A stretch of 64,000 nt of DNA, from the NCBI GenBank assembly GCA_028554795.2, contig CM068839.1:87813540-87877539 (forward strand), read 5' to 3'. Position numbers and translations under genes: made by a program. Under the pieces are notes generated by a model. The model made no database searches and was not told the DNA's origin. It saw only the letters and a program-made list of their open reading frames with translations. Positions 1 through 64,000 of this stretch are shown one piece after another. Position 1 is the stretch's first letter. The number at the start of each line of letters is the position of its first letter. Source of the DNA: Sinohyriopsis cumingii. Its lineage: Eukaryota > Mollusca > Bivalvia > Unionida > Unionidae.

Positions 1-610
1 TATAATCCTTATTACTGCAGCATATATACTTGTTAATTATTCTGACCAAGCATTATGCTATGAGAATTGCATTGCATAAATGGAAATATATTGTACTGCA
101 AACCCACTTCCTCACATCCGACCCTGTTATCTGTTCAATGAATGTATTCTACAAGTATGCTCAGTGGCATGAATATGTGTTTTCTCTGAAATGTTTCAAA
201 CTTAATGCAAAATAATGGTGAAAGACAAACGTTAATTCAAATAAAGCATCACACACATACACACGAATGCAACAAGTGTATACAGACAGGATGTCTTTCT
301 TTGTCATACTATTTACACCGATAAATCAACAATAACTACTTAAAAGTGTTTTATTCAATTTTTAAATTCGGAAAAATGTGAGAAATAGAATAAAACTCAA
401 GAAATATTTATTTGTTGGTATTCCGCAGCGTGACAAATGGAACGTAACGCTCAGTGTAATTTCGACAATTTAGAACAAATGTTCATAACCGACAAAAAGA
501 TTTCAAAGAAACTATATATGTAATCTTTACTGGTTCGATCTACAAGTAAATAGCTGCAGGATTCAGCTAATGGTGTACATTTCAAAAGGGAAATGGGATG
601 AAATTGTCTC

Positions 611-1007
611 GAAGTAATTGTAACCAAAGTGTACTAAAAGATTACATAGCTCGCCTCTTTGAAGTAATTATAAACAATGTAATAAACGAGTATGTATCTC
701 AACAATTTGATGTAATTGTAACCAGAGTACTAAAGCCGAGTAAATATCTCAACTCGTTGAAGCAACTGTATAACTGTAACAAGAGTAATAAATGAGTATA
801 TATCTCAACTCTCTGAAGTAATTGTAACCAAAGTACAATAAATGATTACATAGCTCATCTCTTAGAGGTAATTGTAACTAGTCTAATAAACTATTACATA
901 TCTCAGCTCTTCCAAGCAATTGTAAACAAAATGTAATAAATAACAGCTTAGATGACCTCTTCGATGCATTTAATAGTCTTCAGTTTACATAATAAAACTA
1001 ATTATCA
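611..1007 (+). repeat. Degenerate ~50-bp tandem repeat block inside monomer A
   Basis: Seven diverged units can be read: 611-660 (50 bp), 661-708 (48), 709-758 (50), 759-814 (56), 815-864 (50), 865-913 (49) and 914-962 (49). A weaker eighth lies at 963-1007. Each begins with gaagtaattgtaacc or a close form, has a middle rich in taataaa, and ends with a ctcatctctt-like motif. The unit length is not a multiple of three, which argues against a protein repeat. The same block lies about 610 bp after the start of every A, C/A and C monomer, and about 415 bp after the start of every B or B/C monomer. Confidence 0.88.
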
Positions 1008-1587
1008 TGCAGGTCAAAGGTCTTGGTGAGGTCGATGAACATCATGTAGAGTGGTTGACCTTGCTCTGTGTTCTTCTCTTGGAGTTGTCGTATGGAAAAT
1101 ATCCTGTCTGTCGTCGACCTGCCTGCATTAAAGCCGCACTGGGATTCCAGGTGCACACTGTCCGCCAGCAACTGCAGCCTGTTGAATATAATGCGGGCAT
1201 ACACGTTGCCAACGATGCTCAGAAGCGAGATCAAGCGAGATCCCTCTGTAATTATTACAGTCACTGAGGTCGCCATTGTTTTTGTAAACGGTATCTCGCG
1301 CATGTCTTGGGGATCCGCTCCTTCCTCCCAGCAGAGACAAAGTAGCTCATGCAGTGGCTGAAGCAATGTTTGTTTCTCACGTTCGATAGCTTCGGGCGGG
1401 ATGATGTCACTACCTGGTGCTTTGTCGTTTGGGAGGGAGTCAATTGCTTTGCTGAGCTCCTCTAAGGTGGGCACTTTGTCGAGCTCATCCATGGTTAGCA
1501 GTTTTTATGCTGCTAGGGGCCGCATCGGTGACTGACATTTCTTGGGAGTATAGCTCTAGGTAGTGTTCCACCCATCTGGCCATCTGT
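1008..1587 (-). mobile_element. LINE reverse-transcriptase fragment, A type (reference)
   Basis: An open minus-strand frame at 998-1492 encodes 164 aa. It begins MDELDKVPTLEELSKAIDS and contains KAPGSD (~25-30), LLSIVGNVYARIIFNRLQ, ESQCGFNAGRSTTD and FIDLTKTFD near the C end. These match the N-terminal RT blocks of endonuclease-bearing LINEs, through motif A with its catalytic Asp. The frame then ends in LHDN-stop, so motif B, the FADD-type motif C and the rest are absent. A 10-bp tandem duplication (aagcgagatc twice, ~1226-1245) together with a 1-bp loss keeps the frame open, but residues between CWEEGADPQDMRE and SLLSIVG are translated out of the ancestral frame. Positions 1493-1587 hold upstream LINE sequence (QMARWVEH region) in another frame. 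The LINE clade is not resolved. Confidence 0.9.
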
Positions 1588-2002
1588 CATACTTAATGCA
1601 AAATAATGGTGAAAGACAAACGTTAATTCAAATAAAGCATCGCACACATACACACGAATGCAACAAGTGTATACAGACATGATGTCTTCCGTCGTCATAC
1701 TATATACACCGGCTAATCAACAATAACTACTTAAAAGTGTTTAATTCAATTTTTAAATTCACAAAAAATGTGAGAAATACAATAAAACTCAAGAAATCTT
1801 TATTTGTTGGTATTCCGCAGCGTAACAAATGGAACGTAACGCCCAGTGTAATTTCGACAATTTAGAACAAATCTTCATATGCGACAAAAAGATTTCAAAG
1901 AAACTATATATGTAATCTTTACTGGTTCGATCTACAAGTAAATAACTCCAGGATTCAGTTTATGGTGTACATTTCAAAAGGGAAATGGGATGAAATTATC
2001 TC

Positions 2003-2400
2003 GAAGTAATTGTAAGCAAAGTGTACTAAAAGATTACATAGCTCGCCTCTTTGAAGTAATTATAAACAATGTAATAAACGAGTATGTATCTCAACTATTT
2101 GATGTCATTGAAACCAGAGTATTAAAGCCGAGTAAATATCTCAACTCGTTGAAGTAACTGTATAACTGTAAAAAGAGTAATAAATAAGTATATATCTCAA
2201 TTCTCTGAAGTAATTGTAACCAAAATACAATAAATGATTACATAGCACATCTCTTCAAGGTAATTGTAACTAGTCTAATAAACTATTACATATCTCAGCT
2301 CTTCCAAGCAATTGTTAACAAAATGTAATAAATAACAGCTTAGATGACCTCTTCGATGCATTTAATAGTCTTCAGTTTACATAATAAAAACTAATTATCA
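2003..2400 (+). repeat. Degenerate ~50-bp tandem repeat block inside monomer B
   Basis: This is the same repeat family as at 611-1007, with B-specific substitutions such as gtaagcaaagtg and gtaactgtataactgtaaa. Seven recognisable units plus a weak last one run up to the LINE boundary. Confidence 0.85.
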
Positions 2401-3390
2401 TGCAGGTCAATGGTCTTGGTGAGTTCAATGAACATCATGTAGAGTGGTTGACCTTGCTCTGTGTTCTTCTCTTGGAGTTGTCGTATGGAAAAGATCATGT
2501 CTGTCGTCGACCTGCCTGCTTTAAAGCCGCACTGGGATTCCAGGTGCACATGGTCCACCAGCAACTGCAGCCTGTTGAGTATAATGCGGGAATACACTTT
2601 GCCAACGATGCTCAGAAGCGAGATCCCTCTGTAATTATTACAGTTACTGAGGTCGCCATTGTTTTTGTAAACGGTATCTCGCGCATATCTTGGAGGACCG
2701 CTCCTTTCCTCCCAGCAGAGACAAAGTAGCTCATGCAGCAGCTGAAGCAATGTTGGTTTCCCACGTTCGATAGCTTTGGGCGGGATGCTGTCACTACATG
2801 GTGCTTTGTCGTTTGGGGCGGAGTCGATTGCTTTGTTGAGCTCCTCTAAGGTGGGCACTTTGTCGAGCTCCTCTATGGTGGGCAGTTTTTATGCTGTTAG
2901 GGCTGCATCGGTGACTGACATTTCTTGGGAGCATAGCTCTGAGTAGTGTTCCACCCATCTGGCCATCTGTTGCTCGCAGTCAGTGATCTCCTCTCCCGTC
3001 AGAGATTTCTGGCGGACGATCCCTTTCACCATAGGGCCTAGAGCCTTCTTGATATCACAGTACATACCTTGGATGTTTCCGGATTCGGCACTGCGCTGGA
3101 GTCCTTCACATAGTTGTTACCAGTACTCGTTCGCGCACTGTCTAGCGATGTGTTGGGTGTTGCTTCGAGCGCTTCTGACATCAGCAAGCATCCGTTCATT
3201 AGGGCATTTTTTGTAAGCTTTGAAGGCTTTTCATTTGTCTTCGATTATTGGTTCTATCCTTGATAGATGTGCGCTGAACTAGTGCCAAACGTGGCCATGG
3301 CTGTGCTGTAGATGACACCCTTCATGGCGCTCCACATGACTGTGGCATCGTGATCTGGCAGGTCTTGGAGTGCCTGGTCCAGGGCTAGTA
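2401..3390 (-). mobile_element. LINE fragment (pre-RT linker to RT motif A), B type (reference)
   Basis: An open minus frame at 2391-2858 (155 aa) begins MPTLEELNKAIDS and carries YKNNGDLSNCNNYRGISLL, KVYSRIILNRLQ, QCGFKAGRSTTD and FIELTKTID. The last motif has Glu where the catalytic motif-A Asp should be. Further upstream on the minus strand, LDQALQDLPDHDA and similar pieces (within 3254-3463) match the linker between endonuclease and RT of such LINEs. Type B lacks 22 bp present in type C (joint near 3283) and has a six-T run where C has seven (near 3207-3212), so it is the more decayed lineage. Neither the 5' endonuclease nor the 3' half of RT is present. Confidence 0.88.
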
Positions 3391-4401
3391 TGAGAATACA
3401 AGAGTATATCACAATTATGCTCATGCAGCTCTGAGATTTTTTCAGAGACGTACGAAAATTCAATCAAAATCCAATTAAACATTTTATAATTTCATTTGTA
3501 TTAAATGTTCTAATTCGAGGTTATTAAAAGCTTATTACATGAATAAACTGCACAATTTTGCAGGTGCCACATTTTACTTAAATAAAAACAGACACCATGA
3601 AAAAGGAAAAATCAGCCAAATATATTCATATATTACCAAAACATAATGCAAATAGACTTTTTTTATATAAATTATTACAAAAAGTGCACATGTAAGATTT
3701 ATAAATTCTTTGGTTGATCTTTTTTATTCTGGCTGTGTCATACAGGAAATGTTTTTTAAACTAAACAGGCATTAGATATTGAAAATCAATTATAATCCTT
3801 ATTATTGCAGCATATATACTTGTCAATTATTCTGGCCAAGCATTATGCTATAAGAATTGCATTGCATAAATGGAAATATATTGTACTGCAAACCCACTTC
3901 CTCACATCCGACCCTGTTATCTGTTCAATGAATGTATTCTACAAGTATCCTCAATGGCATGAATATCGGTTTTCTTTGACATGTTTCAAACTTAATGCAA
4001 AATAATGGTGAAAGACAAACGTTAATTCAAATAAAGCATCACACACATACACACGAATGCAACAAGTGTATACAGACATGATGTCTTCCTTCGTCATTCT
4101 ATATACACCGGCTGATCAACAATAACTACTTAAAAGTGTTTTATTCAATTGTTAAATTTGTAAAACATTTGAGAAATACAATAACACCCAAGAAATTTGT
4201 ATTTGTTGGTATTCCACAGCGTGACAAATGGAACGTAATTCCCAGTGTAATTTCGACAATTTAGAACAAATCTTCATAACCAACAACAAGATTTCAAAGA
4301 AACTATATATGTAATCTTTACTGGTTCGATCTACAAGTAAATAGCTGCAGGATTCAGTTAATGGTGTACATTTCAAAAGGGAAATGGCATGAGAATGTCT
4401 C

Positions 4402-4743
4402 GAAGTAATTGCAACCAAAGTGTACTAAAAGATCACATAGCTCGCCTCTTTGAAGTAATTCTAAACAATGTAATAAACAAGTACGTATCTCAACTATTTG
4501 ATGTCATTGAAACCAGAGTACTAAAGCCGAGTAAATATCTCAACTCGGTGAAGTAATTGTAACCAAAGTACAATAAATGATTACATAGCTCATCTCTTCA
4601 AGGTAATGGTAACTAGTCTAATAAACTATTACATATCTCAGCTCTTCCAAGCAATTGTAAACAAAATGTAATAAATAACAGCTTAGATCACCTCTACGAT
4701 GCATTTAATAGTCTTCAATTTACATAATAAAAACTAATTATCA
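4402..4743 (+). repeat. ~50-bp repeat block in C copy 1, one unit short
   Basis: This matches the block at 10539-10936 but jumps from ctcggtgaagtaa straight into ttgtaaccaaag. It therefore lacks the 56-bp unit equivalent to 759-814. The loss is exactly one repeat unit, as expected for slippage or exchange between neighbouring units. Confidence 0.85.
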
Positions 4744-5757
4744 TGCAGGTCAAAGGTCTTGGTGATTTCGATGAACATCATGTAGAGTGGTTGACCTTGC
4801 TCTGTGTTCTTCTCTTGGAGTTGTCGTATGAAAAAATCCTGTCTGTCGTCGACCTGCCTGCTTTAAAGCCGCACTGGGATTCCAGGTGCACACGGTCCGC
4901 CAGCAACTGCAGCCTGTTGAGTATAATGCGGGCATACACTTTGCCAACGATGCTCAGAAGCGAGATCCCTCTGTAGTTATTACAGTCACTGAGGTCGCCA
5001 TTGTTTTTGTAAACGGTATCTCGCGCATATCTTGGGGGACCGCTCCTTTCCTTCCAGCAGAGACAAAGTAGCTCATGCAGCGGCTGAAGCAATGTTGGTT
5101 TCCCACGTTCTATAGCTTTGGGCGGGATGCTGTCACTACCTGGTGCTTTGTCGTTTGGGTGGGAGTCGATTGCTTTGCTGAGCTCCTCTAAGGTGGGCAC
5201 TTTGTCGAGCTCATCCATGGTGGGCAGTTTTTATGCTGCTAGGGGCCGCATCGGTGACTAGCATATCCTGGGAGTATAGCTCTGAGTAGTGTTCCACCCA
5301 TCTGGCCATCTGTTGCTCACAGTCAGTGATCTCCTCTCCCCTCAGAGATTTCCGGGGAACGGCCCCTTTCACCGTAGGGCCTAGAGCCTTCTTGATACCA
5401 CAATACATACCTTGGATGTTTCCGGACTCGGCACTGTGCTGGAGTCCTTCACATAGTTGTTACCAGTACTCGTTCGCGCACTGTCTAGCGATTGTGTTGG
5501 GTGTTGCTTCGAGCACTTCTGAGATCAGCAAGCGTCCGTCCATTAAGGCATTTTTTTGTAACGTTTGAAGGCTTTTCGTTTGTCTTCGATGATTGGTTCC
5601 ATCCTTGATAGATGTGCGTTGAACCAGTCCTGGCTGGGCCGTTCCTTTTTGCCAAACATGGCCATGGCTGTGCTGTAGATTGCACCCTTCATGGCGTTCC
5701 ACATGGCTGTGGCATCGTGGTCTGGCAGGTCCTGGAGTGTCTGGTCCAGGGCTAGTA
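4744..5757 (-). mobile_element. LINE fragment, C type, copy 1
   Basis: Minus-strand RT frame at 4778-5218 (146 aa) starts MDELDKVPTLEELSKAIDS and includes NNYRGISLL and QCGFKAGRSTTDRIFS. It then leaves frame because this copy has lost one G (gtatgaaaaaatc instead of gtatggaaaaaatc, near 4828). Upstream pieces are at 5211-5408 (MYCGIKKALGPTVKGAVPR through the QQMARWVEHYSELYSQ block) and 5543-5779 (LQDLPDHDATAMW through KKERPSQDWFNAHLSRMEP). These are consecutive parts of the LINE pre-RT linker, separated by frameshifts and one stop. Confidence 0.88.
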
Positions 5758-6137
5758 TGACAATACAAGAGTATATCACAATTCTACTAGTACAGCTCTG
5801 GGATTATTTCAGAGACGTACGACCATTCAATCAAAATGCAATTAAACATTTTATAATTTGATTGGTATTGAATGTTCTAGTTCGAGGTTATCAAAAGCAA
5901 ATTACATGAAAGAACTGCACAATTCTGCAGGTGCCACATTTTACTTATATAAACACATGTACCATGGAAAAGGAAAAAAATAGCCAAATAGATTCATATA
6001 TTACCAAAACATAATGCAAATAGACTTTTTTTAAATATAAATTATTACAAAAAGTGCACGTGTAAGATTTATAAATTCTTTGATTGATCTTTTTTATTCT
6101 GGCTGTGTCATACAGCAGTTGGATATTTAAAATCAGT

Positions 6138-7724
6138 TATAATCCTTATTACTGCAGCATATATACTTGTTAATTATTCTGACCAAGCATTATGCTATGA
6201 GAATTGCATTGCATAAATGGAAATATATTGTACTGCAAACCCACTTCCTCACATCCGACCCTGTTATCTGTTCAATGAATGTATTCTACAAGTATGCTCA
6301 GTGGCATGAATATGTGTTTTCTCTGAAATGTTTCAAACTTAATGCAAAATAATGGTGAAAGACAAACGTTAATTCAAATAAAGCATCACACACATACACA
6401 CGAATGCAACAAGTGTATACAGACAGGATGTCTTTCTTTGTCATACTATTTACACCGATAAATCAACAATAACTACTTAAAAGTGTTTTATTCAATTTTT
6501 AAATTCGGAAAAATGTGAGAAATAGAATAAAACTCAAGAAATATTTATTTGTTGGTATTCCGCAGCGTGACAAATGGAACGTAACGCTCAGTGTAATTTC
6601 GACAATTTAGAACAAATGTTCATAACCGACAAAAAGATTTTAAAGAAACTATATATGTAATCTTTACTGGTTCGATCTACAAGTAAATAGCTGCAGGATT
6701 CAGCTAATGGTGTACATTTCAAAAGGGAAATGGGATGAAATTGTCTCGAAGTAATTGTAACCAAAGTGTACTAAAAGATTACATAGCTCGCCTCTTTGAA
6801 GTAATTATAAACAATGTAATAAACGAGTATGTATCTCAACAATTTGATGTAATTGTAACCAGAGTACTAAAGCCGAGTAAATATCTCAACTCGTTGAAGC
6901 AACTGTATAACTGTAACAAGAGTAATAAATGAGTATATATCTCAACTCTCTGAAGTAATTGTAACCAAAGTACAATAAATGATTACATAGCTCATCTCTT
7001 AGAGGTAATTGTAACTAGTCTAATAAACTATTACATATCTCAGCTCTTCCAAGCAATTGTAAACAAAATGTAATAAATAACAGCTTAGATGACCTCTTCG
7101 ATGCATTTAATAGTCTTCAGTTTACATAATAAAACTAATTATCATGCAGGTCAAAGGTCTTGGTGAGGTCGATGAACATCATGTAGATTGGTTGACCTTG
7201 CTCTGTGTTCTTCTCTTGGAGTTGTCGTATGGAAAATATCCTGTCTGTCGTCGACCTGCCTGCATTAAAGCCGCACTGGGATTCCAGGTGCACACTGTCC
7301 GCCAGCAACTGCAGCCTGTTGAATATAATGCGGGCATACACGTTGCCAACGATGCTCAGAAGCGAGATCAAGCGAGATCCCTCTGTAATTATTACAGTCA
7401 CTGAGGTCGCCATTGTTTTTGTAAACGGTATCTCGCGCATGTCTTGGGGATCCGCTCCTTCCTCCCAGCAGAGACAAAGTAGCTCATGCAGTGGCTGAAG
7501 CAATGTTTGTTTCTCACGTTCGATAGCTTCGGGCGGGATGATGTCACTACCTGGTGCTTTGTCGTTTGGGAGGGAGTCAATTGCTTTGCTGAGCTCCTCT
7601 AAGGTGGGCACTTTGTTGAGCTCGTCCATGGTTAGCAGTTTTTATGCTGCTAGGGGCCGCATCGGTGACTGACATTTCTTGGGAGTATAGCTCTAGGTAG
7701 TGTTCCACCCATCTGGCCATCTGT
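6138..7724 (+). repeat. Monomer A, copy 2
   Basis: Same layout as copy 1 (offset 6137). Private changes include gattttaaagaaac near 6640 and gtagattggttg near 7185. Near 7612 it reads ttgttgagctcgtcc, as in most A copies. Confidence 0.93.
7145..7724 (-). mobile_element. LINE RT fragment, A type, copy 2
   Basis: Open frame at 7135-7629, 164 aa, starting MDELNKVPTLEELSKAIDS. Motif A is intact (FIDLTKTFD), with one private substitution upstream (GQPIYMMF). Confidence 0.9.
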
Positions 7725-9927
7725 CATACTTAATGCAAAATAATGGTGAAAGACAAACGTTAATTCAAATAAAGCATCGCACACATACACACGAATGCAA
7801 CAAGTGTATACAGACATGATGTCTTCCGTCGTCATACTATATACACCGGCTAATCAACAATAACTACTTAAAAGTGTTTAATTCAATTTTTAAATTCACA
7901 AAAAATGTGAGAAATACAATAAAACTCAAGAAATCTTTATTTGTTGGTATTCCGCAGCGTAACAAATGGAACGTAACGCCCAGTGTAATTTCGACAATTT
8001 AGAACAAATCTTCATATGCGACAAAAAGATTTCAAAGAAACTATATATGTAATCTTTACTGGTTCGATCTACAAGTAAATAACTCCAGGATTCAGTTTAT
8101 GGTGTACATTTCAAAAGGGAAATGGGATGAAATTATCTCGAAGTAATTGTAAGCAAAGTGTACTAAAAGATTACATAGCTCGCCTCTTTGAAGTAATTAT
8201 AAACAATGTAATAAACGAGTATGTATCTCAACTATTTGATGTAATTGAAACCAGAGTATTAAAGCCGAGTAAATATCTCAACTCGTTGAAGTAACTGTAT
8301 AACTGTAAAAAGAGTAATAAATAAGTATATATCTCAATTCTCTGAAGTAATTGTAACCAAAATACAATAAATGATTACATAGCTCATCTCTTCAAGGTAA
8401 TTGTAACTAGTCTAATAAACTATTACATATCTCAGCTCTTCCAAGCAATTGTTAACAAAATCTAATAAATAACAGCTTAGATGACCTCTTCGATGCATTT
8501 AATAGTCTTCAGTTTACATAATAAAAACTAATTATCATGCAGGTCAATGGTCTTGGTGAGTTCAATGAACATCATGTAGAGTGGTTGACCTTGCTCTGTG
8601 TTCTTCTCTTGGAGTTGTCGTATGGAAAAGATCATGTCTGTCGTCGACCTGCCTGCTTTAAAGCCGCACTGGGATTCCAGGTGCACATGGTCCACCAGCA
8701 ACTGCAGCCTGTTGAGTATAATGCGGGAATACACTTTGCCAACGATGCTCAGAAGCGAGATCCCTCTGTAATTATTACAGTTACTGAGGTCGCCATTGTT
8801 TTTGTAAACGGTATCTCGCGCATGTCTTGGAGGACCGCTCCTTTCCTCCCAGCAGAGACAAAGTAGCTCATGCAGCAGCTGAAGCAATGTTGGTTTCCCA
8901 CGTTCGATAGCTTTGGGCGGGATGCTGTCACTACATTGTGCTTTGTCGTTTGGGGCGGAGTCGATTGCTTTGTTGAGCTCCTCTAAGGTGGGCACTTTGT
9001 GGAGCTCCTCTATGGTGGGCAGTTTTTATGCTGTTAGGGCTGCATCGGTGACTGACATTTCTTGGGAGCATAGCTCTGAGTAGTGTTCCACCCATCTGGC
9101 CATCTGTTGCTCGCAGTCAGTGATCTCCTCTCCCGTCAGAGATTTCTGGCGGACGATCCCTTTCACCATAGGGCCTAGAGCCTTCTTGATATCACAGTAC
9201 ATACCTTGGATGTTTCCGGATTCGGCACTGCGCTGGAGTCCTTCACATAGTTGTTACCAGTACTCGTTCGCGCACTGTCTAGCGATGTGTTGGGTGTTGC
9301 TTCGAGCGCTTCTGAGATCAGCAAGCATCCGTTCATTAGGGCATTTTTTGTAAGCTTTGAAGGCTTTTCATTTGTCTTCGATTATTGGTTCTATCCTTGA
9401 TAGATGTGCGCTGAACTAGTGCCAAACGTGGCCATGGCTGTGCTGTAGATGACACCCTTCATGGCGCTCCACATGACTGTGGCATCGTGATCTGGCAGGT
9501 CTTGGAGTGCCTGGTCCAGGGCTAGTATGAGAATACAAGAGTATATCACAATTATGCTCATGCAGCTCTGAGATTTTTTCAGAGACGTACGAAAATTCAA
9601 TCAAAATCCAATTAAACATTTTATAATTTCATTTGTATTAAATGTTCTAATTCGAGGTTATTAAAAGCTTATTACATGAATAAACTGCACAATTTTGCAG
9701 GTGCCACATTTTACTTAAATAAAAACAGACACCATGAAAAAGGAAAAATCAGCCAAATATATTCATATATTACCAAAACATAATGCAAATAGAATTTTTT
9801 TATATAAATTATTACAAAAAGTGCACATGTAAGATTTATAAATTCTTTGGTTGATCTTTTTTATTCTGGCTGTGTCATACAGGAAATGTTTTTTAAACTA
9901 AACAGGCATTGGATATTGAAAATCAAT
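7725..9927 (+). repeat. Monomer B, copy 2
   Basis: Complete B with B-type tail (aactaaacaggcattggat). It differs from copy 1 by scattered substitutions, for example tacattgtgc in the LINE near 8933 and gtggagctcc near 9000. Confidence 0.92.
8538..9527 (-). mobile_element. LINE fragment, B type, copy 2
   Basis: Open frame at 8528-8995, 155 aa, with KAQCSDSIPP replacing the usual KAPGSDSIPP and FIELTKTID at motif A. It has the 22-bp loss of type B in the linker part. Confidence 0.88.
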
Positions 9928-10538
9928 TATAATCCTTATTATTGCAGCATATATACTTGTCAATTATTCTGGCCAAGCATTATGCTATAAGAATTGCATT
10001 GCATAAATGGAAATATATTGTACTGCAAACCCACTTCCTCACATCCGACCATGTTATCTGTTCAATGAATGTATTCTACAAGTATCCTCAATGGCATGAA
10101 TATCGGTTTTCTTTGACATGTTTCAAACTTAATGCAAAATAACGGTGAAAGACAAACGTTAATTCAAATAAAGCATCACACACATACACACGAATGCAAC
10201 AAGTGTATACAGACATGATGTCTTCCTTCGTCATACTATATACACCGGCTGATCAACAATAACTACTTAAAAGTGTTTTATTCAATTGTTAAATTTGTAA
10301 AACATTTGAGAAATACAATAAAACCCAAGAAATTTGTATTTGTTGGTATTCCACAGCGTGACAAATGGAACGTAATTCCCAGTGTAATTTCGACAATTTA
10401 GAACAAATCTTCATAACCAACAAAAAGATTTCAAAGAAACTATATATGTAATCTTTACTGGTTCGATCTACAAGTAAATAGCTGCAGGATTCAGTTAATG
10501 GTGTACATTTCAAAAGGGAAATGGGATGAAAATGTCTC

Positions 10539-10936
10539 GAAGTAATTGCAACCAAAGTGTACTAAAAGATCACATAGCTCGCCTCTTTGAAGTAATTCTA
10601 AACAATGTAATAAACAAGTACGTATCTCAACTATTTGATGTCATTGAAACCAGAGTACTAAAGCCGAGTAAATATCTCAACTCGGTGAAGTAACTGTATA
10701 ACTGTAACAAGAGTAATAAATGAGTATATATCTCAACTCTATGAAGTAATTGTAACCAAAGTACAATAAATGATTACATAGCTCATCTCTTCAAGGTAAT
10801 GGTAACTAGTCTAATAAACTATTACATATCTCAGCTCTTCCAAGCAATTGTAAACAAAATGTAATAAATAACAGCTTAGATCACCTCTACGATGCATTTA
10901 ATAGTCTTCAATTTACATAATAAAAACTAATTATCA
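10539..10936 (+). repeat. Complete ~50-bp repeat block in C copy 2
   Basis: All seven units and the weak eighth are present. C-specific forms include gcaaccaaagtg, agatcacatagc and ctcaactctatgaag. Confidence 0.86.
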
Positions 10937-11951
10937 TGCAGGTCAAAGGTCTTGGTGATTTCGATGAACATCATGTAGAGTGGTTGACCTTGCTCTGTGT
11001 TCTTCTCTTGGAGTTGTCGTATGGAAAAAATCCTGTCTGTCGTCGACCTGCCTGCTTTAAAGCCGCACTGGGATTCCAGGTGCACACGGTCCGCCAGCAA
11101 CTGCAGCCTGTTGAGTATAATGCGGGCATACACTTTGCCAACGATGCTCAGAAGCGAGATCCCTCTGTAGTTATTACAGTCACTGAGGTCGCCATTGTTT
11201 TTGTAAACGGTATCTCGCGCATATCTTGGGGGACCGCTCCTTTCCTTCCAGCAGAGACAAAGTAGCTCATGCAGCGGCTGAAGCAATGTTGGTTTCCCAC
11301 GTTCTATAGCTTTGGGCGGGATGCTGTCACTACCTGGTGCTTTGTCGTTTGGGTCGGAGTCGATTGCTTTGCTGAGCTCCTCTAAGGTGGGCACTTTGTC
11401 GAGCTCATCCATGGTGGGCAGTTTTTATGCTGCTAGGGGCCGCATCGGTGACTAGCATATCCTGGGAGTATAGCTCTGAGTAGTGTTCCACCCATCTGGC
11501 CATCTGTTGCTCACAGTCAGTGATCTCCTCTCCCCTCAGAGATTTCCGGGGAACGGCCCCTTTCACCGTAGGGCCTAGAGCCTTCTTGATACCACAGTAC
11601 ATACCTTGGATGTTTCCGGACTCGGCACTGTGCTGGAGTCCTTCACATAGTTGTTACCAGTACTCGTTCGCGCACTGTCTAGCGATTGTGTTGGGTGTTG
11701 CTTCGAGCACTTCTGAGATCAGCAAGCGTCCGTCCATTAAGGCATTTTTTTGTAACGTTTGAAGGCTTTTCGTTTGTCTTCGATTATTGGTTCCATCCTT
11801 GATAGATGTGCGTTGAACCAGTCCTGGCTAGGCCGTTCCTTTTTGCCAAACATGGCCATGGCTGTGCTGTAGATTGCACCCTTCATGGCGTTCCACATGG
11901 CTGTGGCATCGTGGTCTGGCAGGTCCTGGAGTGTCTGGTCCAGGGCTAGTA
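10937..11951 (-). mobile_element. LINE fragment (pre-RT linker to RT motif A), C type (reference)
   Basis: Minus-strand frame at 10927-11412 (161 aa) reads MDELDKVPTLEELSKAIDS, KAPGSDSIPPKAIERGKP, LLQPLHELLCLCW, YKNNGDLSDCNNYRGISLL, KVYARIILNRLQLLADRV, ESQCGFKAGRSTTD and FIEITKTFD. The order matches RT blocks from the fingers to motif A. The motif-A Asp is Glu here. Upstream, 11405-11602 (65 aa) carries GIKKALGPTVKGAVPRK and the QQMARWVEH block in a second frame. 11737-11973 (78 aa) carries LQDLPDHDATAMW and ERPSQDWFNAHLSRMEP in the first frame. One frameshift sits at the seven-T run near 11745-11751, a stop separates ANEYW from the QLCEGL-like stretch near 11654, and a second frameshift lies near 11405-11420. 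This is a dead internal piece of a LINE ORF2-like gene. Confidence 0.9.
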
Positions 11952-12331
11952 TGACAATACAAGAGTATATCACAATTCTACTAGTCCAGCTCTGGGATTA
12001 TTTCAGAGACGTACGACCATTCAATCAAAATGCAATTAAACATTTTATAATTTGATTGGTATTGAATGTTCTAGTTCGAGGTTATCAAAAGCAAATTACA
12101 TGAAAGAACTGCACAATTCTGCAGGTGCCACATTTTACTTATATAAACACATGTACCATGGAAAAGGAAAAAAATAGCCAAATAGATTCATATATTACCA
12201 AAACATAATGCAAATAGACTTTTTTTAAATATAAATTATTACAAAAAGTGCACGTGTAAGATTTATAAATTCTTTGATTGATCTTTTTTATTCTGGCTGT
12301 GTCATACAGCAGTTGGATATTTAAAATCAGT

Positions 12332-13918
12332 TATAATCCTTATTACTGCAGCATATATACTTGTTAATTATTCTGACCAAGCATTATGCTATGAGAATTG
12401 CATTGCATAAATGGAAATATATTGTACTGCAAACCCACTTCCTCACATCCGACCCTGTTATCTGTTCAATGAATGTATTCTACAAGTATGCTCAGTGGCA
12501 TGAATATGTGTTTTCTCTGAAATGTTTCAAACTTAATGCAAAATAATGGTGAAAGACAAACGTTAATTCAAATAAAGCATCACACACATACACATGAAAG
12601 CAACAAGTGTATACAGACAGGATGTCTTTCTTTGTCATACTATTTACACCGATAAATCAACAATAACTACTTAAAAGTGTTTTATTCAATTTTTAAATTC
12701 GGAAAAATGTGAGAAATACAATAAAACTCAAGAAATATTTATTTGTTGGTATTCCGCAGCGTGACAAATGGAACGTAACGCTCAGTGTAATTTCGACAAT
12801 TTAGAACAAATGTTCATAACCGACAAAAAGATTTCAAAGAAACTATATATGTAATCTTTACTGGTTCGATCTACAAGTAAATAGCTGCAGGATTCAGCTA
12901 ATGGTGTACATTTCAAAAGGGAAATGGGATGAAATTGTCTCGAAGTAATTGTAACCAAAGTGTACTAAAAGATTACATAGCTCGCCTCTTTGAAGTAATT
13001 ATAAACAATGTAATAAACGAGTATGTATCTCACCAATTTGATGTAATTGTAACCAGAGTACTAAAGCCGAGTAAATATCTCAACTCGTTGAAGCAACTGT
13101 ATAACTGTAACAAGAGTAATAAATGAGTATATATCTCAACTCTCTGAAGTAATTGTAACCAAAGTACAATAAATGATTACATAGCTCATCTCTTAGAGGT
13201 AATTGTAACTAGTCTAATAAACCATTACATATCTCAGCTCTTCCAAGCAATTGTAAACAAAATGTAATAAATAACAGCTTAGATGACCTCTTCGATGCAT
13301 TTAATAGTCTTCAGTTTACATAATAAAACTAATTATCATGCAGATCAAAGGTCTTGGTGAGGTCGATGAACATCATGTAGAGTGGTTGACCTTGCTCTGT
13401 GTTCTTCTCTTGGAGTTGTCGTATGGAAAATATCCTGTCTGTCGTCGACCTGCCTGCATTAAAGCCGCACTGGGATTCCAGGTGCACACTGTCCGCCAGC
13501 AACTGCAGCCTGTTGAATATAATGCGGGCATACACGTTGCCAACGATGCTCAGAAGCGAGATCAAGCGAGATCCCTCTGTAATTATTACAGTCACTGGGG
13601 TCGCCATTGTTTTTGTAAACGGTATCTCGCGCATGTCTTGGGGATCCGCTCCTTCCTCCCAGCAGAGACAAAGTAGCTCATGCAGTGGCTGAAGCAATGT
13701 TTGTTTCTCACGTTCGATAGCTTCGGGCGGGATGATGTCAATACCTGGTGCTTTGTCGTTTGGGAGGGAGTCAATTGCTTTGCTGAGCTCCTCTAAGGTG
13801 GGCACTTTGTTGAGCTCGTCCATGGTTAGCAGTTTTTATGCTGCTAGGGGCCGCATCGGTGACTGACATTTCTTGGGAGTATAGCTCTAGGTAGTGTTCC
13901 ACCCATCTGGCCATCTGT
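12332..13918 (+). repeat. Monomer A, copy 3
   Basis: Among the more distinctive A copies. Private changes include cacatgaaagcaac near 12590, tcaccaatttgatg near 13031, aaaccattac near 13220 and cagatcaaagg near 13341. It shares cactggggtcgcc (near 13594) only with A copy 5. Confidence 0.93.
13339..13918 (-). mobile_element. LINE RT fragment, A type, copy 3
   Basis: Open frame at 13329-13823, 164 aa, with ATPVTVII shared with copy 5 and KAPGIDIIPP private. Motif A is intact (FIDLTKTFD). Confidence 0.9.
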
Positions 13919-16126
13919 CATACTTAATGCAAAATAATGGTGAAAGACAAACGTTAATTCAAATAAAGCATCGCACACATACACACGAATGCAACAAGTG
14001 TATACAGACATGATGTCTTCCGTCGTCATACTATATACACCGGCTAATCAACAATAACTACTTAAAAGTGTTTAATTCAATTTTTAAATTCACAAAAAAT
14101 GTGAGAAATACAATAAAACTCAAGAAATCTTTATTTGTTGGTATTCCGCAGCGTAACAAATGGAACGTAACGCCCAGTGTAATTTCGACAATTTAGAACA
14201 AATCTTCATATGCGACAAAAAGATTTCAAAGAAACTATATATGTAATCTTTACTGATTCGATCTACAAGTAAATAACTCCAGGATTCAGTTTATGGTGTA
14301 CATTTCAAAAGGGAAATGGGATGAAATTATCTCGAAGTAATTGTAAGCAAAGTGTACTAAAAGATTACATAGCTCGCCTCTTTGAAGTAATTATAAACAA
14401 TGTAATAAACGAGTATGTATCTCAACTATTTGATGTAATTGAAACCAGAGTATTAAAGCCGAGTAAATATCTCAACTCGTTGAAGTAACTGTATAACTGT
14501 AAAAAGAGTAATAAATAAGTATATATCTCAATTCTCTGAAGTAATTGTAACCAAAATACAATAAATGATTACATAGCTCATCTCTTCAAGGTAATTGTAA
14601 CTAGTCTAATAAACTATTACATATCTCAGCTCTTCCAAGCAATTGTTAACAAAATGTAATAAATAACAGCTTAGATGACCTCTTCGATGCATTTAATAGT
14701 CTTCAGTTTACATAATAAAAACTAATTATCATGCAGGTCAATGGTCTTGGTGAGTTCAATGAACATCATGTAGAGTGGTTGACCTTGCTCTGTGTTCTTC
14801 TCTTGGAGCTGTCGTATAGAAAAGATCATGTCTGTCGTCGACCTGCCTGCTTTAAAGCCGCACTGGGATTCCAGGTGCACACGGTCCGCCAGCAACTGCA
14901 GCCTGTTGAGTATAATGCGGGCATACACTTTGCCAACGATGCTCAGAAGCGAGATCCCTCTGTAGTTATTACAGTCACTGAGGTCGCCATTGTTTTTGTA
15001 AACGGTATCTCGCGCATATCTTGGGGGACCGCTCCTTTCCTTCCAGCAGAGACAAAGTAGCTCATGCAGCGGCTGAAGCAATGTTGGTTTCCCACGTTCG
15101 ATAGCTTTGGGCGGGATGCTGTCACTACCTGGTGCTTTGTCGTTTGGGTGGGAGTCGATTGCTTTGCTGAGCTCCTCTAAGGTGGGCACTTTGTCGAGCT
15201 CATCCATGGTGGGCAGTTTTTATGCTGCTAGGGGCCGCATCGGTGATTAGCATATCCTGGGAGTATAGCTCTGAGTAGTGTTCCACCCATCTGGCCATCT
15301 GTTGCTCACAGTCAGTGATCTCCTCTCCCCTCAGAGATTTCCGGGGAACGGCCCCTTTCACCGTAGGGCCTAGAGCCTTCTTGATGCCACAGTACATACC
15401 TTGGATGTTTCCGGACTCGGCAGTGTGCTGGAGTCCTTCACATAGTTGTTACCAGTACTCGTTCGCGCACTGTCTAGCGATTGTGTTGGGTGTTGCTTCG
15501 AGCACTTCTGAGATCAGCAAGCGTCCGTCCATTAAGGCATTTTTTTGTAACGTTTGAAGGCTTTTCGTTTGTCTTCGATTATTGGTTCCATCCTTGATAC
15601 ATGTGCGTTGAACCAGTCCTGGCTGGGCCGTTCCTTTTTGCCAAACATGGCCATGGCTGTGCTGTAGATTGCACCCTTCATGGCGTTCCACATGGCTGTG
15701 GCATCGTGGTCTGGCAGGTCCTGGAGTGTCTGGTCCAGGGCTAGTATGACAATACAAGAGTATATCACAATTCTACTAGTGCAGCTCTGAGATTGTTTCA
15801 GAGACGTACGACCATTCAATCAAAATGCAATTAAACATTTTATAATTTGATTGGTATTGAATGTTCTAGTTCGAGGTTATCAAAAGCAAATTACATGAAA
15901 GAACTGCACAATTCTGCAGGTGCCACATTTTACTTATATAAACACATGTACCATGGAAAAGGAAAAAAATAGCCAAATAGATTCATATATTACCAAAACA
16001 TAATGCAAATAGACTTTTTTTAAATATAAATTATTACAAAAAGTGCACGTGTAAGATTTATAAATTCTTTGATTGATCTTTTTTATTCTGGCTGTGTCAT
16101 ACAGCAGTTGGATATTTAAAATCAGT
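13919..16126 (+). repeat. B/C hybrid monomer, type I exchange (copy 3)
   Basis: B-like from its start through gatcatgtctg near 14830, then C-like from cacacggtccgcc (14879 on) through the C tail. The exchange therefore lies in the roughly 50 bp between those markers. A patch reading acgttcgatagc near 15100 is B-like inside the C part. Confidence 0.9.
14732..15746 (-). mobile_element. LINE fragment, B/C type I hybrid (copy 3)
   Basis: Open frame at 14722-15207, 161 aa: C-like N part (MDELDKVPTLEELSKAIDS) and B-like C end (FIELTKTID). Linker pieces at 15200-15397 and 15532-15819 are C-like and keep the 22 bp missing from B. Confidence 0.89.
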
Positions 16127-17713
16127 TATAATCCTTATTACTGCAGCATATATACTTGTTAATTATTCTGACCAAGCATTATGCTATGAGAATTGCATTG
16201 CATAAATGGAAATATATTGTACTGCAAACCCACTTCCTCACATCCGACCCTGTTATCTGTTCAATGAATGTATTCTACAAGTATGCTCAGTGGCATGAAT
16301 ATGTGTTTTCTCTGAAATGTTTCAAACTTAATGCAAAATAATGGTGAAAGACAAACGTTAATTCAAATAAAGCATCACACACATACACACGAATGCAACA
16401 AGTGTATACAGACAGGATGTCTTTCTTTGTCATACTATTTACACCGATAAATCAACAATAACTACTTAAAAGTGTTTTATTCAATTTTTAAATTCGGAAA
16501 AATGTGAGAAATAGAATAAAACTCAAGAAATATTTATTTGTTGGTATTCCGCAGCGTGACAAATGGAACGTAACGCTCAGTGTAATTTCGACAATTTAGA
16601 ACAAATGTTCATAACCGACAAAAAGATTTCAAAGAAACTATATATGTAATCTTTACTGGTTCGATCTACAAGTAAATAGCTGCAGGATTCAGCTAATGGT
16701 GTACATTTCAAAAGGGAAATGGGATGAAATTGTCTCGAAGTAATTGTAACCAAAGTGTACTAAAAGATTACATAGCTCGCCTCTTTGAAGTAATTATAAA
16801 CAATGTAATAAACGAGTATGTATCTCAACAATTTGATGTAATTGTAACCAGAGTACTAAAGCCGAGTAAATATCTCAACTCGTTGAAGCAACTGTATAAC
16901 TGTAACAAGAGTAATAAATGAGTATATATCTCAACTCTCTGAAGTAATTGTAACCAAAGTACAATAAATGATTACATAGCTCATCTCTTAGAGGTAATTG
17001 TAACTAGTCTGATAAACTATTACATATCTCAGCTCTTCCAAGCAATTGTAAACAAAATGTAATAAATAACAGCTTAGATGACCTCTTCGATGCATTTAAT
17101 AGTCTTCAGTTTACATAATAAAACTAATTATCATGCAGGTCAAAGGTCTTGGTGAGGTCGATGAACATCATGTAGAGTGGTTGACCTTGCTCTGTGTTCT
17201 TCTCTTGGAGTTGTCGTATGGAAAATATCCTGTCTGTCGTCGACCTGCCTGCATTAAAGCCGCACTGGGATTCCAGGTGCACACTGTCCGCCAGCAACTG
17301 CAGCCTGTTGAATATAATGCGGGCATACACGTTGCCAACGATGCTCAGAAGCGAGATCAAGCGAGATCCCTCTGTAATTATTACAGTCACTGAGGTCGCC
17401 ATTGTTTTTGTAAACGGTATCTCGCGCATGTCTTGGGGATCCGCTCCTTCCTCCCAGCAGAGACAAAGTAGCTCATGCAGTGGCTGAAGCAATGTTTGTT
17501 TCTCACGTTCGATAGCTTCGGGCGGGATGATGTCACTACCTGGTGCTTTGTCGTTTGGGAGGGAGTCGATTGCTTTGCTGAGCTCCTCTAAGGTGGGCAC
17601 TTTGTTGAGCTCGTCCATGGTTAGCAGTTTTTATGCTGCTAGGGGCCGCATCGGTGACTGACATTTCTTGGGAGTATAGCTCTAGGTAGTGTTCCACCCA
17701 TCTGGCCATCTGT
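16127..17713 (+). repeat. Monomer A, copy 4
   Basis: Shares the private variants gtctgataaac (near 17008) and gggagtcgattgc (near 17562) with A copy 6. Confidence 0.93.
17134..17713 (-). mobile_element. LINE RT fragment, A type, copy 4
   Basis: Open frame at 17124-17618, 164 aa, starting MDELNKVPTLEELSKAIDS with FIDLTKTFD. Confidence 0.9.
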
Positions 17714-19922
17714 CATACTTAATGCAAAATAATGGTGAAAGACAAACGTTAATTCAAATAAAGCATCGCACACATACACACGAATGCAACAAGTGTATAC
17801 AGACATGATGTCTTCCGTCGTCATACTATATACACCGGCTAATCAACAATAACTACTTAAAAGTGTTTAATTCAATTTTTAAATTCACAAAAAATGTGAG
17901 AAATACAATAAAACTCAAGAAATCTTTATTTGTTGGTATTCCGCAGCGTAACAAATGGAACGTAACGCCCTGTGTAATTTCGACAATTTAGAACAAATCT
18001 TCATATGCGACAAAAAGATTTCAAAGAAACTATATATGTAATCTTTACTGGTTCGATCTACAAGTAAATAACTCCAGGATTCAGTTTATGGTGTACATTT
18101 CAAAAGGGAAATGGGATGAAATTATCTCGAAGTAATTGTAAGCAAAGTGTACTAAAAGATTACATAGCTCGCCTCTTTGAAGTAATTATAAACAATGTAA
18201 TAAACGAGTATGTATCTCAACTATTTGATGTAATTTAAACCAGAGTATTAAAGCCGAGTAGATATCTCAACTCGTTGAAGTAACTGTATAACTGTAAAAA
18301 GAGTAATAAATAAGTATATATCTCAATTCTCTGAAGTAATTGTAACCAAAATACAATAAATGATTACATAGCTCATCTCTTCAAGGTAATTGTAACTAGT
18401 CTAATAAACTATTACATATCTCAGCTCTTCCAAGCAATTGTTAACAAAATGTAATAAATAACAGCTTAGATGACCTCTTCGATGCATTTAATAGTCTTCA
18501 GTTTACATAATAAAAACTAATTATCATGCAGGTCAATGGTCTTGGTGAGTTCAATGAACATCATGTAGAGTGGTTGACCTTGCTCTGTGTTCTTCTCTTG
18601 GAGTTGTCGTATGGAAAAGATCATGTCTGTCGTCGACCTGCCTGCTTTAAAGCCGCACTGGGATTCCAGGTGCACATGGTCCACCACCAACTGCAGCCTG
18701 TTGAGTATAATGCGGGAATACACTTTGCCAACGATGCTCAGAAGCGATATCCCTCTGTAATTATTACAGTTACTGAGGTCGCCATTGTTTTTGTAAACGG
18801 TATCTCGCGCATATCTTGGAGGACCGCTCCTTTCCTCCCAGCAGAGACAAAGTAGCTCATGCAGCAGCTGAAGCAATGTTGGTTTCCCACGTTCGATAGC
18901 TTTGGGCGGGATGCTGTCACTACCTGGTGCTTTGTCGTTTGGGGCGGAGTCGATTGCTTTGTTGAGCTCCTCTAAGGTGGGCACTTTGTCGAGCTCCTCT
19001 ATGGTGGGCAGTTTTTATGCTGCTAGGGGCCGCATCGGTGACTAGCATATCCTGGGAGTATAGCTCTGAGTAGTGTTCCACCCATCTGGCCATCTGTTGC
19101 TCACAGTCAGTGATCTCCTCTCCCCTCAGAGATTTCCGGGGAACGGCCCCTTTCACCGTAGGGCCTAGAGCCTTCTTGATACCACAATACATACCTTGGA
19201 TGTTTCCGGACTCGGCAGTGTGCTGGAGTCCTTCACATAGTTGTTACCAGTACTCGTTCGCGCACTGTCTAGCGATTGTGTTGGGTGTTGCTTCGAGCAC
19301 TTCTGAGATCAGCAAGCGTCCGTCCATTAAGGCATTTTTTTGTAACGTTTGAAGGCTTTTCGTTTGTCTTCGATTATTGGTTCCATCCTTGATAGATGTG
19401 CGTTGAACCAGTCCTGGCTGGGCCGTTCCTTTTTGCCAAACATGGCCATGGCTGTGCTGTAGATTGCACCCTTCATGGCGTTCCACATGGCTGTGGAATC
19501 GTGGTCTGGCAGGTCCTAGAGTGTCTGGTCCAGGGCTAGTATGACAATACAAGAGTATATCACAATTCTACTAGTGCAGCTCTGAGATTGTTTCAGAGAC
19601 GTACGACCATTCAATCAAAATGCAATTAAACATTTTATAATTTGATTGGTATTGAATGTTCTAGTTCGAGGTTATCAAAAGCAAATTACATGAAAGAACT
19701 GCACAATTCTGCAGGTGCCACATTTTACTTATATAAACACATGTACCATGGAAAAGGAAAAAAATAGCCAAATAGATTCATATATTACCAAAACATAATG
19801 CAAATAGACTTTTTTTTAAATATAAATTATTACAAAAAGTGCACGTGTAAGATTTATAAATTCTTTGATTGATCTTTTTTATTCTGGCTGTGTCATACAG
19901 CAGTTGGATATTTAAAATCAGT
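17714..19922 (+). repeat. B/C hybrid monomer, type II exchange (copy 4)
   Basis: B-like through ctcctctatggtggg near 18994-19008, then C-like from gctaggggccgcatcgg near 19022. The exchange point is therefore different from type I. Markers shared with copy 6 are gtaatttaaacc (near 18232) and gcgatatccc (near 18744). Its tail shares ggtcctagagtg (near 19513) and an eight-T run with copy 8. Confidence 0.9.
18527..19541 (-). mobile_element. LINE fragment, B/C type II hybrid (copy 4)
   Basis: Open frame at 18517-18984, 155 aa, B-like throughout (MPTLEELNKAIDS, FIELTKTID) with RLQLVVDHVH. The linker upstream is C-like. In the 18920-19192 frame (90 aa), MYCGIKKALGPTVKGAVPR runs on past HHRGARQSAHL because the exchange changed the reading context. 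Confidence 0.88.
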
Positions 19923-21509
19923 TATAATCCTTATTACTGCAGCATATATACTTGTTAATTATTCTGACCAAGCATTATGCTATGAGAATTGCATTGCATA
20001 AATGGAAATATATTGTACTGCAAACCCACTTCCTCACATCCGACCCTGTTATCTGTTCAATGAATGTATTCTACAAGTATGCTCAGTGGCATGAATATGT
20101 GTTTTCTCTGAAATGTTTCAAACTTAATGCAAAATAATGGTGAAAGACAAACGTTAATTCAAATAAATGATCACACACATACACACGAATGCAACAAGTG
20201 TATACAGACAGGATGTCTTTCTTTGTCATACTATTTACACCGATAAATCAACAATAACTACTTAAAAGTGTTTTATTCAATTTTTAAATTCGGAAAAATG
20301 TGAGAAATAGAATAAAACTCAAGAAATATTTATTTGTTGGTATTCCGCAGCGTGACAAATGGAACGTAACGCTCAGTGTAATTTCGACAATTTAGAACAA
20401 ATGTTCATAACCGACAAAAAGATTTCAAAGAAACTATATATGTAATCTTTACTGGTTCGATCTACAAGTAAATAGCTGCAGGATTCAGCTAATGGTGTAC
20501 ATTTCAAAAGGGAAATGGGATGAAATTGTCTCGAAGTAATTGTAACCAAAGTGTACTAAAAGATTACATAGCTCGCCTCTTTGAAGTAATTATAAACAAT
20601 GTAATAAACGAGTATGTATCTCAACAATTTGATGTAATTGTAACCAGAGTACTAAAGCCGAGTAAATATCTCAACTCGTTGAAGCAACTGTATAACTGTA
20701 ACAAGAGTAATAAATGAGTATATATCTCAACTCTCTGAAGTAATTGTAACCAAAGTACAATAAATGATTACATAGCTCATCTCTTAGAGGTAATTGTAAC
20801 TAGTCTAATAAACTATTACATATCTCAGCTCTTCCAAGCAATTGTAAACGAAATGTAATAAATAACAGCTTAGATGACCTCTTCGATGCATTTAATAGTC
20901 TTCAGTTTACATAATAAAACTAATTATCATGCAGGTCAAAGGTCTTGGTGAGGTCGATGAACATCATGTAGAGTGGTTGACCTTGCTCTGTGTTCTTCTC
21001 TTGGAGTTGTCGTATGGAAAATATCCTGTCTGTCGTCGACCTGCCTGCATTAAAGCCGCACTGGGATTCCAGGTGCACACTGTCCGCCAGCAACTGCAGC
21101 CTGTTGAATATAATGCGGGCATACACGTTGCCAACGATGCTCAGAAGCGAGATCAAGCGAGATCCCTCTGTAATTATTACAGTCACTGGGGTCGCCATTG
21201 TTTTTGTAAACGGTATCTCGCGCATGTCTTGGGGATCCGCTCCTTCCTCCCAGCAGAGACAAAGTAGCTCATGCAGTGGCTGAAGCAATGTTTGTTTCTC
21301 ACGTTCGATAGCTTCGGGCGGGATGATGTCACTACCTGGTGCTTTGTCGTTTGGGAGGGAGTCAATTGCTTTGCTGAGCTCCTCTAAGGTGGGCACTTTG
21401 TTGAGCTCGTCCATGGTTAGCAGTTTTTATGCTGCTAGGGGCCGCATCGGTGACTGACATTTCTTGGGAGTATAGCTCTAGGTAGTGTTCCACCCATCTG
21501 GCCATCTGT
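19923..21509 (+). repeat. Monomer A, copy 5
   Basis: Carries aaataaatgatcac (near 20161), a variant shared only with A copies 7, 9 and 11, and cactggggtcgcc (near 21184) shared with copy 3. Confidence 0.93.
20930..21509 (-). mobile_element. LINE RT fragment, A type, copy 5
   Basis: Open frame at 20920-21414, 164 aa, with ATPVTVII as in copy 3 and intact FIDLTKTFD. Confidence 0.9.
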
Positions 21510-23717
21510 CATACTTAATGCAAAATAATGGTGAAAGACAAACGTTAATTCAAATAAAGCATCGCACACATACACACGAATGCAACAAGTGTATACAGAC
21601 ATGATGTCTTCCGTCGTCATACTATATACACCGGCTAATCAACAATAACTACTTAAAAGTGTTTAATTCAATTTTTAAATTCACAAAAAATGTGAGAAAT
21701 ACAATAAAACTCAAGAAATCTTTATTTGTTGGTATTCCGCAGCGTAACAAATGGAACGTAACGCCCAGTGTAATTTCGACAATTTAGAACAAATCTTCAT
21801 ATGCGACAAAAAGATTTCAAAGAAACTATATATGTAATCTTTACTGGTTCGATCTACAAGTAAATAACTCCAGGATTCAGTTTATGGTGTACATTTCAAA
21901 AGGGAAATGGGATGAAATTATCTCGAAGTAATTGTAAGCAAAGTGTACTAAAAGATTACATAGCTCGCCTCTTTGAAGTAATTATAAACAATGTAATAAA
22001 CGAGTATGTATCTCAACTATTTGATGTAATTGAAACCAGAGTATTAAAGCCGAGTAAATATCTCAACTCGTTGAAGTAACTGTATAACTGTAAAAAGAGT
22101 AATAAATAAGTATATATCTCAATTCTCTGAAGTAATTGTAACCAAAATACAATAAATGATTACATAGCTCATCTCTTCAAGGTAATTGTAACTAGTCTAA
22201 TAAACTATTACATATCTCAGCTCTTCCAAGCAATTGTTAACAAAATGTAATAAATAACAGCTTAGATGACCTCTTCGATGCATTTAATAGTCTTCAGTTT
22301 ACATAATAAAAACTAATTATCATGCAGGTCAATGGTCTTGGTGAGTTCAATGAACATCATGTAGAGTGGTTGACCTTGCTCTGTGTTCTTCTCTTGGAGC
22401 TGTCGTATAGAAAAGATCATGTCTGTCGTCGACCTGCCTGCTTTAAAGCCGCACTGGGATTCCAGGTGCACACGGTCCGCCAGCAACTGCAGCCTGTTGA
22501 GTATAATGCGGGCATACACTTTGCCAACGATGCTCAGAAGCGAGATCCCTCTGTAGTTATTACAGTCACTGAGGTCGCCATTGTTTTTGTAAACGGTATC
22601 TCGCGCATATCTTGGGGGACCGCTCCTTTCCTTCCAGCAGAGACAAAGTAGCTCATGCAGCGGCTGAAGCAATGTTGGTTTCCCACGTTCTATAGCTTTG
22701 GGCGGGATGCTGTCACTACCTGGTGCTTTGTCGTTTGGGTGGGAGTCGATTGCTTTGCTGAGCTCCTCTAAGGTGGGCACTTTGTCGAGCTCATCCATGG
22801 TGGGCAGTTTTTATGCTGCTAGGGGCCGCATCGGTGACTAGCATATCCTGGGAGTATAGCTCTGAGTAGTGTTCCACCCATCTGGCCATCTGTTGCTCAC
22901 AGTCAGTGATCTCCTCTCCCCTCAGAGATTTCCGGGGAACGGCCCCTTTCACCGTAGGGCCTAGAGCCTTCTTGATGCCACAGTACATACCTTGGATGTT
23001 TCCGGACTCGGCAGTGTGCTGGAGTCCTTCACATAGTTGTTACCAGTACTCGTTCGCGCACTGTCTAGCGATTGTGTTGGGTGTTGCTTCGAGCACTTCT
23101 GAGATCAGCAAGCGTCCGTCCATTAAGGCATTTTTTTGTAACGTTTGAAGGCTTTTCGTTTGTCTTCGATTCTTGGTTCCATCCTTGATACATGTGCGTT
23201 GAACCAGTCCTGGCTGGGCCGTTCCTTTTTGCCAAACATGGCCATGGCTGTGCTGTAGATTGCACCCTTCATGGCGTTCCACATGGCTGTGGCATCGTGG
23301 TCTGGCAGGTCCTGGAGTGTCTGGTCCAGGGCTAGTATGACAATACAAGAGTATATCACAATTCTACTAGTGCAGCTCTGAGATTGTTTCAGAGACGTAC
23401 GACCATTCAATCAAAATGCAATTAAACATTTTATAATTTGATTGGTATTGAATGTTCTAGTTCGAGGTTATCAAAAGCAAATTACATGAAAGAACTGCAC
23501 AATTCTGCAGGTGCCACATTTTACTTATATAAACACATGTACCATGGAAAAGGAAAAAAATAGCCAAATAGATTCATATATTACCAAAACATAATGCAAA
23601 TAGACTTTTTTTAAATATAAATTATTACAAAAAGTGCACGTGTAAGATTTATAAATTCTTTGATTGATCTTTTTTATTCTGGCTGTGTCATACAGCAGTT
23701 GGATATTTAAAATCAGT
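21510..23717 (+). repeat. B/C hybrid monomer, type I exchange (copy 5)
   Basis: Same exchange tract as copy 3 (about 22420-22471) and the same gtcgtatagaaaag variant near 22402. Here the acgttctatagc site is C-like, so the B-like patch of copy 3 is absent. Confidence 0.9.
22323..23337 (-). mobile_element. LINE fragment, B/C type I hybrid (copy 5)
   Basis: Open frame at 22313-22798, 161 aa, ending FIELTKTID. Linker frames lie at 22791-22988 and 23123-23410; the latter has the private change SRMEPRIEDKR. Confidence 0.89.
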
Positions 23718-25304
23718 TATAATCCTTATTACTGCAGCATATATACTTGTTAATTATTCTGACCAAGCATTATGCTATGAGAATTGCATTGCATAAATGG
23801 AAATATATTGTACTGCAAACCCACTTCCTCACATCCGACCCTGTTATCTGTTCAATGAATGTATTCTACAAGTATGCTCAGTGGCATGAATATGTGTTTT
23901 CTCTGAAATGTTTCAAACTTAATGCAAAATAATGGTGAAAGACAAACGTTAATTCAAATAAAGCATCACACACATACACACGAATGCAACAAGTGTATAC
24001 AGACAGGATGTCTTTCTTTGTCATACTATTTACACCGATAAATCAACAATAACTACTTAAAAGTGTTTTATTCAATTTTTAAATTCGGAAAAATGTGAGA
24101 AATAGAATAAAACTCAAGAAATATTTATTTGTTGGTATTCCGCAGCGTGACAAATGGAACGTAACGCTCAGTGTAATTTCGACAATTTAGAACAAATGTT
24201 CATAACCGACAAAAAGATTTCAAAGAAACTATATATGTAATCTTTACTGGTTCGATCTACAAGTAAATAGCTGCAGGATTCAGCTAATGGTGTACATTTC
24301 AAAAGGGAAATGGGATGAAATTGTCTCGAAGTAATTGTAACCAAAGTGTACTAAAAGATTACATAGCTCGCCTCTTTGAAGTAATTATAAACAATGTAAT
24401 AAACGAGTATGTATCTCAACAATTTGATGTAATTGTAACCAGAGTACTAAAGCCGAGTAAATATCTCAACTCGTTGAAGCAACTGTATAACTGTAACAAG
24501 AGTAATAAATGAGTATATATCTCAACTCTCTGAAGTAATTGTAACCAAAGTACAATAAATGATTACATAGCTCATCTCTTAGAGGTAATTGTAACTAGTC
24601 TGATAAACTATTACATATCTCAGCTCTTCCAAGCAATTGTAAACAAAATGTAATAAATAACAGCTTAGATGACCTCTTCGATGCATTTAATAGTCTTCAG
24701 TTTACATAATAAAACTAATTATCATGCAGGTCAAAGGTCTTGGTGAGGTCGATGAACATCATGTAGAGTGGTTGACCTTGCTCTGTGTTCTTCTCTTGGA
24801 GTTGTCGTATGGAAAATATCCTGTCTGTCGTCGACCTGCCTGCATTAAAGCCGCACTGGGATTCCAGGTGCACACTGTCCGCCAGCAACTGCAGCCTGTT
24901 GAATATAATGCGGGCATACACGTTGCCAACGATGCTCAGAAGCGAGATCAAGCGAGATCCCTCTGTAATTATTACAGTCACTGAGGTCGCCATTGTTTTT
25001 GTAAACGGTATCTCGCGCATGTCTTGGGGATCCGCTCCTTCCTCCCAGCAGAGACAAAGTAGCTCATGCAGTGGCTGAAGCAATGTTTGTTTCTCACGTT
25101 CGATAGCTTCGGGCGGGATGATGTCACTACCTGGTGCTTTGTCGTTTGGGAGGGAGTCGATTGCTTTGCTGAGCTCCTCTAAGGTGGGCACTTTGTTGAG
25201 CTCGTCCATGGTTAGCAGTTTTTATGCTGCTAGGGGCCGCATCGGTGACTGACATTTCTTGGGAGTATAGCTCTAGGTAGTGTTCCACCCATCTGGCCAT
25301 CTGT
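23718..25304 (+). repeat. Monomer A, copy 6
   Basis: Very similar to copy 4, sharing gtctgataaac (near 24599) and gggagtcgattgc (near 25153). Confidence 0.93.
24725..25304 (-). mobile_element. LINE RT fragment, A type, copy 6
   Basis: Open frame at 24715-25209, 164 aa. I see no difference from copy 4 at the protein level. Confidence 0.9.
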
Positions 25305-27512
25305 CATACTTAATGCAAAATAATGGTGAAAGACAAACGTTAATTCAAATAAAGCATCGCACACATACACACGAATGCAACAAGTGTATACAGACATGAT
25401 GTCTTCCGTCGTCATACTATATACACCGGCTAATCAACAATAACTACTTAAAAGTGTTTAATTCAATTTTTAAATTCACAAAAAATGTGAGAAATACAAT
25501 AAAACTCAAGAAATCTTTATTTGTTGGTATTCCGCAGCGTAACAAATGGAACGTAACGCCCAGTGTAATTTCGACAATTTAGAACAAATCTTCATATGCG
25601 ACAAAAAGATTTCAAAGAAACTATATATGTAATCTTTACTGGTTCGATCTACAAGTAAATAACTCCAGGATTCAGTTTATGGTGTACATTTCAAAAGGGA
25701 AATGGGATGAAATTATCTCGAAGTAATTGTAAGCAAAGTGTACTAAAAGATTACATAGCTCGCCTCTTTGAAGTAATTATAAACAATGTAATAAACGAGT
25801 ATGTATCTCAACTATTTGATGTAATTTAAACCAGAGTATTAAAGCCGAGTAGATATCTCAACTCGTTGAAGTAACTGTATAACTGTAAAAAGAGTAATAA
25901 ATAAGTATATATCTCAATTCTCTGAAGTAATTGTAACCAAAATACAATAAATGATTACATAGCTCATCTCTTCAAGGTAATTGTAACTAGTCTAATAAAC
26001 TATTACATATCTCAGCTCTTCCAAGCAATTGTTAACAAAATGTAATAAATAACAGCTTAGATGACCTCTTCGATGCATTTAATAGTCTTCAGTTTACATA
26101 ATAAAAACTAATTATCATGCAGGTCAATGGTCTTGGTGAGTTCAATGAACATCATGTAGAGTGGTTGACCTTGCTCTGTGTTCTTCTCTTGGAGTTGTCG
26201 TATGGAAAAGATCATGTCTGTCGTCGACCTGCCTGCTTTAAAGCCGCACTGGGATTCCAGGTGCACATGGTCCACCACCAACTGCAGCCTGTTGAGTATA
26301 ATGCGGGAATACACTTTGCCAACGATGCTCAGAAGCGATATCCCTCTGTAATTATTACAGTTACTGAGGTCGCCATTGTTTTTGTAAACGGTATCTCGCG
26401 CATATCTTGGAGGACCGCTCCTTTCCTCCCAGCAGAGACAAAGTAGCTCATGCAGCAGCTGAAGCAATGTTGGTTTCCCACGTTCGATAGCTTTGGGCGG
26501 GATGCTGTCACTACCTGGTGCTTTGTCGTTTGGGGCGGAGTCGATTGCTTTGTTGAGCTCCTCTAAGGTGGGCACTTTGTCGAGCTCCTCTATGGTGGGC
26601 AGTTTTTATGCTGCTAGGGGCCGCATCGGTGACTAGCATATCCTGGGAGTATAGCTCTGAGTAGTGTTCCACCCATCTGGCCATCTGTTGCTCACAGTCA
26701 GTGATCTCCTCTCCCCTCAGAGATTTCCGGGGAACGGCCCCTTTCACCGTAGGGCCTAGAGCCTTCTTGATACCACAATACATACCTTGGATGTTTCCGG
26801 ACTCGGCAGTGTGCTGGAGTCCTTCACATAGTTGTTACCAGTACTCGTTCGCGCACTGTCTAGCGATTGTGTTGGGTGTTGCTTCGAGCACTTCTGAGAT
26901 CAGCAAGCGTCCGTCCATTAAGGCATTTTTTTGTAACGTTTGAAGGCTTTTCGTTTGTCTTCGATTATTGGTTCCATCCTTGATAGATGTGCGTTGAACC
27001 AGTCCTGGCTGGGCCGTTCCTTTTTGCCAAACATGGCCATGGCTGTGCTGTAGATTGCACCCTTCATGGCGTTCCACATGGCTGTGGCATCGTGGTCTGG
27101 CAGGTCCTGGAGTGTCTGGTCCAGGGCTAGTATGACAATACAAGAGTATATCACAATTCTACTAGTGCAGCTCTGAGATTGTTTCAGAGACGTACGACCA
27201 TTCAATCAAAATGCAATTAAACATTTTATAATTTGATTGGTATTGAATGTTCTAGTTCGAGGTTATCAAAAGCAAATTACATGAAAGAACTGCACAATTC
27301 TGCAGGTGCCACATTTTACTTATATAAACACATGTACCATGGAAAAGGAAAAAAATAGCCAAATAGATTCATATATTACCAAAACATAATGCAAATAGAC
27401 TTTTTTTAAATATAAATTATTACAAAAAGTGCACGTGTAAGATTTATAAATTCTTTGATTGATCTTTTTTATTCTGGCTGTGTCATACAGCAGTTGGATA
27501 TTTAAAATCAGT
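25305..27512 (+). repeat. B/C hybrid monomer, type II exchange (copy 6)
   Basis: Exchange tract at about 26590-26613. It shares gtaatttaaacc, gccgagtagatatc and gcgatatccc with copy 4, but its tail keeps ggtcctggagtg, unlike copies 4 and 8. Confidence 0.9.
26118..27132 (-). mobile_element. LINE fragment, B/C type II hybrid (copy 6)
   Basis: Open frame at 26108-26575, 155 aa (FIELTKTID). C-like linker frames lie at 26511-26783 and 26918-27205. Confidence 0.88.
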
Positions 27513-29099
27513 TATAATCCTTATTACTGCAGCATATATACTTGTTAATTATTCTGACCAAGCATTATGCTATGAGAATTGCATTGCATAAATGGAAATA
27601 TATTGTACTGCAAACCCACTTCCTCACATCCGACCCTGTTATCTGTTCAATGAATGTATTCTACAAGTATGCTCAGTGGCATGAATATGTGTTTTCTCTG
27701 AAATGTTTCAAACTTAATGCAAAATAATGGTGAAAGACAAACGTTAATTCAAATAAATGATCACACACATACACACGAATGCAACAAGTGTATACAGACA
27801 GGATGTCTTTCTTTGTCATACTATTTACACCGATAAATCAACAATAACTACTTAAAAGTGTTTTATTCAATTTTTAAATTCGGAAAAATGTGAGAAATAG
27901 AATAAAACTCAAGAAATATTTATTTGTTGGTATTCCGCAGCGTGACAAATGGAACGTAACGCTCAGTGTAATTTCGACAATTTAGAACAAATGTTCATAA
28001 CCGACAAAAAGATTTCAAAGAAACTATATATGTAATCTTTACTGGTTCGATCTACAAGTAAATAGCTGCAGGATTCAGCTAATGGTGTACATTTCAAAAG
28101 GGAAATGGGATGAAATTGTCTCGAAGTAATTGTAACCAAAGTGTACTAAAAGATTACATAGCTCGCCTCTTTGAAGTAATTATAAACAATGTAATAAACG
28201 AGTATGTATCTCAACAATTTGATGTAATTGTAACCAGAGTACTAAAGCCGAGTAAATATCTCAACTCGTTGAAGCAACTGTATAACTGTAACAAGAGTAA
28301 TAAATGAGTATATATCTCAACTCTCTGAAGTAATTGTAACCAAAGTACAATAAATGATTACATAGCTCATCTCTTAGAGGTAATTGTAACTAGTCTAATA
28401 AACTATTACATATCTCAGCTCTTCCAAGCAATTGTAAACAAAATGTAATAAATAACAGCTTAGATGACCTCTTCGATGCATTTAATAGTCTTCAGTTTAC
28501 ATAATAAAACTAATTATCATGCAGGTCAAAGGTCTTGGTGAGGTCGATGAACATCATGTAGAGTGGTTGACCTTGCTCTGTGTTCTTCTCTTGGAGTTGT
28601 CGTATGGAAAATATCCTGTCTGTCGTCGACCTGCCTGCATTAAAGCCGCACTGGGATTCCAGGTGCACACTGTCCGCCAGCAACTGCAGCCTGTTGAATA
28701 TAATGCGGGCATACACGTTGCCAACGATGCTCAGAAGCGAGATCAAGCGAGATCCCTCTGTAATTATTACAGTCACTGAGGTCGCCATTGTTTTTGTAAA
28801 CGGTATCTCGCGCATGTCTTGGGGATCCGCTCCTTCCTCCCAGCAGAGACAAAGTAGCTCATGCAGTGGCTGAAGCAATGTTTGTTTCTCACGTTCGATA
28901 GCTTCGGGCGGGATGATGTCACTACCTGGTGCTTTGTCGTTTGGGAGGGAGTCAATTGCTTTGCTGAGCTCCTCTAAGGTGGGCACTTTGTTGAGCTCGT
29001 CCATGGTTAGCAGTTTTTATGCTGCTAGGGGCCGCATCGGTGACTGACATTTCTTGGGAGTATAGCTCTAGGTAGTGTTCCACCCATCTGGCCATCTGT
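27513..29099 (+). repeat. Monomer A, copy 7
   Basis: Carries aaataaatgatcac near 27751 like copies 5, 9 and 11, but has the common cactgaggtcgcc. Confidence 0.93.
28520..29099 (-). mobile_element. LINE RT fragment, A type, copy 7
   Basis: Open frame at 28510-29004, 164 aa, starting MDELNKVPTLEELSKAIDS with FIDLTKTFD. Confidence 0.9.
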
Positions 29100-31302
29100 C
29101 ATACTTAATGCAAAATAATGGTGAAAGACAAACGTTAATTCAAATAAAGCATCGCACACATACACACGAATGCAACAAGTGTATACAGACATGATGTCTT
29201 CCGTCGTCATACTATATACACCGGCTAATCAACAATAACTACTTAAAAGTGTTTAATTCAATTTTTAAATTCACAAAAAATGTGAGAAATACAATAAAAC
29301 TCAAGAAATCTTTATTTGTTGGTATTCCGCAGCGTAACAAATGGAACGTAACGCCCAGTGTAATTTCGACAATTTAGAACAAATCTTCATATGCGACAAA
29401 AAGATTTCAAAGAAACTATATATGTAATCTTTACTGGTTCGATCTACAAGTAAATAACTCCAGGATTCAGTTTATGGTGTACATTTCAAAAGGGAAATGG
29501 GATGAAATTATCTCGAAGTAATTGTAAGCAAAGTGTACTAAAAGATTACATAGCTCGCCTCTTTGAAGTAATTATAAACAATGTAATAAACGAGTATGTA
29601 TCTCAACTATTTGATGTAATTGAAACCAGAGTATTAAAGCCGAGTAAATATCTCAACTCGTTGAAGTAACTGTATAACTGTAAAAAGAGTAATAAATAAG
29701 TATATATCTCAATTCTCTGAAGTAATTGTAACCAAAATACAATAAATGATTACATAGCTCATCTCTTCAAGGTAATTGTAACTAGTCTAATAAACTATTA
29801 CATATCTCAGCTCTTCCAAGCAATTGTTAACAAAATGTAATAAATAACAGCTTAGATGACCTCTTCGATGCATTTAATAGTCTTCAGTTTACATAATAAA
29901 AACTAATTATCATGCAGGTCAATGGTCTTGGTGAGTTCAATGAACATCATGTAGAGTGGTTGACCTTGCTCTGTGTTCTTCTCTTGGAGTTGTCGTATGG
30001 AAAAGATCATGTCTGTCGTCGACCTGCCTGCTTTAAAGCCGCACTGGGATTCCAGGTGCACACGGTCCGCCAGCAACTGCAGCCTGTTGAGTATAATGCG
30101 AGAATACACTTTGCCAACGATGCTCAGAAGCGAGATCCCTCTGTAATTATTACAGTCACTGAGGTCGCCATTGTTTTTGTAAACGGTATCTCGCGCATAT
30201 CTTGGAGGACCGCTCCTTTCCTCCCAGCAGAGACAAAGTAGCTCATGCAGCAGCTGAAGCAATGTTGGTTTCCCACGTTCGATAGCTTTGGGCGGGATGC
30301 TGTCACTACATTGTGCTTTGTCGTTTGGGGCGGAGTCGATTGCTTTGTTGAGCTCCTCTAAGGTGGGCACTTTGTGGAGCTCCTCTATGGTGGGCAGTTT
30401 TTATGCTGCTAGGGCTGCATCGGTGACTGACATTTCTTGGGAGCATAGCTCTGAGTAGTGTTCCACCCATCTGGCCATCTGTTGCTCGCAGTCAGTGATC
30501 TCCTCTCCCGTCAGAGATTTCTGGCGGACGATCCCTTTCACCATAGGGCCTAGAGCCTTCTTGATATCACAGTACATACCTTGGATGTTTCCGGATTCGG
30601 CACTGCGCTGGAGTCCTTCACATAGTTGTTACCAGTACTCGTTCGCGCACTGTCTAGCGATGTGTTGGGTGTTGCTTCGAGCGCTTCTGAGATCAGCAAG
30701 CATCCGTTCATTAGGGCATTTTTTGTAAGCTTTGAAGGCTTTTCATTTGTCTTCGATTATTGGTTCTATCCTTGATAGATGTGCGCTGAACTAGTGCCAA
30801 ACGTGGCCATGGCTGTGCTGTAGATGACACCCTTCATGGCGCTCCACATGACTGTGGCATCGTGATCTGGCAGGTCTTGGAGTGCCTGGTCCAGGGCTAG
30901 TATGAGAATACAAGAGTATATCACAATTATGCTCATGCAGCTCTGAGATTTTTTCAGAGACGTACGAAAATTCAATCAAAATCCAATTAAACATTTTATA
31001 ATATCATTTGTATTAAATGTTCTAATTCGAGGTTATTAAAAGCTTATTACATGAATAAACTGCACAATTTTGCAGGTGCCACATTTTACTTAAATAAAAA
31101 CAGACACCATGAAAAAGGAAAAATCAGCCAAATATATTCATATATTACCAAAACATAATGCAAATAGACTTTTTTTATATAAATTATTACAAAAAGTGCA
31201 CATGTAAGATTTATAAATTCTTTGGTTGATCTTTTTTATTCTGGCTGTGTCAAACAGGAAATGTTTTTTAAACTAAACAGGCATTGGATATTGAAAATCA
31301 AT
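29100..31302 (+). repeat. Monomer B with C-like patches (copy 7)
   Basis: B at both ends, with B tail (aaactaaacaggcattggat). Inside the LINE, cacacggtccgcc (30059-30071) and cagtcactg (near 30152) are C-like, while neighbouring markers (gatcatgtc, agaatacac, cttggaggacc) are B-like. Confidence 0.9.
29913..30902 (-). mobile_element. LINE fragment, B type with C-like patches (copy 7)
   Basis: Open frame at 29903-30370, 155 aa, with LSDCNNYRGIS and LLADRVHLES (C-like) inside an otherwise B-like protein (MPTLEELNKAIDS, KAQCSDSIPP, FIELTKTID). The linker has the 22-bp loss of B. Confidence 0.88.
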
Positions 31303-32890
31303 TAAAATCCTTATTATTGCAGCATATATACTTGTCAATTATTCTGGCCAAGCATTATGCTATAAGAATTGCATTGCATAAATGGAAATATATTGTACTG
31401 CAAACCCACTTCCTCACATCCGATCCTGTTATCTGTTCAATGAATGTATTCTACAAGTATCCTCAATGGCATGAATATCGGTTTTCTTTGACATGTTTCA
31501 AACTTAATGCAAAATAACGGTGAAAGACAAACGTTAATTCAAATAAAGCATCACACACATACACACGAATGCAACAAGTGTATACAGACATGATGTCTTC
31601 CTTCGTCATACTATATACACCGGCTGATCAACAATAACTACTTAAAAGTGTTTTATTCAATTGTTAAATTTGTAAAACATTTGAGAAAAACAATAAAACC
31701 CAAGAAATTTGTATTTGTTGGTATTCCACAGCGTGACAAATGGAACGTAATTCCCAGTGTAATTTCGACAATTTAGAACAAATCTTCATAACCAACAAAA
31801 AGATTTCAAAGAAACTATATATGTAATCTTTACTGGTTCGATCTACAAGTAAATAGCTGCAGGATTCAGCTAATGGTGTACATTTCAAAAGGGAAATGGG
31901 ATGAAATTGTCTCGAAGTAATTGTAACCAAAGTGTACTAAAAGATTACATAGCTCGCCTCTTTGAAGTAATTATAAACAATGTAATAAACGAGTATGTAT
32001 CTCAACAATTTGATGTAATTGTAACCAGAGTACTAAAGCCGAGTAAATATCTCAACTCGTTGAAGCAACTGTATAACTGTAACAAGAGTAATAAATGAGT
32101 ATATATCTCAACTCTCTGAAGTAATTGTAACCAAAGTACAATAAATGATTACATAGCTCATCTCTTAGAGGTAATTGTAACTAGTCTAATAAACTATTAC
32201 ATATCTCAGCTCTTCCAAGCAATTGTAAACAAAATGTAATAAATAACAGCTTAGATGACCTCTTCGATGCATTTAATAGTCTTCAGTTTACATAATAAAA
32301 CTAATTATCATGCAGGTCAAAGGTCTTGGTGAGGTCGATGAACATCATGTAGAGTGGTTGACCTTGCTCTGTGTTCTTCTCTTGGAGTTGTCGTATGGAA
32401 AATATCCTGTCTGTCGTCGACCTGCCTGCATTAAAGCCGCACTGGGATTCCAGGTGCACACTGTCCGCCAGCAACTGCAGCCTGTTGAATATAATGCGGG
32501 CATACACGTTGCCAACGATGCTCAGAAGCGAGATCAAGCGAGATCCCTCTGTAATTATTACAGTCACTGAGGTCGCCATTGTTTTTGTAAACGGTATCTC
32601 GCGCATGTCTTGGGGATCCGCTCCTTCCTCCCAGCAGAGACAAAGTAGCTCATGCAGTGGCTGAAGCAATGTTTGTTTCTCACGTTCGATAGCTTCGGGC
32701 GGGATGATGTCACTACCTGGTGCTTTGTCGTTTGGGAGGGAGTCAATTGCTTTGCTGAGCTCCTCTAAGGTGGGCACTTTGTTGAGCTCGTCCATGGTTA
32801 GCAGTTTTTATGCTGCTAGGGGCCGCATCGGTGACTGACATTTCTTGGGAGTATAGCTCTAGGTAGTGTTCCACCCATCTGGCCATCTGT
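31303..32890 (+). repeat. C/A hybrid monomer (copy 8)
   Basis: The head is C-like (ttgtcaattattctggcc, aatcttcataaccaac), then A-like from cagctaatgg onward. The exchange therefore lies at about 31797-31870 in the spacer. It begins taaaatccttatt, a variant shared with copy 10. Confidence 0.91.
32311..32890 (-). mobile_element. LINE RT fragment, A type (copy 8)
   Basis: Open frame at 32301-32795, 164 aa, typical A form with FIDLTKTFD. Confidence 0.9.
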
Positions 32891-35099
32891 CATACTTAAT
32901 GCAAAATAATGGTGAAAGACAAACGTTAATTCAAATAAAGCATCGCACACATACACACGAATGCAACAAGTGTATACAGACATGATGTCTTCCGTCGTCA
33001 TACTATATACACCGGCTAATCAACAATAACTACTTAAAAATGTTTAATTCAATTTTTAAATTCACAAAAAATGTGAGAAATACAATAAAACTCAAGAAAT
33101 CTTTATTTGTTGGTATTCCGCAGCGTAACAAATGGAACGTAACGCCCAGTGTAATTTCGACAATTTAGAACAAATCTTCATATGCGACAAAAAGATTTCA
33201 AAGAAACTATATATGTAATCTTTACTGGTTCGATCTACAAGTAAATAACTCCAGAATTCAGTTTATGGTGTACATTTCAAAAGGGAAATGGGATGAAATT
33301 ATCTCGAAGTAATTGTAAGCAAAGTGTACTAAAAGATTACATAGCTCGCCTCTTTGAAGTAATTATAAACAATGTAATAAACGAGTATGTATCTCAACTA
33401 TTTGATGTAATTGAAACCAGAGTATTAAAGCCGAGCAGATATCTCAACTCGTTGAAGTAACTGTATAACTGTAAAAAGAGTAATAAATAAGTATATATCT
33501 CAATTCTCTGAAGTAATTGTAACCAAAATACAATAAATGATTACATAGCTCATCTCTTCAAGGTAATTGTAACTAGTCTAATAAACTATTACATATCTCA
33601 GCTCTTCCAAGCAATTGTTAACAAAATGTAATAAATAACAGCTTAGATGACCTCTTCGATGCATTTAATAGTCTTCAGTTTACATAATAAAAACTAATTA
33701 TCATGCAGGTCAATGGTCTTGGTGAGTTCAATGAACATCATGTAGAGTGGTTGACCTTGCTCTGTGTTCTTCTCTTGGAGTTGTCGTATGGAAAAGATCA
33801 TGTCTGTCGTCGACCTGCCTGCTTTAAAGCCGCACTGGGATTCCAGGTGCACATGGTCCACCACCAACTGCAGCCTGTTGAGTATAATGCGGGAATACAC
33901 TTTGCCAACGATGCTCAGAAGCGAGATCCCTCTGTAATTATTACAGTTACTGAGGTCGCCATTGTTTTTGTAAACGGTATCTCGCGCATATCTTGGAGGA
34001 CCGCTCCTTTCCTCCCAGCAGAGACAAAGTAGCTCATGCAGCAGCTGAAGCAATGTCGGTTTCCCACGTTCGATAGCTTTGGGCGGGATGCTGTCACTAC
34101 CTGGTGCTTTGTCGTTTGGGGCGGAGTCGATTGCTTTGTTGAGCTCCTCTAAGGTGGGCACTTTGTCGAGCTCCTCTATGGTGGGCAGTTTTTATGCTGC
34201 TAGGGGCCGCATCGGTGACTAGCATATCCTGGGAGTATAGCTCTGAGTAGTGTTCCACCCATCTGGCCATCTGTTGCTCACAGTCAGTGATCTCCTCTCC
34301 CCTCAGAGATTTCCGGGGAACGGCCCCTTTCACCGTAGGGCCTAGAGCCTTCTTGATACCACAATACATACCTTGGATGTTTCCGGACTCGGCAGTGTGC
34401 TGGAGTCCTTCACATAGTTGTTACCAGTACTCGTTCGCGCACTGTCTAGCGATTGTGTTGGGTGTTGCTTCGAGCACTTCTGAGATCAGCAAGCGTCCGT
34501 CCATTAAGGCATTTTTTTGTAACGTTTGAAGGCTTTTCGTTTGTCTTCGATTATTGGTTCCATCCTTGATAGATGTGCGTTGAACCAGTCCTGGCTGGGC
34601 CGTTCCTTTTTGCCAAACATGGCCATGGCTGTGCTGTAGATTGCACCCTTCATGGCGTTCCACATGGCTGTGGCATCGTGGTCTGGCAGGTCCTAGAGTG
34701 TCTGGTCCAGGGCTAGTATGACAATACAAGAGTATATCACAATTCTACTAGTGCAGCTCTGAGATTGTTTCAGAGACGTACGACCATTCAATCAAAATGC
34801 AATTAAACATTTTATAATTTGATTGGTATTGAATGTTCTAGTTCGAGGTTATCAAAAGCAAATTACATGAAAGAACTGCACAATTCTGCAGGTGCCACAT
34901 TTTACTTATATAAACACATGTACCATGGAAAAGGAAAAAAATAGCCAAATAGATTCATATATTACCAAAACATAATGCAAATAGACTTTTTTTTAAATAT
35001 AAATTATTACAAAAAGTGCACGTGTAAGATTTATAAATTCTTTGATTGATCTTTTTTATTCTGGCTGTGTCATACAGCAGTTGGATATTTAAAATCAGT
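32891..35099 (+). repeat. B/C hybrid monomer, type II exchange (copy 8)
   Basis: Exchange tract about 34180-34203. It shares tccaccaccaactg with other type II copies. It shares ggtcctagagtg (near 34690) and an eight-T run near 34987 with copy 4, which lies about 15.2 kb upstream. Confidence 0.9.
33704..34718 (-). mobile_element. LINE fragment, B/C type II hybrid (copy 8)
   Basis: Open frame at 33694-34161, 155 aa, with RLQLVVDHVH and FIELTKTID. C-like linker frame at 34097-34369. Confidence 0.88.
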
Positions 35100-36686
35100 T
35101 ATAATCCTTATTACTGCAGCATATATACTTGTTAATTATTCTGACCAAGCATTATGCTATGAGAATTGCATTGCATAAATGGAAATATATTGTACTGCAA
35201 ACCCACTTCCTCACATCCGACCCTGTTATCTGTTCAATGAATGTATTCTACAAGTATGCTCAGTGGCATGAATATGTGTTTTCTCTGAAATGTTTCAAAC
35301 TTAATGCAAAATAATGGTGAAAGACAAACGTTAATTCAAATAAATGATCACACACATACACACGAATGCAACAAGTGTATACAGACAGGATGTCTTTCTT
35401 TGTCATACTATTTACACCGATAAATCAACAATAACTACTTAAAAGTGTTTTATTCAATTTTTAAATTCGGAAAAATGTGAGAAATAGAATAAAACTCAAG
35501 AAATATTTATTTGTTGGTATTCCGCAGCGTGACAAATGGAACGTAACGCTCAGTGTAATTTCGACAATTTAGAACAAATCTTCATAACCGACAAAAAGAT
35601 TTCAAAGAAACTATATATGTAATCTTTACTGGTTCGATCTACAAGTAAATAGCTGCAGGATTCAGCTAATGGTGTACATTTCAAAAGGGAAATGGGATGA
35701 AATTGTCTCGAAGTAATTGTAACCAAAGTGTACTAAAAGATTACATAGCTCGCCTCTTTGAAGTAATTATAAACAATGTAATAAACGAGTATGTATCTCA
35801 ACAATTTGATGTAATTGTAACCAGAGTACTAAAGCCGAGTAAATATCTCAACTCGTTGAAGCAACTGTATAACTGTAACAAGAGTAATAAATGAGTATAT
35901 ATCTCAACTCTCTGAAGTAATTGTAACCAAAGTACAATAAATGATTACATAGCTCATCTCTTAGAGGTAATTGTAACTAGTCTAATAAACTATTACATAT
36001 CTCAGCTCTTCCAAGCAATTGTAAACAAAATGTAATAAATAACAGCTTAGATGACCTCTTCGATGCATTTAATAGTCTTCAGTTTACATAATAAAACTAA
36101 TTATCATGCAGGTCAAAGGTCTTGGTGAGGTCGATGAACATCATGTAGAGTGGTTGACCTTGCTCTGTGTTCTTCTCTTGGAGTTGTCGTATGGAAAATA
36201 TCCTGTCTGTCGTCGACCTGCCTGCATTAAAGCCGCACTGGGATTCCAGGTGCACACTGTCCGCCAGCAACTGCAGCCTGTTGAATATAATGCGGGCATA
36301 CACGTTGCCAACGATGCTCAGAAGCGAGATCAAGCGAGATCCCTCTGTAATTATTACAGTCACTGAGGTCGCCATTGTTTTTGTAAACGGTATCTCGCGC
36401 ATGTCTTGGGGATCCGCTCCTTCCTCCCAGCAGAGACAAAGTAGCTCATGCAGTGGCTGAAGCAATGTTTGTTTCTCACGTTCGATAGCTTCGGGCGGGA
36501 TGATGTCACTACCTGGTGCTTTGTCGTTTGGGAGGGAGTCAATTGCTTTGCTGAGCTCCTCTAAGGTGGGCACTTTGTTGAGCTCGTCCATGGTTAGCAG
36601 TTTTTATGCTGCTAGGGGCCGCATCGGTGACTGACATTTCTTGGGAGTATAGCTCTAGGTAGTGTTCCACCCATCTGGCCATCTGT
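35100..36686 (+). repeat. Monomer A, copy 9
   Basis: Carries aaataaatgatcac near 35341. It reads caaatcttcataaccgac near 35577, a C-like base inside an A spacer. Confidence 0.93.
36107..36686 (-). mobile_element. LINE RT fragment, A type, copy 9
   Basis: Open frame at 36097-36591, 164 aa, typical A form. Confidence 0.9.
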
Positions 36687-38889
36687 CATACTTAATGCAA
36701 AATAATGGTGAAAGACAAACGTTAATTCAAATAAAGCATCGCACACATACACACGAATGTAACAAGTGTATACAGACATGATGTCTTCCGTCGTCATACT
36801 ATATACACCGGCTAATCAACAATAACTACTTAAAAGTGTTTAATTCAATTTTTAAATTCACAAAAAATGTGAGAAATACAATAAAACTCAAGAAATCTTT
36901 ATTTGTTGGTATTCCGCAGCGTAACAAATGGAACGTAACGCCCAGTGTAATTTCGACAATTTAGAACAAATCTTCATATGCGACAAAAAGATTTCAAAGA
37001 AACTATATATGTAATCTTTACTGATTCGATCTACAAGTAAATAACTCCAGGATTCAGTTTATGGTGTACATTTCAAAAGGGAAATGGGATGAAATTATCT
37101 CGAAGTAATTGTAAGCAAAGTGTACTAAAAGATTACATAGCTCGCCTCTTTGAAGTAATTATAAACAATGTAATAAACGAGTATGTATCTCAACTATTTG
37201 ATGTAATTGAAACCAGAGTATTAAAGCCGAGTAAATATCTCAACTCGTTGAAGTAACTGTATAACTGTAAAAAGAGTAATAAATAAGTATATATCTCAAT
37301 TCTCTGAAGTAATTGTAACCAAAATACAATAAATGATTACATAGCTCATCTCTTCAAGGTAATTGTAACTAGTCTAATAAACTATTACATATCTCAGCTC
37401 TTCCAAGCAATTGTTAACAAAATGTAATAAATAACAGCTTAGATGACCTCTTCGATGCATTTAATAGTCTTCAGTTTACATAATAAAAACTAATTATCAT
37501 GCAGGTCAATGGTCTTGGTGAGTTCAATGAACATCATGTAGAGTGGTTGACCTTGCTCTGTGTTCTTCTCTTGGAGTTGTCGTATGGAAAAGATCATGTC
37601 TGTCGTCGACCTGCCTGCTTTAAAGCCGCACTGGGATTCCAGATGCACATGGTCCACCACCAACTGCAGCCTGTTGAGTATAATGCGGGAATACACTTTG
37701 CCAACGATGCTCAGAAGCTAGATCCCTCTGTAATTATTACAGTTACTGAGGTCGCCATTGTTTTTGTAAACGGTATCTCGCGCATGTCTTGGAGGACCGC
37801 TCCTTTCCTCCCAGCAGAGACAAAGTAGCTCATGCAGCAGCTGAAGCAATGTTGGTTTCCCACGTTCGATAGCTTTGGGCGGGATGCTGTCACTACCTGG
37901 TGCTTTGTCGTTTGGGGCGGAGTCGATTGCTTTGTTGAGCTCCTCTAAGGTGGGCACTTTGTGGAGCTCCTCTATGGTGGGCAGTTTTTATGCTGCTAGG
38001 GCTGCATCGGTGACTGACATTTCTTGGGAGCATAGCTCTGAGTAGTGTTCCACCCATCTGGCCATCTGTTGCTCGCAGTCAGTGATCTCCTCTCCCGTCA
38101 GAGATTTCTGGCGGACGATCCCTTTCACCATAGGGCCTAGAGCCTTCTTGATATCACAGTACATACCTTGGATGTTTCCGGATTCGGCACTGCGCTGGAG
38201 TCCTTCACATAGTTGTTACCAGTACTCGTTCGCGCACTGTCTAGCGATGTGTTGGGTGTTGCTTCGAGCGCTTCTGAGATCAGCAAGCATCCGTTCATTA
38301 GGGCATTTTTTGTAAGCTTTGAAGGCTTTTCATTTGTCTTCGATTATTGGTTCTATCCTTGATAGATGTGCGCTGAACTAGTGCCAAACGTGGCCATGGC
38401 TGTGCTGTAGATGACACCCTTCATGGCGCTCCACATGACTGTGGCATCGTGATCTGGCAGGTCTTGGAGTGCCTGGTCCAGGGCTAGTATGAGAATGCAA
38501 GAGTATATCACAATTATGCTCATGCAGCTCTGAGATTTTTTCAGAGACGTACGAAAATTCAATCAAAATCCAATTAAACATTTTATAATATCATTTGTAT
38601 TAAATGTTCTAATTCGAGGTTATTAAAAGCTTATTACATGAATAAACTGCACAATTTTGCAGGTGCCACATTTTACTTAAATAAAAACAGACACCATGAA
38701 AAAGGAAAAATCAGCCAAATATATTCATATATTACCAAAACATAATGCAAATAGACTTTTTTTATATAAATTATTACAAAAAGTGCACATGTAAGATTTA
38801 TAAATTCTTTGGTTGATCTTTTTTATTCTGGCTGTGTCAAACAGGAAATGTTTTTTAAACTAAACAGGCATTGGATATTGAAAATCAAT
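36687..38889 (+). repeat. Monomer B, copy 9
   Basis: B tail, but the LINE part shares caccaccaactg with the type II hybrids, so it is itself a product of exchange. Shares cagatgcacatgg and gaagctagatcc with copy 10. First copy with gaatgtaacaag (near 36757), which continues in copies 10 to 12. Confidence 0.9.
37500..38489 (-). mobile_element. LINE fragment, B type with nonsense change (copy 9)
   Basis: The RT frame is split into 37718-37957 (79 aa, ending NNYRGI) and 37490-37696 (68 aa, from MYSRIILNRLQ) by a stop from gcgag to gctag near 37718. The same change occurs in copies 10 and 11. Confidence 0.88.
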
Positions 38890-40477
38890 TAAAATCCTTA
38901 TTATTGCAGCATATATACTTGTCAATTATTCTGGCCAAGCATTATGCTATAAGAATTGCATTGCATAAATGGAAATATATTGTACTGCAAACCCACTTCC
39001 TCACATCCGATCCTGTTATCTGTTCAATGAATGTATTCTACAAGTATCCTCAATGGCATGAATATCGGTTTTCTTTGACATGTTTCAAACTTAATGCAAA
39101 ATAACGGTGAAAGACAAACGTTAATTCAAATAAAGCATCACACACATACACACGAATGCAACAAGTGTATACAGACATGATGTCTTCCTTCGTCATACTA
39201 TATACACCGGCTGATCAACAATAACTACTTAAAAGTGTTTTATTCAATTGTTAAATTTGTAAAACATTTGAGAAATACAATAAAACCCAAGAAATTTGTA
39301 TTTGTTGGTATTCCACAGCGTGACAAATGGAACGTAATTCCCAGTGTAATTTCGACAATTTAGAACAAATCTTCATAACCAACAAAAAGATTTCAAAGAA
39401 ACTATATATGTAATCTTTACTGGTTCGATCTACAAGTAAATAGCTGCAGGATTCAGCTAATGGTGTACATTTCAAAAGGGAAATGGGATGAAATTGTCTC
39501 GAAGTAATTGTAACCAAAGTGTACTAAAAGATTACATAGCTCGCCTCTTTGAAGTAATTATAAACAATGTAATAAACGAGTATGTATCTCAACAATTTGA
39601 TGTAATTGTAACCAGAGTACTAAAGCCGAGTAAATATCTCAACTCGTTGAAGCAACTGTATAACTGTAACAAGAGTAATAAATGAGTATATATCTCAACT
39701 CTCTGAAGTAATTGTAACCAAAGTACAATAAATGATTACATAGCTCATCTCTTAGAGGTAATTGTAACTAGTCTAATAAACTATTACATATCTCAGCTCT
39801 TCCAAGCAATTGTAAACAAAATGTAATAAATAACAGCTTAGATGACCTCTTCGATGCATTTAATAGTCTTCAGTTTACATAATAAAACTAATTATCATGC
39901 AGGTCAAAGGTCTTGGTGAGGTCGATGAACATCATGTAGAGTGGTTGACCTTGCTCTGTGTTCTTCTCTTGGAGTTGTCGTATGGAAAATATCCTGTCTG
40001 TCGTCGACCTGCCTGCATTAAAGCCGCACTGGGATTCCAGGTGCACACTGTCCGCCAGCAACTGCAGCCTGTTGAATATAATGCGGGCATACACGTTGCC
40101 AACGATGCTCAGAAGCGAGATCAAGCGAGATCCCTCTGTAATTATTACAGTCACTGAGGTCGCCATTGTTTTTGTAAACGGTATCTCGCGCATGTCTTGG
40201 GGATCCGCTCCTTCCTCCCAGCAGAGACAAAGTAGCTCATGCAGTGGCTGAAGCAATGTTTGTTTCTCACGTTCGATAGCTTCGGGCGGGATGATGTCAC
40301 TACCTGGTGCTTTGTCGTTTGGGAGGGAGTCAATTGCTTTGCTGAGCTCCTCTAAGGTGGGCACTTTGTTGAGCTCGTCCATGGTTAGCAGTTTTTATGC
40401 TGCTAGGGGCCGCATCGGTGACTGACATTTCTTGGGAGTATAGCTCTAGGTAGTGTTCCACCCATCTGGCCATCTGT
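38890..40477 (+). repeat. C/A hybrid monomer (copy 10)
   Basis: C head, then A-like, with exchange at about 39384-39457, the same tract as copies 8 and 12. Begins taaaatccttatt like copy 8. Confidence 0.91.
39898..40477 (-). mobile_element. LINE RT fragment, A type (copy 10)
   Basis: Open frame at 39888-40382, 164 aa, typical A form with FIDLTKTFD. Confidence 0.9.
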
Positions 40478-42685
40478 CATACTTAATGCAAAATAATGGT
40501 GAAAGACAAACGTTAATTCAAATAAAGCATCGCACACATACACACGAATGTAACAAGTGTATACAGACATGATGTCTTCCGTCGTCATACTATATACACC
40601 GGCTAATCAACAATAACTACTTAAAAGTGTTTAATTCAATTTTTAAATTCACAAAAAATGTGAGAAATACAATAAAACTCAAGAAATCTTTATTTGTTGG
40701 TATTCCGCAGCGTAACAAATGGAACGTAACGCCCAGTGTAATTTCGACAATTTAGAACAAATCTTCATATGCGACAAAAAGATTTCAAAGAAACTATATA
40801 TGTAATCTTTACTGATTCGATCTACAAGTAAATAACTCCAGGATTCAGTTTATGGTGTACATTTCAAAAGGGAAATGGGATGAAATTATCTCGAAGTAAT
40901 TGTAAGCAAAGTGTACTAAAAGATTACATAGCTCGCCTCTTTGAAGTAATTATAAACAATGTAATAAACGAGTATGTATCTCAACTATTTGATGTAATTG
41001 AAACCAGAGTATTAAAGCCGAGTAAATATCTCAACTCGTTGAAGTAACTGTATAACTGTAAAAAGAGTAATAAATAAGTATATATCTCAATTCTCTGAAG
41101 TAATTGTAACCAAAATACAATAAATGATTACATAGCTCATCTCTTCAAGGTAATTGTAACTAGTCTAATAAACTATTACATATCTCAGCTCTTCCAAGCA
41201 ATTGTTAACAAAATGTAATAAATAACAGCTTAGATGACCTCTTCGATGCATTTAATAGTCTTCAGTTTACATAATAAAAACTAATTATCATGCAGGTCAA
41301 TGGTCTTGGTGAGTTCAATGAACATCATGTAGAGTGGTTGACCTTGCTCTGTGTTCTTCTCTTGGAGTTGTCGTATGGAAAAGATCATGTCTGTCGTCGA
41401 CCTGCCTGCTTTAAAGCCGCACTGGGATTCCAGATGCACATGGTCCACCACCAACTGCAGCCTGTTGAGTATAATGCGGGAATACACTTTGCCAACGATG
41501 CTCAGAAGCTAGATCCCTCTGTAATTATTACAGTTACTGAGGTCGCCATTGTTTTTGTAAACGGTATCTCGCGCATGTCTTGGAGGACCGCTCCTTTCCT
41601 CTCAGCAGAGACAAAGTAGCTCATGCAGCAGCTGAAGCAATGTTGGTTTCCCACGTTCGATAGCTTTGGGCGGGATGCTGTCACTACCTGGTGCTTTGTC
41701 GTTTGGGGCGGAGTCGATTGCTTTGTTGAGCTCCTCTAAGGTGGGCACTTTGTCGAGCTCCTCTATGGTGGGCAGTTTTTATGCTGCTAGGGGCCGCATC
41801 GGTGACTAGCATATCCTGGGAGTATAGCTCTGAGTAGTGTTCCACCCATCTGGCCATCTGTTGCTCACAGTCAGTGATCTCCTCTCCCCTCAGAGATTTC
41901 CGGGGAACGGCCCCTTTCACCGTAGGGCCTAGAGCCTTCTTGATACCACAATACATACCTTGGATGTTTCCGGACTCGGCAGTGTGCTGGAGTCCTTCAC
42001 ATAGTTGTTACCAGTACTCATTCGCGCACTGTCTAGCGATTGTGTTGGGTGTTGCTTCGAGCACTTCTGAGATCAGCAAGCGTCCGTCCATTAAGGCATT
42101 TTTTTGTAACGTTTGAAGGCTTTTCGTTTGTCTTCGATTATTGGTTCCATCCTTGATAGATGTGCGTTGAACCAGTCCTGGCTGGGCCGTTCCTTTTTGC
42201 CAAACATGGCCATGGCTGTGCTGTAGATTGCACCCTTCATGGCGTTCCACATGGCTGTGGCATCGTGGTCTGGCAGTTCCTGGAGTGTCTGGTCCAGGGC
42301 TAGTATGACAATACAAGAGTATATCACAATTCTACTAGTGCAGCTCTGAGATTGTTTCAGAGACGTACGACCATTCAATCAAAATGCAATTAAACATTTT
42401 ATAATTTGATTGGTATTGAATGTTCTAGTTCGAGGTTATCAAAAGCAAATTACATGAAAGAACTGCACAATTCTGCAGGTGCCACATTTTACTTATATAA
42501 ACACATGTACCATGGAAAAGGAAAAAAATAGCCAAATAGATTCATATATTACCAAAACATAATGCAAATAGACTTTTTTTAAATATAAATTATTACAAAA
42601 AGTGCACGTGTAAGATTTATAAATTCTTTGATTGATCTTTTTTATTCTGGCTGTGTCATACAGCAGTTGGATATTTAAAATCAGT
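40478..42685 (+). repeat. B/C hybrid monomer, type II exchange (copy 10)
   Basis: Exchange tract about 41764-41788. Shares gaagctagatcc and cagatgcacatgg with B copy 9. Private ggcagttcctgg near 42273. Confidence 0.9.
41291..42305 (-). mobile_element. LINE fragment, B/C type II hybrid with nonsense change (copy 10)
   Basis: RT frame interrupted after NNYRGI by the same stop as copies 9 and 11 (near 41509). Downstream part at 41281-41487 (68 aa). C-like linker frames at 41684-41956 and 42091-42378. Confidence 0.88.
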
Positions 42686-44272
42686 TATAATCCTTATTAC
42701 TGCAGCATATATACTTGTTAATTATTCTGACCAAGCATTATGCTATGAGAATTGCATTGCATAAATGGAAATATATTGTACTGCAAACCCACTTCCTCAC
42801 ATCCGACCCTGTTATCTGTTCAATGAATGTATTCTACAAGTATGCTCAGTGGCATGAATATGTGTTTTCTCTGAAATGTTTCAAACTTAATGCAAAATAA
42901 TGGTGAAAGACAAACGTTAATTCAAATAAATGATCACACACATACACACGAATGCAACAAGTGTATACAGACAGGATGTCTTTCTTTGTCATACTATTTA
43001 CACCGATAAATCAACAATAACTACTTAAAAGTGTTTTATTCAATTTTTAAATTCGGAAAAATGTGAGAAATAGAATAAAACTCAAGAAATATTTATTTGT
43101 TGGTATTCCGCAGCGTGACAAATGGAACGTAACGCTCAGTGTAATTTCGACAATTTAGAACAAATGTTCATAACCGACAAAAAGATTTCAAAGAAACTAT
43201 ATATGTAATCTTTACTGGTTCGATCTACAAGTAAATAGCTGCAGGATTCAGCTAATGGTGTACATTTCAAAAGGGAAATGGGATGAAATTGTCTCGAAGT
43301 AATTGTAACCAAAGTGTACTAAAAGATTACATAGCTCGCCTCTTTGAAGTAATTATAAACAATGTAATAAACGAGTATGTATCTCAACAATTTGATGTAA
43401 TTGTAACCAGAGTACTAAAGCCGAGTAAATATCTCAACTCGTTGAAGCAACTGTATAACTGTAACAAGAGTAATAAATGAGTATATATCTCAACTCTCTG
43501 AAGTAATTGTAACCAAAGTACAATAAATGATTACATAGCTCATCTCTTAGAGGTAATTGTAACTAGTCTAATAAACTATTACATATCTCAGCTCTTCCAA
43601 GCAATTGTAAACAAAATGTAATAAATAACAGCTTAGATGACCTCTTCGATGCATTTAATAGTCTTCAGTTTACATAATAAAACTAATTATCATGCAGGTC
43701 AAAGGTCTTGGTGAGGTCGATGAACATCATGTAGAGTGGTTGACCTTGCTCTGTGTTCTTCTCTTGGAGTTGTCGTATGGAAAATATCCTGTCTGTCGTC
43801 GACCTGCCTGCATTAAAGCCGCACTGGGATTCCAGGTGCACACTGTCCGCCAGCAACTGCAGCCTGTTGAATATAATGCGGGCATACACGTTGCCAACGA
43901 TGCTCAGAAGCGAGATCAAGCGAGATCCCTCTGTAATTATTACAGTCACTGAGGTCGCCATTGTTTTTGTAAACGGTATCTCGCGCATGTCTTGGGGATC
44001 CGCTCCTTCCTCCCAGCAGAGACAAAGTAGCTCATGCAGTGGCTGAAGCAATGTTTGTTTCTCACGTTCGATAGCTTCGGGCGGGATGATGTCACTACCT
44101 GGTGCTTTCTCGTTTGGGAGGGAGTCAATTGCTTTGCTGAGCTCCTCTAAGGTGGGCACTTTGTTGAGCTCGTCCATGGTTAGCAGTTTTTATGCTGCTA
44201 GGGGCCGCATCGGTGACTGACATTTCTTGGGAGTATAGCTCTAGGTAGTGTTCCACCCATCTGGCCATCTGT
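42686..44272 (+). repeat. Monomer A, copy 11
   Basis: Carries aaataaatgatcac near 42927. Private gctttctcgtttg near 44104. Confidence 0.93.
43693..44272 (-). mobile_element. LINE RT fragment, A type, copy 11
   Basis: Open frame at 43683-44177, 164 aa, with the private change LPNEKAPGSD. Motif A intact. Confidence 0.9.
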
Positions 44273-46476
44273 CATACTTAATGCAAAATAATGGTGAAAG
44301 ACAAACGTTAATTCAAATAAAGCATCGCACACATACACACGAATGTAACAAGTGTATACAGACATGATGTCTTCCGTCGTCATACTATATACACCGGCTA
44401 ATCAACAATAACATTCTTAAAAGTGTTTAATTCAATTTTTAAATTCACAAAAAATGTGAGAAATACAATAAAACTCAAGAAATCTTTATTTGTTGGTATT
44501 CCGCAGCGTAACAAATGGAACGTAACGCCTAGTGTAATTTCGACAATTTAGAACAAATCTTCATATGCGACAAAAAGATTTCAAAGAAACTATATATGTA
44601 ATCTTTACTGGTTCGATCTACAAGTAAATAACTCCAGGATTCAGTTTATGGTGTACATTTCAAAAGGGAAATGGGATGAAATTATCTCGAAGTAATTGTA
44701 AGCAAAGTGTACTAAAAGATTACATAGCTCGCCTCTTTGAAGTAATTATAAACAATGTAATAAACGAGTATGTATCTCAACTATTTGATGTAATTGAAAC
44801 CAGAGTATTAAAGCCGAGTAAATATCTCAACTCGTTGAAGTAACTGTATAACTGTAAAAAGAGTAATAAATAAGTATATATCTCAATTCTCTGAAGTAAT
44901 TGTAACCAAAATACAATAAATGATTACATAGCTCATCTCTTCAAGGTAATTGTAACTAGTCTAATAAACTATTACATATCTCAGCTCTTCCAAGCAATTG
45001 TTAACAGAATGTAATAAATAACAGCTTAGATGACCTCTTCGATGCATTTAATAGTCTTCAGTTTACATAATAAAAACTAATTATCATGCAGGTCAATGGT
45101 CTTGGTGAGTTCAATGAACATCATGTAGAGTGGTTGACCTTGCTCTGTGTTCTTCTCTTGGAGTTCTCGTATGGAAAAGATCATGTCTGTCGTCGACCTG
45201 CCTGCTTTAAAGCCGCACTGGGATTCCAGGTGCACATGGTCCACCAGCAACTGCAGCCTGTTGAGTATAATGCGGGAATACACTTTGCCAACGATGCTCA
45301 GAAGCTAGATCCCTCTGTAATTATTACAGTTACTGAGGTCGCCATTGTTTTTGTAAACGGTATCTCGCGCATATCTTGGAGGACCGCTCCTTTCCTCCCA
45401 GCAGAGACAAAGTAGCTCATGCAGCAGCTGAAGCAATGTTGGTTTCCCACGTTCGATAGCTTTGGGCGGGATGCTGTCACTACATTGTGCTTTGTCGTTT
45501 GGGGCGGAGTCGATTGCTTTGTTGAGCTCCTCTAAGGTGGGCACTTTGTGGAGCTCCTCTATGGTGGGCAGTTTTTATGCTGCTAGGGCTGCATCGGTGA
45601 CTGACATTTCTTGGGAGCATAGCTCTGAGTAGTGTTCCACCCATCTGGCCATCTGTTGCTCGCAGTCAGTGATCTCCTCTCCCGTCAGAGATTTCTGGCG
45701 GACGATCCCTTTCACCATAGGGCCTAGAGCCTTCTTGATATCACAGTACATACCTTGGATGTTTCCGGATTCGGCACTGCGCTGGAGTCCTTCACATAGT
45801 TGTTACCAGTACTCGTTCGCGCACTGTCTAGCGATGTGTTGGGTGTTGCTTCGAGCGCTTCTGAGATCAGCAAGCATCCGTTCATTAGGGCATTTTTTGT
45901 AAGCTTTGAAGGCTTTTCATTTGTCTTCGATTATTGGTTCTATCCTTGATAGATGTGCGCTGAACTAGTGCCAAACGTGGCCATGGCTGTGCTGTAGATG
46001 ACACCCTTCATGGCGCTCCACATGACTGTGGCATCGTGATCTGGCAGGTCTTGGAGTGCCTGGTCCAGGGCTAGTATGAGAATACAAGAGTATATCACAA
46101 TTATGCTCATGCAGCTCTGAGATTTTTTCAGAGACGTACGAAAATTCAATCATAATCCAATTAAACATTTTATAATATCATTTGTATTAAATGTTCTAAT
46201 TCGAGGTTATTAAAAGCTTATTAAATGAATAAACTGCACAATTTTGCAGGTGCCACATTTTACTTAAATAAAAACAGACACCATGAAAAAGGAAAAATCA
46301 GCCAAATATATTCATATATTACCAAAACATAATGCAAATAGACTTTTTTTATATAAATTATTACAAAAAGTGCACATGTAAGATTTATAAATTCTTTGGT
46401 TGATCTTTTTTATTCTGGCTGTGTCATACAGGAAATGTTTTTTAAACTAAACAGGCATTGGATATTGAAAATCAAT
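44273..46476 (+). repeat. Monomer B, copy 11
   Basis: B tail. Carries ataacattcttaaaag near 44409, shared only with copy 12, and the gaagctagatcc nonsense variant shared with copies 9 and 10. Confidence 0.91.
45087..46076 (-). mobile_element. LINE fragment, B type with nonsense change (copy 11)
   Basis: Split frames at 45305-45544 (79 aa) and 45077-45283 (68 aa, private SIRELQEKN). Linker has the B-type 22-bp loss. Confidence 0.88.
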
Positions 46477-48064
46477 TATAATCCTTATTATTGCAGCATA
46501 TATACTTGTCAATTATTCTGGCCAAGCATTATGCTATAAGAATTGCATTGCATAAATGGAAATATATTGTACTGCAAACCCACTTCCTCACATCCGATCC
46601 TGTTATCTGTTCAATGAATGTATTCTACAAGTATCCTCAATGGCATGAATATCGGTTTTCTTTGACATGTTTCAAACTTAATGCAAAATAACGGTGAAAG
46701 ACAAACGTTAATTCAAATAAAGCATCACACACATACACACGAATGCAACAAGTGTATACAGACATGATGTCTTCCTTCGTCATACTATATACACCGGCTG
46801 ATCAACAATAACTACTTAAAAGTGTTTTATTCAATTGTTAAATTTGTAAAACATTTGAGAAATAAAATAAAACCCAAGAAATTTGTATTTGTTGGTATTC
46901 CACAGCGTGACAAATGGAACGTAATTCCCAGTGTAATTTCGACAATTTAGAACAAATCTTCATAACCAACAAAAAGATTTCAAAGAAACTATATATGTAA
47001 TCTTTACTGGTTCGATCTACAAGTAAATAGCTGCAGGATTCAGCTAATGGTGTACATTTCAAAAGGGAAATGGGATGAAATTGTCTCGAAGTAATTGTAA
47101 CCAAAGTGTACTAAAAGATTACATAGCTCGCCTCTTTGAAGTAATTATAAACAATGTAATAAACGAGTATGTATCTCAACAATTTGATGTAATTGTAACC
47201 AGAGTACTAAAGCCGAGTAAATATCTCAACTCGTTGAAGCAACTGTATAACTGTAACAAGAGTAATAAATGAGTATATATCTCAACTCTCTGAAGTAATT
47301 GTAACCAAAGTACAATAAATGATTACATAGCTCATCTCTTAGAGGTAATTGTAACTAGTCTAATAAACTATTACATATCTCAGCTCTTCCAAGCAATTGT
47401 AAACAAAATGTAATAAATAACAGCTTAGATGACCTCTTCGATGCATTTAATAGTCTTCAGTTTACATAATAAAACTAATTATCATGCAGGTCAAAGGTCT
47501 TGGTGAGGTCGATGAACATCATGTAGAGTGGTTGACCTTGCTCTGTGTTCTTCTCTTGGAGTTGTCGTATGGAAAATATCCTGTCTGTCGTCGACCTGCC
47601 TGCATTAAAGCCGCACTGGGATTCCAGGTGCACACTGTCCGCCAGCAACTGCAGCCTGTTGAATATAATGCGGGCATACACGTTGCCAACGATGCTCAGA
47701 AGCGAGATCAAGCGAGATCCCTCTGTAATTATTACAGTCACTGAGGTCGCCATTGTTTTTGTAAACGGTATCTCGCGCATGTCTTGGGGATCCGCTCCTT
47801 CCTCCCAGCAGAGACAAAGTAGCTCATGCAGTGGCTGAAGCAATGTTTGTTTCTCACGTTCGATAGCTTCGGGCGGGATGATGTCACTACCTGGTGCTTT
47901 GTCGTTTGGGAGGGAGTCAATTGCTTTGCTGAGCTCCTCTAAGGTGGGCACTTTGTTGAGCTCGTCCATGGTTAGCAGTTTTTATGCTGCTAGGGGCCGC
48001 ATCGGTGACTGACATTTCTTGGGAGTATAGCTCTAGGTAGTGTTCCACCCATCTGGCCATCTGT
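46477..48064 (+). repeat. C/A hybrid monomer (copy 12)
   Basis: C head then A-like, with exchange at about 46971-47044. Starts tataatcc, unlike copies 8 and 10. Private aaataaaataaaaccc near 46860. Confidence 0.91.
47485..48064 (-). mobile_element. LINE RT fragment, A type (copy 12)
   Basis: Open frame at 47475-47969, 164 aa, typical A form. Confidence 0.9.
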
Positions 48065-50268
48065 CATACTTAATGCAAAATAATGGTGAAAGACAAACGT
48101 TAATTCAAATAAAGCATCGCACACATACACACGAATGTAACAAGTGTATACAGACATGATGTCTTCCGTCGTCATACTATATACACCGGCTAATCAACAA
48201 TAACATTCTTAAAAGTGTTTAATTCAATTTTTAAATTCACAAAAAATGTGAGAAATACAATAAAACTCAAGAAATCTTTATTTGTTGGTATTCCGCAGCG
48301 TAACAAATGGAACGTAACGCCCAGTGTAATTTCGACAATTTAGAACAAATCTTCATATGCGACAAAAAGATTTCAAAGAAACTATATATGTAATCTTTAC
48401 TGGTTCGATCTACAAGTAAATAACTCCAGGATTCAGTTTATGGTGTACATTTCAAAAGGGAAATGGGATGAAATTATCTCGAAGTAATTGTAAGCAAAGT
48501 GTACTAAAAGATTACATAGCTCGCCTCTTTGAAGTAATTATAAACAATGTAATAAACGAGTATGTATCTCAACTATTTGATGTAATTGAAACCAGAGTAT
48601 TAAAGCCGAGTAAATATCTCAACTCGTTGAAGTAACTGTATAACTGTAAAAAGAGTAATAAATAAGTATATATCTCAATTCTCTGAAGTAATTGTAACCA
48701 AAATACAATAAATGATTACATAGCTCATCTCTTCAAGGTAATTGTAACTAGTCTAATAAACTATTACATATCTCAGCTCTTCCAAGCAATTGTTAACAAA
48801 ATGTAATAAATAACAGCTTAGATGACCTCTTCGATGCATTTAATAGTCTTCAGTTTACATAATAAAAACTAATTATCATGCAGGTCAATGGTCTTGGTGA
48901 GTTCAATGAACATCATGTAGAGTGGTTGACCTTGCTCTGTGTTCTTCTCTTGGAGTTGTCGTATGGAAAAGATCATGTCTGTCGTCGACCTGCCTGCTTT
49001 AAAGCCGCACTGGGATTCCAGGTGCACATGGTCCACCAGCAACTGCAGCCTGTTGAGTATAATGCGGGAATACACTTTGCCAACGATGCTCATAAGCGAG
49101 ATCCCTCTGTAATTATCACAGTTACTGAGGTCGCCATTGTTTTTGTAAACGGTATCTCGCGCATATCTTGGAGGACCGCTCCTTTCCTCCCAGCAGAGAC
49201 AAAGTAGCTCATGCAGCAGCTGAAGCAATGTTGGTTTCCCACGTTCGATAGCTTTGGGCGGGATGCTGTCACTACATTGTGCTTTGTCGTTTGGGGCGGA
49301 GTCGATTGCTTTGTTGAGCTCCTCTAAGGTGGGCACTTTGTGGAGCTCCTCTATGGTGGGCAGTTTTTATGCTGTTAGGGCTGCATCGGTGACTGACATT
49401 TCTTGGGAGCATAGCTCTGAGTAGTGTTCCACCCATCTGGCCATCTGTTGCTCGCAGTCAGTGATCTCCTCTCCCGTCAGAGATTTCTGGCGGACGATCC
49501 CTTTCACCATAGGGCCTAGAGCCTTCTTGATATCACAGTACATACCTTGGATGTTTCCGGATTCGGCACTGCGCTGGAGTCCTTCACATAGTTGTTACCA
49601 GTACTCGTTCGCGCACTGTCTAGCGATGTGTTGGGTGTTGCTTCGAGCGCTTCTGAGATCAGCAAGCATCCGTTCATTAGGGCATTTTTTGTAAGCTTTG
49701 AAGGCTTTTCATTTGTCTTCGATTATTGGTTCTATCCTTGATAGATGTGCGCTGAACTAGTGCCAAACGTGGCCATGGCTGTGCTGTAGATGACACCCTT
49801 CATGGCGCTCCACATGACTGTGGCATCGTGATCTGGCAGGTCTTGGAGTGCCTGGTCCAGGGCTAGTATGAGAATACAAGAGTATATCACAATTATGCTC
49901 ATGCAGCTCTGAGATTTTTTCAGAGACGTACGAAAATTCAATCAAAATCCAATTAAACATTTTATAATATCATTTGTATTAAATGTTCTAATTCGAGGTT
50001 ATTAAAAGCTTATTACATGAATAAACTGCACAATTTTGCAGGTGCCACATTTTACTTAAATAAAAACAGACACCATGAAAAAGGAAAAATCAGCCAAATA
50101 TATTCATATATTACCAAAACATAATGCAAATAGACTTTTTTTATATAAATTATTACAAAAAGTGCACATGTAAGATTTATAAATTCTTTGGTTGATCTTT
50201 TTTATTCTGGCTGTGTCATACAGGAAATGTTTTTTAAACTAAACAGGCATTGGATATTGAAAATCAAT
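48065..50268 (+). repeat. Monomer B, copy 12
   Basis: B tail, ataacattcttaaaag near 48201 like copy 11. It does not carry the nonsense variant (reads cataagcgagatcc near 49090). Confidence 0.92.
48879..49868 (-). mobile_element. LINE fragment, B type (copy 12)
   Basis: Open frame at 48869-49336, 155 aa, with private LSNCDNYRGISLM and KAQCSDSIPP shared with B copies 2, 7 and 11. Confidence 0.88.
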
Positions 50269-52672
50269 TATAATCCTTATTATTGCAGCATATATACTTG
50301 TCAATTATTCTGGCCAAGCATTATGCTATAAGAATTGCATTGCATAAATGGAAATATATTGTACTGCAAACCCACTTCCTCACATCCGATCCTGTTATCT
50401 GTTCAATGAATGTATTCTACAAGTATCCTCAATGACATGAATATCGGTTTTCTTTGACATGTTTCAAACTTAATGCAAAATAACGGTGAAAGACAAACGT
50501 TAATTCAAATAAAGCATCACACACATACACACGAATGCAACAAGTGTATACAGACATGATGTCTTCCTTCGTCATACTATATACACCGGCTGATCAACAA
50601 TAACTACTTAAAAGTGTTTTATTCAATTGTTAAATTTGTAAAACATTTGAGAAATACAATAAAACCCAAGAAATTTGTATTTGTTGGTATTCCACAGCGT
50701 GACAAGTGGAACGTAATTCCGAGTGTAATTTCGACAATTTAGAACAGATCTTCATAACCAACAAAAAGATTTCAAAGAAACTATATATGTAATCTTTACT
50801 GGTTCGATCTACAAGTAAATAGCTGCAGGATTCAGTTAATGGTGTACATTTCAAAAGGGAAATGGGATGAAAATGTCTCGAAGTAATTGCAACCAAAGTG
50901 TACTAAAAGATCACATAGCTCGCCTCTTTGAAGTAATTCTAAACAATGTAATAAACAAGTACGTATCTCAACTATTTGATGTCATTGAAACCAGAGTACT
51001 AAAGCCGAGTAAATATCTCAACTCGGTGAAGTAACTGTATAACTGTAACAAGAGTAATAAATGAGTATATATCTCAACTCTATGAAGTAATTGTAACCAA
51101 AGTACAATAAATGATTACATAGCTCATCTCTTCAAGGTAATGGTAACTAGTCTAATAAACTATTACATATCTCAGCTCTTCCAAGCAATTGTAAACAAAA
51201 TGTAATAAATAACAGCTTAGATCACCTCTACGATGCATTTAATAGTCTTCAATTTACATAATAAAAACTAATTATCATGCAGGTCAAAGGTCTTGGTGAT
51301 TTCGATGAACATCATGTAGAGTGGTTGACCTTGCTCTGTGTTCTTCTCTTGGAGTTGTCGTATGGAAAAAATCCTGTCTGTCGTCGACCTGCCTGCTTTA
51401 AAGCCGCACTGGGATTCCAGGTGCACACGGTCCGCCAGCAACTGCAGCCTGTTGAGTATAATGCGGGCATACACTTTGCCAACGATGCTCAGAAGCGAGA
51501 TCCCTCTGTAGTTATTACAGTCACTGAGGTCGCCATTGTTTTTGTAAACGGTATCTCGCGCATATCTTGGGGGACCGCTCCTTTCCTTCCAGCAGAGACA
51601 AAGTAGCTCATGCAGCGGCTGAAGCAATGTTGGTTTCCCACGTTCTATAGCTTTGGGCGGGATCCTGTCACTACCTGGTGCTTTGTCGTTTGGGTGGGAG
51701 TCGATTGCTTTGCTGAGCTCCTCTAAGGTGGGCACTTTGTCGAGCTCATCCATGGTGGGCAGTTTTTATGCTGCTAGGGGCCGCATCGGTGACTAGCATA
51801 TCCTGGGAGTATAGCTCTGAGTAGTGTTCCACCCATCTGGCCATCTGTTGCTCACAGTCAGTGATCTCCTCTCCCCTCAGAGATTTCCGGGGAACGGCCC
51901 CTTTCACCGTAGGGCCTAGAGCCTTCTTGATACCACAATACATACCTTGGATGTTTCCGGACTCGGCAGTGTGCTGGAGTCCTTCACATAGTTGTTACCA
52001 GTACTCGTTCGCGCACTGTCTAGCGATTGTGTTGGGTGTTGCTTCGAGCACTTCTGAGATCAGCAAGCGTCCGTCCATTAAGGCATTTTTTTGTAACGTT
52101 TGAAGGCTTTTCGTTTGTCTTCGATTATTGGTTCCATCCTTGATAGATGTGCGTTGAACAAGTCCTGGCTGGGCCGTTCCTTTTTGCCAAACATTGCCAT
52201 GGCTGTGCTGTAGATTGCACCCTTCATGGCGTTCCACATGGCTGTGGCATCGTGGTCTGGCAGGTCCTGGAGTGTCTGGTCCAGGGCTAGTATGACAATA
52301 CAAGAGTATATCACAATTCTACTAGTGCAGCTCTGAGATTGTTTCAGAGACGTACGACCATTCAATCAAAATGCAATTAAACATTTTATAATTTGATTGG
52401 TATTGAATGTTCTAGTTCGAGGTTATCAAAAGCAAATTACATGAAAGAACTGCACAATTCTGCAGGTGCCACATTTTACTTATATAAACACATGTACCAT
52501 GGAAAAGGAAAAAAATAGCCAAATAGATTCATATATTACCAAAACATAATGCAAATAGACTTTTTTTAAATATAAATTATTACAAAAAGTGCACGTGTAA
52601 GATTTATAAATTCTTTGATTGATCTTTTTTATTCTGGCTGTGTCATACAGCAGTTGGATATTTAAAATCAGT
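50269..52672 (+). repeat. Monomer C, copy 13 (full length)
   Basis: The only complete C monomer (2404 bp) away from the left end. With the preceding C/A and B it makes a 6.2-kb trimer. Private changes include gacaagtggaacg near 50701, aacagatcttc near 50743 and caatgacatg near 50430. Confidence 0.93.
51278..52292 (-). mobile_element. LINE fragment, C type (copy 13)
   Basis: Open frame at 51268-51753, 161 aa, ending FIEITKTFD as in C copy 2, with private KAPGSDRIPP. Linker frames at 51746-51943 and 52078-52365 (private PSQDLFNAH). Confidence 0.89.
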
Positions 52673-54259
52673 TATAATCCTTATTACTGCAGCATATATA
52701 CTTGTTAATTATTCTGACCAAGCATTATGCTATGAGAATTGCATTGCATAAATGGAAATATATTGTACTGCAAACCCACTTCCTCACATCCGACCCTGTT
52801 ATCTGTTCAATGAATGTATTCTACAAGTATGCTCAGTGGCATGAATATGTGTTTTCTCTGAAATGTTTCAAACTTAATGCAAAATAATGGTGAAAGACAA
52901 ACGTTAATTCAAATAAAGCATCACACACATACACACGAATGCAACAAGTGTATACAGACAGGATGTCTTTCTTTGTCATACTATTTACACCGATAAATCA
53001 ACAATAACTACTTAAAAGTGTTTTATTCAATTTTTAAATTCGGAAAAATGTGAGAAATACAATAAAACTCAAGAAATATTTATTTGTTGGTATTCCGCAG
53101 CGTGACAAATGGAACGTAACGCTCAGTGTAATTTCGACAATTTAGAACAAATGTTCATAACCGACAAAAAGATTTCAAAGAAACTATATATGTAATCTTT
53201 ACTGGTTCGATCTACAAGTAAATAGCTGCAGGATTCAGCTAATGGTGTACATTTCAAAAGGGAAATGGGATGAAATTGTCTCGAAGTAATTGTAACCAAA
53301 GCGTACTAAAAGATTACATAGCTCGCCTCTTTGAAGTAATTATAAACAATGTAATAAACGAGTATGTATCTCAACAATTTGATGTAATTGTAACCAGAGT
53401 ACTAAAGCCGAGTAAATATCTCAACTCGTTGAAGCAACTGTATAACTGTAACAAGAGTAATAAATGAGTATATATCTCAACTCTCTGAAGTAATTGTAAC
53501 CAAAGTACAATAAATGATTACATAGCTCATCTCTTAGATGTAATTGTAACTAGTCTAATAAACTATTACATATCTCAGCTCTTCCAAGCAATTGTAAACA
53601 AAATGTAATAAATAACAGCTTAGATGACCTCTTCGATGCATTTAATAGTCTTCAGTTTACATAATAAAACTAATTATCATGCAGGTCAAAGGTCTTGGTG
53701 AGGTCGATGAACATCATGTAGAGTGGTTGACCTTGCTCTGTGTTCTTCTCTTGGAGTTGTCGTATGGAAAATATCCTGTCTGTCGTCGACCTGCCTGCAT
53801 TAAAGCCGCACTGGGATTCCAGGTGCACACTGTCCGCCAGCAACTGCAGCCTGTTGAATATAATGCGGGCATACACGTTGCCAACGATGCTCAGAAGCGA
53901 GATCAAGCGAGATCCCTCTGTAATTATTACAGTCACTGAGGTCGCCATTGTTTTTGTAAACGGTATCTCGCGCATGTCTTGGGGATCCGCTCCTTCCTCC
54001 CAGCAGAGACAAAGTAGCTCATGCAGTGGCTGAAGCAATGTTTGTTTCTCACGTTCGATAGCTTCGGGCGGGATGATGTCACTACCTGGTGCTTTGTCGT
54101 TTGGGAGGGAGTCAATTGCTTTGCTGAGCTCCTCTAAGGTGGGCACTTTGTTGAGCTCGTCCATGGTTAGCAGTTTTTATGCTGCTAGGGGCCGCATCGG
54201 TGACTGACATTTCTTGGGAGTATAGCTCTAGGTAGTGTTCCACCCATCTGGCCATCTGT
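52673..54259 (+). repeat. Monomer A, copy 14
   Basis: Shares caaagcgtac (near 53296) with copies 15 and 16, and cttagatgtaattg (near 53533) with copy 15. Confidence 0.93.
53680..54259 (-). mobile_element. LINE RT fragment, A type, copy 14
   Basis: Open frame at 53670-54164, 164 aa, typical A form. Confidence 0.9.
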
Positions 54260-56466
54260 CATACTTAATGCAAAATAATGGTGAAAGACAAACGTTAATT
54301 CAAATAAAGCATCGCACACATACACACGAATGCAACAAGTGTATACATACATGATGTCTTCCGTCGTCATACTATATACACCGGCTAATCAACAATAACT
54401 ACTTAAAAGTGTTTAATTCAATTTTTAAATTCACAAAAAATGTGAGAAATACAATAAAACTCAAGAAATCTTAATTTGTTGGTATTCCGCAGCGTAACAA
54501 ATGGAACGTAACGCCCAGTGTAATTTCGACAATTTAGAACAAATCTTCATATGCGACAAAAAGATTTCAAAGAAACTATATATGTAATCTTTACTGGTTC
54601 GATCTACAAGTAAATAACTCCAGGATTCAGTTTATGGTGTACATTTCAAAAGGAAATGGGATGAAATTATCTCGAAGTAATTGTAAGCAAAGTGTACTAA
54701 AAGATTACATAGCTCGCCTCTTTGAAGTAATTATAAACAATGTAATAAACGAGTATGTATCTCAACTATTTGATGTAATTGAAACCAGAGTATTAAAGCC
54801 GAGTAAATATCTCAACTCGTTGAAGTAACTGTATAACTGTAAAAAGAGTAATAAATAAGTATATATCTCAATTCTCTGAAGTAATTGTAACCAAAATACA
54901 ATGAATGATTACATAGCTCATCTCTTCAAGGTAATTGTAACTAGTCTAATAAACTATTACATATCTCAGCTATTCCAAGCAATTGTAAACAAAATGTAAT
55001 AAATAACAGCTTAGATGACCTCTTCGATGCATTTAATAGTCTTCAGTTTACATAATAAAAACTAATTATCATGCAGGTCAATGGTCTTGGTGAGTTCAAT
55101 GAACATCATGTAGAGTGGTCGACCTTGCTCTGTGTTCTTCTCTTGGAGCTGTCGTATGGAAAAGATCATGTCTGTCGTCGACCTGCCTGCTTTAAAGCCG
55201 CACTGGGATTCCAGGTGCACACGGTCCGCCAGCAACTGCAGCCTGTTGAGTATAATGCGGTCATACACTTTGCCAACGATGCTCAGAAGCGAGATCCCTC
55301 TGTAGTTATTACAGTCACTGAGGTCGCCATTGTTTTTGTAAACGGTATCTCGCGCATATCTTGGGGGACCGCTCCTTTCCTTCCAGCAGAGACAAAGTAG
55401 CTCATGCAGCGGCTGAAGCAATGTTGGTTTCCCACGTTCTATAGCTTTGGGCGGGATGCTGTCACTACCTGGTGCTTTGTCGTTTGGGTGGGAGTCGATT
55501 GCTTTGCTGAGCTCCTCTAAGGTGGGCACTTCGTCGAGCTCATCCATGGTGGGCAGTTTTTATGCTGCTAGGGGCCGCATCGGTGACTAGCATATCCTGG
55601 GAGTATAGCTCTGAGTAGTGTTCCACCCATCTGGCCATCTGTTGCTCACAGTCAGTGATCTCCTCTCCCCTCAGAGATTTCCGGGGAACGGCCCCTTTCA
55701 CCCTAGGGCCTAGAGCCTTCTTGATACCACAGTACATACCTTGGATGTTTCCGGACTCGGCAGTGTGCTGGAGTCCTTCACATAGTTGTTACCAGTACTC
55801 ATTCGCGCACTGTCTAGCGATTGTGTTGGGTGTTGCTTCGAGCACTTCTGAGATCAGCAAGCGTCCGTCCATTAAGGCATTTTTTTGTAACGTTTGAAGG
55901 CTTTTCGTTTGTCTTCGATTATTGGTTCCATCCTTGATAGATGTGCGTTGAACCAGTCCTGGCTGGGCCGTTCCTTTTTGCCAAACATGGCCATGGCTGT
56001 GCTGTAGATTGCACCCTTCATGGCGTTCCACATGGCTGTGGCATCGTGGTCTGGCAGGTCCTGGAGTGTCTGGTCCAGGGCTAGTATGACAATACAAGAG
56101 TATATCACAATTCTACTAGTACAGCTCTGGGATTGTTTCAGAGACGTACGACCATTCAATCAAAATGCAATTAAACATTTTATAATTTGATTGGTATTGA
56201 ATGTTCTAGTTCGAGGTTATCAAAAGCAAATTACATGAAAGAACTGCACAATTCTGCAGGTGCCACATTTTACTTATATAAACACATGTACCATGGAAAA
56301 GGAAAAAAATAGCCAAATAGATTCATATATTACCAAAACATAATGCAAATAGACTTTTTTTAAATATAAATTATTACAAAAAGTGCACGTGTAAGATTTA
56401 TAAATTCTTTGATTGATCTTTTTTATTCTGGCTGTGTCATACAGCAGTTGGATATTTAAAATCAGT
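54260..56466 (+). repeat. B/C hybrid monomer, type I exchange (copy 14)
   Basis: Exchange tract about 55170-55221. Shares aatcttaatttg, a one-G loss in ttcaaaaggaaatggg and accctagggcc with copies 15 and 16. Private gtggtcgacc and gcggtcatac. Confidence 0.9.
55072..56086 (-). mobile_element. LINE fragment, B/C type I hybrid (copy 14)
   Basis: Open frame at 55062-55547, 161 aa, starting MDELDEVPTLEELSKAIDS, with private KVYDRIILNRLQ and EQGRPLYMMF. Linker frame at 55540-55737 has GPRVKGAVPRK, shared with copies 15 and 16. Confidence 0.89.
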
Positions 56467-58053
56467 TATAATCCTTATTACTGCAGCATATATACTTGTT
56501 AATTATTCTGACCAAGCATTATGCTATGAGAATTGCATTGCATAAATGGAAATATATTGTACTGCAAACCCACTTCCTCACATCCGACCCTGTTATCTGC
56601 TCAATGAATGTATTCTACAAGTATGCTCAGTGGCATGAATATGTGTTTTCTCTGAAATGTTTCAAACTTAATGCAAAATAATGGTGAAAGACAAACGTTA
56701 ATTCAAATAAAGCATCACACACATACACACGAATGCAACAAGTGTATACAGACAGGATGTCTTTCTTTGTCATACTATTTACACCGATAAATCAACAATA
56801 ACTACTTAAAAGTGTTTTATTCAATTTTTAAATTCGGAAAAATGTGAGAAATACAATAAAACTCAAGAAATATTTATTTGTTGGTATTCCGCAGCGTGAC
56901 AAATGGAACGTAACGCTCAGTGTAATTTCGACAATTTAGAACAAATGTTCATAACCGACAAAAAGATTTCAAAGAAACTATATATGTAATCTTTACTGGT
57001 TCGATCTACAAGTAAATAGCTGCAGGATTCAGCTAATGGTGTACATTTCAAAAGGGAAATGGGATGAAATTGTCTCGAAGTAATTGTAACCAAAGCGTAC
57101 TAAAAGATTACATAGCTCGCCTCTTTGAAGTAATTATAAACAATGTAATAAACGAGTATGTATCTCAACAATTTGATGTAATTGTAACCAGAGTACTAAA
57201 GCCGAGTAAATATCTCAACTCGTTGAAGCAACTGTATAACTGTAACAAGAGTAATAAATGAGTATATATCTCAACTCTCTGAAGTAATTGTAACCAAAGT
57301 ACAATAAATGATTACATAGCTCATCTCTTAGATGTAATTGTAACTAGTCTAATAAACTATTACATATCTCAGCTCTTCCAAGCAATTGTAAACAAAATGT
57401 AATAAATAACAGCTTAGATGACCTCTTCGATGCATTTAATAGTCTTCAGTTTACATAATAAAACTAATTATCATGCAGGTCAAAGGTCTTGGTGAGGTCG
57501 ATGAACATCATGTAGAGTGGTTGACCTTGCTCTGTGTTCTTCTCTTGGAGTTGTCGTATGGAAAATATCCTGTCTGTCGTCGACCTGCCTGCATTAAAGC
57601 CGCACTGGGATTCCAGGTGCACACTGTCCGCCAGCAACTGCAGCCTGTTGAATATAATGCGGGCATACACGTTGCCAACGATGCTCAGAAGCGAGATCAA
57701 GCGAGATCCCTCTGTAATTATTACAGTCACTGAGGTCGCCATTGTTTTTGTAAACGGTATCTCGCGCATGTCTTGGGGATCCGCTCCTTCCTCCCAGCAG
57801 AGACAAAGTAGCTCATGCAGTGGCTGAAGCAATGTTTGTTTCTCACGTTCGATAGCTTCGGGCGGGATGATGTCACTACCTGGTGCTTTGTCGTTTGGGA
57901 GGGAGTCAATTGCTTTGCTGAGCTCCTCTAAGGTGGGCACTTTGTTGAGCTCGTCCATGGTTAGCAGTTTTTATGCTGCTAGGGGCCGCATCGGTGACTG
58001 ACATTTCTTGGGAGTATAGCTCTAGGTAGTGTTCCACCCATCTGGCCATCTGT
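56467..58053 (+). repeat. Monomer A, copy 15
   Basis: Shares atctgctcaatg (near 56597) with copy 16 and cttagatgtaattg with copy 14, so it is intermediate between its neighbours. Confidence 0.93.
57474..58053 (-). mobile_element. LINE RT fragment, A type, copy 15
   Basis: Open frame at 57464-57958, 164 aa, typical A form. Confidence 0.9.
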
Positions 58054-60260
58054 CATACTTAATGCAAAATAATGGTGAAAGACAAACGTTAATTCAAATA
58101 AAGCATCGCACACATACACACGAATGCAACAAGTGTATACATACATGATGTCTTCCGTCGTCATACTATATACACCGGCTAATCAACAATAACTACTTAA
58201 AAGTGTTTAATTCAATTTTTAAATTCACAAAAAATGTGAGAAATACAATAAAACTCAAGAAATCTTAATTTGTTGGTATTCCGCAGCGTAACAAATGGAA
58301 CGTAACGCCCAGTGTAATTTCGACAATTTAGAACAAATCTTCATATGCGACAAAAAGATTTCAAAGAAACTATATATGTAATCTTTACTGGTTCGATCTA
58401 CAAGTAAATAACTCCAGGATTCAGTTTATGGTGTACATTTCAAAAGGAAATGGGATGAAATTATCTCGAAGTAATTGTAAGCAAAGTGTACTAAAAGATT
58501 ACATAGCTCGCCTCTTTGAAGTAATTATAAACAATGTAATAAACGAGTATGTATCTCAACTATTTGATGTAATTGAAACCAGAGTATTAAAGCCGAGTAA
58601 ATATCTCAACTCGTTGAAGTAACTGTATAACTGTAAAAAGAGTAATAAATAAGTATATATCTCAATTCTGTGAAGTAATTGTAACCAAAATACAATGAAT
58701 GATTACATAGCTCATCTCTTCAAGGTAATTGTAACTAGTCTAATAAACTATTACATATCTCAGCTATTCCAAGCAATTGTAAACAAAATGTAATAAATAA
58801 CAGCTTAGATGACATCTTCGATGCATTTAATAGTCTTCAGTTTACATAATAAAAACTAATTATCATGCAGGTCAATGGTCTTGGTGAGTTCAATGAACAT
58901 CATGTAGAGTGGTTGACCTTGCTCTGTGTTCTTCTCTTGGAGCTGTCGTATGGAAAAGATCATGTCTGTCGTCGACCTGCCTGCTTTAAAGCCGCACTGG
59001 GATTCCAGGTGCACACGGTCCGCCAGCAACTGCAGCCTGTTGAGTATAATGCGGGCATACACTTTGCCAACGATGCTCAGAAGCGAGATCCCTCTGTAGT
59101 TGTTACAGTCACTGAGGTCGCCATTGTTTTTGTAAACGGTATCTCGCGCATATCTTGGGGGACCGCTCCTTTCCTTCCAGCAGAGACAAAGTAGCTCATG
59201 CAGCGGCTGAAGCAATGTTGGTTTCCCACGTTCTATAGCTTTGGGCGGGATGCTGTCACTACCTGGTGCTTTGTCGTTTGGGTGGGAGTCGATTGCTTTG
59301 CTGAGCTCCTCTAAGGTGGGCACTTCGTCGAGCTCATCCATGGTGGGCAGTTTTTATGCTGCTAGGGGCCGCATCGGTGACTAGCATATCCTGGGAGTAT
59401 AGCTCTGAGTAGTGTTCCACCCATCTGGCCATCTGTTGCTCACAGTCAGTGATCTCCTCTCCCCTCAGAGATTTCCGGGGAACGGCCCCTTTCACCCTAG
59501 GGCCTAGAGCCTTCTTGATACCACAGTACATACCTTGGATGTTTCCGGACTCGGCAGTGTGCTGGAGTCCTTCACATAGTTGTTACCAGTACTCATTCGC
59601 GCACTGTCTAGCGATTGTGTTGGGTGTTGCTTCGAGCACTTCTGAGATCAGCAAGCGTCCGTCCATTAAGGCATTTTTTTGTAACGTTTGAAGGCTTTTC
59701 GTTTGTCTTCGATTATTGGTTCCATCCTTGATAGATGTGCGTTGAACCAGTCCTGGCTGGGCCGTTCCTTTTTGCCAAACATGGCCATGGCTGTGCTGTA
59801 GATTGCACCCTTCATGGCGTTCCACATGGCTGTGGCATCGTGGTCTGGCAGGTCCTGGAGTGTCTGGTCCAGGGCTAGTATGACAATACAAGAGTATATC
59901 ACAATTCTACTAGTACAGCTCTGGGATTGTTTCAGAGACGTACGACCATTCAATCAAAATGCAATTAAACATTTTATAATTTGATTGGTATTGAATGTTC
60001 TAGTTCGAGGTTATCAAAAGCAAATTACATGAAAGAACTGCACAATTCTGCAGGTGCCACATTTTACTTATATAAACACATGTACCATGGAAAAGGAAAA
60101 AAATAGCCAAATAGATTCATATATTACCAAAACATAATGCAAATAGACTTTTTTTAAATATAAATTATTACAAAAAGTGCACGTGTAAGATTTATAAATT
60201 CTTTGATTGATCTTTTTTATTCTGGCTGTGTCATACAGCAGTTGGATATTTAAAATCAGT
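58054..60260 (+). repeat. B/C hybrid monomer, type I exchange (copy 15)
   Basis: Exchange tract about 58964-59014. Shares ttctgtgaag and gatgacatcttcg with copy 16, not 14. Private gtagttgttac near 59096. Confidence 0.9.
58866..59880 (-). mobile_element. LINE fragment, B/C type I hybrid (copy 15)
   Basis: Open frame at 58856-59341, 161 aa (MDELDEVPTLEEL, FIELTKTID). Linker frames at 59334-59531 and 59666-59953. Confidence 0.89.
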
Positions 60261-61847
60261 TATAATCCTTATTACTGCAGCATATATACTTGTTAATTAT
60301 TCTGACCAAGCATTATGCTATGAGAATTGCATTGCATAAATGGAAATATATTGTACTGCAAACCCACTTCCTCACATCCGACCCTGTTATCTGCTCAATG
60401 AATGTATTCTACAAGTATGCTCAGTGGCATGAATATGTGTTTTCTCTGAAATGTTTCAAACTTAATGCAAAATAATGGTGAAAGACAAACGTTAATTCAA
60501 ATAAAGCATCACACACATACACACGAATGCAACAAGTGTATACAGACAGGATGTCTTTCTTTGTCATACTATTTACACCGATAAATCAACAATAACTTCT
60601 TAAAAGTGTTTTATTCAATTTTTAAATTCGGAAAAATGTGAGAAATACAATAAAACTCAAGAAATATTTATTTGTTGGTATTCCGCAGCGTGACAAATGG
60701 AACGTAACGCTCAGTGTAATTTCGACAATTTAGAACAAATGTTCATAACCGACAAAAAGATTTCAAAGAAACTATATATGTAATCTTTACTGGTTCGATC
60801 TACAAGTAAATAGCTGCAGGATTCAGCTAATGGTGTACATTTCAAAAGGGAAATGGGATGAAATTGTCTCGAAGTAATTGTAACCAAAGCGTACTAAAAG
60901 ATTACATAGCTCGCCTCTTTGAAGTAATTATAAACAATGTAATAAACGAGTATGTATCTCAACAATTTGATGTAATTGTAACCAGAGTACTAAAGCCGAG
61001 TAAATATCTCAACTCGTTGAAGCAACTGTATAACTGTAACAAGAGTAATAAATGAGTATATATCTCAACTCTCTGAAGTAATTGTAACCAAAGTACAATA
61101 AATGATTACATAGCTCATCTCTTAGAGGTAATTGTAACTAGTCTAATAAACTATTACATATCTCAGCTCTTCCAAGCAATTGTAAACAAAATGTAATAAA
61201 TAACAGCTTAGATGACCTCTTCGATGCATTTAATAGTCTTCAGTTTACATAATAAAACTAATTATCATGCAGGTCAAAGGTCTTGGTGAGGTCGATGAAC
61301 ATCATGTAGAGTGGTTGACCTTGCTCTGTGTTCTTCTCTTGGAGTTGTCGTATGGAAAATATCCTGTCTGTCGTCGACCTGCCTGCATTAAAGCCGCACT
61401 GGGATTCCAGGTGCACACTGTCCGCCAGCAACTGCAGCCTGTTGAATATAATGCGGGCATACACGTTGCCAACGATGCTCAGAAGCGAGATCAAGCGAGA
61501 TCCCTCTGTAATTATTACAGTCACTGAGGTCGCCATTGTTTTTGTAAACGGTATCTCGCGCATGTCTTGGGGATCCGCTCCTTCCTCCCAGCAGAGACAA
61601 AGTAGCTCATGCAGTGGCTGAAGCAATGTTTGTTTCTCACGTTCGATAGCTTCGGGCGGGATGATGTCACTACCTGGTGCTTTGTCGTTTGGGAGGGAGT
61701 CAATTGCTTTGCTGAGCTCCTCTAAGGTGGGCACTTTGTTGAGCTCGTCCATGGTTAGCAGTTTTTATGCTGCTAGGGGCCGCATCGGTGACTGACATTT
61801 CTTGGGAGTATAGCTCTAGGTAGTGTTCCACCCATCTGGCCATCTGT
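60261..61847 (+). repeat. Monomer A, copy 16
   Basis: Shares atctgctcaatg with copy 15. Private aataacttcttaaaag near 60592. Has the common cttagaggtaattg, unlike copies 14 and 15. Confidence 0.93.
61268..61847 (-). mobile_element. LINE RT fragment, A type, copy 16
   Basis: Open frame at 61258-61752, 164 aa, typical A form. Confidence 0.9.
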
Positions 61848-64000
61848 CATACTTAATGCAAAATAATGGTGAAAGACAAACGTTAATTCAAATAAAGCAT
61901 CGCACACATACACACGAATGCAACAAGTGTATACAGACAGGATGTCTTCCGTCGTCATACTATATACACCGGCTAATCAACAATAACTACTTAAAAGTGT
62001 TTAATTCAATTTTTAAATTCACAAAAAATGTGAGAAATACAATAAAACTCAAGAAATCTTAATTTGTTGGTATTCCGCAGCGTAACAAATGGAACGTAAC
62101 GCCCAGTGTAATTTCGACAATTTAGAACAAATCTTCATATGCGACAAAAAGATTTCAAAGAAACTATATATGTAATCTTTACTGGTTCGATCTACAAGTA
62201 AATAACTCCAGGATTCAGTTTATGGTGTACATTTCAAAAGGAAATGGGATGAAATTATCTCGAAGTAATTGTAAGCAAAGTGTACTAAAAGATTACATAG
62301 CTCGCCTCTTTGAAGTAATTATAAACAATGTAATAAACGAGTATGTATCTCAACTATTTGATGTAATTGAAACCAGAGTATTAAAGCCGAGTAAATATCT
62401 CAACTCGTTGAAGTAACTGTATAACTGTAAAAAGAGTAATAAATAAGTATATATCTCAATTCTGTGAAGTAATTGTAACCAAAATACAATGAATGATTAC
62501 ATAGCTCATCTCTTCAAGGTAATTGTAACTAGTCTAATAAACTATTACATATCTCAGCTATTCCAAGCAATTGTAAACAAAATGTAATAAATAACAGCTT
62601 AGATGACATCTTCGATGCATTTAATAGTCTTCAGTTTACATAATAAAAACTAATTATCATGCAGGTCAATGGTCTTGGTGAGTTCAATGAACATCATGTA
62701 GAGTGGTTGACCTTGCTCTGTGTTCTTCTCTTGGAGCTGTCGTATGGAAAAGATCATGTCTGTCGTCGACCTGCCTGCTTTAAAGCCGCACTGGGATTCC
62801 AGGTGCACACGGTCCGCCAGCAACTGCAGCCTGTTGAGTATAATGCGGGCATACACTTTGCCAACGATGCTCAGAAGCGAGATCCCTCTGTAGTTATTAC
62901 AGTCACTGAGGTCGCCATTGTTTTTGTAAACGGTATCTCGCGCATATCTTGGGGGACCGCTCCTTTCCTTCCAGCAGAGACAAAGTAGCTCATGCAGCGG
63001 CTGAAGCAATGTTGGTTTCCCACGTTCTATAGCTTTGGGCGGGATGCTGTCACTACCTGGTGCTTTGTCGTTTGGGTGGGAGTCGATTGCTTTGCTGAGC
63101 TCCTCTAAGGTGGGCACTTCGTCGAGCTCATCCATGGTGGGCAGTTTTTATGCTGCTAGGGGCCGCATCGGTGACTAGCATATCCTGGGAGTATAGCTCT
63201 GAGTAGTGTTCCACCCATCTGGCCATCTGTTGCTCACAGTCAGTGATCTCCTCTCCCCTCAGAGATTTCCGGGGAACGGCCCCTTTCACCCTAGGGCCTA
63301 GAGCCTTCTTGATACCACAGTACATACCTTGGATGTTTCCGGACTCGGCAGTGTGCTGGAGTCCTTCACATAGTTGTTACCAGTACTCATTCGCGCACTG
63401 TCTAGCGATTGTGTTGGGTGTTGCTTCGAGCACTTCTGAGATCAGCAAGCGTCCGTCCATTAAGGCATTTTTTTGTAACGTTTGAAGGCTTTTCGTTTGT
63501 CTTCGATTATTGGTTCCATCCTTGATAGATGTGCGTTGAACCAGTCCTGGCTGGGCCGTTCCTTTTTGCCAAACATGGCCATGGCTGTGCTGTAGATTGC
63601 ACCCTTCATGGCGTTCCACATGGCTGTGGCATCGTGGTCTGGCAGGTCCTGGAGTGTCTGGTCCAGGGCTAGTATGACAATACAAGAGTATATCACAATT
63701 CTACTAGTACAGCTCTGGGATTGTTTCAGAGACGTACGACCATTCAATCAAAATGCAATTAAACATTTTATAATTTGATTGGTATTGAATGTTCTAGTTC
63801 GAGGTTATCAAAAGCAAATTACATGAAAGAACTGCACAATTCTGCAGGTGCCACATTTTACTTATATAAACACATGTACCATGGAAAAGGAAAAAAATAG
63901 CCAAATAGATTCATATATTACCAAAACATAATGCAAATAGACTTTTTTTAAATATAAATTATTACAAAAAGTGCACGTGTAAGATTTATAAATTCTTTGA
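61848..64000 (+). repeat. B/C hybrid monomer, type I exchange (copy 16, cut by window end)
   Basis: Exchange tract about 62758-62808. Matches copy 15 closely. The window ends inside its C-type tail, about 50 bp short of the expected next monomer. Confidence 0.9.
62660..63674 (-). mobile_element. LINE fragment, B/C type I hybrid (copy 16)
   Basis: Open frame at 62650-63135, 161 aa. Linker frames at 63128-63325 and 63460-63747. I see no protein-level difference from copy 15 in the RT frame. Confidence 0.89.

Follow-up and report, generated by a model that had tools for sequence, protein, structure and literature searches.

A LINE-containing composite satellite array with trimeric and dimeric higher-order units

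The repeated DNA described here raises the questions of what kind of array it forms and how its units came to differ in length. In the window, by which we mean the whole 64,000-base stretch that was analysed, 98.1% of 20-mers recur, compared with none in one base-shuffled copy. When a 200-bp anchor and a 401-bp reverse transcriptase (RT) anchor taken from the window were searched against it, each gave 33 matches in a single orientation, confirming the original prediction of a macrosatellite of 33 monomers that all face the same way. The monomers lie head to tail, as in satellite and macrosatellite DNA, and as cut they span bases 199 to 64000. Since bases 11-195 correspond to a long monomer's tail and the last monomer ends at the window edge, neither end of the array lies within the window, as had also been proposed. 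With the tail of the preceding long monomer (bases 1-198), it occupies positions 1..64000 of the + strand.

Two monomer sizes were found, with 15 short monomers of ~1.39 kb (1391-1392 bp) and 18 long monomers of ~2.4 kb (2347-2405 bp), the last of the long ones being truncated at the window edge, where it measures 2151 bp. In a long monomer, represented by the class B monomer M06 (10126..12529, + strand; 2404 bp), an internal LINE fragment is combined with AT-rich sequence and seven short sub-repeats; the class S monomer M04 (6336..7726, + strand; 1391 bp) represents the short ones. The seven sub-repeats of ~48-56 bp are ordered alike in the consensus sequences of A, B and S, and in M06 they lie at 10539..10890 (+ strand; converted from consensus positions 414-765, with the end of the seventh placed by eye). 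We consider it most probable, at roughly 0.85, that the array is a non-coding composite satellite, or macrosatellite, from what is most likely a eukaryotic nuclear genome, with a trimer-to-dimer history driven by crossing-over. Searches of the window gave no Rfam match at gathering scores and no tRNA gene, and four consensus frames (two on the LINE linker side, two AT-rich) gave Pfam matches that were either absent or below curated cut-offs. A 4803-bp stretch covering M05-M06 had no match among phages and plasmids. Among viral contigs there was no relative of the RT frame (five stretches fitted the pattern and none was confirmed) and no exact match to a 31-mer.

The original prediction also placed an internal piece of a LINE RT gene on the minus strand of every monomer, and this held. 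Using the L001 LINE ORF as a tblastn query, we matched 33/33 monomers, all on the minus strand, with best E values per monomer of 6e-30 to 1.7e-22, and 0/33 base-shuffled monomers at the same limit (1e-3). In M06 the fragment covers ~1.02 kb from the EN-RT linker to RT motif A (10930..11951, - strand; coordinates converted from the consensus), of which ~790 bp is backed by tblastn on class A and the remainder is assigned from base composition and the open frame. A 165-codon open frame in M06 (10927..11424, - strand) matches RVT_1 (PF00078) with an E value of 3.1e-9, reaching only profile position 80 of 205, and its PDB matches are to LINE-1 ORF2p (E ~1e-5), which scores ahead of R2 chains. The RVT_1, PDB and tblastn matches thus place LINE-derived sequence inside the monomer. 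A functional LINE, with an endonuclease and a complete RT including its catalytic core, was not found: the RVT_1 match goes no further than that profile position, and the A and B classes carry stops or frame breaks upstream. The fragment stops at RT motif A, ahead of the YxDD catalytic region. The related L001 frame carries an Exo_endo_phos domain, and by this relationship the LINE piece may be APE-type. In GTDB contigs, five loci confirmed from 42 candidates were 25-41% identical, making them distant LINE relatives only.

In 29/33 monomers the longest minus-strand frame runs to 165 or 168 codons, which favours the idea that the array is retained for a function, either through a short protein encoded by the RT fragment or through a functional RNA, such as piRNA against the parent LINE; antisense small RNA could conceivably arise from the minus-strand piece. 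We regard this as very unlikely. The longest frame is shortened in M03, M20, M22 and M24, and random substitution would leave the A/B frame uninterrupted in about half of cases. Between the A and B LINE pieces dN was 0.045 and dS 0.047, with 16 amino-acid changes against 15.98 expected, a weak test given only 22 substitutions. The test thus lends no support to a coding role of the RT frame, and these neutral substitutions give no sign of coding constraint on the LINE piece. The fragment also ends at motif A, without the YxDD region, and tandem duplication alone suffices to explain retention of the LINE piece in every monomer.

Satellites built around a LINE piece were predicted to be uncommon, but there is more precedent than that implied. 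A review (PMC9659126) lists satellites of cetaceans, chicken, Phodopus and Phoca that contain LINE ORF2 or 3' pieces: the common cetacean satellite contains the L1 3' end, chicken HinfI/SCR1 contains the CR1 3' UTR and partial ORF2, and Phodopus PROsat and Phoca Pvc20 contain L1 ORF2. Like these, as the review presents them, the array carries part of a LINE in its monomer, as an ORF2 piece does in some of them, and it is a further instance of this known class of LINE-containing satellites. Compared with their descriptions there, it differs from them in that its LINE piece is internal with no 3' end seen, and in its 1.4/2.4-kb monomers with sub-repeats of their own and two-length higher-order organisation. 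It shares a kilobase-scale tandem unit with human macrosatellites such as DXZ4, described with 3-kb units in PMC7767330, and differs from it in being mostly AT-rich and holding a LINE piece. A text search with three stretches of the window, outside Repbase and Dfam, found no published satellite with the same unit, and the phrase 'LINE-derived satellite' retrieved no paper within the same coverage.

Sequence comparison resolved the monomers into classes with 99.2-100% identity within S and within A, B, C1, C2 and H, versus 93.1-94.7% between A, B and S. This high within-class against lower between-class identity is that of homogenised satellite copies undergoing concerted evolution. Among 12 class S monomers, divergence showed no significant rise with distance (Spearman 0.20, p 0.11), which counts against the composite-satellite reading. 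The window opens with two S-A-B trimers, M01-M03 (199..6335, + strand; 6137 bp, with a B copy that is 57 bp short of the length of M06) and M04-M06 (6336..12529, + strand; 6194 bp). These are followed by the S-C dimers M07-M14, ordered S C1 S C2 twice (12530..27710, + strand), by M15-M22, ordered S A H C2 twice (27711..42883, + strand), by M23-M27, ordered S A H A B (42884..52870, + strand), and by three S-C1 dimers, M28-M33, the last shortened by the window edge (52871..64000, + strand). Diverged classes thus stand in fixed order, as in higher-order repeats, with no single unit holding across the whole window. A 6.2-kb unit, as originally predicted, is real as a short-long-long trimer at three sites only, M01-M03, M04-M06 and M25-M27, the last beginning with a hybrid short monomer of class H; it is not the general unit, as the commonest spacing, 3794-3796 bp, is that of a 3.79-kb short-long pair.

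The short monomer equals the long monomer minus ~1 kb, with a single junction common to 15/15. The 19-mer across this junction (7718..7736, + strand, in M04, across its end as cut) occurs 15 times in the window, once per short-monomer end. Chimaeras account for 9/18 long monomers (A/B) and 3/15 short monomers (B/short). The A and B consensus sequences differ at 204 alignment columns, which are not all independent since indel columns were counted singly. All nine class C monomers fit one A-to-B switch with 2-5 exceptions among 186-203 informative columns; M08 (13921..16324, + strand), A-type up to 908 and B-type from 962, has 4 exceptions, whereas 1000 shuffles of its columns averaged 54.4 and never fell below 48. 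The second breakpoint type is represented by M10 (17716..20120, + strand), where a mosaic stretch precedes the best single switch at 1285-1308. In all three H monomers the change from B-type to S-type sequence falls between 294 and 370, as in M17 (31501..32892, + strand), a short monomer with a B-type 5' end to 294 and S-type sequence from 370, whose breakpoint M21 and M25 share. Against a history of crossing-over alone, none of the 18 long monomers is the reciprocal B/A product. In addition, C2 carries a mosaic stretch and certain A and B monomers have a few letters from the opposite class, so gene conversion has also been at work.

These breakpoints bear on whether the monomer is instead a mobile element, for example a non-autonomous Helitron or Helentron with a captured LINE piece, that built the array by rolling-circle or tandem insertion. 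An AT-rich body with short tandem repeats inside a longer unit does resemble the central arrays of Helitrons and Helentrons as described in a review (PMC12628747); unlike the elements described there, the array showed no ends, hairpin or Rep/helicase in the window, which contains no unique flank. No transposase, Rep or helicase Pfam match was obtained in the seven window or consensus frames tried, and the one long monomer inspected, M05, has no long inverted repeats, its 9 pairs being 14-27 nt long and 74-89% complementary. The internal chimaera breakpoints indicate homologous exchange, and we find a mobile origin of the array improbable. It is still harder to credit that misassembly has inflated what is really a much shorter array. 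Near-identical blocks (M09 = M13, M28 = M30) and a longest exact repeat of 2389 bp (lags 1000-61999) would fit such an artefact, but M07-M10 and M11-M14 differ by 17 substitutions and one indel across ~7.6 kb, M29 and M31 differ by 5 substitutions, and several classes and breakpoint types stand ordered along the array.

For the composite satellite, we propose that duplication of an ancestral long monomer gave copies that grew ~6% apart, that ~1 kb was lost from one copy to give the short monomer, and that the resulting S-A-B trimer (6.19 kb) was then amplified. Crossing-over between A and B copies misaligned by one monomer would have produced the class C chimaeras and with them the shorter S-C dimer (3.79 kb), and crossing-over of B with the next S would have produced class H. 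The 6.2-kb trimer thus probably became the 3.79-kb dimer through unequal crossing-over, the order of trimer before dimer being that favoured by parsimony. Segmental duplication and conversion may keep identity within a class at 99-100%. The LINE piece would be a passenger without protein function, in an array whose copy number drifts by recombination as in ordinary satellite DNA.

Higher-order repeats of alpha satellite likewise combine diverged monomer classes into multi-monomer units with near-identical copies, and their unit length shifts by out-of-register exchange. The alpha satellite monomer is 171 bp; the window array differs in having 1.4-2.4 kb monomers, 2-4 per unit, and no exact CENP-B box. 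A further possibility, which we consider unlikely, is that the array is a centromeric or pericentromeric higher-order repeat, young and with a long unit, whose captured LINE segment served as the recombination platform driving the 6.2-kb to 3.8-kb change. Both A/B breakpoint types (907-962 and 1285-1308) fall inside the LINE segment, so that the retrotransposon piece would drive the unit change; since this segment makes up ~43% of the long monomer, little weight attaches to two of two types falling within it, and the breakpoint between B and S (294-370) falls outside it. The CENP-B box had no exact match (0 mismatches allowed) in the 64 kb, and this box is dispensable in many taxa.

The array is a readable record of change in a composite satellite that contains a transposon piece: a single deletion, three classes of long monomer and as many as three products of crossing-over (C1, C2 and H) are recorded in 64 kb. 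It can serve to test the model that higher-order units become shorter through unequal crossing-over and, given its host and chromosomal site, it could mark a centromere or a block of heterochromatin.

Repetition pervaded the window: 98.1% of the 20-mers in its 64,000 bases were repeated, versus none in one base-shuffled copy. Two anchors derived from the window, one in an AT-rich part and one in the reverse transcriptase (RT) part, each gave 33 matches in a single orientation, and monomers were delimited by cutting at the first anchor. This yielded 15 short (S; 1391–1392 bp) and 18 long monomers (2347–2405 bp), the last long monomer being only 2151 bp as it is truncated by the window edge, while bases 11–195 matched the tail of one further long monomer. 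Repeated 20-mers were most often spaced 3794–3796 bp apart, followed by 7587 bp, and short-long-long trimers were the source of 6137- and 6194-bp spacings. The original prediction of 33 same-strand monomers in an array open at both ends is therefore correct, whereas its 6.2-kb unit holds at three places only.

Each long monomer begins at the anchor with an AT-rich leader of ~400 bp, followed by seven sub-repeats of ~48–56 bp, whose order is shared by the consensus sequences of A, B and S, then a GC-richer block comprising the minus-strand LINE piece, and lastly ~570 bp of AT-rich tail. GC content is 0.49–0.51 in the LINE block versus 0.28–0.32 in the three other parts. The CpG observed/expected ratio was uneven within a single monomer, at 1.39 in the leader (positions 1–380) versus 0.45 in the tail (1841–2399) of the class A consensus, and 0.97 and 0.38, respectively, in class B.

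The LINE piece extends from the EN-RT linker to RT motif A, and no LINE terminus was recognised. Its 165-codon frame matched RVT_1 (E 3.1e-9; profile positions 5–80 of 205), and the nearest solved structures were an RNA-directed DNA polymerase (8c8j; E 5.5e-6) and LINE-1 ORF2p (E about 1e-5), with R2 weaker (E 0.005). Among GTDB contigs only distant LINE relatives were found. One of these, L001 (JALZUO010000060.1, an Oligoflexales MAG), carries at 341–3226 a 962-codon frame, truncated where the contig ends, that includes Exo_endo_phos and RVT_1 domains; it resembles an APE-type LINE, and the contig appears to be eukaryotic DNA contaminating a bacterial genome bin. Using this frame as a tblastn query, residues 512–785 aligned to class A positions 1590–796; only base composition and the open frame place the stretch from ~1590 to 1826 in the LINE. 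RVT_1 matches akin to the LINE piece (25–34% identity) also occur in MAG-filed contigs of Clostridia (L002:1035–1511), Methanosphaera (L003:433–933) and Erysipelotrichaceae (L004:2795–3304), perhaps contamination too, and a Robiginitomaculum MAG contig (L005) matched over only 44 residues.

The longest minus-strand frame spans 165 or 168 codons in 29 of the 33 monomers and is shorter in M03 (150 codons), M20, M22 and M24. M03 (3989–6335) and M06 belong to one class, yet M03 is 57 bp the shorter of the two, and five of its adjoining A/B columns match neither A nor B. Between the A and B consensus sequences the 165-codon frame differs by 22 substitutions (dN 0.045, dS 0.047), with 16 amino-acid changes observed and 15.98 expected, and chance alone kept it open in 49% of 5000 simulations. 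Judged from these substitutions, the LINE piece appears to be an unconstrained passenger, 22 changes giving low power against weak constraint. Scans for RNA families, tRNAs and the CENP-B box were negative.

The short monomer equals the long one minus ~1 kb, comprising the linker half of the LINE piece and the AT-rich tail. A junction 19-mer occurs 15 times, terminating each short monomer once, and its undeleted counterpart 18 times, matching the long-monomer count. Homology at the junction, judged by eye, is little or none. The simplest account would be a single deletion followed by amplification.

By identity, the long monomers sort into classes A (n = 6), B (n = 3) and C (n = 9). A and B are 93.1–93.7% identical, and C is A-like in its first part and B-like in the remainder. 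Across the 204 columns differing between A and B, with indel columns counted singly, one A-to-B switch fits all nine C monomers with 2–5 exceptions apiece; M08 had 4, versus a shuffle mean of 54.4 and minimum of 48 (1000 shuffles, columns treated as independent). A few letters of the opposite class are present in some A and B monomers. The breakpoint lies at 907–962 in C1 (M08, M12, M29, M31, M33) and at 1285–1308, preceded by a mosaic stretch, in C2 (M10, M14, M18, M22). Three short monomers, class H (M17, M21, M25), are B-like to position 294 and S-like from 370. No reciprocal B/A product was found among the 18 long monomers.

The monomers run S A B S A B S C1 S C2 S C1 S C2, then S A H C2 S A H C2 S A H A B, and end S C1 S C1 S C1. 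There are therefore two types of four-monomer, 7.59-kb block, S C1 S C2 and S A H C2, with two copies each. A immediately precedes H in all three cases, the place B holds in trimers, consistent with B having crossed over with the S that follows it. The array contains chimaeras and a common short-monomer junction, and parsimony suggests the sequence of events: on the best account, out-of-register exchange of A with B would have shortened the S-A-B trimer to S-C, H would have come from a B-S exchange, and the products would then have spread with some conversion. Divergence within class S (12 monomers, H excluded) averaged 0.39% (maximum 0.79%) and showed no significant increase with distance (Spearman 0.20, p 0.11).

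The stretches of the window searched gave no match among phages, plasmids or viral contigs, or in paper text. LINE pieces inside satellites are listed in a review for the common cetacean satellite, chicken HinfI/SCR1, Phodopus PROsat and Phoca Pvc20 (PMC9659126), the cetacean case being tabulated in a second review (PMC6947457); in Lathyrus sativus, 9 of 11 studied satellites are described as originating from tandem repeats within LTR retrotransposons (PMC7004042). The presence of a LINE and the satellite organisation suggest a eukaryotic host. The array is a real, well-resolved composite LINE-containing higher-order satellite, ordinary in kind, with a readable crossover history.
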